Shown here: positions 1 to 64,000 of the stretch, piece by piece | How positions within the stretch are numbered: position 1 is the stretch's first letter | Layout of the letters: the number at the start of each line of letters is the position of its first letter | Assembly: GCF_000483485.1 (NCBI RefSeq) | Contig: NZ_KI519609.1 | Coordinates: forward strand, 169,026 to 233,025 | Reading direction: 5' to 3' | Origin: Thiomicrorhabdus chilensis DSM 12352 | GTDB lineage: Bacteria; Pseudomonadota; Gammaproteobacteria; Thiomicrospirales; Thiomicrospiraceae | Length of the DNA: 64,000 nucleotides | Notes under the pieces: generated by a model | Seen by the model: only the letters and a program-made list of their open reading frames with translations | Told to the model about the DNA's origin: nothing | The model's database searches: none | Translations under genes and position numbers: made by a program

Positions 1-135
1 GCAGCGGTCCGCGCTGGAGCAGATGCTTGTGAACGTGTAGGTGACGGATTGGTTGCTGCACACATCATTGCCCGTCCACACAAAGAAGTGGAACCTGTCC
101 TTGAAATGGACGGAAGCGGTGCAAAGCGCAGTTAA
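1..135 (+). CDS. csoS1: CsoS1-type carboxysome shell protein, C-terminal 44 residues (partial)
   Basis: The frame is open from the left edge to TAA at 133-135. The visible end has the alpha-carboxysome hexamer signature: an Ala/Gly-rich helix with DACERVGDGLVAAHIIARPH, then an acidic and basic tail. Single BMC-domain CsoS1 proteins form the flat hexagonal facets of the carboxysome shell. Which paralogue this is (A, B or C) cannot be told from the fragment. It is the first visible gene of the cso operon and is followed after 43 bp by the ferritin-like gene. Family assignment is confident; the start lies outside the window. Confidence 0.93.
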   Translation, partial: AAVRAGADACERVGDGLVAAHIIARPHKEVEPVLEMDGSGAKRS

Positions 136-178
136 TAGAGAGGGGAGTTTAGGCTCTCCATATCGAGAGGAGTAAGTT

Positions 179-727
179 ATGCGTTATCAACCACGAATGC
201 AAGGCAGTGTTATGCCTGGTTCCGGTAGCTATCCTCGTTTTGAGACACCGCAGCAGATGGGTGGAAACTCAAGAGTATTGGGTTATTTAGGTAGAGCGTT
301 GAGCTTGGAGTTTTCTGCAGGCCAACACTATTTAGCTCAGGCTTCCTTAGCAAAGTTTCGAAATGAAATGAATTACGCGCAAGGTTTTGTGACCTTGGCG
401 AATGAAGAGTTTCAGCATGCTAACTTATTAACCGATCGTATGGTCGCTCAGGGCGCTTTGCCATCTGGCAGCGTACTGAGCCCGGCTACTCCGGCCAGTT
501 CGATTGCCGAAGCCTTGAGAAGTTGTGAAGCCAGAGAGTTGGCTTTGATTCAGCTTTATGGTGAGGCAACTCAATATTGCGCCAACATGGGAGCCGCTGA
601 AGACCATGCGTTATTCAGCCGTCTTCTAGAAGAAGAGCAGGCACAGTTAATGAGAATTAACGGTTGGCTGGAAGAGTTTTACCATTCAATGCAGGTGAAC
701 CAGGCGCCGTCAAGGGGCTTTGTATGA
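179..727 (+). CDS. carboxysome-operon ferritin-like (bacterioferritin-related) protein
   Basis: This is a 182-residue four-helix ferritin-like protein. Likely metal ligands are E44 in helix 1 and E76/E77 with H80 (NEEFQHA) in helix 2; glutamates recur in the last helix (LLEEEQ). The first ~35 residues are a flexible Gly/Ser/Gln-rich leader absent from ordinary bacterioferritin. Genes of this type follow csoS1 in many chemoautotroph cso operons; their exact role in or near the carboxysome is not settled. The start is supported by GAGAGGAG 8 nt upstream. The stop overlaps the start of the next gene (ATGA), indicating translational coupling. Confidence 0.85.
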   Translation: MRYQPRMQGSVMPGSGSYPRFETPQQMGGNSRVLGYLGRALSLEFSAGQHYLAQASLAKFRNEMNYAQGFVTLANEEFQHANLLTDRMVAQGALPSGSVLSPATPASSIAEALRSCEARELALIQLYGEATQYCANMGAAEDHALFSRLLEEEQAQLMRINGWLEEFYHSMQVNQAPSRGFV

Positions 728-984
728 ACGAGCGTTGGAAAACGAAAAAAAAGCCCGCCTCTTTAGAGGCGCGGTTTGAATTCGACGAGTTTGAAGTTTT
801 AAGAGCTTTTTTGGATGAGTTGGCTGAACAGGCCGATCGCCTTGAGCATCACCCTAATATCAGTTTTGGGCGTAATCATGCTTCAGTGGTGATCTATTCA
901 ACAGAAGCGGAACTTCAACCCATTGATCTCGAGTTAGCCGAAAGCATTGATGAAGGCTATAACCGAGTGACCAAAATTTCATAA
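724..984 (+). CDS. acRAF: alpha-carboxysome Rubisco assembly factor (acRAF, pterin carbinolamine dehydratase-like)
   Basis: This 86-residue protein has the pterin-4a-carbinolamine dehydratase fold signature EHHPNISFG near residues 40-48, followed by a beta strand and a short helix. In cso operons this paralogue acts as a chaperone for Rubisco assembly rather than as a dehydratase; that role comes from family knowledge. The ATG at 724 overlaps the preceding stop (ATGA), which fixes the start. A longer in-frame start 60 bp upstream would run through the preceding gene and is not favoured. The next gene begins 10 bp downstream. Confidence 0.85.
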   Translation: MNERWKTKKKPASLEARFEFDEFEVLRAFLDELAEQADRLEHHPNISFGRNHASVVIYSTEAELQPIDLELAESIDEGYNRVTKIS

Positions 985-994
985 GGAGCAGGGT

Positions 995-1291
995 ATGACG
1001 ACTGTAGATGAAACCATAGAAACCTGGTCTGCGGCGAAGACATCATCGTCTACCGGCAGCACAACCCAGACTAAATCGGCTAATAAAACTGCCGAGCAGA
1101 AAGTGGCTGACAATAAAACGTCACCTGCAAAAGCGACACAATCTAAATCTAGCCCTTCTCCAAAAAGAAAGGCACCTGCAACCCGCAAAACGACAAGTCG
1201 TCCAAAAAAGACTGCGACTGCGGTTGTAAAAAATGAACATATTGCCGATCAGGTACAAGTGTTTCCAAGCAAGCGAGTATGGCCTGATTGA
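995..1291 (+). CDS. disordered basic protein, McdB-like carboxysome positioning factor (candidate)
   Basis: This 98-residue protein has no globular domain visible. Residues 10-75 are almost only Thr, Ser, Lys, Ala, Pro and Gln, and strongly basic (PKRKAPATRK). The last residues are VFPSKRVWPD, with a single tryptophan third from the end besides W11. Small disordered proteins with an invariant C-terminal Trp in cso operons are McdB, which works with the ParA-type ATPase McdA to space carboxysomes over the nucleoid. No mcdA lies beside it: a terminator and sbtA follow. The start has AAGGAGCAGGGT upstream. The McdB call is inferred from composition, C-terminal Trp and position only. Confidence 0.5.
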   Translation: MTTVDETIETWSAAKTSSSTGSTTQTKSANKTAEQKVADNKTSPAKATQSKSSPSPKRKAPATRKTTSRPKKTATAVVKNEHIADQVQVFPSKRVWPD

Positions 1292-1318
1292 GTATGTTTC
1301 TGAATTGTCTTAGCCATT

Positions 1319-1350
1319 GAGGGTACCCTTCGGTTGTACCCTCTTTTTTT
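1319..1350 (+). terminator. intrinsic terminator ending the cso operon
   Basis: The stem GAGGGTAC / GTACCCTC (1319-1326 and 1336-1343) encloses the 9-nt loop CCTTCGGTT and is followed by seven T residues. It lies 28 bp after the McdB-like gene, so the sbtA block downstream should have its own promoter. Confidence 0.92.
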
Positions 1351-1532
1351 ATCTGTCAATACACCTCAAATAGCGCGATTTAGCATGGAGGTAGGACAGT
1401 GTATTTTATAAAAATAATCCATTCACTGTTCTCTATAGCAGAGCGTTGAAATTTCAATTTCTCTTCTATGGGTCTTTTCAATATTATGAGAGCCATCGAA
1501 GTGATTGTGATGGCAATTAAAGGAGAAAAGTC

Positions 1533-2540
1533 ATGTTGGGATTAGATAGCTTATTGATTCCCGCTGTACTGTTTTTTGCCTTAGGGGTGATAGCACAGTT
1601 AATTAAATCTGATTTAAAGTTTCCAGAAGGTATGGCCAAGGGTATTTCATTCTATTTGCTGATGGCAATTGGTTTGAAGGGGGGAGCCGAGTTGGCCCAT
1701 GCAGACTTGGGCGTAGCTTTCCAAGCTATTTTCTGGGCGATCGTGATGGGCTTTTTGGTGCCGCTAATCGGCTATGCCTTGTTACGTTTCCGTGACCGCA
1801 TTGATGCGTTCAATGCGGCAGCCATTACCGCCCACTACGGTTCAGTGAGTGCCGCGACCTTTTTGACCGCCGTCGCCTTTCTGGAAGCCTCACAGATTGC
1901 GCATGAGAGCTATCCGATCATCATGATGGTCATTATGGAATCCCCTGCCATCATTGTTGGTTTGATTTTGGCGGCCATGGCACGTAAGAAATTTTCGAAT
2001 CCTTCAGCCGATGGCAGTACTAATGCTGCCAGTGCCCCTCAAATGGAGTGGAGCCCCCTTTTAAAAGAAGCCTTTACCAATGGCAGCGTGATACTGTTGT
2101 TGGGTTCGATGATTGTCGGCGCAATTGCCTCACCGGAAGCGATGGAAAAAGTCTATCCGTTTTCACATGAGATTTTCATGGGTGTTTTGTGTCTATTCTT
2201 GTTGGATATGGGGATGGAAGCCGCGAAACGCATTAAGTCGTTCAAGAATGTAGGGGCAACCTTGGTAGCGTTTGGCGTGATCATGCCCCTGATTGGTGGA
2301 ACCATCGGTGTGTTTGTTGGTGTGACTCTGCTTGATTTGTCAATTGGTGGATCCTTGTTAGTCGCCATCTTAGGCGCCAGTGCCTCTTATATTGCAGTGC
2401 CTCCTGCAATGCGTTTTGGGGTGCCTGAGGCCAACCCGTCCTATTATTTGACGTTGGCTTTGGGGGTTACATTTCCGTTTAACGTGGTCATCGGTATTCC
2501 TCTGTTTTACCAGATGGCGACTTGGTATTCTGGAATCTAG
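1533..2540 (+). CDS. sbtA: sodium-dependent bicarbonate transporter SbtA
   Basis: This 335-residue integral membrane protein has about ten hydrophobic helices in two similar halves with a charged central cytoplasmic linker (about residues 150-175, RKKFSNPSADG). The second half carries the SbtA-type stretch LGASASYIAVPPAMRF near residues 280-295. SbtA imports HCO3- with Na+; here it would supply carboxysomal carbonic anhydrase and Rubisco. SD AAAGGAG lies 7-8 nt upstream. The next gene encodes the cognate PII-like SbtB, which strongly supports the call. No clear sigma70 promoter was found in 1351-1532; a 12-bp palindrome TTGAAATTTCAA sits at 1446-1457. Confidence 0.9.
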   Translation: MLGLDSLLIPAVLFFALGVIAQLIKSDLKFPEGMAKGISFYLLMAIGLKGGAELAHADLGVAFQAIFWAIVMGFLVPLIGYALLRFRDRIDAFNAAAITAHYGSVSAATFLTAVAFLEASQIAHESYPIIMMVIMESPAIIVGLILAAMARKKFSNPSADGSTNAASAPQMEWSPLLKEAFTNGSVILLLGSMIVGAIASPEAMEKVYPFSHEIFMGVLCLFLLDMGMEAAKRIKSFKNVGATLVAFGVIMPLIGGTIGVFVGVTLLDLSIGGSLLVAILGASASYIAVPPAMRFGVPEANPSYYLTLALGVTFPFNVVIGIPLFYQMATWYSGI

Positions 2541-2548
2541 AGGAGAGT

Positions 2549-2863
2549 ATGATGGAAATTTCGACTTGTACGGAAAAGATGGTCCAAATCATCGCCAATT
2601 CCACTTTGGAAAAGAGTTTGAAAAAGACCCTAAAAGAAGTGGGTGTCAGCGGCTACACCCTATTTGATGTCAGGGGAGATGGCGATTCAGGCGACCAGAG
2701 CGGCCATTTGGAAGGGGATAGCAATATCCTGATGATGGTGGTGGTGCCTTTGAAAACCTCGCAAAATTTGATGGAAGCACTCAACGGCTACCTTAAGAAA
2801 GGCCATCACCTGATGGTGTTTTCAGTGGATGCCGAGGTGCTGACACCGAGCAAGTTCGGGTAA
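2549..2863 (+). CDS. sbtB: PII-like regulator of SbtA (SbtB)
   Basis: This 104-residue ferredoxin-like PII fold protein has strand-helix-strand elements around VSGYTLFDV, a glycine and aspartate-rich T-loop (about residues 42-60, RGDGDSGDQSGHLEGDSN) and the C-terminal DAEVLTPSKFG. Family SbtB binds adenine nucleotides and controls SbtA. This copy ends without the short Cys-containing C-terminal R-loop found in many cyanobacterial SbtB proteins. ATG 2549 is preferred because GAGGAG (2541-2546) lies just upstream, overlapping the sbtA stop region; an ATG immediately after is also possible. It is cotranscribed with sbtA (8-bp gap). Confidence 0.85.
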   Translation: MMEISTCTEKMVQIIANSTLEKSLKKTLKEVGVSGYTLFDVRGDGDSGDQSGHLEGDSNILMMVVVPLKTSQNLMEALNGYLKKGHHLMVFSVDAEVLTPSKFG

Positions 2864-2875
2864 GAGTCGATTGAT

Positions 2876-3487
2876 ATGAAGACCTTGATTTTGGCCACCG
2901 GCAATCCACATAAAGTTAAAGAAGTGCATGCCATGCTCGAGGAGTATGATTTTGATGTGCATTTGCAGACTGATTTTTTCTGTGAGGAAGTGGAAGAAGA
3001 TGGTTTGAGTTTTGTGGAAAACGCTCTGAAGAAGGCGCGTTTTGCCAGTCAGAAGACAGGCCTGCCGGCTTTGGCCGATGATTCCGGTTTGGAAGTCGAG
3101 GTTTTAGGCGGAGAGCCGGGCATTTATTCGGCTCGTTATGGTGAGGGTTATCAAGGTCAACCCGCTTCGGATGAATTAAACAACCGCAAGTTGCTCGATG
3201 CTTTGAAAGGCTTGCCATACAAACAACGAAAAGCGTGTTATTACTGTGCCATGGTGTTTGTCCGCCATGCAACCGATCCCGTGCCGATTATTGGCGTAGG
3301 GCAGTGGTGTGGTGAGATTTTGATGGAACCGCGAACCGAGTATGGCGTGGGCTATGATCCCATTATGTGGATGCCGCAACATCTTAGATCGGCATCGGAG
3401 ATACCGCTGGAGGTCAAAAACCAAGTGAGTCATCGCGCCCAAGCACTGCGTCAGGTGCTACAACAATTACAACAGGAACGCTTATGA
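2876..3487 (+). CDS. carboxysome-cluster HAM1/RdgB-type nucleoside triphosphate pyrophosphatase
   Basis: This 203-residue protein has all HAM1-family landmarks: N-terminal ATGNPHK substrate loop, catalytic [11 protein letters not shown] around residues 66-76, GVGYDPI near 163 and SHRAQAL near 185. The family hydrolyses (d)ITP, XTP and related noncanonical nucleotides to monophosphates. A second, more typical paralogue lies at 39171-39764. This copy differs by an insert after YSARYGEG and by GVGYDPIM instead of GFGYDPIF. HAM1 genes are known satellites of alpha-carboxysome loci, with unknown purpose. Its stop overlaps the csoS1D start by 4 nt (ATGA), so the two are tightly coupled. Confidence 0.9.
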
Positions 3488-4089
3488 TTGAGCTAAGAAC
3501 CTACGTTTTTCTAGATTCCCTGCAACCGCAGCTGGCCTCCTATATGGGAACCGCCTCTATGGGGTTTTTGCCGGTACCAGGTGATTCCTGTCTTTGGATT
3601 GAGGTGGCGCCGGGCATGGCGGTACACCGTCTGTCTGATATTGCCTTGAAGGCTTCCAATGTGCATCTCGGTCAACAAGTGGTGGAACGCGCCTATGGTT
3701 CGATGGTTATCCATCACAGAGACCAAAGTGATGTGCTGGAATCCGGTGAGCATGTTTTGCGTTACCTGAATACCGAACACTCCACTCGCCAGCCTTGCAA
3801 AATGATGTGGAAAGAGGTGATCCGTGCCATTACACCGGATCATGCCACTTTGATCAACCGCGATAACCGTCGCGGGTCGATGATTTTGCCGGGGCAGAGC
3901 ATGTTTATCATGGAGACCGAACCGGCAGGCTATATTGTCTATGCGGCCAATGAGGCTGAAAAAGCCGCCAATATCACCTTGGTGGAAGCTAGGGCGGTCG
4001 GAGCTTATGGACGGTTGATCATGGCCGGTAAGGAAGCGGACATCAATGAAGCGGCACGGGCTGCCACTGAAGCTTTGCAAAGATTGTGA
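3484..4089 (+). CDS. csoS1D: tandem BMC-domain carboxysome shell protein CsoS1D
   Basis: This 201-residue protein has two fused BMC domains (about residues 5-95 and 105-200). Residues 5-17 ([13 protein letters not shown]) and the second-domain [20 protein letters not shown] segment are typical of CsoS1D. Family CsoS1D forms stacked trimers with a large pore whose Glu-Arg pair opens and closes the gate; the matching pair here is E68-R69 in QQVVERAYG. It likely admits larger metabolites to the shell. It is coupled by ATGA to the HAM1 gene and precedes a CbbR-type regulator. Length and motifs are complete. Confidence 0.93.
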
Positions 4090-4207
4090 TACGATTTTAG
4101 TCACAATTATTGCATTTAGTTATACAGGTTATTTGCAAAAAATTATACGTTAATGGCAATTTACTGGTAATTTATGTTCTAACACTTTCAACTTGAGGAA
4201 AGTTGAC
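4090..4207. promoter_or_regulatory. AT-rich intergenic region before the CbbR-type gene
   Basis: This 118-bp AT-rich spacer between csoS1D and the LysR gene contains two TTATAC copies about 29 bp apart and TTACTGGTAA, consistent with a promoter and LysR-type T-N11-A sites. No single binding site can be fixed by eye, so this is a weak regulatory call. Confidence 0.3.
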
Positions 4208-5182
4208 ATGGAAAAACACACACCCGAAGCCAGTCATGGCCAATTTTTAATCCGCCATGCCTCCTTGCGTCAAATTCAAATATTTGAGGCGGTGGCTCGT
4301 CATTTGAGCTTTACCAAGGCCGCGAACGAGTTGTATTTAACGCAACCGACCATTTCTGCCCAGGTCAAAAGCCTTTCCGAATCTATTGGACTGCCGCTTT
4401 ATGAACAGGTTGGGCGCAATATCTTTTTGACTGAAGTGGGTGAGCATGTGGCTTGCACATGTCGTGATATTATCGATCGCCTTTCTAACCTTGAAATCCT
4501 ATTGGATGATTTCCGTGGCATGACGCGAGGGCGATTACGGGTTGCCGTGGTGTCCACCGCCAAGTATTTCATGCCGATTGCTTTGGGTAAATTTGCAAAA
4601 AAACACCCGAATATCGATCTGAGTTTGAAAGTCGCCAACCGCGAGAAAATGCTCAAACGCATTCACCAGAATTTGGATGATCTCTACATTCTTGGCCAGG
4701 TTCCGCCAAGTCATCTGGATTTGGAAGTGATTCCGTTTGCCCCCAACCCGCTGGTGGTAATCGCCAACAGCGAACATGAGTTGGTCGGCCAAAAAGTGAG
4801 TTTGAAGAAATTGGCTAAGCAACCTTTTTTGATGCGTGAAGAAGGCTCCGGAATCCGTTCAGCTGTTGAGGATGTGTTTTCTGAGAAAGGTCTGAAAGTC
4901 AATGAACGCATGACATTGGAGACCAATGAGGCAATCAAACACTGTGTGGTCGGTGATTTGGGTGTGGCAGTCGTCTCCAGGCATGCCCTGTATTTGGAAG
5001 ATATGCATGGTCCCATTGCCGAATTGGATGTGGAAGGCTTTCCTATCAACAAGCAGTGGAATATCGTCTATCCAAAAGGCAAAGAGTTATCGCTTTTGGC
5101 CAAAGAATTTTTAAACTTTTTACAGGAACGTGGCAACAAGTATATTCAGCTTGAAGGGAAAGACTCAGTCGAGTCCGCATAG
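4208..5182 (+). CDS. cbbR: LysR-family transcriptional regulator, CbbR type
   Basis: This 324-residue LysR protein has an N-terminal winged helix-turn-helix at about residues 20-80 (LRQIQIFEAVARHLSFTKAA, then LTQPTISAQVKSL) and a periplasmic-binding-like effector domain from about residue 100. CbbR regulators control Calvin-cycle, carboxysome and inorganic-carbon uptake genes in response to metabolites; its place next to csoS1D and sbtAB fits. The ATG at 4208 is preferred over an in-frame TTG at 4193 because GAGGAAA (4195-4201) gives a good SD at proper spacing. Its exact targets are inference. Confidence 0.8.
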   Translation: MEKHTPEASHGQFLIRHASLRQIQIFEAVARHLSFTKAANELYLTQPTISAQVKSLSESIGLPLYEQVGRNIFLTEVGEHVACTCRDIIDRLSNLEILLDDFRGMTRGRLRVAVVSTAKYFMPIALGKFAKKHPNIDLSLKVANREKMLKRIHQNLDDLYILGQVPPSHLDLEVIPFAPNPLVVIANSEHELVGQKVSLKKLAKQPFLMREEGSGIRSAVEDVFSEKGLKVNERMTLETNEAIKHCVVGDLGVAVVSRHALYLEDMHGPIAELDVEGFPINKQWNIVYPKGKELSLLAKEFLNFLQERGNKYIQLEGKDSVESA

Positions 5183-5183
5183 G

Positions 5184-5213
5184 TTGAAAATAGGCAGGCC
5201 TGTCCGTTTTCGA
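5184..5213. repeat. CAGGCCTG palindromic element (both arms present)
   Basis: The core CAGGCCTG is at 5195-5202, flanked by TTGAAAATAGG on the left and TCCGTTTTCGA on the right; 11 of 15 half-site positions pair. It lies between the convergent cbbR and spoT genes and may serve as a shared weak terminator. Confidence 0.7.
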
Positions 5214-5239
5214 CGGCGGGTTGAACGAGCTTCGTTGAT

Positions 5240-7381
5240 TTATATGCGCTGAATTTTGTCGACAATTGGCACACGTTTCAGGAAACGCATGACCTGAGCT
5301 AGATGGGTTCGGTCACGAACGGCAATCACAAAATTCATCAGACTGTAAGTCTCGTCTTTGTCTTCGGAACGCACACGTTCGATATCGGTTTTATTCTTGG
5401 CAATCTCGTTGGCGATGATCGCCAAGGCGCCACGTTGATTTTTCACTTCGATCTGTATCTCCGCCAAATAGGTGGCGTTTTGATCTTCTTCCCAGCTCAC
5501 ATCTAGCAGTTTTTCAGTCTGGTTTTTCATCTTTTTGACGTTATGACAGTCACTACGATGAATCACAAGTCCTTTTTCAGTACTGATAAAGCCCACGATT
5601 TCATCGCCCGGTATCGGATGGCAGCAGTTGGCAAAACTGATTACCATGCCTTCGGTGCCGGAAATCGCCAGGGGCGCATCTGGGTTGGCATTTTTAGGTG
5701 CAATCTTGTCTTCGGCACCCAGTAGAAGGTCATGAATCTGCTTGGCAACCAATCCCGCCATGCGGTTGCCTAAACCAATCTCACTGAGCAGCTCTTCCCA
5801 GCTTTGTAGTTTTAATGCCTCGGCAATTTCCCGGCGAATCAATTCGGTCAGACCTTCATAGGCCATGTTGTAGCTGCGCAGCGCTTTGGTGAGGAGTTTT
5901 TGTCCTAGGCTGATGGCGGCACCAGATTTCTGGTTTTTCAGATAATGGCGGATTTGCGAGCGCGCTTTGGCGGTGGTGACAAAATTCAACCAGGCCGGAT
6001 TGGGGTGTGCATCCTTGCCTTTAATAATGTGGATGGTTTTTCCGCTTTCCAACGGTGTGCGCAACGGCACCAGTTTTTTGTCGATGCGACAGGCAACCGT
6101 TGAATGTCCGATATTGGAGTGTACCGCATAGGCGAAATCAACCGGCGTAGCGCCTGTCGGCAAGGTAATGATGTCGCCCTTGGGAGTAAACACATAAATC
6201 ACATCCGGGAAGAGGTCGATCTTGACGTTTTCCAGGAAATCGAGTGAGTTACCAGCGCTTTGTTGAATTTCCAGCAGGTTCTGCACCCACTCCTGGGCGC
6301 GCACTTCAACCGCACTTAATGTGCCTTCATGCTGTTCAATGCCGTCTTTATAATGCCAGTGCGCCGCAATACCGTGTTCGGATACTTCGTGCATGGTTTC
6401 AGTACGAATCTGCACTTCCAGGTGCACGCCATAAGGGCCAAACAGGGTAGTATGCAAGGATTGATAACCGTTCGGTTTGGGAATGGCAATATAGTCTTTG
6501 AAACGATTCGGCAGCGGCTTATAGAGCGAGTGCACGGTACCGAGTGTGCGGTAACATTCGTCGGCGGTATTGACGATAATGCGGAATGCGAAAATATCGA
6601 GAATATCCCGAAAACTTTGGCGTTTGCTGCGCATCTTTTTATAAAGGCTGTAAAGATGTTTTTCACGACCGATCACACGTGCCGGAATGTTTTCTTGGCT
6701 TAGACGGTTCTGCAGGGTTTCGGTGATGTGTTCAATGACTTCATGACGATTACCGCGGGCTTTTTTGACTGCGTTCTCGAGCACGGCAAAGCGCAAGGGG
6801 TGCATAGCCTTGAAGCCTAGGTCTTCGAGTTCAATACGGATGGCGTTAATGCCCAGACGTGCGGCGATTGGCGCGTAAATGTCGAGCGTTTCATGGGCGA
6901 TGCGACGTTGTTTGTCGGGGCGCATGACGCCTAATGTGCGCATGTTGTGCAGTCGGTCGGCGAGTTTGATCAGGATGACGCGAATATCACGAGCCATCGC
7001 CAGAATCATTTTACGAAAGTTTTCGGCTTGGGCTTCTTGGGGGGTTTCAAACTGAAGTTTACCCAGTTTGGTGACGCCATCGACAATCTCGGCCACGTTT
7101 TCGCCAAAGAGTTCAATGATGTCATCTTTGGTGTGGGGCGTGTCTTCGACCACATCGTGGAGTATGGCGGCGATGATGCTTTCTTGGTCGAGCTGCATCT
7201 CCGCCAATATTTCGGCTACCGCGACCGGATGCCAGATATAGTCGCCGCCCGCTTTGCGGGTTTGGCCTTGATGCGCTTTTGCCCCAAATTCAAACGCCGA
7301 TTTGATTTTATTCAAGCTCTCGTCATTCAGATAGACCGAGGCCTTTTCAATCAAACCGTCAATTGAGCTGGGGGTGGGCAT
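5240..7381 (-). CDS. spoT: bifunctional (p)ppGpp synthetase/hydrolase SpoT
   Basis: This 713-residue long RSH enzyme has a hydrolase HD domain at residues ~25-180 with H75-D76 and E79-D80 (LHDVVEDT), and a synthetase domain at ~230-345 with R293-F-K-D296, the RXKD form of bifunctional enzymes, and E322 (EVQIRT). TGS (~390-450) and C-terminal ACT (~640-713) regions follow. It makes and degrades the stringent alarmone. It follows rpoZ by 16 bp on the same strand, a classic arrangement. All catalytic motifs look intact, so both activities are expected. Confidence 0.95.
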   Translation of the reverse strand: MPTPSSIDGLIEKASVYLNDESLNKIKSAFEFGAKAHQGQTRKAGGDYIWHPVAVAEILAEMQLDQESIIAAILHDVVEDTPHTKDDIIELFGENVAEIVDGVTKLGKLQFETPQEAQAENFRKMILAMARDIRVILIKLADRLHNMRTLGVMRPDKQRRIAHETLDIYAPIAARLGINAIRIELEDLGFKAMHPLRFAVLENAVKKARGNRHEVIEHITETLQNRLSQENIPARVIGREKHLYSLYKKMRSKRQSFRDILDIFAFRIIVNTADECYRTLGTVHSLYKPLPNRFKDYIAIPKPNGYQSLHTTLFGPYGVHLEVQIRTETMHEVSEHGIAAHWHYKDGIEQHEGTLSAVEVRAQEWVQNLLEIQQSAGNSLDFLENVKIDLFPDVIYVFTPKGDIITLPTGATPVDFAYAVHSNIGHSTVACRIDKKLVPLRTPLESGKTIHIIKGKDAHPNPAWLNFVTTAKARSQIRHYLKNQKSGAAISLGQKLLTKALRSYNMAYEGLTELIRREIAEALKLQSWEELLSEIGLGNRMAGLVAKQIHDLLLGAEDKIAPKNANPDAPLAISGTEGMVISFANCCHPIPGDEIVGFISTEKGLVIHRSDCHNVKKMKNQTEKLLDVSWEEDQNATYLAEIQIEVKNQRGALAIIANEIAKNKTDIERVRSEDKDETYSLMNFVIAVRDRTHLAQVMRFLKRVPIVDKIQRI

Positions 7382-7397
7382 ATACGGGGCTAAAATC

Positions 7398-7622
7398 TTA
7401 GCTGAAGAATGGAGGGGTGTCCGGATCGGTCATGACCACATCGCGGTCAATCGAGTTCTCGGCCAACTCTCGTAGGGCCATAACGGTTGGTTTGTCGTTG
7501 TCCCAGCTCAGAGTTGGTTCAGCACCATTGGCCAACTGGCGAGCACGTTTGGCGCTGACCAGTACCAACTCAAAACGGTTTTCAACTTGGGTTAAACAAT
7601 CTTCTACTGTGACGCGTGCCAT
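7398..7622 (-). CDS. rpoZ: RNA polymerase omega subunit
   Basis: This 74-residue protein begins [20 protein letters not shown] and contains the omega signature [11 protein letters not shown] with a helix ending in LRELAENSI. Omega helps assemble RNA polymerase and forms part of a ppGpp site, fitting its place just before spoT. The start has GGTGGA upstream. It is slightly shorter than E. coli omega (91 residues) because the C-terminal tail is reduced. In many relatives gmk is directly upstream; here waaA and the Kdo8N genes lie between. Confidence 0.93.
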
Positions 7623-7734
7623 AATTCAGTCCACCTAAATACAAGTTTAAACGAGTATTTTACCCTAATTTCTCCAGATTTTAAGGGGAATATGCATTCA
7701 TGCGACGATATTTTGATCCACTCACCGTCGAGCC

Positions 7735-8955
7735 TTAAGTAATGTTGAGTACCTTAAGATAGTTTTGTAAGGTGTCTTTTTGTGATTGTAAAGTCTGGTA
7801 AGCGCACAAACCCATGTCGATACGTTTTTCAGGGTGGTTGAGCAGGTCGAGGATGGCGGATTTAAGTTCAGCATAATCTTGACAGCGAAGGATGCCGTTG
7901 CGGGCTTGCAACATGGCCAGCTCGTCTTCAAAGTCTCGCATGTCGGGTCCGGTTAAGATGGCGCGTTTGAAGGCTGCAGGTTCCAAGATGTTGTGGCCGC
8001 CTTTGGGTACGAAGCTGCCGCCCATGATGACAAGCTTGGCGTGGGCGAACAAAGGCAACAAGTGGCCGATCCGATCGTCCAGAAACACTTGGGTGTCGGT
8101 ACTCGGTTGTTGCCCTTTACTGGCCACCTTCAAAGCATCGCCCAAAAAAGCCAGTTGGGTCTGAATGTGTTCGCTGCGTTTGGGATGTCGCGGTACGATG
8201 ACGAGCAATTCGTCACGATGGGTTTGTCGCCACATTTGGGTGATTTGCAGTTCTTCATCCTCGTGGGTAGAAGCGGCAAGCAGGTAATCGCGCCCAATCA
8301 CGTCTTGTTGCGGCTGGATTTCAGGCTGGGCGGCATATTTAAGGTTTCCCAATACGGTGATGCGTTCCCGATCCGCGCCCATTTTGACAAAGAGTTCGGC
8401 GTCTTTTTCGGAGCGCACGATCAGTTTGTCAACGCGGCGGAGACTGTTGCGATAGGCGGTTTGCAACCAGTTGGGTGCGTTGAACGTTTTATGGGAGAGG
8501 CGTCCGTTGAGGATGCACAGTTCGAGGTGCTGTTTGTGGACGGTGCGGTACAGATTCGGCCAGATTTCGGTTTCCACAATCCACAGTCTGACCGGTTGAT
8601 ACCGACGAATGAAGCGTCGTAAAGCAAACGACCAGTCAAACGGCAAATAACGGTGTTCTACGCGGTCGCCAAACAGGTTACCGACAAGCGGTTTACTGGT
8701 GGCGGTATTGGTAGTGATCAGTATGGAGTGTTCCGGTATCAGTGCACGTATCAAGGGTTCGGCTGCTTTAAGTTCACCCACCGAAGCGCAATGAATCCAG
8801 ATAGTAGGGTGACCAGACTTTGCCAGCGCGGGGAAGTATAGCCCGGTTTTTTGCAGGAAAAAACGCCAGCCGCCACGATTTTTGATGGCTTCGACCAGGA
8901 TTGCAAGCACAATCACGGGACTTAAAAGGCGGATTAACAGCTGATAGATCAACAC
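7735..8955 (-). CDS. waaA: 3-deoxy-D-manno-octulosonic acid transferase (Kdo/Kdo8N transferase)
   Basis: This 406-residue membrane-anchored GT30 glycosyltransferase has an N-terminal hydrophobic helix (residues ~5-25), the catalytic region WIHCASVGE with E61, and the C-terminal GT-B motif GGSFVPKGGHNILEPAAF. WaaA transfers Kdo from CMP-Kdo to lipid IVA at the inner face of the inner membrane. With kdnA-kdnB-kdsB upstream its natural donor here may be CMP-Kdo8N (inference). A strong palindrome (8985-9010) separates it from kdsB, so it may be transcribed separately. Confidence 0.92.
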   Translation of the reverse strand: MLIYQLLIRLLSPVIVLAILVEAIKNRGGWRFFLQKTGLYFPALAKSGHPTIWIHCASVGELKAAEPLIRALIPEHSILITTNTATSKPLVGNLFGDRVEHRYLPFDWSFALRRFIRRYQPVRLWIVETEIWPNLYRTVHKQHLELCILNGRLSHKTFNAPNWLQTAYRNSLRRVDKLIVRSEKDAELFVKMGADRERITVLGNLKYAAQPEIQPQQDVIGRDYLLAASTHEDEELQITQMWRQTHRDELLVIVPRHPKRSEHIQTQLAFLGDALKVASKGQQPSTDTQVFLDDRIGHLLPLFAHAKLVIMGGSFVPKGGHNILEPAAFKRAILTGPDMRDFEDELAMLQARNGILRCQDYAELKSAILDLLNHPEKRIDMGLCAYQTLQSQKDTLQNYLKVLNIT

Positions 8956-8984
8956 GTATATTCGTCCAGAGTGAGTTGAAATTG

Positions 8985-9010
8985 CAAAACAAGCAGGCCT
9001 GCTTGTTTTG
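8985..9010. repeat. CAGGCCTG palindromic element, perfect 26-bp inverted repeat
   Basis: The half-site CAAAACAAGCAGG is followed immediately by its exact complement, with core CAGGCCTG at 8994-9001. Read on the minus strand it can fold into a stem ending in TTTTG, resembling an intrinsic terminator between kdsB and waaA. Confidence 0.85.
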
Positions 9011-9049
9011 TACGGTTTAATAAGATTTTATTAAAGGGTCAGTTGCTGG

Positions 9050-9796
9050 TTAATGACCGGCGATCAACAGTGCTTCCATCATGGCGATGTCACCCGGAAG
9101 ATCCACCTCGGGAGAATCCCATTTGCTTTCCACGACTTTGATTTTATGGCCAAATTCCAACGCGCGCAGCTGTTCCAATTTTTCGATGTCTTCCAAGCGG
9201 CCCATCGGCAGGGTGTTGAACAGATCGACAAAGCGTTTGGTGTAGGCGTAGACGCCCAGGTGTTTGAAACTGTCATGATCCCAGTAATCGCGGCCGTGAG
9301 GAATGGTGGCGCGCGAAAAATACAAAGCGAAGCCATCAATATCGGTGACCACTTTGACGTCTTTGGGATTGGTGATTTCAGCCTCGTTGACGATTTTGAA
9401 CGACAGGGTGCTCATTTCAAAGGCACCGTTGTAATTGTCAGCCAAAAAGGGCGCGATGACGTCCTCAATCGACTCGTGGTGCACCAGCGGTTGGTCACCC
9501 TGCACATTCACAATCAGGTCGTCGTCCTTAAGGCCCAGGGCGCTGGCCGCAGCGGCGATTCGGTCGGTGCCGGAGGCGGCTTCTACCGGCGTCATCACCA
9601 CCTTTCCACCAAACGACTCCACCACGGTTTTGATGCGCTCGTCATCGGTGGCGACATAGACCCCTTGTAATCCCTCTGCCTCGGCGATGCGTTCATACAC
9701 ATGCTGAATCATCGGCTTGCCGTTAATCGGCTTCAAAGGTTTTCCCGGAAGGCGTGATGAGCCGTAACGGGCGGGGATAAAGACATAAATGTTCAT
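9050..9796 (-). CDS. kdsB: CMP-Kdo (CMP-Kdo8N) synthetase
   Basis: This 248-residue cytidylyltransferase has the nucleotide-binding N-terminus [15 protein letters not shown], the central NVQGDQPL motif and sugar-binding segments around [12 protein letters not shown]. It activates Kdo with CTP before transfer by WaaA. In Shewanella the KdsB encoded near kdnAB activates the 8-amino sugar Kdo8N; the local gene order suggests the same here, which is inference. No strong SD precedes the start, but the N-terminal motif begins at once and no other start fits. Confidence 0.92.
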
Positions 9797-9855
9797 TCAG
9801 AGGGTCTCGTGTTAAACCTGTTTGTTTGTATTGCGACTACTCACTATGGACCAGA

Positions 9856-9880
9856 ATAATCAGGCAGGCCTGCTGATTTT
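9856..9880. repeat. CAGGCCTG palindromic element
   Basis: The core is at 9865-9872 in the 97-bp gap between kdnB and kdsB. The arms AATCAGG and CTGATTTT pair imperfectly around it. It is one of a dispersed family. Confidence 0.65.
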
Positions 9881-9893
9881 GCCAGAGTAAATC

Positions 9894-12820
<2,927 letters not shown>

Positions 12821-13038
12821 AGGGCTTTGCTCCAATTCAGTTTGTTCAGGTCTGTTTCCAAGTAATGCGCTATTTTAACAGAGAAATCCGACCAGTTGGA
12901 ATCTAAGAAGCCGGGCATGTTTGAATTGGAGCTCTGAGTCCAGGCAAGCCTGTTTCCTGCTAAGTGAAGGCCATAAATTTTGCGATGTTTTAGAAATCTT
13001 AAATGGAGGCAAAACCGTAAATCCATTACAATGATTTC

Positions 13039-13563
13039 ATGCATAAAGAAAGTATATTTTTAATTGGCCCGATGGGTGCCGGAAAATCGACGGTAGGTCG
13101 TGCTTTAGCCGAACGGCTTGGCTATGAGTTTGTGGACAGCGATCACGAGATTGAAGCCCGCACCGGTGCGACCATCCCGATGATTTTTGATATAGAGGGC
13201 GAATCAGGGTTTCGTGACCGTGAGCAGTCGGTGATTGATGAGCTGACGCAGCGTCCGCAAATCGTTCTGGCCACGGGCGGTGGCGTCGTCGAACGTGAGG
13301 AGAACCGCAAGCATCTGCGAACTCGCGGTTTTGTGGTCTATTTAAAGTCACCGGTGGAATCGCTAATTCAGCGAACCAAGCACGATCGCAATCGCCCGCT
13401 GTTGCAGCAGGCAAACCCTCAGAAGGTGCTCAGGGAGCTGATGGTCAAACGTGAGCCTTGGTATCTGGAAATGGCGGATCTGGTGATTGAGACCCAGCAG
13501 GTTCCGGTACACCGGGTGGTCAAGGCGATTGTCGACCAGTTAGTGGTTGAACAGGTCGTTTAA
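13039..13563 (+). CDS. aroK: shikimate kinase
   Basis: This 174-residue kinase has the P-loop [12 protein letters not shown] near residues 10-21, the shikimate-binding FVDSDHEIE and GFRDRE segments, the GGG motif ATGGGVV and the LID arginine segment DRNRPLL. It phosphorylates shikimate in aromatic amino acid synthesis. It precedes aroB by 65 bp, the usual gammaproteobacterial order. The upstream 218-bp divergent region with gmk shows no obvious operator. Confidence 0.95.
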
Positions 13564-13628
13564 CCGACGGCTACCAGTCAGACAGAAAATCAACATTCAG
13601 CAAAACAAGACAGTTAAGAGAGACGTGA

Positions 13629-14714
13629 GTGAAAACATTAACGGTGGATTTAGGGGATAGAAGTTACCCGATTTTTATTGGTGAAGATATTTTGGGCCAA
13701 GCCGATTTGGTTAAGCCTTATGTAAAAGGTACACAGGTTCTCATTGTGACCAATACCACCGTTGCACCGCTCTATCTCGAGCAATGCAAACAGGCGTTTG
13801 CCGATTTTGAGGTGGAAGCGGTGATTTTGCCGGACGGTGAGCAATACAAGAACCTTGAGGTTTTGAATCAGGTTTTCGATGCGCTCATCGGCAAACGTTT
13901 TGATCGTAGTTGTACCTTGGTGGCACTCGGCGGTGGTGTGATTGGCGATATGACCGGGTTTGCAGCGGCGGCGTTTCAGCGCGGCGTGAATTTCATCCAG
14001 ATTCCGACGACTCTGCTTTCGCAAGTCGATTCTTCGGTGGGGGGGAAAACCGGTGTCAATCACCCTTTGGGTAAGAATATGATCGGCGCCTTCCATCAGC
14101 CTCAATGCGTGATTATTGACACCAAAACCCTGAATACGCTCGAAGATCGTGAGCTTTCAGCAGGCCTGGCGGAAGTGATTAAGTACGGTCTGATTGGCGA
14201 CACCCCGTTTTTTGAATGGCTGGAAAGCAATCTGGAAGCCGTTATGCAGCGTCAGCCCCAAGCTTTGGCCGAGGCGATTGAACGCTCTTGTGCCAATAAG
14301 GCACGTATTGTGGCTTTGGACGAGAAAGAATCCGGCATGCGAGCGCTATTCAATTTGGGTCATACGTTCGGCCACGCGATCGAGGCGGGCATGGGTTACG
14401 GTAAATGGCTGCACGGTGAAGGTGTCAGCGCCGGCACCATGCAGGCCGTGTATATGTCGCAATTGATGGGGCAGCTGGATCAGGCCGATTTTGATCGCAT
14501 TAAGGCGATTTTCGAACGCGCCAAACTGCCAGTTTGCCCACCTTCGGTAAACGATATGCCTAATGAAAAGTATCTGGATCTGATGGCGGGAGACAAGAAA
14601 GTTCAGGCGGGGACCATCCGTCTGGTGCTGTTGAAACGCATTGGCGAGGCCTATGTGACGGGCGATTATCCGGCCGAATTGTTACAGCGTACTCTGAGTG
14701 AGTGGCGCTGTTAG
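13629..14714 (+). CDS. aroB: 3-dehydroquinate synthase
   Basis: This 361-residue enzyme has the NAD/glycine segment [15 protein letters not shown] near residues 97-112, the catalytic lysine region [11 protein letters not shown], and zinc ligands in [20 protein letters not shown] and LHGEGVSAG. It converts DAHP to 3-dehydroquinate. The start is GTG with a modest AAGAGAG SD. A copy of the CAGGCCTG palindrome at 14161-14168 falls in the coding sequence (SAGLAEV). Confidence 0.95.
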
Positions 14715-14786
14715 GGTGTGGAAATCAAAACGCACTGTCGATTGGTAATCCGATCCCAACTATTTTGAACTGAAAAGGAAGGCCGC

Positions 14787-15692
14787 ATGCCGGAAGCTTA
14801 TCGCAGTCAATTCAATGCCAAGAACGTCCGTTTCTCGATGCGAGATCATCTGATGATGATTGAGGTGGACAACGATTATGCGCAAGCCACCATCACCACA
14901 CATGGCGCATCGGTATTGAGCTATGTTCCCAAAAACCAATCCGATGGCACTCAGGATTTGTTGTGGGTCAGTTCCAGTGCTGTCTTTAACGGTCAGAAAG
15001 CGGTACGTGGCGGGATTCCGGTTTGTTGGCCCTGGTTCGGAAAAGCAAAATCGGCAGGCCTGCCCGCGCATGGCTTTGTTCGCAATCTTGTCTGGCATTT
15101 GGATCATGTAGCCGATTTGGAATCGGGTGTGACCGAGGTGGTGTTGAGTTACGATGCTGATGAACATACCTTGGCCATTTGGCCGCATCAGTTTCATTTG
15201 CAGCTGCGTATCGAAATCGGCGAAAAGTTGATTCTGTCCCTGACCACCACCAATCTCAACGATCACGACCTGGAAATCACCGAGGCGTTGCACACCTATT
15301 TCAATGTGGCTGACCCAAGGGGCTTGGTGATTCACGGACTGGAAGGCAGCACGCACCTGGATAAACTCAATGAACAGGCGCCTGCCGAAATCCAGCAAGA
15401 GCCTGTCGTGTTGCATCCACCTATGGATTCGGTCTATCTTAATCAGTCAGGCGACGTGATCCTTGACGACAGTGGCCATCAGCGTCGCATTTTGATTGAA
15501 AACCGGCAGACGACGTCTGCGGTGGTCTGGAATCCTGGGCCTGAAATCGTTAAGGGCTTTGATGATATAACGGATGATGGCTGGCTGCAGTTCGCCTGCG
15601 TGGAGAGCGGCAATGTGCTTAATAATGCGGTGATTGTGCCAGCCGAACAAAAGCATACCTTTAGCGTAATGCTTTCGGCTTTGCCCGCTTAA
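14787..15692 (+). CDS. D-hexose-6-phosphate mutarotase (YeaD-like aldose epimerase)
   Basis: This 301-residue galactose-mutarotase-fold protein contains GIPVCWPWFG near residues 75-84, the conserved PAHGFVRN histidine and EALHTYFNVAD, which carries the second histidine. The family interconverts anomers of glucose-6-phosphate. SD AAAAGGAAGG precedes the ATG. A CAGGCCTG copy at 15055-15062 is embedded here and encodes part of SAGLPAHG, just before the active-site His. No close functional partner is adjacent. Confidence 0.85.
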   Translation: MPEAYRSQFNAKNVRFSMRDHLMMIEVDNDYAQATITTHGASVLSYVPKNQSDGTQDLLWVSSSAVFNGQKAVRGGIPVCWPWFGKAKSAGLPAHGFVRNLVWHLDHVADLESGVTEVVLSYDADEHTLAIWPHQFHLQLRIEIGEKLILSLTTTNLNDHDLEITEALHTYFNVADPRGLVIHGLEGSTHLDKLNEQAPAEIQQEPVVLHPPMDSVYLNQSGDVILDDSGHQRRILIENRQTTSAVVWNPGPEIVKGFDDITDDGWLQFACVESGNVLNNAVIVPAEQKHTFSVMLSALPA

Positions 15693-15720
15693 ACTTGATA
15701 ACCCTTGGTCAAATTGCACG

Positions 15721-15742
15721 TTTGAAAACGGGCAGGCCTGTC
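15721..15742. repeat. CAGGCCTG palindromic element, left arm only
   Basis: The core at 15733-15740 is preceded by TTTGAAAACGGG, the left arm of the dispersed element; the right arm is absent. It lies between the convergent mutarotase and DUF1275 genes. Confidence 0.65.
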
Positions 15743-15778
15743 CTCCCTCCCCTTTTCTATGGCATTCTTCAATCTTTC

Positions 15779-16474
15779 TTACTGTTTTTGATAATAGACT
15801 TTTAAATAGAGTAGCCCCAGCAGCGCGGTGATGCTACTGGGTATTAACAAAGACCAGTTTGGAAAACTCCGGTAGGCGAAAATCCCCAAGACGCCGCCTA
15901 TCAGAAAACTGACCAACAGCACCAGAAGAAGATTGGCTTGCCAAGGCCAGGGAGTGCCGGTTTTCAATTTAAGCGCCAAATGCACACCGATGTCGGTAAC
16001 CGTGCCGGTCATATGGGTGGTGCGTAGCTGCAAACCCCGATAGCTGGCGACCAGCGCATTCTGCAAGCCACAGGCAACCGCACTGAGCAACAGTGAGATT
16101 TCCGAGTGAATGAAGCTGAAGATTGCCGCTGATGCGAGTAAGGTGCTGTTGATCAGCAAAGCGTGCCCGTAATTGGCGGTGGTTTTAAATTGCGCTTTGC
16201 CGATCAACAGGCCCGACAAGAGCGCGCCTCCCAGAAAACCAAACAGAATCATCAGGCTGGTGAGAAAGTCGCCAAGTTCTAGGTGAACCGCCGAATCGCT
16301 GAGGTGTGAGGCAACCCCCGTCATCTGACTGACGGGAATGCCGAATTCAATCAACATCGCACTGTTGATGTAGCCTGCCATCGACGCCATAAGGGTGGCG
16401 ATCAAAAAGACTTTACGAACCGGAAATTTCAGCTCGTCGTTGTCCGATAGGGTTTCTTTAACGGGATAGGGCAT
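15779..16474 (-). CDS. DUF1275 (YoaK family) membrane protein
   Basis: This 231-residue inner-membrane protein has about six hydrophobic segments. The family signature is visible in the N-terminal helix (ASMAGYINSAML), the following VSQMTGVASHLSD and the central RTTHMTGTVTDIGVHLA. DUF1275 proteins are widespread and their transported substrate, if any, is unknown. The N-terminal cytoplasmic stretch is acidic and charged. It is on the minus strand downstream of rpoH but separated from it by a terminator. Confidence 0.8.
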   Translation of the reverse strand: MPYPVKETLSDNDELKFPVRKVFLIATLMASMAGYINSAMLIEFGIPVSQMTGVASHLSDSAVHLELGDFLTSLMILFGFLGGALLSGLLIGKAQFKTTANYGHALLINSTLLASAAIFSFIHSEISLLLSAVACGLQNALVASYRGLQLRTTHMTGTVTDIGVHLALKLKTGTPWPWQANLLLVLLVSFLIGGVLGIFAYRSFPNWSLLIPSSITALLGLLYLKVYYQKQ

Positions 16475-16525
16475 CGCTTTTCGTGGATTATTCTTGAATT
16501 ATAAAAGTTATATATGCGGTTGAAA

Positions 16526-16554
16526 TAAAAAGGCCTGTTATATAACAGGCCTTT
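16526..16554 (-). terminator. rpoH intrinsic terminator
   Basis: A perfect 26-bp inverted repeat with half-site AAAGGCCTGTTAT lies at 16529-16554. On the minus strand its 3' arm runs into a T-rich tract. It contains AGGCCTGTT, the same core seen in the dispersed palindromes. Confidence 0.85.
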
Positions 16555-16588
16555 GAACTTAAAGGTTAGCGCTACTTAGAGCCGCTAC

Positions 16589-17485
16589 TTAAGGCAGTAA
16601 TTGGTTTTTAAGTTTGTTCAGGGCTTGTTTTTCCACTTGGCGGATACGCTCCATGGAAACTCCGTACTCCTGAGAAAGTTCCTTCAGCCCGACTTTGTCT
16701 TCAGTTAACCAACGCTTTTGCAGAATGTCGCGGCTGCGTTCATCCAGTGTCGCTAAGGCTGCTTGCATGCGGTTCATCTCGAATTCCGCATGGTTTTGCT
16801 GAACCAGTGCCGTTTCCGGATCGGCCGTGGGGCTGATCAATACCGGAAACGTGGTGTTCTCATCGTCGTCCGCATTTTGATCAACCGACAGGTCCTTACC
16901 GTAAAGGCGGGTTTCCATCTCCAAAACGTCTTTACGGGTTACGCCCAACTCTTCGGCCACCGCATCCGCATCTTTGTCACCAAACCATTCCAGGTTTTTC
17001 TTGGTGCTACGTAACTTAAAGAACAGTTTGCGCTGCGCTTTGGTGGTCGCCGTTTTAACGATACGCCAGTTTTTGATGACGTATTCGTTGATTTCGGCAC
17101 GAATCCAATGAACCGCAAAGGTCATCAAGCGCACATTTTCTTGAGGGTTAAAACGTTTAACCGCTTTCATCAAACCGATGTTGCCTTCCTGGATGATATC
17201 TCCCAGTGGCAAGCCGTAACCACTGTAAGAGCGTGCTACCGGCACAACATAGCGCAAAGACGATAAAATCAGTTGCTGGGCGGCATTGAGATCTTTGTCA
17301 TAATACAGTTTTTCCGCCAGCTCTTTTTCCTGCTTGGCAGTCAGTTGGTTGATGCTTTGAATGGTGCGCAAATACGCCTCCAGGTTCTGCCCCGGCGTTA
17401 ATTCGTGTGCGAGAACACGTGCAGCAGGCACATTGGCGTGCTGTTTCAGTTGTTTAGTTTGTGAGTTTTTTACAAGAGATTGCAT
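16589..17485 (-). CDS. rpoH: heat-shock sigma factor RpoH (sigma-32)
   Basis: This 298-residue sigma-70-family factor has region 2 (GDIIQEGNIGLMKAVKRFNP, then FAVHWIRAEINEYV), the RpoH box QRKLFFKLR near residues 130-140 that separates RpoH from other sigmas, and region 4.2 helix-turn-helix LSQEYGVSMERIRQVEKQAL. It directs RNA polymerase to chaperone and protease promoters. ATG 17485 is chosen because AGGAGG lies 7-8 nt upstream; an in-frame start 21 bp further up would bury the SD. A sigma70-type promoter overlapping a CIRCE operator lies just upstream. Confidence 0.95.
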   Translation of the reverse strand: MQSLVKNSQTKQLKQHANVPAARVLAHELTPGQNLEAYLRTIQSINQLTAKQEKELAEKLYYDKDLNAAQQLILSSLRYVVPVARSYSGYGLPLGDIIQEGNIGLMKAVKRFNPQENVRLMTFAVHWIRAEINEYVIKNWRIVKTATTKAQRKLFFKLRSTKKNLEWFGDKDADAVAEELGVTRKDVLEMETRLYGKDLSVDQNADDDENTTFPVLISPTADPETALVQQNHAEFEMNRMQAALATLDERSRDILQKRWLTEDKVGLKELSQEYGVSMERIRQVEKQALNKLKNQLLP

Positions 17486-17519
17486 GTTTCTCCCTCCTAA
17501 ACGCAATTTAATGACTTAA

Positions 17520-17548
17520 ATATAACAGATATTTAGCACTCATTGCAA
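17520..17548 (-). promoter_or_regulatory. sigma70-type promoter of rpoH
   Basis: On the minus strand TTGCAA (17543-17548) and TTATAT (17520-17525) are separated by exactly 17 bp, about 35 bp before the rpoH start codon. The -35 box and most of the spacer lie inside the CIRCE element. Confidence 0.7.
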
Positions 17549-17559
17549 GAGAGTGCTAA
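17533..17559. promoter_or_regulatory. CIRCE operator (HrcA binding site)
   Basis: TTAGCACTC (17533-17541), nine spacer bases and GAGTGCTAA (17551-17559) match the CIRCE consensus exactly. HrcA binds CIRCE to repress heat-shock genes until stress. Here it overlaps the -35 box of the rpoH promoter, so HrcA is predicted to repress the heat-shock sigma factor itself. Confidence 0.92.
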
Positions 17560-17628
17560 TCAAATTCATGATTGATTCATGGTTTGATTAACTTATTGAA
17601 ATTATTTTATTTTTTATCTGGGAGAGGG

Positions 17629-17657
17629 GCCAGTGCCGAGGATCGGCGCTGGCTTTT
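17629..17657 (+). terminator. hairpin followed by T-tract, orientation unexplained
   Basis: The stem GCCAGTGCCGA / TCGGCGCTGGC (one G-T pair) encloses a 3-nt loop and is followed by TTTTT on the plus strand. Flanking genes fliS and rpoH are both on the minus strand, where no T-run follows, so its use is unclear. Confidence 0.4.
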
Positions 17658-17684
17658 TAAAGGGGTGGTTTTGATGGGTTTGGA

Positions 17685-18116
17685 TTAAGCATTTTCTGGC
17701 AGTTGGCCGGTCTGTTGCATCATTTCCATCCAGGCATCGCGCAGTTCGGTCAGAATTTCGATGGCGCTGTCCAAATAGAAGGTCTCTTTTTCAAAAACCG
17801 ATTCTTGAATGCATTGATCGGCGTAACGGTATAGTTCTTCCAGATCAAAAGCCAGCGGCGTATCCTGGGTGAATTGCAAACGGTCACGCAGTGCATCCAG
17901 AATCGTGGTCATGCGGCCAAGGTGAAAGCCTTTTTCAACCAGTGCGCTGCTCTGATGGCAGACTTTGGCCAAATTTCCTTTGTCTACCGCGCCTTGTAAT
18001 AGAAGCAGTACGGTTTTTCTCGGGTTTTCAACCAGGTGTTGTTCCACTTCCTGGCTGCGCTGATATTCCTCTAAAAGAGGGGCTTTGGCTTGTGAAGCAT
18101 CGTTGTTCGTTGTCAT
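17685..18116 (-). CDS. fliS: FliS-like flagellar export chaperone
   Basis: This 143-residue all-helical protein matches FliS in length and pattern: N-terminal EEYQRSQEVE, the LLLLQGAVDKGNLA helix, KGFHLGRMTTILDALRDRLQF and the C-terminal ILTELRDAWMEMM. FliS binds flagellin and stops it polymerising before export. It normally sits beside fliC and fliD; here it is alone, downstream of purT and upstream of rpoH. The N-terminus carries an extra ~12 residues. The match is by pattern, so function is likely but not certain. Confidence 0.65.
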   Translation of the reverse strand: MTTNNDASQAKAPLLEEYQRSQEVEQHLVENPRKTVLLLLQGAVDKGNLAKVCHQSSALVEKGFHLGRMTTILDALRDRLQFTQDTPLAFDLEELYRYADQCIQESVFEKETFYLDSAIEILTELRDAWMEMMQQTGQLPENA

Positions 18117-18452
18117 GGCAATGTCCTATTGTTGGAATCATAAGGCAAAAAATGCCTATAAAAATTAAAGTAATAGCGTTTATTGCCGTACAGCAGAGAG
18201 CGTGCCAGTTTTTTAGGGTTTGGCCGCTTAGGAAGAAAAGGTTTGAGATTTTTAGTCTTGATGATTTATTTTAACTGTATGTAATTTGAAGGTTTTTAAG
18301 TTTTATCTTGGGTTTTTTGTACGTTGAGTTTTAAGGCGGGGGTGGCGCTTGGACTGGGCCGGTTTCCAAATATTTGACACCCGGCAAGGCGGTCCGCTTG
18401 CCAATAAAGGCGAGCGGACGCAGAGATGCATGTGTTGGGAAAACGCCTGCTT
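18117..18452. other. 336-bp intergenic region without a supported gene
   Basis: This separates purT from fliS, both on the minus strand. The fliS SD/promoter zone is at its left end. Around 18380-18402 there is a short GC-rich imperfect inverted repeat (GGCAAG...CTTGCC), a possible weak purT terminator. No coding sequence or RNA gene is recognised. Confidence 0.4.
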
Positions 18453-19634
18453 TTAGAAGGTGACTTTGACGGCGTTGGCGACGTTTTTGGCTTTTTCAAT
18501 CGCTTTTTCAATGGTATCGTCGCGTGCGATGGCGACGCCCATACGGCGGCGGCCATTAATGTCAGGTTTACCGAACAGGCGGATTTGAGTATCCGCTTCA
18601 GCCAGGGCGTTGTCCAAGTTGGAAAAGCTGGTTTGCGTGGAATGCCCGGTTGGTAGAATGACGCTGGAGGCTGAAGGGCCGTGCTGGGCGATGTTTGGAA
18701 TCGGCAGACCAAGAATGGCACGGGCGTGCAAAGCAAACTCGGAGAGGTCCTGCGACATCAGGGTCACCAGACCGGTGTCGTGCGGTCGTGGAGAAACCTC
18801 GCTAAAGTAAACCTCGTCGCCTTTAATAAAAAGCTCCACGCCAAATAGACCGCGTCCGCCAAGCGCGTCGGTGACGTCTTTGGCAATTTGCTGGGATTTC
18901 TCCAAAGCCACTTGACTCATTGGATGCGGTTGCCAGGATTGGCGGTAATCGCCGTCTTCTTGGTAGTGGCCAATCGGTTCGCAAAAACGGGTGCCATGAA
19001 TATGACGCACCGTCAGCAAGGTAATCTCATAATCGAAGTCCACAAAGCCTTCAATGATCACTCGTCCCTTGCCGGCACGGCCGCCTTCTTGAGCGTAGGA
19101 CCAGGCCTGCTCGATTTGGTCTGCCGATTTTATGACACTCTGGCCTTTGCCGGAAGAGCTCATAATGGGCTTAACCACGCAAGGCATGCCGATGCGCTCG
19201 ATTGCGGCGTTAAAGTCTTCCAGGGTGTCGGCAAATTCATAAGGAGAAGTGGGGATTTTCAGCTCTTCGGCGGCCAAGCGGCGGATGCCTTCGCGATTCA
19301 TTGTCAATTGAGTGGCACGGGCTGTCGGAATAATGGTGACGCCTTGTTGTTCCATTTCAGCTAAGGTATCGGTTGCGATGGCTTCAATTTCCGGAACCAC
19401 ATAATGCGGTTTTTCTTCTTCAATCACCTTCCTTAATGCATCGCCGTCGAGCATCTCGATTACGTGGGAACGGTCTGAAACCTGCATGGCTGGGGCATTT
19501 TCGTAGCGATCGACGGCAATGACCTCTACCCCGAGGCGTTGCAGTTCAATGGCAACTTCCTTGCCCAATTCACCTGCACCACAGAGTAAAACACGGGTGG
19601 CGGTTGAAGAAAATGGTGTACCAATGCTAGACAT
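18453..19634 (-). CDS. purT: formate-dependent phosphoribosylglycinamide formyltransferase PurT
   Basis: This 393-residue ATP-grasp enzyme begins with a Rossmann-like [20 protein letters not shown], has the ATP-binding [15 protein letters not shown] near residues 150-165 and the metal region [10 protein letters not shown] near 265-275. PurT makes formyl-GAR from formate and ATP in purine synthesis. SD AAAGGAG lies 5 nt before the ATG. It is divergent from the GGDEF gene at 19783. A CAGGCCTG copy (19102-19109) is in its coding sequence. Confidence 0.95.
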
Positions 19635-19711
19635 GGCATCTCCTTTGCTTAGAACAAGTTAAGAATTTTATAAGGCAGAGTCATCGGCCGATTTAATCAC
19701 TGTTTTAATAA

Positions 19712-19726
19712 GCCGTATTATACGGC
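19712..19726 (-). promoter_or_regulatory. purT -10 region within a 15-bp palindrome
   Basis: GCCGTAT and ATACGGC flank a central T. On the minus strand this contains a perfect TATAAT (19717-19722), about 80 bp before purT. No good -35 was found at 16-18 bp. It could be a promoter, an operator over one, or both. Confidence 0.4.
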
Positions 19727-19782
19727 AAAGCGTAGGTTAAATTCAGTGGCATCGGACGTTTTGTCGGGAAAGAGGAATCACC

Positions 19783-21318
19783 ATGTTAGAGCTTCGTAAA
19801 TCAGATAAACATCAGCAGCCCAAGTCTGTTGGCATGTTGCTTGAGGACGACCGCGTTAGAACCTCAAAAATGATTGCACGCAGTGAAGAAGAGAATCGCG
19901 CTGACGTCAAAAAAATGATGGGCTCTTTGCAGAAACGCTTTTCACATACCGCAGACCTTCCCGAAGAGATTGCCAAAATGGTTGAAGATCAGGTGCAGAT
20001 GCGTACTCGTGACTTGTTCCGTCAAGCCAATTACGATGCCTTAACGCATCTGCCGAACCGTACTTATTTTGGCGAGACATTGGAAACTGTGTTGGAGCGG
20101 GCTAAAGCGGCCGGTTCGGAATTCAGTCTACTGTTTTTGGATTTGGACGGTTTCAAAGCGATTAACGATACCTTGGGTCATCATGCTGGAGATGAGTTAT
20201 TGCAGCATGTGGCGGCGCGTTTGGTTTCGTCGGTTCGTGAAGGGGACATTGTCAGTCGCCGAGGTGGCGACGAATTTGTCATCCTTTTGACAGACCTTTC
20301 CAGCCGTGAAGACATCGTCAATATCTGTAAACGTATTATTAATGAAGTCAGTCGCCCTTATTGGCTGGAACAAAGAGAAGCCAATATCTCCACCAGCATC
20401 GGCGTGGCGCGTTACCCTTTAGACGGTGTGACCCCTTCCGAATTGATGGAGCATTCCGATTCGGCACTGTATGTGTCTAAATCAAGCGGCCGTAAAACCT
20501 TCCGCTTTTATGATGAAGTGATGAGTGTCGTGCCGGCTCAGTCGCATGAATTGCAGGCAGAGTTGTTGGACGCAATTGAACAGGGAGGCATTCAGACCTG
20601 TTTTGAACCCCAAGTTGAGCTGAAGTCCGGCCAGATTGTTGGAGCAAGTTTGACAGCCTGCTGGCATAACGATCATTTGGAAACGCCTTATTTGAATGGC
20701 TGGATGGAGCTGTTGGTAAAGAGTGGCCAATCGCGTTCAGTGGCCAGTTGGTTGTTGGATTCGGCACTGTATTACCTTCAGCAGTGGCAATCCCAGCAAA
20801 GTGAGTTGGTCGTGTCGGTTCCCGTGCTTGACAGCTTGTGGTTGCATGATGATGTGGTGGTCATGCTCGACAGTCGTTTGCAGAGCATGAAACTGGGTCG
20901 TGAACAGTTGCAGTTGGAATTCTCATTGGCTTCATTGCAGAGTGTCGACGGCAAATTGAAGCAGACCTTAATTGCATTGGGTCAGGCCGGTTATCAGATT
21001 ACTTTGACGGAGGTCGGTGCCTATCCTTTGGATTTGGCTCTATTGTCGAGCCTGCAATTGAATGAGATCAAGTTGGACAGAGCCTGGTTGCAGACGTCTA
21101 TGCAATCCAAAAGTGGGCAGGCCTGGTTGCAAGGATTGATTCAAATGGCGAAAAGCCTGGATATTTGTGTGATTGCAAGCGGATTGGATTCGAGCGACCA
21201 GGTTCGTCAGTTACGTGAGTGGGGCTGTTTGATGGGGCAAGGCAAGGTATGGAGCCAGCCGATTGAAGCGCAACGTTTCAATGCCCATTTGATGGCGCGT
21301 TCACGTGTAGGTGTTTGA
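19783..21318 (+). CDS. GGDEF diguanylate cyclase with degenerate C-terminal EAL domain
   Basis: This 511-residue soluble protein has a coiled N-terminus (1-80), a GGDEF domain (~85-245) with the intact RRGGDEF active site and the inhibitory-site motif REGD five residues before it, and an EAL-like domain (~255-505). The EAL domain has lost its catalytic residues: ASL in place of EAL, LEFSL in place of LEITE, and the usual DDFGTGYSS is TEVGAYPLD. It should make but not break c-di-GMP; the EAL part may bind ligand or protein. It is divergent from purT and followed by a strong terminator. No transmembrane segment is visible. Confidence 0.85.
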   Translation: MLELRKSDKHQQPKSVGMLLEDDRVRTSKMIARSEEENRADVKKMMGSLQKRFSHTADLPEEIAKMVEDQVQMRTRDLFRQANYDALTHLPNRTYFGETLETVLERAKAAGSEFSLLFLDLDGFKAINDTLGHHAGDELLQHVAARLVSSVREGDIVSRRGGDEFVILLTDLSSREDIVNICKRIINEVSRPYWLEQREANISTSIGVARYPLDGVTPSELMEHSDSALYVSKSSGRKTFRFYDEVMSVVPAQSHELQAELLDAIEQGGIQTCFEPQVELKSGQIVGASLTACWHNDHLETPYLNGWMELLVKSGQSRSVASWLLDSALYYLQQWQSQQSELVVSVPVLDSLWLHDDVVVMLDSRLQSMKLGREQLQLEFSLASLQSVDGKLKQTLIALGQAGYQITLTEVGAYPLDLALLSSLQLNEIKLDRAWLQTSMQSKSGQAWLQGLIQMAKSLDICVIASGLDSSDQVRQLREWGCLMGQGKVWSQPIEAQRFNAHLMARSRVGV

Positions 21319-21330
21319 AGATTTCCGATG

Positions 21331-21371
21331 AAAAAAACCGCCCTGCCGGGTTTCCGTAGGGCGGTTTTTTT
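21331..21371. terminator. bidirectional intrinsic terminator
   Basis: A-tract plus ACCGCCCT (to 21344) pairs with AGGGCGGT plus T-tract (21358-21371) around a 13-nt loop. It serves the convergent GGDEF gene and mtnN. Confidence 0.92.
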
Positions 21372-21392
21372 ATGGCTCGAATAAAGCTTGGC

Positions 21393-22106
21393 TTAACCCG
21401 ATTTATTCATTTTTTTTAGCTGTTTGAGCATTTCCATAATCACCTTGGCGGAATGGGTGGCCGCCTGTTCCAGGTATTTCTCGAAGGTGACAGCGTTCTC
21501 TTTGCCGGCAATGTCCGATAAAGAGCGGATAATCACAAACGGAGTCTCGAAGGTATGGCAGACTTGGGCGATGGCCGCCGCTTCCATTTCGCAGGCAATC
21601 ATTTCCGGAAAGTTGTTGCGTGTATTGGTGACGTCTTCCGCTTGATGCATGAAGCGGTCTCCAGTGGCGATCAAGCCGTGCATGTGCACCACTTCCTGTA
21701 AGGCATCAATGCTGTTTTGAGCCGCTTTCACCAAGTTTTCGTCAGGCAAGAAGCAAGCCGGCATGCCGGGTACCTGCCCTAAATCATAACCAAAAGGGGT
21801 TACATCGACATCATGATGGCAGACCGAGCTACTGATGACAATGTCGCCGACATTCAGGTCGGTATGAAAGCCGCCGGCCGATCCGGTGTTGATCACATAG
21901 TCCGGATCATACAGCTGCAGCAATAAAGTGCTGCTGATGGCGGCGTTGACCTTACCGATGCCGGAGCGCAACAGCACGACTTCAACATTGCCAATTTGTC
22001 CCAGATAGTATTCAAACCCAGCATGGTGTTGCGTTTGCAGGTAAGTCAATTGGCTGCGAAGAAGGGTGACTTCCTCTTCCATCGCGCCAATAATGGCTAC
22101 TTTCAT
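21393..22106 (-). CDS. mtnN: 5'-methylthioadenosine/S-adenosylhomocysteine nucleosidase
   Basis: This 237-residue enzyme begins [12 protein letters not shown] with the catalytic Glu near residue 11, has NTGSAGGF near 76-83, the purine-site [10 protein letters not shown] near 172-181 and the catalytic Asp in SLSDIAG. It cleaves S-adenosylhomocysteine to S-ribosylhomocysteine, the substrate of LuxS, and recycles methylthioadenosine. Its start overlaps the luxS stop by 4 nt, so the two detoxification steps are translationally coupled. Confidence 0.95.
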
Positions 22107-22624
22107 AGTTCGTTACCCAGCGCTTGAAGTTTGTCTTTGCTTAGGGCGATATCAGCGTTTTTATTAACGCCAATGCCATGGTCGATAATCTCCTGGGCAA
22201 TGGCTTTGGCCTCTTCCAGCGAATGCATCACAAAAGTACCGCACTGGTATTCATTCAGTTCCGGAATGTCTTCCATACGCTCCACCTTGAGTACGTCTTG
22301 CATTGAAGTCAGCCAGGCCTGAGCAACACGTTCTTCAGAAGGGGTGCCTAGCAGGCTCATGTAAAAACCGGTACGGCAACCCATTGGGCTGATGTCGATG
22401 ATTTCCACGCCATCGCCATTCAGGTGGTTGCGCATGAATCCGGCAAACAGGTGTTCCAGGGTGTGGATTCCTTTTTCGCCCATCATCGACTCGTTGGGCT
22501 TATTGAAACGCAAATCGAAAACGGTGATGGTATCGCCCGATGGTGATTGCATTGTCTTGGCGACACGCACGGCGGGGGCATTCATAATGGTATGGTCAAC
22601 GGTAAAGCTGTCTAATAATGGCAT
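22103..22624 (-). CDS. luxS: S-ribosylhomocysteine lyase
   Basis: This 173-residue enzyme has metal ligands H54 and H58 in HTLEH and C128 in EYQCGT, all at standard LuxS positions. It cleaves S-ribosylhomocysteine to homocysteine and DPD, the precursor of autoinducer-2. Coupling with mtnN makes a complete SAH recycling pair; whether AI-2 is sensed cannot be told here. A lipoprotein gene ends 16 bp downstream of its start side on the same strand. A CAGGCCTG copy is at 22314-22321. Confidence 0.96.
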
Positions 22625-22640
22625 GAGTAAAATCCTGTGG

Positions 22641-23090
22641 TTAAATCGAATTGGATGAATCGTCCGGGGTCAGTTCTTTTTTGAGTAACCAGCCCTTGTC
22701 GGTTTTGATGAAAAGGTAATCTTTCTTAAATTCAAGTTCATCCCCGGTCTGAAATTCCGGCATGGTCATTTTCAGCAATCCAAGGTTCACCGTTTGGCTC
22801 ATTTTTTCAAAAGCCGTTAAGCTGCTGTCTTCCATGATCTGTCGGGCATATTCGTCCACACTGCGCTCGGCGCGTGCCTTGATAGTCATTTCGGCGACAT
22901 AGTGGGTGTCGTTTTGTTTATAGCCGTTGTCTTTTTGGACTTGTGTGGCTGTAAACAGGCCGACATACTGCTGGTTGAACTGCTGTTCGGACATGTTTTG
23001 AATGGCCTCGTCCGTGGGCTGGTTAATACCAAAGCAACCGGATAGCAGGAGCATGGTCGCTGCCAGAAAACCTAATAAAGAATAACGCAT
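22641..23090 (-). CDS. small lipoprotein of unknown function
   Basis: This 149-residue protein has a type II signal peptide with lipobox LLSG-C19 ([20 protein letters not shown]). The mature part has alternating charged stretches and aromatic strands ([17 protein letters not shown] near the end), resembling small NTF2-like or DUF lipoproteins, but no family is recognised. ATG 23090 is chosen because it starts the signal peptide and has GGAG upstream; an upstream in-frame start would add 27 unlikely residues. It lies 16 bp ahead of luxS on the same strand, so it may be cotranscribed with luxS-mtnN. Confidence 0.7.
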
Positions 23091-23324
23091 AACCACTTCT
23101 CCGCTTGGCGCGATGGATAAAAAATAGGAGTTAAAGGATACCATATTCCAGTTTGTTTCGTGAAAGTGCAAGTTGCTCAGAGGATAGAAAGCGGGTTGAT
23201 GTTGACGGTGGGTAAAAGAGGTGAAGGCAACTTAAGGAAGGGGAGTTTCAGCCTAATCAATCACCTTAGGCTGAAGTCCAAACACAAGTTTGCACAAGTC
23301 TTTGTGTGGTTTTTTGGTAACTTT

Positions 23325-25778
23325 TTAGGTTAACGATTTTAATTCCGATACTTTGAAAAATGCCATGGCCTCTTTCATGGTATGTGATTCATTCAGCATC
23401 TGTGTTGAAGCTGAAGAGGTCTCTTCTGCAAGTGCCGCGTTTTGTTGAGTGATTTCATCAATATTGGCAATTGCCGCGTTCACTTGTTCAATGCCCTGTT
23501 GTTGTTCCATGGAGCCTTTGGCAATCTGTTCGATCATATTGCTCACTTCGTAAATGGCTTGGTTGATCTCATCTAAGGAGCGACTGGTCTCTTCTACTTG
23601 TTTTTCACCCGCTTCAACTTGAGTCACGCTGTTTTCAATTAAAGTCTTAATGGTACTGGCGGCTTCAGCCGATTTTTGCGCCAGGTTGCGAACCTCCCCG
23701 GCTACGACCGCAAATCCACGCCCGTGCTCTCCGGCCCTGGCGGCCTCTACCGCTGCGTTGAGTGCAAGCAGATTGGTTTGGAAGGCGATGCTGTCGATCA
23801 AAGAGGTGATTTCTGAAATCTCATGGCTGGATTGAGTGATTTGAGACATGGAATCCTGGGCGCGTTGCACAACTTCCATACTTTTTTGCGATTTTTCGCG
23901 AGCGGCGTGCGACATCTGATTGGCATCCTGGGCCGATTCCGTATTGGAACGGATGGTGGCGGTGATTTCTTCGAGTGCGCTGGCGGTTTCTTCCAGGCTG
24001 GCTGCTTGTTGTTGAGTTCTATCCGACAAGCTGTCGCTGCCTTCATTGACTTGGGTGATCATCAGAGAGACCGACTTGGTCGATGCTTGAAGATGTGTGA
24101 CGGTTTTGGACAGGCCTGTTATGGCACGGTTTACGTTTGCTGTGAGTTCGGCGAAACGGCCTTGGTAGTCTCCGCTGATTTGCACGTTTAAGTTGCCTTC
24201 TGCCTGTGCCTGGGTCACGCGACTGATATCATCGATGGAGTCTGCAATGACATCGATGGTCGTGTTGATGGCCTGTTTCATCTCGTTTAACTGCCCCGGC
24301 AACTCGACGGCGATACGGTTTTCAAGTTGACCTTGGCTGACGGCTTGCATGACCTTGTTGGTTTCGCTGACAAATTCGTTAAGTAAGGTCACCGTTCGGT
24401 TTACCGAATCGGCGGCACCTGCGAACTCCCCTTTTAGTTCCAGTTGGATTTGTTGAGAAAAGTCCCCGGAAGAGAGCGAGCGGTTGACCTGATTCAGTTC
24501 CTTGAAGATCGCATTGATTTGGTTGACTGTATGATTGATGTTGCCCTTCATGTCATCGAAATCACCTACAAGATCGGTTTGCACCTGTTGATCAAAGTTA
24601 CCATTTGCCAGGTTACCCATCACGGATTTAATCTCTTCGATCGCTTGGTGTTGAAGGCTTAACATATCGTCAAAGGCGCGTGCCATTTGACCTATTTCAT
24701 CGGTCGATGTGATATTGGCTCTTTGCGAGAAGTCGCCTTTTTTATGGACATCAATAATGGTGTTTTTAAGATGCTCAATCGGGGTATTAACTTTTCTGGC
24801 AATATAAATCACGATAAAACTTGAAAATATCAGGCTGGCTAGGGTGGCGGCAGAGGTGCTGTTAATCAACAAGTCAGCACTGTCCTGGATCTGCTGGGTA
24901 TCTCGTCGGGTTCCGCTCCATACCGTTTCCTGCAGGCGCTGTGACCCATCGATTAATTGGGTTGTGATGTCAACCAGGGCGACGTCGGTCAGGGAGGTCA
25001 GGGATTTTAAATCCATTTTAAGTCTAAAAAGCGCACGGTTGATCTTATTGGTTGCGATAAATACCGCTTTGATCAACTCTTTTTCGCCTGAGTGGAGAAA
25101 TTGGTTGGTCTGCATCAATTTGATGGCTGCTTTAAGATCGTTGATTTCTAAACTTAAACGCTCAAAGTCGTTTTTGTCGCGGGAATTGAAGTAGCGCAAG
25201 GTGTATTGCTGGACGATGTTTAAGGTCTGGATTGCATAGGAAGTCTGTTCATCCAGGGTTTCATCGGTGTTGGTTTGGCTGATAAGTTCGAGTTTCATCA
25301 GTGCATCCGGCGCTAAGTCTTTGGTGATCGCATTGAGTTTGTCTAAAGCATTTGTGGCTTTGGGAAGTATTTTGTTAATGGCCAGACCAAAATAGGTTTG
25401 GTTGGCTTCTTCAATGGAGGTGAGAAGTTCAGATTCCTGTTCGCCCAGCGGGTAAAGTTTGAGCTCTTCCTGCAACCAATGCGCACGCTCTCTTAGTAGT
25501 TTAAGCTCTTTCGCAAAGCGCTCATCGTAGGTCAAGAGGTAACGGTTAATCAGTATCTGCGCTTGTTGGGTGTTTTTCACCAGGTTTGTGGAAAGACTGG
25601 CGACAGGGATGGACGTCTCCTTTACCGTATCCGATGCATCCAGGATTTTGCTTGAATTGAAGTAGGTGATCCCTCCGATGACCAGCATCATCGCAATGAT
25701 CATAAATGGCCCGATGGACAGTTTTGTAGACATTTTTAGATTGGAAATGATTCCTGTAAACTTCTTGGTTTCAGACAT
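23325..25778 (-). CDS. methyl-accepting chemotaxis protein with poly-HAMP array
   Basis: This 817-residue chemoreceptor has TM1 (~20-42), a helical periplasmic domain (~45-305), TM2 (~308-330), then a HAMP ([12 protein letters not shown]) and four further HAMP-like repeats up to about residue 555, recognisable by GNFDQQV, GDFSQQI, GQLENRI and GNLNVQI. The signalling hairpin contains [20 protein letters not shown]. No CheR-tethering pentapeptide is seen. It lies 11 bp after the periplasmic repeat protein gene, its likely partner. A CAGGCCTG copy is at 24111-24118. The ligand is unknown. Confidence 0.92.
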
Positions 25779-25789
25779 GATTAAATTCC

Positions 25790-26680
25790 TTATTCTGCCA
25801 AGGCATCGATTTTACGGCCAACTTGTACCATCAGCTGATTCACTTCATAGGGCTGTTTGCCTTGCATCAGCCTAGGGTTTGGTGCAGGGTCGGTCATTCC
25901 AAGCTTGACTTTAATACGTACCAGTTCGGCCAGGATATTGTTGGTCATGTCATAAACTTGGGTGGGGGTGATTTTTTCGCTAGGGAAGTCTGCAGCACGC
26001 ACGGCAGGCATGCCGAGTTTGCGTTGTAATTTGGCCAATTTGTATAGATTCATAAACCCTTGAATGGTTGAGTCATAGGGCGTGGCGTTTTTGTCTAAAG
26101 GGATGGCCCGGTCGACAAATTCGACTTGCATGGCCTTTGCAATCAGGTCAATTTCGCCATTGATAATCTGACTGTTGCGAAATACCTGATTGGGATCGAT
26201 CGGCTCAATTAATCCGTCCATTGCCATGGAGGCAGCCATCAGTTTTTCATAGGAGTTGGCGGGTGTTTTATTGTTTGCCGTTGTTGCGGGAGAGAAGTCC
26301 ACGCCCTTGGCCTGTATGACTTTGGAAACCTCGAGGTTAAGTTCCTTTACCAGTTTGAATGCTTCAGAAACCGTAATTTCCTTCAGGGGAATAGTTTTCG
26401 GTGTTGCACTGGTGATGCCGTATTTGCTTTGAAGTTGAATGATCTTGTCGTTCAACTCAATCGCTTTGGCGTAAACGTGAACCGGTCTTTTGTCGGTTTG
26501 CAGTGAGGGGTGGTTCGGCGTGACGTCAATTTTCTCATGTTCGCGCAGAGCCATAATTTGCTTATAGATATTATCAGCTTGTTGAAACACCTCATTGGGG
26601 GTCGGGTTTGCCGATCCAAAGCTTGGGAGTAGGAGGCTTGTAGCGATTAGCCAGATCGAAAGACGTGCGCCTAGATTCAT
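25790..26680 (-). CDS. secreted helical-repeat protein, putative chemoreceptor partner
   Basis: This 296-residue protein has a signal peptide (cleavage near A24, GSA-NP). The rest shows a degenerate repeat of about 25 residues, Pro-x-x-Val-Phe/Tyr followed by an amphipathic helix: about 27-49, 65-89, 103-127, 162-186, 238-262 and 276-296 (for example [20 protein letters not shown] and [19 protein letters not shown]). No known family is recognised. It is directly upstream of a chemoreceptor gene (11-bp gap), suggesting a periplasmic ligand-binding partner, which is inference. SD AAAGG precedes the ATG and a sigma54-like promoter lies 45-60 bp upstream. Confidence 0.75.
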
Positions 26681-26723
26681 AATGAAACCTTTTGTATCAA
26701 AATAATGCTTATTGCGATAAAAA

Positions 26724-26738
26724 GCATTTATAGTGCCA
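26724..26738 (-). promoter_or_regulatory. candidate sigma54 promoter for the chemoreceptor operon
   Basis: On the minus strand TGGCAC and ATGC place the invariant GG and GC exactly ten bases apart, as in -24/-12 promoters (consensus TGGCAC-N5-TTGC, one mismatch in the core). Transcription would start near 26712, 32 nt before the start codon. Confidence 0.4.
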
Positions 26739-27068
26739 TTTGATAGAATGTTTTTGTATGAATGGGGTGTGTCTGAGTGTTTTATGAAATGAGTAATGGT
26801 GCTATCTATATGTATTATAAGTATTAATGGTTTTAATCTATTTGGGGTGAGGTGTATTATCTTTTTTGAAATTCGTAATACCGAAGGCCATTCTTATTTA
26901 AGGCAATCAAAAAGAATTGTGTTGATATTGTGCGGATGCACTATTTTAGTAACAGCTTTAAGTCCGAGTTCAAAGAAGTGGCTGAGAGTGATGGGTTGGG
27001 CGTTGAAGATGCTTGCCTTCAGGATGAAAACAGCATCTGTTTGTTTGTAGTAAGTCTGGATTTGGGCA
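26739..27068. other. AT-rich 330-bp intergenic region, no supported gene
   Basis: This lies between the secreted repeat protein promoter and the tRNA terminator. Two short plus-strand frames (around 26796-27112) have no ribosome binding site, no recognisable domain and run into the terminator hairpin, so they are not called. Nothing else is recognised. Confidence 0.5.
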
Positions 27069-27069
27069 T

Positions 27070-27096
27070 AAAAAAAGCCAGCATAAAGCTGGCTTT
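27070..27096 (-). terminator. tRNA operon terminator
   Basis: AAAGCCAGC and GCTGGCTTT flank a 5-nt loop (27074-27096). On the minus strand it is followed by a T-tract, 32 bp after the CCA end of tRNA-Leu. Confidence 0.9.
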
Positions 27097-27127
27097 AGAG
27101 TCATGTGAATGATCATCACATTAAATA

Positions 27128-27211
<84 letters not shown>

Positions 27212-27251
27212 GTATCTTTAAAGCCGTTATGTTAACCACTTCAAGAATTAA

Positions 27252-27327
27252 TGGTGGCCTGACCTGGAATCGAACCAGGGACACAGGGATTTTCAATCCC
27301 TTGCTCTACCGACTGAGCTATCAGGCC
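27252..27327 (-). tRNA. tRNA-Phe (anticodon GAA)
   Basis: This 76-nt tRNA has acceptor stem GGCCTGA / TCAGGCC, D-arm TAGCTCAGTCGGTAGAGC, anticodon loop TTGAAAA (GAA) and T-arm GGTTCGATTCC. CCA is encoded at 27252-27254. It is the first gene of the two-tRNA unit, 18 bp downstream of a perfect -10 box. Confidence 0.97.
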
Positions 27328-27344
27328 TAAATTTGATTTGGCGT

Positions 27345-27373
27345 ATTATAGAGAGGGGCTTAGGGCCTGTCAA
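27345..27373 (-). promoter_or_regulatory. consensus sigma70 promoter of the tRNA-Phe/tRNA-Leu unit
   Basis: On the minus strand a perfect TTGACA (27368-27373) and a perfect TATAAT (27345-27350) are separated by 17 bp. The bases after the -10 are ACGCC, a GC-rich discriminator typical of growth-rate and stringently controlled stable RNA promoters. Confidence 0.93.
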
Positions 27374-27466
27374 ATTTAATTTAAAGAAATTGTGAGAATT
27401 TTTGTTGCTTTTGTTAAAGGTGAATCCCGCTTATTTTGGCGGTTCTTCAAATGGGATTCTGGACTT

Positions 27467-27685
27467 TTAGGTTAAATGTTCCAGGATATCCTTGATTTGT
27501 AAACGGCAACAGCCGTTGCCGTCTGAGGCGTAGGTCTTGGCGCGTACTTTTTCCAAGGTGTCGGCACCTTCTGCAATGGCGTTGATCACAGTCATTTTTG
27601 GAACCTCATTGCAGACGCATAAGTTGCGGTCCAAGTTTCGTTTGAGAATTTCCGGTAATTTGTCCAGTGTGTTTTGTTGAGTCAT
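27467..27685 (-). CDS. BFD-like [2Fe-2S] protein
   Basis: This 72-residue protein has the BFD-type cysteine pattern: C23-x-C25 (NLCVCNEVPK) and a later CC pair in DGNGCCRLQI, about 33 residues apart. Family members (Bfd, and the central domain of NifU and nitrite reductases) carry a [2Fe-2S] cluster; Bfd reduces ferric iron in bacterioferritin for release. The C-terminal adjacent Cys pair is closer than the usual C-x2-C, so cluster binding should be checked. It is a single-gene unit on the minus strand near the tRNAs. Confidence 0.7.
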   Translation of the reverse strand: MTQQNTLDKLPEILKRNLDRNLCVCNEVPKMTVINAIAEGADTLEKVRAKTYASDGNGCCRLQIKDILEHLT

Positions 27686-27907
27686 GGCAGTTCTTTGGAA
27701 GGTTCGTTTCCCTATTTTATCGCATTGATCAAAAGATTGGCATGATTTGGGGAAGAACGGTTATCGATTTAAGGCATTGTATTCAGTCGATTTAAGATAA
27801 TTTAACCTAGTTTTAATGCGGAGATTCTATGATATGATGCTGAATGATTAATTTCTGTTTTAATGTCACTCCTAAGCTGTTGGCGTGACCAGAAGGTTTT
27901 TACAGGT

Positions 27908-28789
27908 ATGTTGAAAAAACTGGCGTTGTTTTTAAGTGCACTCTTGTTGCTTTCGGCCTGTTCGCAGGGTGATTATGCGAAGCTTAAGATTTCTGCGACA
28001 ACCTGGGTGGGCTATTCTCCGCTTTTTTATGCTAAGGAGAAAGGCTGGCTGGACGGCTTGAATATCAAGTTGCTTCATGTGGTGTCGCTCAGTGAAAACA
28101 TGTATCTGTTCCAAGTCGGTAATGCCGATGCTTATGTCGGGACTCAATATGAATACAGTTTATTGAGCGAGACAGATCCGACCTTGATGCCGGTGATGAT
28201 GTTTGACCGATCTTACGGCGGAGACATCATCATGAGCAATGTCTCCCTGGAAGAGTTGAGGTTCACTACCGAGCCGATTGATGCCTATTTGGAGATGGAT
28301 TCCATTAACAACACCTTATTGGCTGATTTTCTCTCTCATTATGGTCTGCAAGACAAAAAACTCAATTACATCAATCAGGATCAGGCCAATCTATCGGGCT
28401 TAAAGGCCAAAGCCCTTTCCCGTCCGAGTTTGTTGATTACCTATACCCCTTATAATATTCAATTGGCCAAGCAGGGATTCAAGGAAATTGCCTCCACCAA
28501 GGATGGATTGGGTCTGTTGGTGGTGGATGCCCTGTTCACCCGGGAGGCGACTTTACATCAGCATCGTCAACAGTTCGAGGGATTGAAACAATTGGTGGAT
28601 GACGCGACAGAGGTCCTTCAACGAGACCCTCATGAGTTTTATGAAACCGTGAAGCCTTATATGCTCGGACTCAGTTATGAGGAGTTTTTACGTTCATTGG
28701 ACGACATTATTTGGATTAATAAACAGATTTCTACCGATCTAAGAATTCGCATGCAGCAAGCCGACTTTCCAATAAGGGGGTTGATTTAG
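27908..28789 (+). CDS. substrate-binding lipoprotein (NMT1/THI5-like, ABC-type) without transporter
   Basis: This 293-residue periplasmic-binding-protein-like lipoprotein has a type II signal with C18 (LLLLSAC) and a type-2 SBP fold suggested by TTWVGYSPLFYAKEKGWLDGL, as in nitrate/taurine/thiamine-precursor binding proteins. ATG 27908 gives the proper signal peptide; a start 45 bp upstream would not. No ABC permease or ATPase is adjacent. Instead, after 1 bp, comes a membrane GGDEF-EAL enzyme, so the pair probably forms a sensor in which ligand binding tunes c-di-GMP. That role is inference. Confidence 0.82.
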   Translation: MLKKLALFLSALLLLSACSQGDYAKLKISATTWVGYSPLFYAKEKGWLDGLNIKLLHVVSLSENMYLFQVGNADAYVGTQYEYSLLSETDPTLMPVMMFDRSYGGDIIMSNVSLEELRFTTEPIDAYLEMDSINNTLLADFLSHYGLQDKKLNYINQDQANLSGLKAKALSRPSLLITYTPYNIQLAKQGFKEIASTKDGLGLLVVDALFTREATLHQHRQQFEGLKQLVDDATEVLQRDPHEFYETVKPYMLGLSYEEFLRSLDDIIWINKQISTDLRIRMQQADFPIRGLI

Positions 28790-28790
28790 T

Positions 28791-30791
28791 ATGCGCCTAA
28801 GCATCAAGCATTTCATGCTGCTGATCATTTTTTCCTTGTTGGGATTTCTGTACGGAATTTTTGCGGATTATTATCAGGAACAGCAGGAGCATACCGCAGA
28901 AGTCATTTTGGGGAGTTTGCAGGACGACATGTCAGAAATCAGTTATTTGCTCTCCAAAGACATTCAGGACAAAAAGGGAGTGCGGACTTCACGCGCCCTT
29001 TTGGACCGGGCAGTGTCCAATAATGATTTTATTAAGGCCATTATGATTCTGGACGACCAGCGTGTTCTTTTGACAACGGATCCGCGCTATCGTCACGCGC
29101 CTGCCAAAAGCGCGGTCTTTTTGGATCCTGCCCTAAGTGCCCAGGAGCAGTTGTCGGATAATAAGGGGTTTGAAGGGGTTATCCGTTTTTATCAGGGTAA
29201 GGATCTTCAAAAGCTGACTTTAGTGTTTTTGTTTGACAAGCAGGAAGTAGCCACTTATCTAAGCCATAACAGTTCGAAATTTCTAATCAATTTTGGCGTG
29301 ATGCCGGGTTTGATTATATTGCTTATTTGGTTGCTGTTAAGCCACTTCATTATTAAACCTTTGGAACGCTTGCGACAATACGCCTACTACCAAAGTGAAA
29401 TTCCCAAGGCGCTAAACCTCAGAGAATTAGAGTCGATTCGTAGCTCCATGGCGCAGACCTTTTCACGTCTTGATAATGAGCAAAAAGAGCTGTTTAAGAT
29501 GGCGCGTACCGACTCTTTGAGCGGCTTGGCTAATCGGCATGCCTTGAATGAACATTTAAAACGTTTGATTGCCGATGCATCGCGCAAACAGGAAGAGTTT
29601 GCGTTTCTGTTTTTGGATTTGGATAATTTTAAAGCGGTCAATGATGCATTGGGTCACCATATTGGTGACGAGTTATTGCAACAGGTGGCCTCGGTCATTG
29701 CCGAGGTGTTGAGAACCAACGACTTTGTGGCACGCGTCGGAGGGGATGAGTTTGTGATTGTCTTGCATGATTATCAATCGCTCACCGAACTTTCTAATGT
29801 AATCGAGAGAATTCAGGATCGCTTGAAAATGACTTGGTTGATTCAGGAGCATCCCATCAATATAACCAGCAGTATTGGGATCGCACTTTATCCTAAAGAT
29901 GCCCAAGACATGATTGGATTGATGCAGTGTTCCGATATTGCGATGTATGAGGCGAAGAAAAAAGGTCGTGCCCAGCATCATTTTTACACTGAGCAGTTGA
30001 ATGTCACGGTGCAAGAGACCATCGCGCTGGATAAAGCCATGCGTCAGGCGCTGAAGAAGGATGAATATCAACTGTATTATCAACCTAAGGTGAATTTGCA
30101 TAGCGGAAAAATCGTCGGTGCAGAGGCTCTGATACGCTGGATCAGCCCAACGCAGGGCATGGTTCGTCCCGATGTATTCATCCCTTTGGCAGAAGAGAAC
30201 GGTTTTATTGTCGAGCTGGGGCAATGGGTGCTAAAAGAGGCGTTTCATCAGCAGAAGGCCTGGAAAGAACAGGGTATTGATTTGCCGATTTCAATCAATG
30301 TGGCGGCACAGCAGTTGCTCAATGATCGGTTTGAGTCACAGTTCCAGGCGTTATTGGAGGAGACTGGAGTTGATCCCCAACGCATCAATCTTGAGATTAC
30401 CGAGTACCTGTTTCTGGATCAGAGTGAAAATAACTTCAATGTCTTAAGCCGTTTGCGCAGCCGAGGGGTGTCGATTTCCTTGGATGATTTTGGTACCGGT
30501 TACTCTTCCTTGTCTTACTTGAAGAAATTCCCAATTGACCACCTTAAGATAGACAAGGCGTTTGTGGATGATTACAACACGCCCGATGGCGCGGTGTTTC
30601 TGGAAACCATTGTCAAGATGGGGCAGTCTTTGAATATGCAGGTCATTGCCGAAGGTGTTGAAACCGAAGCACAGGCTCGTTATTTGAAACAGATCGGCTG
30701 TATCTATTACCAGGGTTATTTCTGTTCCAAACCCTTGCCTGTAGAAGAGTTTATTGCTTTTTATGGAAATCACCAGGCCTGCTCAGTTTGA
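28791..30791 (+). CDS. membrane GGDEF-EAL c-di-GMP enzyme
   Basis: This 666-residue protein has TM1 (~6-24), a periplasmic domain (~25-160), TM2 (~165-188), a short HAMP-like linker, a GGDEF domain (~235-400) and an EAL domain (~410-660). GGDEF is intact (RVGGDEF) with inhibitory-site RTND. The EAL domain keeps GAEALIRW, NLEITEY, DDFGTGYSS, KIDKAFV and AEGVETEA, so phosphodiesterase activity is expected. It follows the SBP gene by 1 bp. The stop is preceded by a CAGGCCTG copy (30774-30781) that encodes part of the terminal HQACSV. Confidence 0.93.
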   Translation: MRLSIKHFMLLIIFSLLGFLYGIFADYYQEQQEHTAEVILGSLQDDMSEISYLLSKDIQDKKGVRTSRALLDRAVSNNDFIKAIMILDDQRVLLTTDPRYRHAPAKSAVFLDPALSAQEQLSDNKGFEGVIRFYQGKDLQKLTLVFLFDKQEVATYLSHNSSKFLINFGVMPGLIILLIWLLLSHFIIKPLERLRQYAYYQSEIPKALNLRELESIRSSMAQTFSRLDNEQKELFKMARTDSLSGLANRHALNEHLKRLIADASRKQEEFAFLFLDLDNFKAVNDALGHHIGDELLQQVASVIAEVLRTNDFVARVGGDEFVIVLHDYQSLTELSNVIERIQDRLKMTWLIQEHPINITSSIGIALYPKDAQDMIGLMQCSDIAMYEAKKKGRAQHHFYTEQLNVTVQETIALDKAMRQALKKDEYQLYYQPKVNLHSGKIVGAEALIRWISPTQGMVRPDVFIPLAEENGFIVELGQWVLKEAFHQQKAWKEQGIDLPISINVAAQQLLNDRFESQFQALLEETGVDPQRINLEITEYLFLDQSENNFNVLSRLRSRGVSISLDDFGTGYSSLSYLKKFPIDHLKIDKAFVDDYNTPDGAVFLETIVKMGQSLNMQVIAEGVETEAQARYLKQIGCIYYQGYFCSKPLPVEEFIAFYGNHQACSV

Positions 30792-30834
30792 GAGAAGCCA
30801 GGTAAGCTCTTCGCAAACGGCTGAATGAAGCGGA

Positions 30835-33102
30835 TTAAGAGCGCTGTAAAATATAGTCTTTCAGGTCATTCAGGCCCATTGGGCGGGCAAAATAATATCC
30901 TTGGTAGAGATCGCATTCGAATGCAGCCAGGAATGTCTCTTGTTCCTGAGTTTCCACGCCTTCTGCAAGCACTGTCATTCCCAGTTTTTTGCCGATGGCA
31001 ATAATCATTTCAACCAGGTTTTTATCGTGCTTATTGTTGAGGGTGTCTTGGACAAAGCTTTTATCGATCTTGAGTTCGTTGAATGGCAATTCCCGTAACA
31101 TCGAAAGCGATGAATAGCCGGTTCCAAAGTCATCCAGAGACAATCTAAAGCCCTGTTGCTGAATGGATTGTAAAATAGGGCGGATGTAGTCAAGTTCTTC
31201 AATGAACAGGGATTCGGTCACTTCCAGAAAAATCTGTTCGCGTGCCAAAGGATAGCGTTCGACGGTTTCAAGCAGGTTTTCATAAAAGCGGGCTTCCATG
31301 AACTGGCGAACGGAGATGTTGATGGAGAGTTCAAAGCGAATGCCAATCTCCTGTTGCAAGTCACTAATCTCTCTCAGGCATTTATTGAGGATGTAGTCTC
31401 CCAGCTCCGGCATCAGGCCGGTTTCTTCGGCGATGGCGATAAATTCATCCGGAGGTACTTGCCCCAATTCCGGATTTTGCCAACGTACCAAGGCTTCAAC
31501 GCCATGCAGGCGATGGTGGATATCCAATTGGGGCTGGTAGGCCATGAATATTTCTTCGTTGGCCATGGCCTGACGCAGGTGATGTTCGATTTGGATTTTA
31601 CGCAGTGCTTGTTCTTTCATTTTGCCGGAAAAAGATTCAACCGCGTTTTTGCGTTTTTTGGCTTGATACATCGCTATATCGGCCAGACTGGCGAGCGCTT
31701 CGAGTTGGTCCGCGTCCACTGGATAGTGAGCAATTCCGATGCTGGCTCCCAGATTGAATTTCATTTCACCCACCAGATAAGGCTGCCCGACGGAGTGAAT
31801 GATTCGCTGGCTGATTTCGGTATCGGCAACGCGATTGTTGAACAGCAGGATCATGAATTCATCTCCGCCAAAACGGATTAACGTATCCTCTGAGGAGAGC
31901 TCTTTCTGCAGACGTTTGGAAACCTCGACCAGAATATGGTCGCCCATTTCATGGCCAAAGGTGTCATTGATGTTTTTAAAGTTATCCAAGTCAACAAACA
32001 GCAGGCAAAAAGGCGTTTGCGATCCTTCTAGAAAAGGTTTCAGTTCCTTGTCGAGGTAGTTGCGATTTGGCAGGCCGGTCAGTGGGTCGTGATTGGCTTG
32101 GTGTATGAGTTTTTGACGGGCTTTCTTTTCATAGCTGGCAATGGTTTTGAACAGCAAAAACAGAGTGTACAGTATGATTAGAAGAATGCCGAAGTAGGTC
32201 AATATGGTGCTGATGATTTGATTGGTGAGTTTATTGGTGGGCTCGGTAATCGCAACCCAGAATTGGTAATTGGGGTTAAACAGTAAGGACATTTTGGCCT
32301 TTTGCGCAAACACGTTTGAGTAGCTATTTAAAATCAAAGGCTCGTGTGTCGATTTCGCCTGGTTGAGCGACCACAGGTATTCTTGTTTGGTTTCATGTTT
32401 GGCAAGCATGGTGTGTTCATCGAAAACCGGCGTTTGGTATAAGTCAGGGTTGGTATCAGGAGCACTGCCCGTTATCAGAATTCGGCGTTTGGTGCGGTCA
32501 CTGACCAGCATGGCTTTACGTGCTTGAGATAGGCGTACATTGCTTAAATAGCCCGCCTTGTCGAGCCTTAAGCCGGTTGCCATCACGGCTACAACCTTGC
32601 CGTTATCGTCTCTGAGTGCCTTTCTGAGCGGAATCACCCAAGATTTGACCGGAGGGAAATAGTAGGTGTTGCCAATCACCATGCGGTCGCTTTGCAATGT
32701 TTCCAGAAAGGCTTCGCGTGATTCGGGCTGCTGCAGAAGGTTGGGAAAACCTTTAGGGTCAATGTTGGCGCTGAGTGCAATATAGTTGCCTTGCGGATCA
32801 ATCAATCCAAAACCGGCCAGAACGGGTTTGGTTTTGAGCATGGATTTAAGCAGTTTTTGGGACTTCTTCTGATTCAAGAAAGTTTTATTTTCGAGCAGGC
32901 TGGAACCCAGAATATCCAGAACCAGTTCGTTTTCCACAAAAGCGGAGTGGGCGGAATGCGCAAACAGGTTGGTGAGGTTGGCCAATTCGGTATTGGAGTC
33001 CTCATGGATTTGCTGATATTTGTTATAGGAAATCGCGCCGAACAGGCCGAATGCAACCATCACAATCAGGTAAAAAATTGTCCATAAGTTGAATTTCAGC
33101 AT
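30835..33102 (-). CDS. Cache-GGDEF-EAL c-di-GMP enzyme
   Basis: This 755-residue membrane protein has TM1 (~6-25), a large periplasmic double-Cache-like sensor (~35-295, with GFGLIDPQGNYIALS and VMATGLRLDKAGYL), TM2 (~297-318), GGDEF (~330-490; RFGGDEF) and EAL (~500-750). The position of the inhibitory RxxD is SSED, so product inhibition is probably absent. EAL motifs VEALVRW, LEVTESLF, DDFGTGYSS, KIDKSFV and AEGVETQE are intact. It is convergent with the SBP-associated GGDEF-EAL gene; the two are not close copies outside the catalytic domains. Confidence 0.93.
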   Translation of the reverse strand: MLKFNLWTIFYLIVMVAFGLFGAISYNKYQQIHEDSNTELANLTNLFAHSAHSAFVENELVLDILGSSLLENKTFLNQKKSQKLLKSMLKTKPVLAGFGLIDPQGNYIALSANIDPKGFPNLLQQPESREAFLETLQSDRMVIGNTYYFPPVKSWVIPLRKALRDDNGKVVAVMATGLRLDKAGYLSNVRLSQARKAMLVSDRTKRRILITGSAPDTNPDLYQTPVFDEHTMLAKHETKQEYLWSLNQAKSTHEPLILNSYSNVFAQKAKMSLLFNPNYQFWVAITEPTNKLTNQIISTILTYFGILLIILYTLFLLFKTIASYEKKARQKLIHQANHDPLTGLPNRNYLDKELKPFLEGSQTPFCLLFVDLDNFKNINDTFGHEMGDHILVEVSKRLQKELSSEDTLIRFGGDEFMILLFNNRVADTEISQRIIHSVGQPYLVGEMKFNLGASIGIAHYPVDADQLEALASLADIAMYQAKKRKNAVESFSGKMKEQALRKIQIEHHLRQAMANEEIFMAYQPQLDIHHRLHGVEALVRWQNPELGQVPPDEFIAIAEETGLMPELGDYILNKCLREISDLQQEIGIRFELSINISVRQFMEARFYENLLETVERYPLAREQIFLEVTESLFIEELDYIRPILQSIQQQGFRLSLDDFGTGYSSLSMLRELPFNELKIDKSFVQDTLNNKHDKNLVEMIIAIGKKLGMTVLAEGVETQEQETFLAAFECDLYQGYYFARPMGLNDLKDYILQRS

Positions 33103-33295
33103 TAATGAACCTGAGTGGATTAAACTTAAGAATACTTTAGCATTATTACAAGCGAAACATAATGATGTTTTATTGAATCGGATAAAAAGAGATAGAGGGA
33201 AGGGGGATTTTGATTTGACTGGACCAAAGTCCTATTTCAAATTAAATGAAAGGAAGAGATTTCACAGAGTGGAATCCGTGAAACCTCATAAAACC

Positions 33296-33314
33296 GCATG
33301 CAAGCAGAGCATGC
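33296..33314 (-). terminator. possible adk terminator
   Basis: GCATGC repeats inverted around a 7-nt loop, followed on the minus strand by GGTTTTAT, 10 bp after the adk stop. The stem is short, so the call is weak. Confidence 0.35.
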
Positions 33315-33323
33315 TTTGGAATT

Positions 33324-33983
<660 letters not shown>

Positions 33984-34017
33984 CTAAGAGTCAATTTAAA
34001 AAATGCGAATGGCGGCT

Positions 34018-34046
34018 ATTATACGGCCTTTACCCAGGAGGTAAAA
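34018..34046 (-). promoter_or_regulatory. sigma70-type promoter of adk
   Basis: On the minus strand TTTTAC (34041-34046) and a perfect TATAAT (34018-34023) are 17 bp apart, about 44 bp before the adk start codon. Confidence 0.55.
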
Positions 34047-34066
34047 GCCTTGGGTTTTTGCGTATG

Positions 34067-34087
34067 ACCAGGCCTGCCGGTTTTCAG
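34067..34087. repeat. CAGGCCTG palindromic element, right arm
   Basis: The core at 34069-34076 is followed by CCGGTTTTCAGG, the right arm of the dispersed element. It lies between the fructosamine kinase-like gene and adk. Confidence 0.65.
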
Positions 34088-34116
34088 GTTTGCCTTAAAA
34101 CCGTTTGTTATGGGGT

Positions 34117-34998
34117 TTATCCCTGTTGGAGCAGTTGCTCGATGGTGCCTTGTGCTTGTTGGGCGTAGTGGCCGCCAAACAGATTGTAGTGGTTTAGGAT
34201 GTGGTAGAGGTTGTACAGCGGCTTGCGTTTGGCATAGTCGCGGTCAAGCGGGAAGACTTCATTGTAGCCGGCGTAGAAGGCGTCGGAAAAACCACCAAAC
34301 AGTTCGCTCATGGCCAAGTCGGTTTCGCGGTCGCCATAATAGCAGGCCGGGTCAAACACCACCGCGTCGCCGCTGGTGGTGAAGGCGCTGTTGCCGCCCC
34401 ACAGGTCGCCATGCAGTAGTGACGCTTCCGGTTGATAGTTTTGAAACCAGTTTGGCAGTCGCTCGATGAGTTCGCAGCCCAGTTCGTAAAGTTGTCGCGG
34501 GGCATCGTTGAGTTGTGTCATTTCCAGCTGAGGGCGCAGGCGCTCTTCACCATAAAATCCGACCCAGTCGCTGTGCCAGCGATTTAATTGAGGGGTATGA
34601 CCGATATAGTTGTTCTCGAACCAGCCGAACGGTTTGGTTTCGTGGTTAATTTGATGATGCATCAAAGCAAGATCGCGTCCACGTTGAAAATCGTCGCCTT
34701 TGGAGGTTAATTGCAGGTGTTCCATCAATAACCAGGCCTGCTCATTATGCCGACCGAAGCCCAGCGGTTTTGGGCAGAGAATACTGCCTGAGCGTGTAAT
34801 GGCGCGCAGGTTATGGACTTCGGTTTCGAAAAGCGGCAAGGCCTCAAGGTGGTTGAGTTTGAGGAAATAGTTGCCTGTGTGCGTGTGGAGTTTGAACGCC
34901 TGATGGATGTCGCCGCCAGATACCGGTGCTGCCGTTTCGATGTGGATGCTTTGCGATAAGGTCTGGGAGAGGGTGTGTGAAAATTCTTTCCAGTTCAT
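34117..34998 (-). CDS. fructosamine kinase family protein
   Basis: This 293-residue aminoglycoside-phosphotransferase-fold kinase has a nucleotide-site lysine segment (NYFLKLN, about residues 42-48), the catalytic LLHGDLWGGN near 193-202 and the metal-binding DPACYYGDRE near 215-224. Fructosamine-3-kinase relatives phosphorylate glycated (Amadori) amines and promote repair of glycation damage. It is encoded downstream of mrcA on the same strand (80-bp gap). A CAGGCCTG copy is at 34733-34740. No other partner is visible. Confidence 0.88.
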   Translation of the reverse strand: MNWKEFSHTLSQTLSQSIHIETAAPVSGGDIHQAFKLHTHTGNYFLKLNHLEALPLFETEVHNLRAITRSGSILCPKPLGFGRHNEQAWLLMEHLQLTSKGDDFQRGRDLALMHHQINHETKPFGWFENNYIGHTPQLNRWHSDWVGFYGEERLRPQLEMTQLNDAPRQLYELGCELIERLPNWFQNYQPEASLLHGDLWGGNSAFTTSGDAVVFDPACYYGDRETDLAMSELFGGFSDAFYAGYNEVFPLDRDYAKRKPLYNLYHILNHYNLFGGHYAQQAQGTIEQLLQQG

Positions 34999-35078
34999 AT
35001 TGGCTCCTTATGGCGGCATGTGATTGAGCACAGCATAACTCCCGGCCTTGAATAGGCCGGGGCACAGTCTAAGTGGGT

Positions 35079-37484
35079 TTATTCAAACAGCTCTTCGGTG
35101 ATTTGATGCATTTTTGTGGCGGTAATGTCCGGAATCTCCGGCGCATTGTCTTCTCTGAATACCTCAAAGAAGGCGTTGGGCGTATCCGCCGGTACGGCCT
35201 CGCCGGTATCCGGGTTAATGGGCACATTGACCAGACCATCGGGTCGGGCAAAAGGCGCATTCGGGTAGTCGGCCAGCGCTAGGCGCATGTAATCTATCCA
35301 GATCGGCAAGGCGGCACGCCCTCCCACTTCGCTACGTCCAAGCGTGGAAGGGGTGTCAAATCCGACCCATACCGTGGTCGCTACATAGGGATTGAAGCCG
35401 GAGAACCAAGCGTCTTTTTGGTCGTTGGTGGTCCCGGTTTTGCCAGCGATGTCTTCACGTTTGAGAACATTGGCTTTTCTGCCGGAACCGTATTTAATCA
35501 CGTCCTGCATCAATGATGTGGTGATGTATGCGGTTTGCGGGCTGATGACGCGCGGTGCGCTGTTCGGGTCGCCTTCCATGCATTGCACCTCGCAGGCCGT
35601 TTTCGGGCTGGCACGGTAAATCACGTCACCGTTGAAATCGCGTACTTCCTGAATCAGGTAGGGGCTGATACGGTAGCCGGTATTGGCGAAAGTCGCATAC
35701 GCCTGAACGATCTCCCAGGGCGTGAATTGCGCGCTCCCCAGAGACAAGGACAAGTCGCGGTGTTTGTTCATCTCTTCAACCGGCAAACCGAAACGCTGCA
35801 CATAGTTGACCGTGTAATTGATGCCGATACGTTGCAGCAAACGGATGGAAACCAAGTTGCGCGAATAAGCCAGGGCTTTACGCAAACGTGTCGGTCCATA
35901 GAATCGACCGGAATAGTTCTCGGGACGCCAAACATCTTCCAGCGCACGGTCATGGAACACCACTGGCGCGTCGTTGATGGTGGTGGCAGGAGTCAGCCCC
36001 TTGTCAAATGCGGCAGCGTAAAGGAAAGGTTTGAAATTGGACCCCGGCTGACGTCTGGCCTGAACCACCCGGTTGAACTTGCTGCGGAAGAAGTCAAAGC
36101 CACCCACCAATGCGAAAATCTGCCCGTCTTTCGGGTTGACTGAAATCAATCCGGCTTCGGTTAAAGGGTCCTGCGCCAGTTGCCATTGTCCGTTCAGCTT
36201 TTGCAGGTACACCACGTCGCCCACTTTCAAAACGTCTTGAGGGCGTTTGGGTTCGGCTCCTTTCTTGTTGACCTCTATGTAAGGAGCCGCCCATTGCATA
36301 TCCTCAAATGGCAGAGTCACCGTTTGTCCGTCCAGCATCATCAGTTGAGTATCGGTTTTAGAAAACCGGGTGACGGCGGCGGTTTGCAGCTGACCATACT
36401 TTGGAATGCCGTTCAATATTTCCAGTACCTGTTCCTCATCCGCCATTTCAGCCGGGCTTAGGTGCTGAATTGGGCCGCGATAACCATGGCGGCGTTCATA
36501 TTCCTGCAAACCGTTGCGTACCGCCTGATTGGCTTGATTCTGCAGGCGACTGTTGATGGTGGTCACAATGGTTAACCCCTGCTTGAGGGCGTCTTCTCCA
36601 AAGTTTTCGATGGCGAAGCTACGAGCCATTTCTGCAACATAACCCGCTTCGATATCAATGCGGGCGCCCATCAGTTTGGCGTGCACTTCAACCGCTTGCG
36701 CATCCAGCATCTCTTGTTCTGTGATGAATCCCTGTTCAAACATGCGTCGCAGCACATAGTTGCGGCGAAGTTTGGCACGTTCCGGGTTGGCGATCGGGTT
36801 ATAAGCCGAAGGCGCTTTGGGCAAGCCCGCAATCATCGCATATTCGTCCAGAGACAAATCATTGATGGATTTTCCGTAATAGGTTTGTGCGGCAGCGGCT
36901 ACACCATAAGAGCGGTAACCCAAAAAGATTTTATTGAGATAGAGTGCCAGAATTTCCTGTTTGCTGATTTCATTCTCGATTTTATAAGCCAGGATGATCT
37001 CGTTGAACTTGCGCAGATACGTCTTCTCTTTGGTCAAAAAGAAGTTACGTGCCACCTGCATGGTGATGGTCGAGCCTCCTGACTTCTTGCTGCCGGTGGT
37101 GACCAGTTCGAAGACCGCACGAGCCAAACCTTTATAGTCGACACCGCCATGTTCGAAAAAGCTTTCATCCTCCGAAGAAATGATGGCCTGAGTCATACGC
37201 TCAGGAATTTCTGTATAGTCCAGTGGAATACGTTTCTTGGTGCCGATTTCGCTGATCAGCTGACCGTCTTCGGTGACGATCTTAAGCGGCACCTGGTAGG
37301 TCACATCTTTGAGTGAAGCGGCATCCGGCAAAGTCGGGTAGATGGTAAACACATAGACGGCCAGTGCAATCAAAGGCGCACCGATAAAGCCGGCAATCAC
37401 ACTTAACCAGAGTGCAGTTTTGAGTTTGTGTTTTGGCTTGGGAGTTGGTTGTTTTTCCGGAGTTTGCGGGTTTGTGTCGCTCAT
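35079..37484 (-). CDS. mrcA: penicillin-binding protein 1A
   Basis: This 801-residue class A PBP has one N-terminal TM (~25-45), a GT51 glycosyltransferase domain (~70-240; SSEDESFFEHGG and NKIFLGYRSYGVAAAA), an OB-like insert (~320-420) and a transpeptidase domain with serine motif RRQPGSNFKPF (near 460), SRN and KTGTT. It polymerises and cross-links peptidoglycan. ATG 37484 is preferred over an upstream in-frame TTG, giving the cytoplasmic start MSDTNPQTP. The -10-like TATAAT on the minus strand at 37562-37567 is a candidate promoter element. Confidence 0.96.
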   Translation of the reverse strand: MSDTNPQTPEKQPTPKPKHKLKTALWLSVIAGFIGAPLIALAVYVFTIYPTLPDAASLKDVTYQVPLKIVTEDGQLISEIGTKKRIPLDYTEIPERMTQAIISSEDESFFEHGGVDYKGLARAVFELVTTGSKKSGGSTITMQVARNFFLTKEKTYLRKFNEIILAYKIENEISKQEILALYLNKIFLGYRSYGVAAAAQTYYGKSINDLSLDEYAMIAGLPKAPSAYNPIANPERAKLRRNYVLRRMFEQGFITEQEMLDAQAVEVHAKLMGARIDIEAGYVAEMARSFAIENFGEDALKQGLTIVTTINSRLQNQANQAVRNGLQEYERRHGYRGPIQHLSPAEMADEEQVLEILNGIPKYGQLQTAAVTRFSKTDTQLMMLDGQTVTLPFEDMQWAAPYIEVNKKGAEPKRPQDVLKVGDVVYLQKLNGQWQLAQDPLTEAGLISVNPKDGQIFALVGGFDFFRSKFNRVVQARRQPGSNFKPFLYAAAFDKGLTPATTINDAPVVFHDRALEDVWRPENYSGRFYGPTRLRKALAYSRNLVSIRLLQRIGINYTVNYVQRFGLPVEEMNKHRDLSLSLGSAQFTPWEIVQAYATFANTGYRISPYLIQEVRDFNGDVIYRASPKTACEVQCMEGDPNSAPRVISPQTAYITTSLMQDVIKYGSGRKANVLKREDIAGKTGTTNDQKDAWFSGFNPYVATTVWVGFDTPSTLGRSEVGGRAALPIWIDYMRLALADYPNAPFARPDGLVNVPINPDTGEAVPADTPNAFFEVFREDNAPEIPDITATKMHQITEELFE

Positions 37485-37613
37485 AAATACTCTGAGTAGG
37501 TTCAATTCATGTGTCTTATTAAAGAGATAGCTTCTTAACAGAAGTTGACTGAATAGCCAACATTATACCTATTTATCAAATATAAAGGGGCACAGAACGA
37601 CAGGAGAGGCAGA

Positions 37614-37648
37614 CAATAAAAAACCCAGACAAGCTGGGTTTTTTATTG
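37614..37648. terminator. bidirectional intrinsic terminator
   Basis: AATAAAAAACCCAG (37615-37628) and its complement (37634-37647) surround a 5-nt loop. It ends the small membrane protein gene at 37704 and insulates mrcA. Confidence 0.9.
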
Positions 37649-37703
37649 CAATCGAAATCCAACCACCCCGCCTTTGTCAACAGCAGGGTTAAGGATAGAC
37701 GAT

Positions 37704-37919
37704 TTAAGAGTTTTTGCTGTAACGGCCGGTTTTGATGTCGCTCCACATCAAATACAAGTTGCCGATCAGGATGAAAGCAGCCGCTGCAATCACACCGAAT
37801 ACACCTACTGCAACCTGGACTGATTGCGGAAGAATGTCTGCCCAAATTCCCAATAGGACAACTAAAGGAATCACCACCGATACGACGATGGTCAATAGCA
37901 TTTTTGTTAAATTACTCAT
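37704..37919 (-). CDS. small two-helix membrane protein
   Basis: This 71-residue protein has two hydrophobic helices (about 7-27 and 33-58) joined by ILPQSVQ, and a basic C-terminus (KTGRYSKNS). ATG 37919 follows TGAGG and starts the first helix; an in-frame start 120 bp upstream would add an unlikely leader across the promoter region. No family is recognised. It is flanked by a terminator downstream and stands alone between yicC and mrcA. Confidence 0.55.
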   Translation of the reverse strand: MSNLTKMLLTIVVSVVIPLVVLLGIWADILPQSVQVAVGVFGVIAAAAFILIGNLYLMWSDIKTGRYSKNS

Positions 37920-38105
37920 AGTACTGCGCCTCAGATAATATATTATTGGTTTTATAACACTCGAAACTATACTTTTGTTAAAGTCGAATTTCAAATAAAA
38001 ATGATTGATTTCAATCAAGAAACTATTTTTTGACGGCATGTTTTGTCGTTGTATTTGAATTTTGTCTTTTTCTGCTCGAACATCGACTCTTTGGATGCGT
38101 TCAAA

Positions 38106-38975
38106 TTATTCGATATTCTGCACCTGCTCGCGCATCTGCTCGATCAGAACCTTCAGCTCTACGCTGATTTGTGAAGTGCGGCTGTCGGCCGATTTGGAAC
38201 CCAGTGTATTGGCTTCTCGATTGAGTTCCTGCATTAAAAAGTCCAATCTCCGGCCGATGGCGCCTTTCGATTCGAGCACATGGCGCACCTCGGTCAGGTG
38301 GGTGCGCAGACGATCCAGCTCTTCATGCACATCGAGTTTTTGAGCCAGAATCGCGACCTCCTGATGAAGGCGCATCTCGTCGTATTCTTCCAGTAGAGTG
38401 GCAATGCGCTGTTGCAGTTTTTCGGTTTGGGTGGCAATGATTTCCGGCAACAGGCGCTGGGCTTCATTGACGTAATGGTCGATCGCTTCGCAACGCTGCA
38501 AAATGATTTCCGCCAGCGCCTGGCCTTCTCTCTGGCGGTGGGCATTAAGAGCGTCGAGGGTTTGCTCTAACCCCGCCATCAGTTCATTCTCTCTTTGCAT
38601 CACGTCTCCCTCGCCGGCTTGTTCATGACCGAGTACACCGGGCCAGTTGAGCACCTCTAGCGGGTTGATCTGGGTGGCTTCCATCAAGGTTTGCTGCACT
38701 TCGCAAATTGCGGCGGATAAGGGTTGCAAGACAGTTTGATTGACTTCGAAAGCCTGATTGGCCTGGTTTTCGTTTAGCTTAAGGCTCACTTCGACCTTGC
38801 CGCGATGCAGGGCCTGTTTGATCTGCTCACGTATTTTCATTTCCAGATGACGCTGATTTTCGGGCAATTTGAAATGCGTTTCCAGAAAACGCTGGTTGAC
38901 CGAACGAATTTCCCAGCTGAAATTTCCCCAGTCTGTGGCGGTTTGGGTGCGTGCAAAAGCGGTCATGCTTTTCAT
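38106..38975 (-). CDS. yicC: YicC family endoribonuclease
   Basis: This 289-residue protein begins MKSMTAFARTQ, has the central INPLEVLNWPGVL segment and ends with the conserved RLDFLMQELNREANTLGSKS block. YicC proteins form ring-like oligomers and act as endoribonucleases on small RNAs. In many bacteria yicC is beside gmk; here the nearest copy of gmk is 25 kb away. It is divergent from rdgB. The complete length and both terminal motifs make the call safe. Confidence 0.92.
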   Translation of the reverse strand: MKSMTAFARTQTATDWGNFSWEIRSVNQRFLETHFKLPENQRHLEMKIREQIKQALHRGKVEVSLKLNENQANQAFEVNQTVLQPLSAAICEVQQTLMEATQINPLEVLNWPGVLGHEQAGEGDVMQRENELMAGLEQTLDALNAHRQREGQALAEIILQRCEAIDHYVNEAQRLLPEIIATQTEKLQQRIATLLEEYDEMRLHQEVAILAQKLDVHEELDRLRTHLTEVRHVLESKGAIGRRLDFLMQELNREANTLGSKSADSRTSQISVELKVLIEQMREQVQNIE

Positions 38976-39102
38976 CGGATAGACTCCATCGTCAATATGG
39001 CTTGGTTTATAATTATCGCAATTTTAACGCGTATTAATTAAAGGTTACAGCCGAGCTTATGCAGAAGTGTCGTGCCTCATGTTTTTTAGTTGGTATGATC
39101 GC

Positions 39103-39118
39103 AACCAGGCCTGCCGAG
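39103..39118. repeat. CAGGCCTG palindromic element
   Basis: The core at 39106-39113 is in the divergent yicC / rdgB intergenic region, preceded by AAC and followed by CCGAGATTG. Its arms are poorly preserved. Confidence 0.55.
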
Positions 39119-39170
39119 ATTGTAAAAAGAATGCAAAAAAGAGTTTTGTTTGAATGAAAAGGAACGTTTT

Positions 39171-39764
39171 ATGAAACAGGTTGTTTTGGCAACCGGCAAC
39201 CCCGGTAAGCTCAAAGAGATGGCGGAGATATTGCAGCCGTTTGGTTGGGGGGTGGCTCCACAGTCTGACTTTTTTGCCGATGAAGCCGAAGAGACCGGAT
39301 TGAGTTTTATTGAAAATGCAATTTTGAAGGCTCGATTCGCCTGTCGGAAAACGGGCTTGCCCGCGATTGCGGATGATTCGGGCCTTGAAGTCGCGGCATT
39401 ACAGGGTCGCCCTGGAGTTTATTCAGCACGTTACGCGGGGCCGAATGCCAGTGACGAAGACAATTTACAGAGATTGTTGGTGGATATGGAAAAGGTGCCG
39501 CCCAAGCAGCGTCAGGCGAGTTATTATTGTGCGATGGTGTTTTGCCGCCATGCCGACGACCCGACCCCTTTGATTGCTTTGGGACGCTGGAAAGGCGAAA
39601 TTCTGCATGCCCCTCAAGGTGACGGCGGTTTTGGTTATGACCCGATTTTTTGGGTGCCGCAACTTGAAAGGAGTGCCGCTCAATTAAGCAAACAGCAGAA
39701 AAATGCCATCAGTCACCGCGCTCAGGCGTTGCATGCGTTGGTCGAGCAGATTAAAGAGGCTTAA
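39171..39764 (+). CDS. rdgB: XTP/dITP diphosphatase (HAM1 family)
   Basis: This 197-residue enzyme has ATGNPGKLKEM, the catalytic [11 protein letters not shown] around residues 66-76, GGFGYDPIF near 155 and SHRAQAL near 182. It removes noncanonical purine nucleotides from the pool. ATG 39171 has AAAGGAA upstream; an in-frame TTG 21 bp earlier is not needed. It is the second HAM1 gene in the window, with better agreement to the housekeeping RdgB consensus than the cso-linked copy at 2876-3487. The stop is followed by two CAGGCCTG elements. Confidence 0.93.
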   Translation: MKQVVLATGNPGKLKEMAEILQPFGWGVAPQSDFFADEAEETGLSFIENAILKARFACRKTGLPAIADDSGLEVAALQGRPGVYSARYAGPNASDEDNLQRLLVDMEKVPPKQRQASYYCAMVFCRHADDPTPLIALGRWKGEILHAPQGDGGFGYDPIFWVPQLERSAAQLSKQQKNAISHRAQALHALVEQIKEA

Positions 39765-39780
39765 AAGCTGTGGGCGCAAA

Positions 39781-39825
39781 TTAGGCAGGCCTGCCCGGTT
39801 TTGTAAAAAATAAGCAGGCCTGTCG
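39781..39825. repeat. two CAGGCCTG palindromic elements in tandem
   Basis: Cores lie at 39786-39793 and 39815-39822. The first is GGCAGGCCTGCC followed by CGGTTTTG. They sit between the convergent rdgB and metallo-beta-lactamase genes and could act as a shared terminator. Confidence 0.75.
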
Positions 39826-39848
39826 ATTTGGGGTTTGAGTGAATCACA

Positions 39849-41246
39849 TTAGACCCAAACTTCTTCCGCGTATTCCACAATATGCACGGTTTTATGCAGT
39901 TTGTCTTCGATGGCTTGCTTGAACACTTCTTGTTTGTCGCGTTCACCGTGAATCAGAAAGACTTTGCCGAGTTGTTCGAATTCCTGCATCCATTGCAGCA
40001 TCTCGCTTTGGTCGGCATGGGCTGAAAAGCCGTTGATCATATAAATGTTAGCGCCTACCTTTATTTTTTCGCGATAGATGCGTACCTCTTCAGCTCCGTC
40101 GACCAGCAGACGGCCAAACGTTCCTTCCGCTTGGTAGCCGACGAAAAGCACGCTGTTGCGCTCGTTCCATAAGCGGTGTTTGAAGTGATGCAAAATGCGC
40201 CCGCCGCTGCACATGCCACTTCCGGCAATGATGATGCAACCGCTCTCCTCATCGTTGATGCGGATCGAGTCTTCGCCGGTGAGGGTGTATTCCAGATAGG
40301 GGAAGTCGAACACCGAACCGTCTCGCTGGAAAAGTCGGTTGGCGGATTCATTTAAATCATTGTGATATCGGTTGTAGATTTCGGTGGCGCGTATCGCCAT
40401 CGGCGAATCCAAATAGACTTTGCACGGGGGGAGTTCCTGATCGTAATACATCTGCTTGAGCAGAACCAGAATCTCCTGGGTACGTTCGATGGCGAAGGAT
40501 GGAATCATCACATTGCCTTGATTGTTCAAGGTGTCGGTAATGGCCTGTTTAAACTCCTCGATGCTGGCCTCCAGGGTGCGGTGATTGCGATCCCCATAGG
40601 TGGACTCGATGTAAAGCGCATCCGCCTTTTTAACAATGTCAGGCGAAGGCATTACCATGTCTTTGCGGTTGCCCAGGTCGCCACTGAAAACCACGGTTTT
40701 GGGTTCCCCGTTTTCTTCAAAGTCGACTTGAATGGTGGCCGAACCTAAAATGTGACCCGCATTGCGGAAGGTCGCTTCGACTCCTGGGGAGAGTGTGATC
40801 GAGTGATCGTAATCGGCATACTGTATATTCAGGTCAAACACCGAACGCACATCGTCGATGGTGTAAAGCGGCTCTTTGACTTTATCTTCTTCACCGCGCC
40901 TTTGTGCTTTTTTTAGTTCGGTTTTATGGTCTTCTTCGGCAATTTTGGCGCTGTCGAGCATGACCACTTCGGCCAGTTCCATCGTCGAACGCAGTGCGAT
41001 GATTCGTCCGTCAAACCCCTCTTTGACGAGTTTGGGAATACGCCCGACATGGTCAAGGTGAGCATGGGTGATGAGCAGAATATCCACCTTTTGAGGGTCA
41101 AAGCCAAAATCGTCGGCCGAACGTTTTTCGGCGCTGCCCTGAAACATTCCGCAGTCAATGAGGATTTGAGGACCTTGCTTGAGTTGCAAAAAATGGCAGG
41201 AACCGGTAACGGTTTCGGCGGCGCCAAAAGATTGAATAGGAGTCAT
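39849..41246 (-). CDS. metallo-beta-lactamase / beta-CASP ribonuclease-like protein
   Basis: This 465-residue protein has zinc motif H61-A-H63-L-D65-H66, further ligands in AGHILGSA and FSGDLG, and beta-CASP motifs in YIESTYG, DSPMAI and GFSAHADQ plus the C-terminal IHGE. Proteins of this kind relate to CPSF-73 and bacterial RNase J-like nucleases. The C-terminal KH or extension domains of archaeal homologues are absent. RNA substrate is unknown. It is convergent with rdgB. Confidence 0.9.
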   Translation of the reverse strand: MTPIQSFGAAETVTGSCHFLQLKQGPQILIDCGMFQGSAEKRSADDFGFDPQKVDILLITHAHLDHVGRIPKLVKEGFDGRIIALRSTMELAEVVMLDSAKIAEEDHKTELKKAQRRGEEDKVKEPLYTIDDVRSVFDLNIQYADYDHSITLSPGVEATFRNAGHILGSATIQVDFEENGEPKTVVFSGDLGNRKDMVMPSPDIVKKADALYIESTYGDRNHRTLEASIEEFKQAITDTLNNQGNVMIPSFAIERTQEILVLLKQMYYDQELPPCKVYLDSPMAIRATEIYNRYHNDLNESANRLFQRDGSVFDFPYLEYTLTGEDSIRINDEESGCIIIAGSGMCSGGRILHHFKHRLWNERNSVLFVGYQAEGTFGRLLVDGAEEVRIYREKIKVGANIYMINGFSAHADQSEMLQWMQEFEQLGKVFLIHGERDKQEVFKQAIEDKLHKTVHIVEYAEEVWV

Positions 41247-41402
41247 GGTGGTTTTCCTTGAGTTGTCAGTGCTTAAGCGACGTTGAATCTGAATATAGCA
41301 TGAGTGCCCGATTCAAGTCTTGAGCCTAATCAAGCCTGAAAGCGATTTTGTGAATGCGCTTTAGGGTTGGTTGTTGAAGGTTGAATAATCGTTTTAGTTT
41401 AT

Positions 41403-41819
41403 TCACTGATGGGCCAACGTAACGGTGACGCCTTTATTGGAGATCAAGTAGTCACGTCCCATGCCGCTGTTGGCCATGGTGCCTTTGATATTGTGCTGTC
41501 CGCGAACCACTTGTCCAACGCGGATTCTTTGGCCGTTTTTGATGCAGTTGATCGGCATCAGATCATATTCATAACGTAAACGCTTCGGGTTTAAAAAAGC
41601 CGTGCCTTGAGCCGTGCAGCCTTTTGCCGGCCCTTGAACAATTTCCAGCTTAACCGCTTGGGGGCTGGAGGCGGGTATGGCACCTTGAACTGGCGTAAGC
41701 AATACCGCACGGGTAGGTTCGGCATAAGCCGGAAAGGACAAGCTAAAGGTTAAGGCCAGAAGGCCGGAAAGAGTCGAAATGGACAGGTGTACAAAAGGGA
41801 AACGCTGTGATTTTGGCAT
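41403..41819 (-). CDS. secreted small protein of unknown function
   Basis: This 138-residue protein has a signal peptide (cleavage after AYA, near residue 33) and a mature beta-rich domain of ~105 residues with two cysteines (GCTAQG and PINCIKNG) that could form a disulfide. The C-terminus is short and basic-neutral (GVTVTLAHQ). No family is recognised. ATG 41819 has an excellent AAGGAGG 7-8 nt upstream; a start 57 bp upstream is not favoured. It is an isolated minus-strand gene between the RNase-like gene and hemW. Confidence 0.7.
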   Translation of the reverse strand: MPKSQRFPFVHLSISTLSGLLALTFSLSFPAYAEPTRAVLLTPVQGAIPASSPQAVKLEIVQGPAKGCTAQGTAFLNPKRLRYEYDLMPINCIKNGQRIRVGQVVRGQHNIKGTMANSGMGRDYLISNKGVTVTLAHQ

Positions 41820-42077
41820 AATTGAGCCCTCCTTGTTGGGTTGAACGCAAAGCCGTGGGCAGATGAAGGTTTTCATGCGCCATTTTGTTGGCTTTCATCA
41901 ATTGATGCACGCTATCAGTATCCTCTTTAAAGCTTGTCAATATCAACAAAAACAGATATTTAATCTAATGATCAAAGGATAAGTAAAAGTGATGATTGTC
42001 TGAATTCGAGTGCCGTGCCTGATGCTTTCAGGTTAAAATGAGGCCGGCTTGAATATGGGCGCATCGATTTTGGCCAT

Positions 42078-42100
42078 ACCAGGCCTGCCGGTTTTCAAAA
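42078..42100. repeat. CAGGCCTG palindromic element, right arm
   Basis: The core at 42080-42087 is followed by CCGGTTTTCAAAATG, a well-kept right arm that runs into the ribosome-binding region of hemW. Confidence 0.7.
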
Positions 42101-42113
42101 TGAAGAGAGTTTT

Positions 42114-43262
42114 GTGAATTTTACCCAACCTATTCCATTGAGTTTATATGTGCACTATCCCTGGTGTGTGCAGAAATGTCCCTATTGCGACTTCAATTCC
42201 CATACTTTGAAAGCCCAGGCTGATGAGTCCGCTTATATTGAGGCCTTAATCAAACAGTTGGAGCTGACTTTGCCGCATATTTGGGGGCGTCCGATTCGCT
42301 CCATCTTTTTTGGCGGAGGCACCCCAAGCCTGATTTCAGAAGCGGGTTTGAACCGGTTTTTATCTCAAGCCCGCGCACTGCTGGGGTTTGGGCCTGAGAT
42401 TGAAGTGACGCTGGAGGCCAATCCCGGGACGGTGGATTTTCAAAAATTCGCCGGGTTTCGTGAGGCCGGGATAAACCGACTGTCGATGGGCATTCAGAGT
42501 TTTGACGATGAAAAGTTGCAGGCTCTGGGACGTATTCACAGCTCCAAAGAAGCGTGTCTGGCGATTGATGCGGCGCGTCATGCCGGGTTTGATAACTTCA
42601 ATCTGGACTTGATGTTTGCCCTGCCTGGCCAGACGCTTGAACAAGCCGTGGCCGATGTGGAAATGGCGCTGGGATTTGAGCCTCCCCATCTGTCACATTA
42701 TCAGTTGACCTTGGAACCGAATACGCCTTTCTATAAACAGCCTCCGGTGTTGCCCGACGAGGATCTCGCCTGGGAAATGCAACAGGCCTGTCAGTTGCGT
42801 CTGGCTGAAAGCGGATATCAGCATTATGAGGTCTCCGCTTACACCCAGCCTAACCGTAACTGTCAGCACAATCTCAATTATTGGCAGTTTGGCGATTACA
42901 TCGGTTTGGGAGCAGGGGCGCACGGCAAAATCACTGATCCGCCCCAGGGGCAGATATGGCGCACGCAAATGCCCGCTTCCCCAGGGGCTTATATTGAAGA
43001 GATGAAAACGGCCAGACCGGGACGAACCCACCAGCTTGATAAGCAGGATGCGGTGTTTGAATTTATGCTTAACGCCTTGCGCCTGCAGGATGGTTTCGAT
43101 TTATCGCTGTTTACCGCCCGAACCGGTTTGCCATTGACGGAGTTGAGACCGCAGTTGACTGAAATGCAAACCAAAAACTGGGCAAAAATAGACAATAACC
43201 GTTTGTGTTTAACGTCTTTAGGGCAACAATATTTGAATGATGTGGTAGGGTTGTTTCTATAA
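42114..43262 (+). CDS. hemW: radical SAM heme chaperone HemW
   Basis: This 382-residue radical SAM protein has cluster cysteines C18, C22 and C25 (CVQKCPYC) near the N-terminus, the SAM GGGTPSLI motif near 65-72 and ends with the HemW C-terminal winged-helix-like region (residues ~310-380). It lacks features of oxygen-independent coproporphyrinogen oxidase HemN and belongs to HemW, which binds heme and delivers it to membrane proteins. GTG start with GAAGAGAG upstream. A CAGGCCTG copy is at 42784-42791. Confidence 0.9.
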   Translation: MNFTQPIPLSLYVHYPWCVQKCPYCDFNSHTLKAQADESAYIEALIKQLELTLPHIWGRPIRSIFFGGGTPSLISEAGLNRFLSQARALLGFGPEIEVTLEANPGTVDFQKFAGFREAGINRLSMGIQSFDDEKLQALGRIHSSKEACLAIDAARHAGFDNFNLDLMFALPGQTLEQAVADVEMALGFEPPHLSHYQLTLEPNTPFYKQPPVLPDEDLAWEMQQACQLRLAESGYQHYEVSAYTQPNRNCQHNLNYWQFGDYIGLGAGAHGKITDPPQGQIWRTQMPASPGAYIEEMKTARPGRTHQLDKQDAVFEFMLNALRLQDGFDLSLFTARTGLPLTELRPQLTEMQTKNWAKIDNNRLCLTSLGQQYLNDVVGLFL

Positions 43263-43369
43263 TTTTTCATGGACTGGAGCACAGCGATTTGTGTCTCTTG
43301 GCAACCGGGTTTGGCAAAATGGATCGTGCTGCAGTAAGGTACGATTCCAATCAGCATTAGGAGTGTTTG

Positions 43370-45676
43370 ATGACATTGAATTCCGCTCAGCTTTTTAAAT
43401 GGTCTAATCGGCTGATTTTGGTGGGGGCGATTGTGCCGCTTCTGCTTTTTCTTGGATTTGCGGCCGCCATCAGTTTTATAGACTTCAATCAGTATAAACC
43501 GCAAATCGAGAGTGAGGTGCAGCAGCGTAGCGGTCATGAGTTGCACATTGAAGGCGCCATTGAGGTGTCGGTGTTTCCGTTTGCTTTCAGTGTTGGAGAG
43601 TTGGCTTTAAAGAACAAGGCCAGCTTTGCGGAGAAGTTTGGTCAGGAAAACCTGTTGTCGGTTAAGCAGATGCGGGTTGAGGTTTCATTGTGGGACCTGT
43701 TTATCAACAAGCAGCTGAGCGTGGTGGGGTTGGAGTTGATTGACCCCAAACTGGTCTTGTTGAGAGGTCAGGAAGCCGCAAATTGGGAAGCCGTGGCTCG
43801 ACTTATTCCTCTTTTTTCAAAAGAAGAGGCGGGTGTTAGCCGTCGCTATGCAAATGCAAGCCTGGAAGATCTGGATTTGTTCATGCGTCGGGTCTCGGCT
43901 ATTGCCGCGCCAAAGGATGAGGCAATAGAGGCTGATTCTGTGGTGACCAATGCGTTAGAGGATCGGCTTTCTGACAAAGCCGAAGAGCTGGCCGATCCTT
44001 CCGGTTTAAACGGGGCAGACGTTACGGATAACCCAGAGGTTACAGCGCCAAATGCTTCCGACGATTTGGCTTTGCAGTGGCATTTTGAGAGTGTGATCAT
44101 TAAAAATGGCCATTTTGAATTGCAGGATGCGGTGGTGAATCATCAGGCGGTGGTCTCAAGCCTCAACCTGTTGGCATTTGACGTCACCCTGGGCAAGCCG
44201 TTTCAGGTGCGCACCGATTTTGCCTATCGCAATACCCTTAAAGCCAGACACTACGAATTCGATTTGAGTGCCGATTTGGATGTGAGTAAAGATCTGTCTC
44301 TTTGGCAGGTCAGTGATTGGCAGGGCGCCTTTAAACTTAAACTGCCGGAAGCTCAAAAGGTTCCGGAAATGCGTTTGGTAACCGAAGGTAAACGTTTTAG
44401 TTTGAACCTGCTTGAAGACCAGATTCAAGTCACCGATGTGCAATTGAAAGCGCTGGGCTCTCAAGTGACCACCTCGTTTTCCGGTTTTTATGGGGAGCAG
44501 GCCAATTTGTATGGCGTGGTGGATGTCGAGGGTGTGAATGTCCAGAACTGGGGGCGTCATTTGGGTGTGCAAATGCCCGACTTCGTCAATGAAAAGGCTC
44601 TGACTGAGATCAAGGGTCAGCTTAATTGGGCGTTGGAATCAGGTACTTTGAATGTCAGTGACATGATGCTCAGTTGGGATGAGTCGACCCTTAAGGGCAC
44701 CTTGTGGCGTAAGTCCGAGCCCCAAGTGAGTTACGCCTACGATTTTACGATTGATCGCTTGAACCTGGATGATTACCGGGCCCGTTTTAAAGACGATGCG
44801 CCAATGCAAAAGAAAGATGCGGGAACTCTGGCTGACGAACCAAAGCCAGCCGAGGGTAAGTCTGTTGATTTGGGGAGGATGGAGTCGACTTATTTGCCTT
44901 TAGCCGTTCCGATCTCCACTTTGAGAGAGTTGAACGCAGACGGCAAGCTTCAAATCGCAAGCCTGACAGCTTGGGGAGTGACGGCTCAGTCAGTGGAGAT
45001 GGAGTTGAAGGCGGGCCAAGGCAAGCTGCAGTTGGCGCCGTTTGATGCCGAACTTTATCAAGGTCGGTTGACTTCCAAGCTTGAATTGGATGTAAATGGC
45101 AAGACACCAAGCTACCGCTGGCAAGGGAAAACGCAACAGGTTCAGGTGGGTGAGCTGTTGCAGGCCGGTTGGCAAACCCGTCCATTAGGCGGGGCTTTGG
45201 AAAGCCATTTTGATTTGAACACTTTAGGCAGCAATGCTTCCGTGCTCAAGCAAAATCTGCTGGGTGAATTGAACCTTTCCGTTACCGATGGGGCCTTTTA
45301 TGGCGTAGACCTGGATCGATTGTTGGCCGGCCAAGCCGTGGCCGAAGGCGATAGCACCGCATTTAAGTCCATGGAAATCAAGGGGCCGATCAAGCAAGGG
45401 GTTTTTAACATTCAGAAGATGGGAGTCGACAGCCAACGTTTCAGTGCCACGGGGTTCGGATCATTGGATTTGAATCAGGGGCGCATCGATACACAAATGA
45501 AAGTGCTTGTATCCAATCCTATCAAGGCGTTGAGACACCTAAAGGGCATGAAGGTGCCGGTGCGTTATCGCGGGCCTTTGGATCAGGCGGTTTGGAGTGT
45601 AAACCTGCAAGCCTTATTGGCGGAACCGGGTAACCAGAAGAAACTGGTGGCTCAGCTTAAGGCCCTATTGCAGTAG
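43370..45676 (+). CDS. AsmA family protein
   Basis: This 768-residue protein has one N-terminal TM (~16-40) and a very long periplasmic beta-rich region. AsmA landmarks are near the N-terminus (FNQYKPQIESEVQQRSGHEL, HIEGAIEVSVFPF) and the C-terminal AsmA_2 block (LGSNASVLKQNLLGELNLSVTDG and KGMKVPVRYRG). Family members affect outer-membrane phospholipid traffic and assembly. A polar low-complexity stretch (~165-220) separates the two parts. ATG 43370 follows TAGGAG and is preferred over the TTG just before it. Confidence 0.88.
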   Translation: MTLNSAQLFKWSNRLILVGAIVPLLLFLGFAAAISFIDFNQYKPQIESEVQQRSGHELHIEGAIEVSVFPFAFSVGELALKNKASFAEKFGQENLLSVKQMRVEVSLWDLFINKQLSVVGLELIDPKLVLLRGQEAANWEAVARLIPLFSKEEAGVSRRYANASLEDLDLFMRRVSAIAAPKDEAIEADSVVTNALEDRLSDKAEELADPSGLNGADVTDNPEVTAPNASDDLALQWHFESVIIKNGHFELQDAVVNHQAVVSSLNLLAFDVTLGKPFQVRTDFAYRNTLKARHYEFDLSADLDVSKDLSLWQVSDWQGAFKLKLPEAQKVPEMRLVTEGKRFSLNLLEDQIQVTDVQLKALGSQVTTSFSGFYGEQANLYGVVDVEGVNVQNWGRHLGVQMPDFVNEKALTEIKGQLNWALESGTLNVSDMMLSWDESTLKGTLWRKSEPQVSYAYDFTIDRLNLDDYRARFKDDAPMQKKDAGTLADEPKPAEGKSVDLGRMESTYLPLAVPISTLRELNADGKLQIASLTAWGVTAQSVEMELKAGQGKLQLAPFDAELYQGRLTSKLELDVNGKTPSYRWQGKTQQVQVGELLQAGWQTRPLGGALESHFDLNTLGSNASVLKQNLLGELNLSVTDGAFYGVDLDRLLAGQAVAEGDSTAFKSMEIKGPIKQGVFNIQKMGVDSQRFSATGFGSLDLNQGRIDTQMKVLVSNPIKALRHLKGMKVPVRYRGPLDQAVWSVNLQALLAEPGNQKKLVAQLKALLQ

Positions 45677-45702
45677 AGGCTTTGTGAATCAGGTGGTGCT
45701 GT

Positions 45703-46443
45703 CTAATCGTGGTCTATTTTCTCGAAAATAAGATCCCAAACGCCGTGCCCCAGACGTTGACCGCGCTGTTCGAATTTGGTCAAAGGTCGGTAGTCAGGGC
45801 GTGGCGTATATTGGCCGTCTGGCTGGGTGTTACGAAAATCGGGCGCCGCGTTCATCACTTCCATCATGTGCTCGGCGTAGTCTTCCCAGTCGGTCGCCAT
45901 GTGGAAGTGGCCACCGGTTTTTAGATGGCTGGCGATGGTTTTGGCAAATTCCGCCTGCACAATGCGGCGTTTATTGTGGCGTTTTTTGTGCCAAGGATCT
46001 GGAAAAAACAGGTACACGCCGTCTAAGGAATTTTTTGGGATGCGTTTTTCCAGAACTTCAATGGCATCGTGATTGAATATGCGGATGTTGGTTAGGCCCT
46101 TTTCTTCAATCAATTTCAGCAGAGCCCCTACGCCGGGACGATGCACTTCAATGCCGATGTAGTTTTGCTGAGGATTGGCCTCGGCCATTTCCGCCAGACT
46201 TTTCCCCATGCCGAAACCGATTTCAACAATGGTGGGTGCTTCTCGTCCAAACAGCGTTTTCATGTCCAGCAATTCATCGCTTATTTCCAGACCGAATTTT
46301 GGCCAGTTGTTTTCCATGGCGCGTTGTTGTGATTGCGACATGCGTCCCTGACGCAACACAAAGCTTTTAATGCGACGTGGTTTGTCGTCAATCTTTGCGG
46401 TGTTGGATTCGATATTGGATTCGTGCTGTGTCTGATCTGTCAT
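45703..46443 (-). CDS. trmB: tRNA (guanine-N7-)-methyltransferase
   Basis: This 246-residue SAM-dependent methyltransferase has the SAM motif [14 protein letters not shown] near residues 75-88 and the catalytic region [14 protein letters not shown] near 148-161 characteristic of TrmB. It forms m7G46 in tRNA. The first 35 residues are polar and variable. It is divergent from mutY with 74 bp between starts. Confidence 0.95.
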
Positions 46444-46477
46444 GGCAGGGAATTTTGAATGGGTTGAAATAGAAATT

Positions 46478-46492
46478 CGGTATAGTATACCG
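46478..46492. promoter_or_regulatory. 15-bp palindrome in the trmB / mutY divergent promoter region
   Basis: CGGTATA, a central G, and TATACCG form a perfect odd palindrome. It contains TATAGTAT, which could serve as a -10 box on either strand, so promoter and operator functions are both possible. Confidence 0.35.
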
Positions 46493-46517
46493 TATCTTTA
46501 AAAACACAAGTTTGAAT

Positions 46518-47597
46518 ATGCCTTCATTCTCTCAACGACTGCTCGAATGGTTTGACGAACATGGACGTCATGACCTTCCTTGGCAGCAAGACATCACCCC
46601 TTATCGGGTTTGGGTTTCGGAAATCATGCTGCAACAGACCCAAGTGAAAACCGTGATTCCCTATTATCAGCGTTTCATGCAACGTTTTTCGAGTCTGGTC
46701 GACTTGGCGCAGGCGTCTCAGGATGAGGTACTGAGTTATTGGTCTGGACTGGGATATTATGCGCGCGGTCGGAATTTGCATAAGGCGGCGCAAATCATCC
46801 AACAAGATTTCGATGGTGTTTTCCCGAATCGTTTTGAAGACATTGTGGCCTTGCCCGGTATCGGTCGTTCAACCGCCGGAGCAATTTTGGCGATTGCCCA
46901 TAAACAACGTTATCCGATTTTGGACGGCAATGTGAAGCGGGTATTGAGTCGCTATTTGGCGGTGGAAGGCTGGCCGGGTGATAAGAAAATCGAAAATGCA
47001 CTGTGGTTGGAGGCGGAATCCCTGACCCCCATGCAGCGTTTTGACGACTATACTCAGGCCATCATGGATTTGGGGGCGACGTTGTGTACCCGATCCCAGC
47101 CAGGATGCAATCGATGTCCCCTTGCGCAAGCTTGTCAGGCTTTGTCTCAGGATCGGGTCAGTGATTTTCCGTTTTCCAAGCCCAAGAAAGACAAGCCGGT
47201 CAGGCAGGCGAGTCTGCTGATGTTGTTAAATAAAAAACGCCAAGTCTGGCTTGAACAGCGCCCCTCCCAAGGCATTTGGGGAGGCCTGTGGAGTTTGCCG
47301 CAGTTTACCTGCGCAGAGGCGCTGGAAGAGGAATTGAAGGCTTCAATGCAAACAGGTGTTGGTTGGCAACAGAGTTTGGTAAAATGGGAATCATTCCGTC
47401 ACACCTTTAGTCATTACCACCTGGAGATTGAACCGGTTAAAGTGGCTCAGGTGCAAGAGGCACCCGCAGAATGGCAGGGACAGTGGCATAACCTTACGCA
47501 GGCCGATAATTTGGGTCTGCCAGCCCCGGTGAAACGTTTACTGGGCCAATTGGAGAAAGAATATGTCAAGAATGGTGAAATGCTTAAAAATGGGTGA
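46518..47597 (+). CDS. mutY: A/G-specific adenine glycosylase MutY
   Basis: This 359-residue DNA repair enzyme has the helix-hairpin-helix LPGIGRSTAGAI near residue 115, catalytic Asp region ILDGNVKRVLSR, catalytic Glu in EIMLQQTQVK, and the [4Fe-4S] cluster C-x6-C-x2-C-x5-C (CTRSQPGCNRCPLAQAC). The C-terminal NUDIX-like 8-oxoG recognition domain is present (residues ~225-350). It removes A opposite 8-oxoG. ATG 46518 is chosen over a TTG 6 bp upstream. It overlaps yggX by 35 nt. Confidence 0.96.
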   Translation: MPSFSQRLLEWFDEHGRHDLPWQQDITPYRVWVSEIMLQQTQVKTVIPYYQRFMQRFSSLVDLAQASQDEVLSYWSGLGYYARGRNLHKAAQIIQQDFDGVFPNRFEDIVALPGIGRSTAGAILAIAHKQRYPILDGNVKRVLSRYLAVEGWPGDKKIENALWLEAESLTPMQRFDDYTQAIMDLGATLCTRSQPGCNRCPLAQACQALSQDRVSDFPFSKPKKDKPVRQASLLMLLNKKRQVWLEQRPSQGIWGGLWSLPQFTCAEALEEELKASMQTGVGWQQSLVKWESFRHTFSHYHLEIEPVKVAQVQEAPAEWQGQWHNLTQADNLGLPAPVKRLLGQLEKEYVKNGEMLKNG

Positions 47598-47832
47598 AGA
47601 GCTGGAAGGCTTGGATTTTGCTCCATTTCCTGGAGAGTTGGGTCAGAAAGTCTATGACAACATCTCTAAGGAAGCGTGGAAGCAGTGGCTGGCACAGCAA
47701 ACCATCTTAATCAACGAATACCGCTTGTCGAGCCTGGACCCTAAAGCACGCAGTTTTCTTCAGGAAGAGATGCAGAAGTTTCTGTTCAATGATGAAGATT
47801 TGGATATGCCCGAAGAGTTTAAGGCGATCTAA
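47563..47832 (+). CDS. yggX: Fe(II)-trafficking / oxidative damage protein YggX
   Basis: This 89-residue protein matches YggX over its length: MSRMVKC with the conserved N-terminal Cys at residue 7, LDFAPFPGELGQKVYDNISKEAW and the C-terminal FLFNDEDLDMPEEF. YggX protects Fe-S clusters and limits oxidative damage. Following mutY is the usual gammaproteobacterial arrangement, and both deal with oxidation. The 35-nt overlap with mutY implies translational coupling. Confidence 0.95.
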   Translation: MSRMVKCLKMGEELEGLDFAPFPGELGQKVYDNISKEAWKQWLAQQTILINEYRLSSLDPKARSFLQEEMQKFLFNDEDLDMPEEFKAI

Positions 47833-47898
47833 TATAACCTGGTACGATTAAATTCAAAGCCTGTTGAAGTGAATGTGATTTTATAAAGAGATGTACTT

Positions 47899-49101
47899 AT
47901 GGCGGAATTGTTGGATGTGTTTGTAGGGCGCCAGCCCATCTTTGACAAGGAGATGCAGCTTTTCGCCTATGAATTGCTTTTCCGCGGAAACCAGCAGGAT
48001 AATCATGCCGTCATCTTGGGAGGCGACAGCGCCTCTGCTCAGGTTATGCTCAACGCCTTTGGCGACATCGGTCTGCAAGATGTGGTGGGGGAACACAAGG
48101 CTTTCATCAATTTCACCGAAGGGCTTTTGAACCCGGAGTACCAATCCTTTTTTCCGCGCAAACACATCGTGATTGAGGTTCTGGAAGACGTCAAGGTCAC
48201 TCCACAGCTGATTCATTCTTTGAAGCAGTTGCGTGATAAAGGTTTCACTATTGCTTTGGACGATTATGTATTCAATCCTGAACTTGAGGTGTTGGAAGAC
48301 TTTGCCGACATCATCAAGGTGGATATCATGGAGGTGGGTGCCAAGGCTTTGATTCAGCATACCGCGAAGCTGAAAGCCAAGGGCATTCGTCTGCTGGCCG
48401 AGAAAGTTGAAACCAGCAATCAGTTTGAATACTGCAAAAAGTTGGGTTTCGATTATTTTCAGGGTTATTTCTTCGCCAAGCCGAAGATCATTCAGGGCAA
48501 ACGTCTGCCTACCAATCAGCTTAGCGTGGTGAACTTGTTGTCCAGTGTTTACGATCCGGATATTGATATGCGCAAGCTATCGGAACTGATCAGCCGAGAC
48601 GTGACGCTGAGTCAGAAGTTGCTCAAGTTCGCTTCGGGTACCAGTCGTGGCAATCATGCCGTGACCTCGATTCATGATGCAGTCATGCGTTTTGGTCTGG
48701 AGCGTTTGAAAAGTTGGACCAGCATGCTGGTGCTTTCTGGCGTTGATGACAAACCGATAGAACTGTTTAAAACCGCGCTTACCCGAGCGAAGTTTTGCGA
48801 ACTGGTCGGTGCCAAAATTCGAGATTACTCGATTGATACCTATTTTACGGTGGGTTTGTTTTCGAGTTTGGATGCGGTCATGGACAGCGATATGGGTGAG
48901 CTATTGGACAAATTGAGTCTGTCAGACGAGGTTAAAAATGCTTTGCTTAATTTTGAGGGCAGCTTAGGTAAGACCATGAAAGCGGTCTGCGGCATTGAGC
49001 ATGGCTTGACCGATTTCGACCCGCCGGGAGAACTCAGTGCGACCGAAATGTCGAGTTTGTATCTGCAGGCCATGCAGTTTGCGGAAAGTGTTGAAATGTA
49101 A
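47899..49101 (+). CDS. EAL-HDOD signalling protein (YuxH type)
   Basis: This 400-residue soluble protein has an N-terminal EAL-like domain (~1-200) and a C-terminal HDOD domain (~205-385). The EAL motif is reduced to YELLFRG; the second acidic motif is EVLED and the loop is ALDDYV, so several metal ligands of active phosphodiesterases are missing. Homologues such as CdgJ-type proteins regulate motility or twitching without full catalysis. It stands alone after yggX and ends at a strong terminator. Activity is predicted absent; c-di-GMP binding is possible. Confidence 0.85.
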   Translation: MAELLDVFVGRQPIFDKEMQLFAYELLFRGNQQDNHAVILGGDSASAQVMLNAFGDIGLQDVVGEHKAFINFTEGLLNPEYQSFFPRKHIVIEVLEDVKVTPQLIHSLKQLRDKGFTIALDDYVFNPELEVLEDFADIIKVDIMEVGAKALIQHTAKLKAKGIRLLAEKVETSNQFEYCKKLGFDYFQGYFFAKPKIIQGKRLPTNQLSVVNLLSSVYDPDIDMRKLSELISRDVTLSQKLLKFASGTSRGNHAVTSIHDAVMRFGLERLKSWTSMLVLSGVDDKPIELFKTALTRAKFCELVGAKIRDYSIDTYFTVGLFSSLDAVMDSDMGELLDKLSLSDEVKNALLNFEGSLGKTMKAVCGIEHGLTDFDPPGELSATEMSSLYLQAMQFAESVEM

Positions 49102-49130
49102 TCGTCATCGGCTTACAAAGTCGGCTAAAC

Positions 49131-49167
49131 AAAAAAAGCCCGCATTTAATGATGCGGGCTTTTTTTA
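49131..49167. terminator. strong bidirectional terminator
   Basis: AAAAAAAGCCCGCAT and ATGCGGGC plus T-tract enclose a 6-nt loop, directly after the EAL-HDOD gene and just before the IS remnant. Confidence 0.93.
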
Positions 49168-49174
49168 TGGATGT

Positions 49175-49601
49175 TGTCCCGTCCTGAAATAGGTTGACAC
49201 ATTGGAGACCTATCCATGGACATTCCGCATAGAAAAAGAACCCAACGTGATTACACTCTAGGCTTTAAATTATCCGTTGTAGAACAAGTAGAAAAAGGCA
49301 CGTTTACCTACAAGCAAGCTCAAAAACATTACGGCATCCAAGGCCGTAGTACTGTATTAACCTGGTTGAGAAAACATGGTAATCTGGACTGGACAAAACT
49401 CCATAAGGAACCGACCGTGTCAAAACCCCAATCCAAGACTGCCCCCGAAACCCCAGCACAAGCCATCAAACGTCTAGAGCGCCAGCTATCAGACGAACAG
49501 CTCAAAAATAGCATTCTAAATGAAATGGTCGATCTTCTGGATAGTCAGTACGGAACGCAGTGTCCCGTCCTAAAATACGTTGACGGTTTTAGGACGGGAC
49601 A
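49175..49601. mobile_element. deleted IS3-type element, OrfB missing
   Basis: The left end begins TGTCCCGTCCT (49175-49185) and the right end is its inverse AGGACGGGACA (49591-49601). Just inside the right end, 49561-49585 repeats the left-end sequence in direct orientation (TGTCCCGTCCTAAAATACGT), so two element ends abut. Only an orfA-like gene remains; the DDE transposase orfB is gone. The 427-bp element could only move with a transposase acting in trans. No target duplication was found. Confidence 0.82.
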
Positions 49602-49620
49602 ATGCTTTAATGGCCGTTAA
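49216..49620 (+). pseudogene. IS3-family OrfA, truncated with read-through end
   Basis: This 134-residue frame has an N-terminal helix-turn-helix (FKLSVVEQVEKGTFTYKQAQ, then IQGRSTVLTWLRKHG) and a coiled-coil region (KRLERQLSDEQLKNSILNEM) as in IS3-type OrfA. After DLLDSQYGT the family sequence stops; the last ~20 residues are encoded by inverted-repeat and flank DNA and end beyond the element. It cannot transpose alone, since OrfB is absent. A GGAG lies 8 nt before the ATG. It could still make a DNA-binding fragment. Confidence 0.8.
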
Positions 49621-49626
49621 AAGCTT

Positions 49627-50691
49627 TTACTTATGATATTGAGGGCTCAACTCGACCACGGCATTAATGAAGGCGCCGGCATGCTCCGGATTGACTTCAG
49701 GGTGGATGCCGTGCCCCAGGTTGAATATATGTCCCGTGCCTTTTCCGTATTTGGCGAGGATGGTGGCGACCTCTTCACGAATGCGTTCCGGCTTGGCATA
49801 GAGGATACTCGGATCCATATTGCCTTGCAGGGCGACCTGGTCACCTACTCGGGCGCGGGCTTCGTCAATATCCGTGGTCCAGTCCAAACCTAGAGCGTCG
49901 GCTCCGGTAGCGGTCATTTTCTCAAGCCACTGGCCACCGCCTTTGGTGAACAGGATCACCGGCACTTTACGGCCTTCGTTTTCACGCTTCAGGCCATCGA
50001 CGATCTTGTGCATGTAACGCAATGAAAATTCTTGATAGTCGCGTGGTGTCAGGACGCCGCCCCAGGTATCGAAAATCTGCACGGCTTGGGCGCCGGATTC
50101 GATTTGTGCATTCAGGTAAGCGATGACCGAATCGGCCAATACATCCAGAATATGGTGCAAAGTGGCTGGCTCGTCATACATCATGGCCTTGATTTTAGCG
50201 TAAGTCTTGCTGGAACCGCCTTCTACCATGTAGGTCGCCAGCGTCCACGGGCTACCGGAAAAACCGATCAAGGGCACACGACCGTTCAGGTTTTTGCGGA
50301 TGGTGCTCACGGCGTCCATTACATAACCCAGATCCGATCCCATATCCGGAACAAACAGTTTCTTGGCATCCGCCAGGGTGCGAACCGGTTTATCGAAAAC
50401 CGGACCTTCACCTGTTTCAAAACGCAGTCCCAATCCCATGGCATCTGGAATCGTCAGGATGTCGGAAAACAGGATTGCCGCGTCCAAAGGAAAGCGTTCC
50501 AGCGGCTGCAGGGTCACTTCACAGGCCAATTCTTTATTGCGGCACAAATCCATGAAAGAGCCGGCCTGTTTGCGTGTAGCACGATATTCTGGCAGGTAAC
50601 GACCCGCTTGACGCATCATCCATACCGGGGTGCGGTCAACAGGCTCTTTAAGAAGGGCACGTAAAAAGCGGTCGTTTTGAAGTTCTGCCAT
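49627..50691 (-). CDS. hemE: uroporphyrinogen decarboxylase
   Basis: This 354-residue enzyme has the N-terminal [13 protein letters not shown] near residues 25-37, the catalytic [14 protein letters not shown] with the essential Asp, and the C-terminal [19 protein letters not shown]. It decarboxylates uroporphyrinogen III to coproporphyrinogen III in heme synthesis. ATG 50691 has AAAGGAA upstream; an in-frame start 51 bp upstream is unlikely. It is convergent with the IS remnant, whose frame ends 6 bp before the hemE stop. Confidence 0.96.
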
Positions 50692-50821
50692 GGAAGTTCC
50701 TTTGTTGCATTGAGCGCGATTCAACGTCTTGGGTGTCGGCACGCGTCATCGCTTATGAATTTTGTTTGAATTTGAAACAGTTAAGCCGGTTATTTTAACG
50801 GAAATGAGTGGCTGCGGGTAT

Positions 50822-50859
50822 AAAAAATACCAGGCCTGTTCATTTTCAACAGGCCTGGT
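50822..50859 (-). terminator. terminator built from two inverted CAGGCCTG elements
   Basis: ACCAGGCCTGTT (50829-50840) pairs perfectly with AACAGGCCTGGT (50848-50859) across the 7-nt loop CATTTTC. On the minus strand it is followed by a T-run, so it ends the nuclease-fold gene at 50878. Cores are at 50831-50838 and 50850-50857. Confidence 0.92.
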
Positions 50860-50877
50860 TTCTTACCCCGTTTGAGG

Positions 50878-51681
50878 TTAACGGTTAAGGGGGTTCAGCA
50901 GGTCGATGGCATTGGGGTGGTCGATTACAACAAACATCGCGCCCTTATACAGAAAGCCTGCACCGCGCACCTCAATCTCTTTGCCTTCCAGTTTCTGCAG
51001 GCTGGTGTAGTCGAATTGATCCCAGTGACGTTTGGGGACTCGAATCCCGGTGGTATCCAAGTTGACGATGTAATTGGTGCTGGATTTGTCGACCTTTTCC
51101 ACCTTGCCGCGAATAATGCGAAAACCGTCATCGTCACGGCGCAACTCGGTGCTGTTGACAATCGGGTAGTGTAATTCGGGATATTTTTCAGCCAGATCCC
51201 AAAGCTGGTAACCTTTGTTACGGGCCTCTTGTTCAGCCTGGAAATAACAGCGCTCATGCAGGCTGTTTTGATTGCTGGTAAAGGCCAGAGCATAGCCGTT
51301 CTCCAACATCGCCTTTTGCACATTGGTGCCGTCTCTGAGAAAGAGGTGTGCCAACTGACGGTTGAACTTATCCACTTTGGTGGCATCGTATTCAACCCCA
51401 ACCTCCTGGTTATTATTGGCCAACAGTTTGTTCAAAAAAGTTTGGGCCTCTTTCGCCAGGGGTTGGCCGGGAGTGTTGAATTTTTGTTTGCGGGGTATTT
51501 GCGGAGCCTGGATGCCAATCAAACGGAAGCGGCCATCTTGGATGATGACGGTGTCACCGCTTTGAGCATAAGTCGCCTTGACCCAAATCAAATCGCTTTG
51601 GGGCGCGCAGTCATCCGCATGGGCTGTCACCCCCCCCGCAAACCAGCCGGTCAGTAAAATTAATATAAATCGAATGTTCAT
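50878..51681 (-). CDS. secreted staphylococcal-nuclease-fold protein with altered active site
   Basis: This 267-residue protein has a signal peptide (cleavage near A22, AHA-DD) and an SNase/thermonuclease OB fold (~25-170), followed by an extra ~95-residue C-terminal domain with a predicted beta structure (EGKEIEVRGAGFLYKG). The metal Asp in SGDTV and the Arg in FRLIG and FNRQLAH correspond to SNase catalytic positions, but the acidic pair after it (Asp and Glu in DTPE) is replaced by QAPQ. Nuclease activity may be lost. It is between hemE and rpmE2 with its own terminator. Confidence 0.82.
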   Translation of the reverse strand: MNIRFILILLTGWFAGGVTAHADDCAPQSDLIWVKATYAQSGDTVIIQDGRFRLIGIQAPQIPRKQKFNTPGQPLAKEAQTFLNKLLANNNQEVGVEYDATKVDKFNRQLAHLFLRDGTNVQKAMLENGYALAFTSNQNSLHERCYFQAEQEARNKGYQLWDLAEKYPELHYPIVNSTELRRDDDGFRIIRGKVEKVDKSSTNYIVNLDTTGIRVPKRHWDQFDYTSLQKLEGKEIEVRGAGFLYKGAMFVVIDHPNAIDLLNPLNR

Positions 51682-51837
51682 GGCTGAAATTGTACTGCCT
51701 TTTTCTTTAAAAATAAAAACGCCCTTTCAGGAACCTTATGGAATCGAATGAAAAGTTGGGATTGCCAGCGGCTTGATTTAAAGCAATTACAAGGCCAGCT
51801 AGTGCACAGAGTGATGGGAGTGGGAAATTTTAGATAT

Positions 51838-51884
51838 AAAAAAAGCGCTGCATTCAAACCCGTTTAGGCTTGAATAACAGCGCT
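51838..51884 (-). terminator. rpmE2 intrinsic terminator
   Basis: AAGCGCTG and CAGCGCTT form the outer stem with an inner TTCAA / TTGAA stem (51843-51884); on the minus strand a T-tract follows. Confidence 0.9.
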
Positions 51885-51916
51885 TGCTTGAAAAGCGTAC
51901 TTTACTGGAAAGTGGC

Positions 51917-52165
51917 TTATCGACGTGCGTATTTTTGTTTGAACTTCTCAACACGCCCTTCAGTATCCACAAGTGTTTGCTTACCTGTGTAGAAAGGGTG
52001 AGAAGCGCTAGAAACTTCAACACGAACTAGCGGATATTCTTTACCGTCTAAAGTAATTGTATCGCCAGAAGTTTTTTCAATGGTAGAACGAGTCAAAAAT
52101 GTTTCGCCAGTAGAAATGTCCTGGAAAACGACTTCGTTATATTCTGGATGAATGTCTGCTTGCAT
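51917..52165 (-). CDS. rpmE2: 50S ribosomal protein L31 type B
   Basis: This 82-residue ribosomal protein begins [16 protein letters not shown] and contains [16 protein letters not shown], typical of type B L31. It lacks the four cysteines of the zinc-binding type A protein, so it needs no zinc. In E. coli type B is a zinc-starvation substitute; here no type A gene is in the window, so it may be the only L31. No Zur-like operator was seen upstream. Confidence 0.95.
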
Positions 52166-52340
52166 GATGACGGTCCATTAATTAGTTTTTCAAAAAAAGT
52201 GAATTATAGTGATAAAAATATAAATTGCAAATTTCTTTTCAGGTTTATTTTCGGTTTCTGATTGAATTTACTGCAAAAAATTATTAAATCACCCTGGCTG
52301 GAGGGGCCTATAAGGGCCTTCTCATTGCCGAAGAGGATTT

Positions 52341-53597
52341 TTAGCGTTTCATCGCACTGAACAAGTCGCCATTGGTTTTCGTGACCTTCATCTGGTCGAT
52401 CAAGGTTTCGATGGCCTCGACCTCGTTCATTGACTGTAAGAAACGTCGTAAAATCCAGATGTTTTGTAACTCATCTGGAGTGGTTAACAACTCTTCTTTA
52501 CGCGTACCGGACTTCTCTAGGTTGATGGCCGGGAAGACGCGTTTCTCAGCAATGCTGCGTGACAGGTGCAGTTCCATGTTACCGGTTCCTTTGAATTCCT
52601 CAAAGATCACTTCGTCCATTTTAGAGCCGGTATCGACCAGTGCGGTGGCGATAATGGTCAAAGAACCGCCTTCTTCGATATTACGCGCCGCACCGAAGAA
52701 ACGTTTCGGACGGTGCAGGGCGTTGGCATCGACCCCCCCGGAAAGGATTTTACCGGATGCCGGTGTCACGGTGTTGTAGGCACGAGCCAAACGGGTAATG
52801 GAATCCAGAAGGATCACGACGTCAGTTTTATGTTCAACCAGGCGTTTGGCCTTTTCGATGACCATTTCCGCAACCTGAACGTGGCGAGTAGCAGGTTCAT
52901 CAAAGGTTGATGAAATGACTTCACCGCGAACGGTGCGTTGCATTTCGGTCACTTCTTCCGGACGCTCATCAATCAATAGGACAATCAAGTAAGCATCAGG
53001 ATAGTTTTCGGCGATGGATTGCGCCATCTGTTGCAAAATTACGGTTTTACCGGATTTTGGCGGTGCCACAATCAGACCACGTTGCCCTTTACCGAAAGGC
53101 GCTGCAATGTCGATAATACGCGGTGTGATGTCTTCGGTGCTGCCATTGCCCACTTCCATTTTCATGCGTTCATCGGCATGCAGTGGCGTCAGGTTTTCAA
53201 AGGCGATTTTTTTACGCGCGACTTCCGGTTCTTCAAAGTTGATTTTCTCGACCTTCAAAAGCGCAAAGTAACGTTCGTTGTCTTTTGGCGGACGGATTTT
53301 ACCTTGGATGGTATCCCCTTTGCGCAATCCGAAACGGCGGATTTGGCTTGGAGAAACATAGAGGTCATCCGGTCCGGCCAGGTAGGAACCGTCTGCGGTT
53401 CTTAGAAAGCCAAAGCCATCAGGCAATATTTCAAGCACCCCATTACCGTAGATGTCCTCACCCTTTTTGGCATGGGCTTTGAGAATCGCGAAAATGATGT
53501 CCTGTTTGCGCAGGCGTGCCACGTTGTCGAGCCCCATGGTGGCGGCAAGGTCAACTAAAGAGGATACGGATTGTTGTTTTAGATCGGTTAAATTCAT
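52341..53597 (-). CDS. rho: transcription termination factor Rho
   Basis: This 418-residue hexameric RNA helicase has the N-terminal OB RNA-binding region ([14 protein letters not shown] near 50-63), Walker [13 protein letters not shown] near residue 179-190, Walker [11 protein letters not shown] and the RNA-binding Q-loop [10 protein letters not shown]. It terminates transcription at rut sites. It follows trxA on the same strand, after a hairpin. Confidence 0.97.
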
Positions 53598-53689
53598 AGT
53601 GTAATCTGGGTCGTTATTGTATTGAGTGAGGGTTATTCAAAGGAGTTGGGCGATGGTAAAACGGAAAGGGGGTTGGGTAGTGAAACTAA

Positions 53690-53712
53690 GCACCCTGAAA
53701 CGTTCAGGGTGC
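53690..53712 (-). terminator. trxA hairpin terminator
   Basis: GCACCCTGAA and TTCAGGGTGC form a 10-bp stem with a 3-nt loop between trxA and rho. The T-tract after it on the minus strand is weak (TTAGTTT), so some read-through into rho is possible. Confidence 0.7.
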
Positions 53713-53720
53713 CGAAAATC

Positions 53721-54035
53721 TTACAGGTTTCCGTCTAGGAAAGTGCAAAGTTGAGATTTTGATAGGGCGCCAACTTGGGTCGCATCAACTTCACCGTTTT
53801 TGAAAAGCATCAAAGTCGGAATGCCGCGCACGCCGTATTTTGGTGGCGTGGCCGGGTTTTCGTCAATGTTCAATTTGGCGACTTTTACTTTGCCGTCGTA
53901 TTCACCGGCGATCTCGTCTAGGATTGGGGCAATCATTTTACAAGGACCACACCACTCAGCCCAAAAGTCGACTAGAACCGGAATGTCGGATTGCAGTACT
54001 TCAGCTTCAAAATTCGCATCGCTGGTTGAAATCAT
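53721..54035 (-). CDS. trxA: thioredoxin
   Basis: This 104-residue protein has the redox site C29-G-P-C32 in [11 protein letters not shown], the conserved Asp in FWAE / [11 protein letters not shown] and the cis-Pro GIPTLMLF near residue 75. It reduces disulfides in the cytoplasm. Good SD TTTAGGAGTT upstream. It precedes rho, a common gammaproteobacterial neighbourhood. Confidence 0.96.
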
Positions 54036-54452
54036 GTTTTAACTCCTAAATAAAAAATTTAATTCTATACGAGTAGGCTTAATCGTGCCCTGTTACTCAA
54101 AAATATGTCTGAGCAATCTTGCAGAGTTCACGTTAGATTCGTATGGAAATTTTCTGAATCGATGATGGATGTCCATATTTTAAAATCGAGCTTTAAAAAA
54201 GGAATGAGCATCCAATAAATGTATATTGAAATTTTAGAATTGACTAATTATTACATTAACGCAAAACAAATTGCAAGGAGTTATTTGGGATAGTTTCGGA
54301 TTTTGCAAGGTGAAAGGGATCGAAAATTGCGGTTTTGCTTGTTTTGCCCGCCAAAAAAAACTCAAATTAGCGTACGATATGTGCCATTAAACAGGTTTTG
54401 CCGAATGGCGGAGATTTTGTAAGAAGCGGCGTGGTGGCGTCGCCTGAAAACG
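54036..54452. other. 417-bp divergent intergenic region trxA / uvrD
   Basis: AT-rich left part likely holds the trxA promoter (TATAGAAT on the minus strand near 54064-54071). On the plus side TTGACT near 54239 lacks a clear -10. No gene, tRNA or repeat of the CAGGCCTG family is seen. Confidence 0.4.
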
Positions 54453-56711
54453 ATGGACTTTATGGATATTTCCTACATATTAAATGATTTGAATGATGCT
54501 CAGCGGGAAGCGGTGACCGTAGAGGATCAGCATGCATTGATTTTAGCGGGTGCCGGCAGTGGAAAAACTCGTGTTCTGGTGCATCGCATTGCATGGCTGA
54601 CTGAAGTCATGGGTTTTTCCGCCTATAACATTCTGGCGGTGACCTTTACCAATAAAGCCTCCAGCGAGATGCGCGGGCGGATTGAAAACCTGATTGGACA
54701 GCAGGCACAGGGCTTGACCATGGGCACCTTTCACGGCATCGCCTATCGCTTGTTGCGCCAGCATTATCAGGAAGTCGGCTTGCCGCAGAACTTTCAAATA
54801 CTGGATTCTGACGATCAGAAGCGGGTCATTAAACGTTTGCTTAAAAGTTTGGACTTGGATGAGGCGCAATGGCCGCATCGCCAGGTGCAGTCCTTTATCA
54901 ACAGCGAAAAGGAAGAGGGCCGGCGTCCGCAGCATATCGATCCCGGTCACAATCCGTTTGTCGCCAAGATGGTTCAGATCTATGCCGCTTATGAGGAGCA
55001 GTGCAAACGTTCCGGTTTGGTCGATTTTGCCGAGTTGCTGTTGCGCGCCCATGAGCTTTGGTTGAAACATCCCGCGGTATTAGCGCATTATCAGGCACGT
55101 TTTAAACACATTCTGGTTGATGAGTTTCAGGATACGAACTCTCTGCAGTACGCGTGGCTACGGGTTTTAGCAGGTGGCACGGGTAAACTGTTTGTGGTCG
55201 GTGACGATGACCAGTCGATTTATGGATGGCGCGGTGCCAAGGTTGAGAATATCCGCCAGTTCGATGAAGATTTCGCTAATGTCAAAATGGTGCGGCTGGA
55301 ACAGAATTACCGTTCCACCGGCACTATTCTTAAAGCCGCAAATGCGCTGATTGCGCACAATGAGACGCGCATGGGCAAGCAGTTATGGAGTGCCGGTGAG
55401 GAAGGCTCACCAATTCGCATCTATGAGGCGTTTAACGACCTGGACGAGGCGAATTATGTCTGTAATCAGATACAGGCTTGGTGCGATCAGGGCGGTTCAC
55501 GCAGTGATATTGCCGTGCTTTATCGCTCCAATGCCCAGTCTCGAGTCATGGAGCAGGGGTTGATGCATGCACAGATCCCCTATCGGGTCTATGGCGGCCT
55601 GCGTTTCTACGATCGCGCCGAAATCAAGGATGTCTTGAGCTACCTGCGTTTGTTGGCCAATCGCGATGACGATGCGGCTTTTGAGCGGGTTTACAATCAC
55701 CCGCCGCGTGGTATCGGCCAAAAAACCGCCGACGGCATCCGTGATGTGGCACGTGATCAGCAGATATCAATGTGGCAAGCTGCCCGTAAAATGGTCGATC
55801 AGGGTCTGACGGCGCGTGCTAAAACCGCAGTCAATGGATTTTTAAGTCTTATTGAAGGTTTGGCTCTAAGCAGTGCCGATTTGGATTTGCAGGATCAGGT
55901 GATGCAGGTGATTTCGCGTTCCGGCTTGCAGGCGCATTTTGAAAAAGACCAGTCCGAACAGGGTCAAAGCCGCCTTGAGAATATTGATGAATTGATCAAT
56001 GCGGTCAGTCAGTTCAAAAGTACCCCGCCCCAAGAAGCGGTAGCCGGAATTGAATCTGAAGAGCAGGCCAATCAAGCTGCTGCAGGCGTGACGATCGGCA
56101 CCCAAACCGAATACGCCAATCCCTTGTCGGAATTTTTGGCGCAGGCCGCATTGGAGGCCGGCGAGCAACAGGCCGATGCGTGGGAATCTTCGGTACAGCT
56201 GATGACGTTGCATGCGGCCAAGGGGTTGGAATTCCCGCTGGTGTTTATGATTGGTGTGGAAGAAGGGCTGTTTCCGTCTCAGCAGTCTCTGGAAGATCCC
56301 TCTCGTCTTGAGGAGGAGCGGCGCCTCGCTTATGTTGGGGTGACACGAGCGGAACAGCAGTTGATCATCACGTTTGCCAACCGGCGGCGTCTGCACGGTT
56401 CGGAGTTTTATCCGACGCCGTCGCGTTTTATTAAGGAGATTCCGGCGGAGTGTGTCGATTTCGTCCGCCTTTCCGGTTCGGTAAGGCCGACGTCGGAAGG
56501 AGCCATGAATACCAGTTTGAATGCGGCTTTAGCGGCAGAAAATCAAAGCGGTTATCAGATTGGAGATCGCGTTATTCACGCCAAGTTTGGCGAAGGCATT
56601 GTGCTTTCTATTCAAGGCAGTGGCGATCATGCCAGTGTGAATGTGCATTTTGATGAGGTCGGTTCCAAGTGGTTGGTAATGGCCTATGCCAAATTAGAGA
56701 AATGCGGATAG
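54453..56711 (+). CDS. uvrD: DNA helicase II (UvrD)
   Basis: This 752-residue superfamily 1A helicase has Walker A AGAGSGKTRVL near residue 31, motif II VDEFQDTN, QSIYGWRGA, motif IV region LEQNYRST and the C-terminal motifs VQLMTLHAAKGLEF and YVGVTRAEQQL. It ends with a tudor-like segment (GDRVIHAKFGEGIVLS) typical of UvrD/PcrA that binds RNA polymerase. It acts in nucleotide excision and mismatch repair. The second Met (54462) is an alternative start. Confidence 0.94.
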   Translation: MDFMDISYILNDLNDAQREAVTVEDQHALILAGAGSGKTRVLVHRIAWLTEVMGFSAYNILAVTFTNKASSEMRGRIENLIGQQAQGLTMGTFHGIAYRLLRQHYQEVGLPQNFQILDSDDQKRVIKRLLKSLDLDEAQWPHRQVQSFINSEKEEGRRPQHIDPGHNPFVAKMVQIYAAYEEQCKRSGLVDFAELLLRAHELWLKHPAVLAHYQARFKHILVDEFQDTNSLQYAWLRVLAGGTGKLFVVGDDDQSIYGWRGAKVENIRQFDEDFANVKMVRLEQNYRSTGTILKAANALIAHNETRMGKQLWSAGEEGSPIRIYEAFNDLDEANYVCNQIQAWCDQGGSRSDIAVLYRSNAQSRVMEQGLMHAQIPYRVYGGLRFYDRAEIKDVLSYLRLLANRDDDAAFERVYNHPPRGIGQKTADGIRDVARDQQISMWQAARKMVDQGLTARAKTAVNGFLSLIEGLALSSADLDLQDQVMQVISRSGLQAHFEKDQSEQGQSRLENIDELINAVSQFKSTPPQEAVAGIESEEQANQAAAGVTIGTQTEYANPLSEFLAQAALEAGEQQADAWESSVQLMTLHAAKGLEFPLVFMIGVEEGLFPSQQSLEDPSRLEEERRLAYVGVTRAEQQLIITFANRRRLHGSEFYPTPSRFIKEIPAECVDFVRLSGSVRPTSEGAMNTSLNAALAAENQSGYQIGDRVIHAKFGEGIVLSIQGSGDHASVNVHFDEVGSKWLVMAYAKLEKCG

Positions 56712-56716
56712 GGCCG

Positions 56717-57346
56717 ATGGTATTGCAAGTCAATCAGCTCAAAGCGAAAGGGATGCGCCAAGCGGTGAGCTTTAGCGTGCCTGCGGAGCAGTTGGTGTTG
56801 TTGTACGGCGTTTCGGGTACCGGTAAATCGGTATTGATGCGTGCCTTGGCAGACCTGATTGTCCATGAAGGTGAAGTGCTTCTGGACGGAGTTGAGCAGA
56901 GAGGGCTGTGTCCAGAGAACTGGCGCAGGCAGGTGATGTACTTTTCGGCGGAAACCGCCTGGTGGCGAGAGACGGTCGAAGAGCACTTCGAAACGCTGCC
57001 GTCGGCGGAAACATTGCATAAACTCGGATTGGATAACGATTATCTGAAACGTTCGGTCAATAGCCTGTCTAGCGGCGAGAAACAGCGACTGGCTTTGCTG
57101 CGTGGTTTGCTTTACGAACCGCGGGTGTTGTTGCTGGATGAGATCACCGCCAACTTGGATTTTGACAGCGCTTTAGATGTCGAGAAAATGGTGTTGGATT
57201 ATAGTCGTCAACATCAGGCTGGCGTTTTGTGGGTCAGTCATGACCAGGCACAGCAGAAGCGACTGGCCGACTCTGAATGGCTCTGGGATATCGAAGATTT
57301 GTACGCGGGCAGGCCTGCTGAAAATTCAGGAGGAGTCGCCGAATGA
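56717..57346 (+). CDS. fetA: ABC transporter ATP-binding protein, FetA (YbbL) type
   Basis: This 209-residue ATPase has Walker A GVSGTGKSV, signature SSGEKQR, Walker B LLLDEIT and H-loop WVSHD. With FetB it forms an iron exporter family complex tied to oxidative stress resistance. ATG 56717 is chosen after GGATAGGG; an alternative ATG is at 56702. It is 5 bp after uvrD and overlaps fetB by 4 nt. A CAGGCCTG copy at 57310-57317 encodes part of its C-terminus (AGRPAEN). Confidence 0.85.
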   Translation: MVLQVNQLKAKGMRQAVSFSVPAEQLVLLYGVSGTGKSVLMRALADLIVHEGEVLLDGVEQRGLCPENWRRQVMYFSAETAWWRETVEEHFETLPSAETLHKLGLDNDYLKRSVNSLSSGEKQRLALLRGLLYEPRVLLLDEITANLDFDSALDVEKMVLDYSRQHQAGVLWVSHDQAQQKRLADSEWLWDIEDLYAGRPAENSGGVAE

Positions 57347-58137
57347 TCTATTTAAGTTACTGGGATCTGGCCACTCTTTCTGTATTGGTTATCTTGTTGG
57401 GTGGGCTTTTGTGGCTTAATGGCTTTACCCATGTCAAGCAATATTGGTGGGCCAATGTGCGCATGGTGGCGCAGTTGCTGTTGATGGGCGTGTGGTTGAG
57501 CTGGGTTTTTTATGCCGAAAACTGGGTATGGGTCGCTCTGGTTGGTTTGGTGATGTTGCTGGCGGCGGCCTATGAAATTGCTAAACGTCAACATTATCGT
57601 TTCCACAAAGGTTTCAGTGTGTGGATCGGACTGTTTTCCATCTCCATGACGTCTTTGTTATTGCTGGTGGGCGTTTTGACGGTGGTGATCGAGCCGCAGC
57701 CCTGGTATCAGGCACAGTACGCGATTCCGTTATTAGGCATGCTGTTGGGCAACAGCATGACCGCCATCGGCTTGGGATTGGATACGCTTACGCGCAACAG
57801 CGTGCAACTCAAAGCGCAGGTCGAAGCTCAGCTGGCGCTGGGTAAAACCGCCAAGCAGTCGATGCAGTTTATCCGTGAACAAAGCCTGCACACCGCAATG
57901 ATGCCGGTGATCAATATGTTGGTGGCCGCCGGAATTATCTCCTTGCCGGGCATGATGACCGGCCAGATTTTGGCCGGTACGGATCCTTCCGAGGCGGTTA
58001 AGTACCAAATTATGGTGATGTTTCTGGTGGCCACTTCCACCGGTTTGGGTACCTTGATTGCGATTTATGTCGGCTGCCGCAGGCTGTTTGATGCCCGCCA
58101 AAGACTTGATCTGGAGCAGCTCTACAAAGCCAAATAA
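57343..58137 (+). CDS. fetB: ABC transporter permease, FetB (YbbM, UPF0014) type
   Basis: This 264-residue membrane protein has about seven helices and family motifs LGNSMTAIGLGLDTL near residues 124-138, SLPGMMTGQILAGTDPSEA near 203-221 and the short basic C-terminus. SD AGGAGG lies within fetA 8-9 nt before the ATG, and the ATGA overlap couples it to FetA. Together they form an exporter implicated in iron homeostasis. The call is strengthened by the adjacent FetA. Confidence 0.9.
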   Translation: MIYLSYWDLATLSVLVILLGGLLWLNGFTHVKQYWWANVRMVAQLLLMGVWLSWVFYAENWVWVALVGLVMLLAAAYEIAKRQHYRFHKGFSVWIGLFSISMTSLLLLVGVLTVVIEPQPWYQAQYAIPLLGMLLGNSMTAIGLGLDTLTRNSVQLKAQVEAQLALGKTAKQSMQFIREQSLHTAMMPVINMLVAAGIISLPGMMTGQILAGTDPSEAVKYQIMVMFLVATSTGLGTLIAIYVGCRRLFDARQRLDLEQLYKAK

Positions 58138-58344
58138 GCATTTGGATGGGCCTTGCAGTGAGACACTAAAAACTTCCAAAAAAGGCGTTGGTCTGCTGTT
58201 TTTACGCTCCTTTTTGTTCTGAAAAGGGGCAATCCTTTCTAAAATAACGACTTGTTATTAAACGAATTTGTCATTAAAACCTTATATTTTGAGCAGTTGA
58301 ATTGTGCTAGGCTAATTCTGTCTCACCATAAGGAGGAAAGACCG

Positions 58345-58788
58345 ATGCCATTACGTTTAAAAGAACTGGTTACGCAAGCCAAAGCCAATATCAAAGAGGT
58401 CAACTGTAAAGAAGCGCAGGACCTTTTTAAATGCGGATCCTATAAGCCGCTTGATGTCAGGGAGCCGGCCGAGTATTTGGATGGAACCATTCCGATGTCG
58501 TTACACGTTCCACGCGGCATGCTTGAGCCCATGTGCGATACCCAGTACGCTTGCCATAAGGGCGAATTGTCCGATTTGGAACAGGGCTGGGTGGTGTTTT
58601 GCCTGTCTGGCGGACGCGGTGCTTTGGCGGTTGATACCATGAGGAAAATGGGTTACACCAATGTGGTCAACCTGGCCGGCGGTTTCAATGCGTGGAAAGA
58701 GTTTGGTGGTGAAGTCAGTGTGCCGCCCATTGAAAACGGCTTAATGCGCTGCGATCACCCTTGGAATCCCGGTTTTCAAACGGCGTGA
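58345..58788 (+). CDS. single-domain rhodanese protein
   Basis: This 147-residue protein is a single rhodanese domain with LDVREPAEYLDGTI near residues 36-50 and active Cys C86 in FCLSGGRGA. The usual loop C-x5-R is C-L-S-G-G-R, keeping the final Arg. It could handle sulfane sulfur, natural for a sulfur oxidiser, but its substrate is unknown. ATG 58345 has AAGGAGG ideally spaced; the longer in-frame start 93 bp upstream is rejected. It is followed after ~50 bp by a CAGGCCTG copy. Confidence 0.85.
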   Translation: MPLRLKELVTQAKANIKEVNCKEAQDLFKCGSYKPLDVREPAEYLDGTIPMSLHVPRGMLEPMCDTQYACHKGELSDLEQGWVVFCLSGGRGALAVDTMRKMGYTNVVNLAGGFNAWKEFGGEVSVPPIENGLMRCDHPWNPGFQTA

Positions 58789-58830
58789 ATTTCACGCTTA
58801 AGCGTTGTTAAACTCGAATTTAATGATTGT

Positions 58831-58850
58831 TTGAAAACAAGCAGGCCTGG
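58831..58850. repeat. CAGGCCTG palindromic element, left arm
   Basis: The core at 58842-58849 is preceded by TTGAAAACAAG, the left arm. It lies between the convergent rhodanese and diguanylate cyclase genes. Confidence 0.7.
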
Positions 58851-58862
58851 TTAAGATTGCTC

Positions 58863-60170
58863 TCATTGACCGGGCTCACCCAAAGCCAGACGGTGTTGTG
58901 TTTTTGGGGTGAAAGTTTTGCTGGTGGTGATGCGGTTGCGGCCGGCATGTTTGGACTCGTAGAGGGCGTTGTCCGCACGATGAATCAGTTCGGAAGTGCT
59001 TTCCGCTGCTTCAATGCAGGCCAATCCAGCGCTTAGGGTAACCTGGCCGATGCGTGGAAAATCAAACGCCTCTACTTGTTTTCTGAAGTTTTCCGCTTGC
59101 TCTTCGGCCTTTTCTAATTCGCAGTCTTCCAGTATCACAATAAACTCTTCGCCACCCCAGCGGCCGATGCGGCATTTGTATTTAAAGTGCTGTTGCAGCA
59201 GATTGGAAAAGGCTTGCAGAACCTTGTCGCCGGTATGGTGTCCAAAGGTGTCATTGATGTTTTTAAAGTTATCCAGATCAATCAGTAGCGCGCAGTAAGT
59301 GGCTTGGTTTTTGGTGAAAGTCTCTTGCTGCTCTTCCAGGAACCGTTCGACTTTGAGGCGGTTGCACAGTTGGGTGAGCGGGTCGGTGGTGGACAGTTTT
59401 TCAAGCATGCTGTTACGTTGCAGCAGGCTTTCTTGAGTTTTAATCAATTCGTGTGTGCGTGACTGCACTTCACGCTCTAGGCTGTCATTGGTTTGCATGA
59501 GGCGTTGATTGATGTTGCTGAAACGGCGCGCCATCATAATCGAAAAAACCATACTCGACCCAATCAGCAACGCCGCAACAATGACAAAAGTCTGCATCAG
59601 TTGATCGATCTTCAAGCGAGCCTGGTTGATCGCATTTTGAATTTCCGTTGATTGGTAAAGTGAAAACTCTTTAACTTTTTGGTTGAAGGTATTCAGGTCG
59701 TCAATCAAGCCGGAAAACATCAGTTTTTTGGCCGCATCCACTTCATCATTGATCGCCAATTCCGCGACCTTGTCTTGTGTGGGGCCAACCTTGCTGGCCA
59801 TGGCAGTGATTTCCATGAACCAAGCACGTTCAAATTCATTGTTGGCCACTAAGGGAGCCAGTTGGTCACGGTATTTGGCATAGCTGACGCCATTTGCATA
59901 AAAATTCAATAAAGCTTGATCTTGCTCAAAAGGATCTTCATGCAATAAGACCTGTTCCAGATCCACGGTGCGTTTCTGTCCGGCAATGTGCAGATTGATG
60001 AGATTATGCAGTTTTTGATACTGTGTTTCGGTGACTTCGGCGGTACTGTCGAGCGTGGTTTGAGTGATTCTGTCGGCCGTCAGCAACAGGACGCTGACCA
60101 GGGTGAGCGTTAAGAAAAAAGCAATCAGAATAATGCTGTTGTTGGGAATGGCAATGAAGGGTTTGGGCAT
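58863..60170 (-). CDS. membrane diguanylate cyclase (GGDEF)
   Basis: This 435-residue protein has TM1 (~12-32), a periplasmic four-helix-bundle-like domain (~33-190), TM2 (~195-215), a coiled coil (~225-265) and a GGDEF domain (~270-415) with the GGEEF variant active site (RWGGEEF), usable for synthesis. No RxxD inhibitory site is seen. It ends in a ~20-residue basic-neutral tail. It is convergent with the rhodanese gene and upstream in the same orientation lies the Aer-like chemoreceptor. Confidence 0.92.
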   Translation of the reverse strand: MPKPFIAIPNNSIILIAFFLTLTLVSVLLLTADRITQTTLDSTAEVTETQYQKLHNLINLHIAGQKRTVDLEQVLLHEDPFEQDQALLNFYANGVSYAKYRDQLAPLVANNEFERAWFMEITAMASKVGPTQDKVAELAINDEVDAAKKLMFSGLIDDLNTFNQKVKEFSLYQSTEIQNAINQARLKIDQLMQTFVIVAALLIGSSMVFSIMMARRFSNINQRLMQTNDSLEREVQSRTHELIKTQESLLQRNSMLEKLSTTDPLTQLCNRLKVERFLEEQQETFTKNQATYCALLIDLDNFKNINDTFGHHTGDKVLQAFSNLLQQHFKYKCRIGRWGGEEFIVILEDCELEKAEEQAENFRKQVEAFDFPRIGQVTLSAGLACIEAAESTSELIHRADNALYESKHAGRNRITTSKTFTPKTQHRLALGEPGQ

Positions 60171-60336
60171 TATCGGTAATTGCTGTAATTGAATGCTTAA
60201 GTTACTAACTTTACAGCAAAAATTGCGTAATGGTCAAGCAAACATTGGGTTAGATTTTGAAAAAAAACACGAGAAAAACAATAATTAACGAATGGGAATA
60301 GGTGAGCAAAAGCTTAGCCTTGTTGATAGCATTCCA

Positions 60337-60355
60337 GACAGGCCTGCTTGTTTTG
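60337..60355. repeat. CAGGCCTG palindromic element, right arm
   Basis: The core at 60339-60346 is followed by CTTGTTTTG, the same right arm as in the perfect copy at 8985-9010. It is downstream of the Aer-like receptor gene. Confidence 0.7.
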
Positions 60356-60417
60356 TGAAAGAGGGGTGGGCGCATCGTTTGCAGGATGCGCCGGATTGGA
60401 AAAGGAATGAAAGTCGA

Positions 60418-63312
60418 CTATTTCAGGCGACGTTTCAGCTGAAACGCACTCACTGCATTTTGCAGACGCTGTGCAGAATCGATCAGTGTCTCGGTGGTGG
60501 CGGTGGTCTCTTCCACCAGTGCAGCGTTTTGCTGAGTGGTGCTGTCGATTTGGGTGATCGCCTTGTTGACTTCATCCACCCCGTGAGACTGTTCTTCGGA
60601 AGCGCGTGACACTTCGTTGACGATGTCGAGCATTTTTTGCGTCTCCGAAGTGACTTCCCCTAAAGAATTGCCAACTTTTCCAACTTGTTCGACGCCGACA
60701 TCGATGGCACTGGAGGTCTGCTCGATCAAGCTGCCGATCTCTTTGGCCGCTTCGGCTGACTTGGCGGCCAGATTGCGTACCTCACCGGCAACTACGGCGA
60801 ATCCGCGGCCGTGTTCACCGGCACGCGCCGCTTCCACCGCCGCATTCAAAGCCAGGAGGTTGGTTTGGAAAGCGATGGAATCGATTAAGCCGGTAATCTC
60901 CTTAATTTTGTTGGAGGCGGTTTGAATGTTGCTCATCGATTCTTTGGTGTCTTGCATGATGCCATTGGCTTCGGTCAGCAAGCCGCTTTGCGAGGTGGCG
61001 ATTTGTCGCGCCGTTTGAGTGTTTTCCAGATTGCTGCGTATTTGCGCAGTGGTCTGTTCCATGGCCGCTGAGGTCTCTTCCAAAGAGGCCGCTTGTTCCT
61101 GAGTGCGTTGGTTGAGGTTTTGCGTGCCTTCGGCCACCGTTTCAACCCCTTCGCGCACCTGAAAGGCCACATCGGTGACTTGGGTCAAGGTATCGGTTAA
61201 ACCGTTGATGCTGTTGTTGATGGCTTCCTTGGCGTCGGCGATGGCATATTCATACTCTTGGCTGATGGTTTGAGTGAAGTCACCCTGCGCCATGCGTTTG
61301 GCGGCTTGCACGATATCGGAGAAGCCGGATTCTAGCGTTTCTAAAGACTGGTTGATGGTGTTTTGCAGCATCAGGATATTGCCTTTGGAAAGCGTTTGGA
61401 TACGTTCGTCGAATTTCCCACGTGCCGCGTACCCCATGATCTGGTTGATTTCCGCAAAGGCCACAGATAGGCTGTGCATCGCCGAGGTGCAATCCTCAAT
61501 GACTTGGTAATAGGCGCCTTGCAGGTTGTTTGTATGTTCCTTGTCAAAGTTGCCGTCTTTCAAATCCTGCATGACTTCGGAAATATTGTCGAAGGTTGCT
61601 TTCAAGCCTTGGCTGGACTGGTTGACACGTTCTTTAAGCATGCCGAAATCGGATTGCAGCGGGAAAGTGATCTCATTCTCGAGTCGTCCGGCGACAATCT
61701 CTTCGAGTGCGCTGTTGACTTCGGAGATGACCACTTGCGTGAGCATCGCCTGACGGTTATAGGCCAGAGCCATCTGTTTGATTTCATCGTTGCCGTAGCT
61801 GTGCACTCGGGTGAACAGGTCGGAATCGTTGACGGCCTGCTCCATGGTGTTGCGGGTGTTGCGTATTGGTTGGATGATAAGAACCCACAGCAGAACGGTG
61901 ACCAGAAGCAGCATAATGAGCATACTCAACAGGATGCCGTAAGTGGTGCTTTCCGCAACGGCAAATTGCTTGTCGATTAAGGCCTGATAGTCTTGGATGT
62001 CTTCGGTGACGATGTGATAGCCGATCAGAGTTTGGTCAAAATCATAGACAGGCTGTGCAAAATGGAAATGTGTGGCAGTGGTCAAAAAGCCTTGTTTGAA
62101 GAGTGTGTTCAAATCCAGCTTTCTCAGCAATTCAATCTGCTGGCCGGATTTTTCCATAGAGAATTGCTTATTGTGTCCTACCACCCATTTTTTGTCGTTG
62201 GAGACGGGAATGTTTTCGGCGTTTTTGGCGCGAAAAGCATCACCGGACAGAGCATATTCAGTAGATACGGCAAGAAGGTACTGCAAATTCTGCACCGCAA
62301 AATCACGGCGAATCGATCCCAGACCTTGGATGAATTCAACCGCCCCCTGATATTGACCGTTCTCGATCAGAGGGACAATCGATTTGATATTGAACCCGGC
62401 CGAGCTCACGGCAAAGACCACCATCGGTTTCTGTTCCTTGGCCATGGCTTGCAGATAGCTGCGTCCGGAAAGATCGCTGATGCTCTGCTTTTCGGCGGGT
62501 TTCCACGATTTATAGAATGATTGCAGATTCTCGTTGGTGAAGTGTAGTTTGATGTTCTGCAGGTCCGACAGTTGGCGGTAATGACCGCCAATATTGGCTA
62601 GATTGTTGGCCAGCTCAGCCTGGTCTTCGCTTGAAGCAGCCGTGCGAATCGATTGCGAAAACGTCAGGCCTACTGCATTGGTCAGGCCGATTTCGGACTT
62701 TTTGGTCATCAGTTTATTCAGGCTGGTGGACAGAAGTTTGGAGTGGTTTTCGGCCGCATGTAATTCGATATTGGACTTAACATGCTGTTCATAAGCAAAG
62801 GCGCCGAGCATCATCAGTGCGGCAATGGCCACCATAGTGCCCAATACTTTCTGACTAAGCGAGGCTTTGTGCAAACCCAGCAATGAATAGAGGCGGTGTT
62901 TGCTCTTGCTGACCCATTCGCCGTTATAGAAAAGTATGCTGCCCTGTGCCATCTGCTGGTAAGCGCGTGCGGCCTTTTCAATGCGTTTGGGGTCATCAAT
63001 CAGGCGTTTGACTGAGGTGTAGCCCTGATATTCGCCGTTTTCGAAAATCGGCTGAATCGCCATTTCTACCCAAAAGGTGTCGCCGTTCTTTTTTACCTCC
63101 TGAATGTCGAAACTCAGGGTGCGGTTATGGTGACACTCATCGCGGATGGTCTCTTGCACCGCTTTGGGGGTGCCTTGGGCTCTGAGTATCTGGGTGGGCT
63201 GTCCAATGATTTCTGCGTCGGCGTAACCAAGCCATTCCTGGTATTCACTGTTGATGTATAAGATATTGGCATTCTTGTCGACCTTGGTGACAAAGCGCAG
63301 ATTTTTATTCAT
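60418..63312 (-). CDS. PAS-containing chemoreceptor with poly-HAMP linker (Aer-like)
   Basis: This 964-residue chemoreceptor has an N-terminal PAS domain (~1-110) of the Aer/BdlA type ([14 protein letters not shown]), TM1 (~150-172), a large extracytoplasmic domain (~175-450), TM2 (~455-480), several HAMP-like repeats (~485-720: GRLENEI, GNFDKEH, GKFDERI, GDFTQTI) and a signalling hairpin ([20 protein letters not shown]). PAS proteins of this type often sense redox state through FAD. ATG 63312 begins the PAS directly; a start 108 bp upstream lacks support. Confidence 0.9.
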
Positions 63313-63486
63313 AGTCAAACATTCCACTGATAATTTTAGGGTTTTGTACAAAGGCTGTAAGCTGTTTTCTAGCTTTTGTATCAGTGCAATACTATAGCCC
63401 GAACGGAGGATGAATGCCATGCCTTACAGGCAATAAGGTCATAAAAATTAAGATTTTATTGAGGGCTGTTATAAAATTTACAAATG

Positions 63487-63532
63487 AGCAGGCCTGTCGG
63501 TATTGAAAATGGACAGGCCTGTTGGTTTTGAA
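63487..63532. repeat. two CAGGCCTG elements forming an inverted pair
   Basis: Cores are at 63489-63496 and 63514-63521. CAGGCCTGTC and GACAGGCCTG can pair across a loop containing TTGAAAATG, the same loop sequence found in the pair at 50829-50859. It separates the Aer-like receptor start from the acyltransferase-type gene. Confidence 0.75.
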
Positions 63533-63560
63533 CGGAGTTTTATTCAATCCCAGAGCGTTT

Positions 63561-64000
63561 TCAGGCTCCGATAGGGGTCAGGTAACGCTGCTTTTTCTTG
63601 GGTTTGATTTTGTCGAGTTCTACCAGAATCAGGCTGTCGATGCAGTCGCCAAATTCGGGGTCGACACTGAAATCGATGAATCGGCAGCCCTTGTCTTCGC
63701 ACAATTCGGCGTATTGTTTGAATAGGGTCGGTACTTTGACGCCTTCCAGATCAAGCAACGCATTGAGTTTTTTGAAGCTGGTTTTATAGTCGTCTGCAAA
63801 CACGCTTTCGGCAATCTGGCGGTTTTCTTTGCGGATTTTCACCGGGCGTTTTCCGACCGCCAGGTCTTGCTTGGAACCGAACTGTTGCTGATAAAAGCCG
63901 ATAATCAATTCTTTGGCGTTTTGCGGATAGGCGTCGCTTAGTGAAACCGGTCCGAACAGGTATTGGATGTGGGGGTGTTGCGCCACATAAGCGCCGATGC
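63561..64000 (-). CDS. hemolysin-like GNAT / lysophospholipid acyltransferase family protein, C-terminal part
   Basis: The frame is open to the right edge and ends with TGA at 63561-63563, giving about 145 visible residues. The visible part contains YLFGPVSLSDAYPQNAK, LIIGFYQQQFG, then VPTLFKQYAELCEDKGCRFI and DFSVDPEFGDCIDSLILV, a pattern I associate with the C-terminal half of proteins joining a PlsC-type acyltransferase domain to an ornithine-acyltransferase/hemolysin-like domain. These act in membrane lipid synthesis. The N-terminal part lies outside the window, so domain make-up is inferred. Confidence 0.7.
   Translation of the reverse strand, partial: IGAYVAQHPHIQYLFGPVSLSDAYPQNAKELIIGFYQQQFGSKQDLAVGKRPVKIRKENRQIAESVFADDYKTSFKKLNALLDLEGVKVPTLFKQYAELCEDKGCRFIDFSVDPEFGDCIDSLILVELDKIKPKKKQRYLTPIGA

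Follow-up and report, generated by a model that had tools for sequence, protein, structure and literature searches.

A palindrome-cored, highly iterated word of Thiomicrospiraceae as a candidate DNA-uptake signal

The 8-bp GC-rich palindrome CAGGCCTG is over-represented in the genome of Thiomicrorhabdus chilensis and is found in four genera of its family. By analogy with known systems we consider it rather probable that it forms the core of a DNA-uptake-signal family of Thiomicrospiraceae, secondarily used in terminators. Self-recognition by means of an abundant genomic word in DNA uptake is known, according to the excerpts of the literature found, for Pasteurellaceae and Neisseriaceae. The best reading of the comparison described below is that CAGGCCTG resembles the signals of these two families (USS and DUS, respectively) more than methylation-linked HIP1.

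Abundance, flanks and placement of the word

The window, by which the whole stretch of 64,000 nt analysed is meant, contains 26 copies of CAGGCCTG, compared to 1.02 in dinucleotide shuffles (sd 1.17, maximum 5). None of 100 shuffles reached 26, and under an order-3 Markov model, which expects 2.2 copies, the word ranked first among the 8-mers of the window. This agrees with the original prediction of about 26 copies where about one was expected: all 26 sites were present, and the ORF list gave the predicted division into 15 intergenic and 11 coding copies. Of the start positions 25 were exact, and one had to be corrected from 42784 to 42783. In the whole T. chilensis genome (2,443,034 bases, completeness 99.99) the word occurs 900 times (approximately 370 per Mb), and the reversed word, which served as control, 26 times; thus counts are far from expectation both in the window and in the genome. 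In 20 spread 20-kb stretches 0-12 copies were found per stretch. The copy-free 20-kb stretch C1:1,620,001-1,640,000, a single motif-free island, encodes large AAA-domain proteins as well as a tyrosine integrase, and as one case it speaks for the uptake reading. The original prediction could name no described family for this core, and no description of CAGGCCTG as a genomic element was found among the matches listed in the open-licence literature, which is weak evidence of absence.

A flank was scored as carrying a T-tract if at least 3 of the 4 bases at +5 to +8 from the core were T. By this rule 20 of the 26 window copies have a tract on at least one side. At 160 sites of the T. chilensis genome (window plus 20 stretches) the tract was on one side in 84, on both sides in 33 and on neither in 43 cases, the background being 7.8% per side; in a larger sample 126 of 173 sites had at least one tract. 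The description as a highly iterated palindrome with arms thus holds, and the flanks are conserved (tract at 117 of 160 sites). The arms had been claimed to be symmetric; in fact conservation is mostly limited to the one- or two-sided T-tract plus one or two flank bases. One window copy (8994) lies in a perfect palindrome of 26 bp, and the palindromes of the other 25 measure 8 to 12 bp. With both sides pooled, A is found at +1 in just 2% and a pyrimidine at +2 in 92%. Since one-sided copies have C at +1 in 71% on the tract side and mostly G or T on the opposite side, the symmetry of the site is incomplete. Further out, at +18 to +24, there is a second, weak stretch rich in A and T (A+T 0.60 vs 0.51 on the opposite side). 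The full signal of this genome appears to be roughly 5'-RM-CAGGCCTG-YTSR-TTTT, with the weaker AT-rich stretch 12-14 bases further, with the reservation that the first oriented profile was partly circular because the tract was included in the orientation score, as is the oriented consensus of any palindromic spelling.

Placement was determined with a simple ORF caller in 464 kb of the genome, which contain 161 copies. Intergenic DNA, making up 10.3% of the sequence, harbours 67 of them (binomial p ~7e-25), and 94 are coding. Among the 61 intergenic copies flanked by an ORF on each side, 22 are in convergent gaps (5.5 kb), 31 in co-directional gaps (26.6 kb) and 8 in divergent gaps (13.4 kb). 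CAGGCCTG is thus enriched between genes, most strongly in convergent gaps. The tract accompanies 60 of the 67 intergenic copies vs 57 of the 94 coding ones. Coding copies are distributed over frames 1, 0 and 2 as 51, 36 and 7, and in those with a one-sided tract (n=47) the tract points toward the 5' end of the gene in 31 and toward the 3' end in 16 cases (p 0.04).

The window sites, listed without strand, illustrate this arrangement. Between genes, tracts are on both sides of the copies at 5195..5202, located between the convergent ORFs 4193-5182 and 5240-7381, and at 8994..9001. They are on the right at 9865..9872, 34069..34076, 42080..42087 and 60339..60346, and on the left at 15733..15740 and at 58842..58849, the latter between convergent ORFs; the copy at 39106..39113 has none by the rule applied. 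The remaining six intergenic copies form three close pairs (39786/39815, 50831/50850 and 63489/63514, spanning 39786..39822, 50831..50857 and 63489..63521). Within genes, a right tract is found at 3057..3064 (ORF 2876-3487), 19102..19109 and 34733..34740, a left tract at 15055..15062, 21118..21125 and 42783..42790, and tracts on both sides at 30774..30781, close to the 3' end of ORF 28791-30791. No tract accompanies the copies at 14161..14168 (aroB ORF 13629-14714), 22314..22321, 24111..24118 and 57310..57317.

RNA folding was compared with that of shuffled sequences for 15 window stretches covering 13 of the 15 intergenic and 5 of the 11 coding copies. At all three close pairs folding clearly surpassed that of the shuffles, with z values of -3.9 (39786/39815), -3.8 (50831/50850) and -6.3 (63489/63514). 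Of the 12 single-copy stretches (7 intergenic, 5 coding) just one had z below -2 (8994, z -3.5), and the other 11 (6 intergenic, 5 coding) ranged from -1.7 to +1.5. Six further close pairs were present in the 20 stretches of the genome. Close inverted pairs are thus predicted to form terminator-like hairpins, and they may terminate transcription in the cell. The likeness to small REP-type elements, also proposed originally, is not supported, because 94 of 161 copies are coding and single copies seldom fold; REP/BIME elements are confined to intergenic space.

Spellings and distribution in the family

The survey comprised 62 genomes of the order Thiomicrospirales, all belonging to one family, which we take to be Thiomicrospiraceae. 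The genera g1, g5 and g6 are presumably Thiomicrorhabdus, Thiomicrospira and Hydrogenovibrio. CAGGCCTG is present in 236-1173 copies in 32 genomes and in 0-74 copies in the other 30. Copy-rich are 15 of 32 Thiomicrorhabdus (the genus of the window), 9 of 9 Thiomicrospira and 7 of 11 Hydrogenovibrio genomes and the single genome of g3, but none of the nine genomes of g2, g4 and g28. In 21 relatives of the class outside the family 0-222 copies were counted, with controls of up to 91.

Sampling of motif-poor genomes revealed ACCGGCCGGT in G024 and AACAGGCCGGGT in G021. In whole-genome counts of 37 of the 62 genomes, ACCGGCCGGT occurs 1025 times in G024 and at most 15 times in the 36 others, and ACCCGGCCTG, counted on both strands, 596 times in G021, 346 times in G004 and at most 15 times in the remaining 35; the further 25 genomes of the survey lie outside these counts. 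When the cores are placed on a common register, CAGGCCTG, CCGGCCTG and CCGGCCGG differ by a change in one half-site and then in both: CCGGCCTG is an asymmetric one-base variant with a nearly one-sided T-tract, and CCGGCCGG is a palindromic two-base variant. In each of the 37 genomes at most one spelling dominates. G021 and G004 retain 74 and 62 copies of CAGGCCTG (controls 20 and 15), and G013 and G025, which belong to the clade adjoining G024, contain 15 copies of ACCGGCCGGT each (controls 3 and 2), possibly as relics.

In G021 the asymmetric core itself sets the orientation, and the profile is therefore non-circular. The T-tract is found on the TG side of 25 and on the other side of 1 of 33 sites, and a second T-rich stretch follows at +20 to +23; the sole G004 copy examined looks similar. 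The asymmetric spelling forms five inverted pairs in six stretches of G021, 20-24 bases apart, with the tracts facing outward in four. The G024 consensus, oriented by the tract, consists of the core followed by T, an A-run and TTT. At least one tract was found at 14 of 19 sites in G005 and G018, 42 of 86 in seven other Thiomicrorhabdus genomes, 24 of 45 CCGGCCGG sites in G024, 15 of 31 in Hydrogenovibrio and 3 of 6 in g3. In Thiomicrospira (233 kb) just 24 of 129 sites had a tract, which is near background, and the word is mostly RS-CAGGCCTG-SY, a simple palindrome not exceeding 12 bp. As to placement, 28 of 86 copies are intergenic in the seven other Thiomicrorhabdus genomes, 15 of 41 in G024 and 19 of 33 in G021 (intergenic DNA 7.7-10.4% of the sequence), and 20 of 129 in Thiomicrospira (8.8% of the sequence, p 0.01), where most copies are within genes. 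Because the Thiomicrospira copies are tract-less and mostly genic, it may be that tract and terminator-like pairs were acquired later, or that the word serves a different purpose in that genus.

A tree of 15 Thiomicrorhabdus genomes was built from three proteins (1089 columns; one protein is lacking in G021) and midpoint-rooted. G021 adjoins G000 and G005 (support 100), and G024 is sister to the motif-poor clade G011/G013/G020/G025 (support 97). Motif-poor genomes appear in three places, of which just this clade is firm, other deep nodes having supports of 44-76. Since three other genera have CAGGCCTG, the changes probably led away from this spelling, a direction proposed on a tree rooted at its midpoint. 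When G021 sites were compared with the T. chilensis stretches, five could be aligned and all five have a CAGGCCTG-type core there. Four of these belong to terminator-like pairs that cross-match genome-wide and are not clearly orthologous, and one is coding and adjoins a PhoH-like gene. In the reciprocal comparison five T. chilensis sites were aligned with G021, corresponding to CAGGCCGG in three cases, CCGGCCTG in one and CAAGCCTG in one; of seven aligned with G005, five were CAGGCCTG, one CAGGCCGG and one CGGGCCTG.

Samples of 40-59 kb from G003, G011, G013, G014, G020, G025, G026 and G031 yielded no substitute word, and smaller ones from other motif-poor genomes yielded nothing of the kind; the stretches of G002 and G069 were wholly or mostly masked. 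Because motif-poor genomes were searched as samples, these negative results apply within the limits of sampling.

Comparison with uptake signals and weighing of alternatives

According to the available parts of PMC12616744, USS occur at 31-913 per Mb in 150 genomes, a range that includes the density found here. In both systems an AT-tract follows the core at a fixed spacing, and dialects differ by a few bases. The same excerpts give the extended USS as AAAGTGCGGTCAATTTT and AACAAGCGGTCAAATTT; the core-then-tract layout of G021 bears a clear likeness to AAAGTGCGGTCAATTTT, by which homology is not claimed. Use of USS and DUS in terminators, including inverted pairs, has been reported (PMC13020248, in the part available), and inverted terminator-like pairs were found, by sequence and folding, in T. 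chilensis and G021. The systems also differ. The USS core is AAGTGCGGT, and neither of the two known cores, AAGTGCGGT and GCCGTCTGAA, is palindromic in the excerpts of PMC13020248, unlike CAGGCCTG; two of the three spellings described here are palindromic. Moreover, in this family PilQ matches are all under the cut-off, and Thiomicrospira lacks the tract. As regards DUS, the accessible portion of PMC3630211 describes species that generally use a single spelling, which follows phylogeny, dialects separated by a few bases, and some family genomes without obvious DUS, all of which has its counterpart here. However, CTG, conserved in all DUS dialects there, is lost in the CCGGCCGG spelling, the T-tract belongs to the signal here, unlike in DUS, and 900 copies per genome is at the low end compared to 943-5918. 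The features shared with USS and DUS are over-representation, a conserved flank (an AT-tract as in USS, save in Thiomicrospira), dialects and inverted hairpin pairs.

The word could alternatively be a HIP1-like one kept by a DNA methyltransferase with linked repair, and a GGCC-type enzyme could mark all three spellings, which have GGCC in common. HIP1 and CAGGCCTG are both 8-bp GC-rich palindromes present at hundreds per Mb and replaced in some relatives, alternate HIPs taking the place of HIP1 in some cyanobacteria (PMC4390886, as far as the excerpt goes). The core is palindromic and GC-rich in two of the three spellings, and the Thiomicrospira copies, as plain, mostly genic palindromes, would also suit such a mechanism. 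Among one-mismatch variants of CAGGCCTG, those altered at the outermost base are over-represented (38 vs 22.6, 16 vs 11.6 and 14 vs 7.9; ratios 1.68, 1.37 and 1.77); at the next base the ratios are 1.38, 0.80 and 0.60, the enriched variant being CCGGCCTG (33 vs 23.9), and inner bases show no enrichment (0.28-1.13). As deviations of HIP1 also lie mainly at the ends (PMC4390886, same excerpt), this gives mild support to the methylation alternative. After masking of the full word, AGGCCT slightly exceeds expectation (232 vs 190), but other words containing it are near expectation (GAGGCCTC 6 vs 6.5, AAGGCCTT 26 vs 24.6). The intergenic enrichment, the AT-tracts and the asymmetric spelling distinguish CAGGCCTG from HIP1, and a one-sided tract on such a spelling is not expected from methylation. 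Methyltransferases were searched with PF00145 (C5) and PF01555, as distinct from, for example, PF02384 and PF02086, with G035 representing Thiomicrospira. Among 21 motif-rich genomes (at least 236 CAGGCCTG, or one of the other spellings), 13 including that of T. chilensis had no PF00145 match; eight were counted as having one, among them G016 with a score under the cut-off. In the PF01555 search, which covered 36 genomes (all but G001), nine of the 13, again including T. chilensis, had no match either (G000, G010, G015, G018, G021, G022, G024, G027 and G033). The predicted HIP1-type resemblance therefore stands as to an over-represented GC-rich palindrome with end-base deviations, whereas maintenance by methylation is not favoured, since the genome of T. 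chilensis matches neither model; we regard it as quite unlikely. Among the functions listed in the original prediction, the evidence points to DNA uptake, with termination secondary.

An abundant chromosome-organising or recombination protein (nucleoid-associated or Chi-like), binding as a dimer, would account for the palindromic core, the similar flank preferences on both sides and the chromosome-wide spread. It would not be expected to leave an asymmetric spelling in G021 and G004, to prefer convergent gaps, or to have its word present, absent or respelled inside one genus. A Chi-type site is non-palindromic and co-oriented with replication, but the T. chilensis word is a palindrome, and G021, judged by strand counts alone, has no polarity (308 forward and 288 reverse genome-wide, 16 and 17 in six stretches). 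Such a binding site is in our estimation unlikely. That the copies are solely terminators, or REP-like hairpins that multiplied as repeats, would agree with the folding of the three window pairs (z -3.8 to -6.3) and with the richness of convergent gaps. The same spelling within genes, where 94 of 161 copies lie, cannot serve termination, and 11 of the 12 folded single-copy stretches (7 intergenic, 5 coding in all) did not reach z -2; this explanation appears very improbable.

Possible uptake machinery and implications

If CAGGCCTG is an uptake signal, a receptor on a pilus would prefer the word on free DNA, and pieces carrying it would be imported via ComEC and then recombined. Uptake bias together with recombination would accumulate the word where it is harmless, that is, between genes and in tolerant reading frames. 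Close inverted copies, and some copies with two-sided tracts, could then act as intrinsic terminators, and a change in the receptor would shift the spelling of a species (CAGGCCTG, CCGGCCTG, CCGGCCGG). More tentatively, and with distinctly less confidence than the uptake reading itself, we suggest that the palindromic core may be read half by half, that spellings switch one half-site at a time, so that related species stand at consecutive stages of a switch in specificity, and that the pilus used for uptake may be of the MSHA type and not of the PilQ type. The tract-less, mostly genic copies of Thiomicrospira count against an uptake signal.

ComEC is present irrespective of the motif: of 37 genomes 33 have it, namely 19 of 21 motif-rich and 14 of 16 motif-poor ones. 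The PilQ model gave matches in 57 of 62 genomes, none over the cut-off, which among the 14 named genomes used as control was passed by one. In T. chilensis its three main matches fall on GspD, MshL and a Tad-like secretin. This genome has an MSHA-type system, with MshL (257.9 bits, cut-off 250.2) and an MshE-like ATPase; the MshL-like secretin of G075 (Thiomicrospira) scored 196.6 bits, below the cut-off. As a possible receptor locus, the minor-pilin operon C1:2,390,477-2,395,089 of T. chilensis at first seemed specific to motif-rich genomes at the compared loci, save for G003, but was rejected by a whole-genome search for its unique large minor pilin, c477. Within the genus this pilin reached at least 260 bits in 14 of 18 motif-rich genomes but also in 7 of 14 motif-poor ones, and it did so in none of 30 genomes elsewhere; its presence thus does not follow that of the motif. 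The FimT/GspH model PF12019 matched 3 of 37 genomes, all motif-poor. Among the matches listed in the open-licence literature no report of natural transformation in a family member was found.

If the uptake reading is correct, CAGGCCTG and its variants would be a further uptake-signal family, in sulphur oxidisers, with anything from no detected signal to three spellings within a genus. The group would then offer a natural experiment on how uptake signals arise, switch and decay, and comparison across species would provide a route to the receptor. Transformability with tagged DNA would also be predicted, which would be useful for the genetics of the group.

GGDEF/EAL proteins and a motif-free island in T. 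chilensis

Several GGDEF/EAL proteins are encoded within the single 64-kb window, at positions 19783-21318, 28791-30791, 30835-33102 and 58863-60170; one of these four assignments was made by eye from the translation, and the other three proteins were otherwise recognised. An island of the same genome (G000 C1:1,620,001-1,640,000, stretch L021) contains no copy of the motif. It encodes a tyrosine integrase along with two large AAA-domain proteins, one of 1544 aa and the other of 940 aa, the latter also carrying a peptidase M41 domain.

Repeats in related genomes

Poly-G and poly-C runs were numerous in the fragmented genomes of three relatives (G017, G028 and G029; stretches L067-L074). In the related genome G063, CACAGCGA was found 81 times within 40 kb (L156, L157), and several 10-mers were present in the same 40 kb, each 28 times. 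These counts indicate a repeat array of some kind.

Over-represented words in motif-poor relatives

The short palindrome TTCACGTGAA occurred 3 times in the 40 kb sampled from G020 (L047, L048), against an expectation of 0.01. Two motif-poor genomes of g6, another genus of the same family, shared the recurrent word CCAGGTTGGG, with counts per 40 kb of 6 in G064 (L158, L159) and 7 in G068 (L160, L161) as compared with about 0.1 expected. In these two genomes CCAGGTTGGG may represent another repeat or a different signal.
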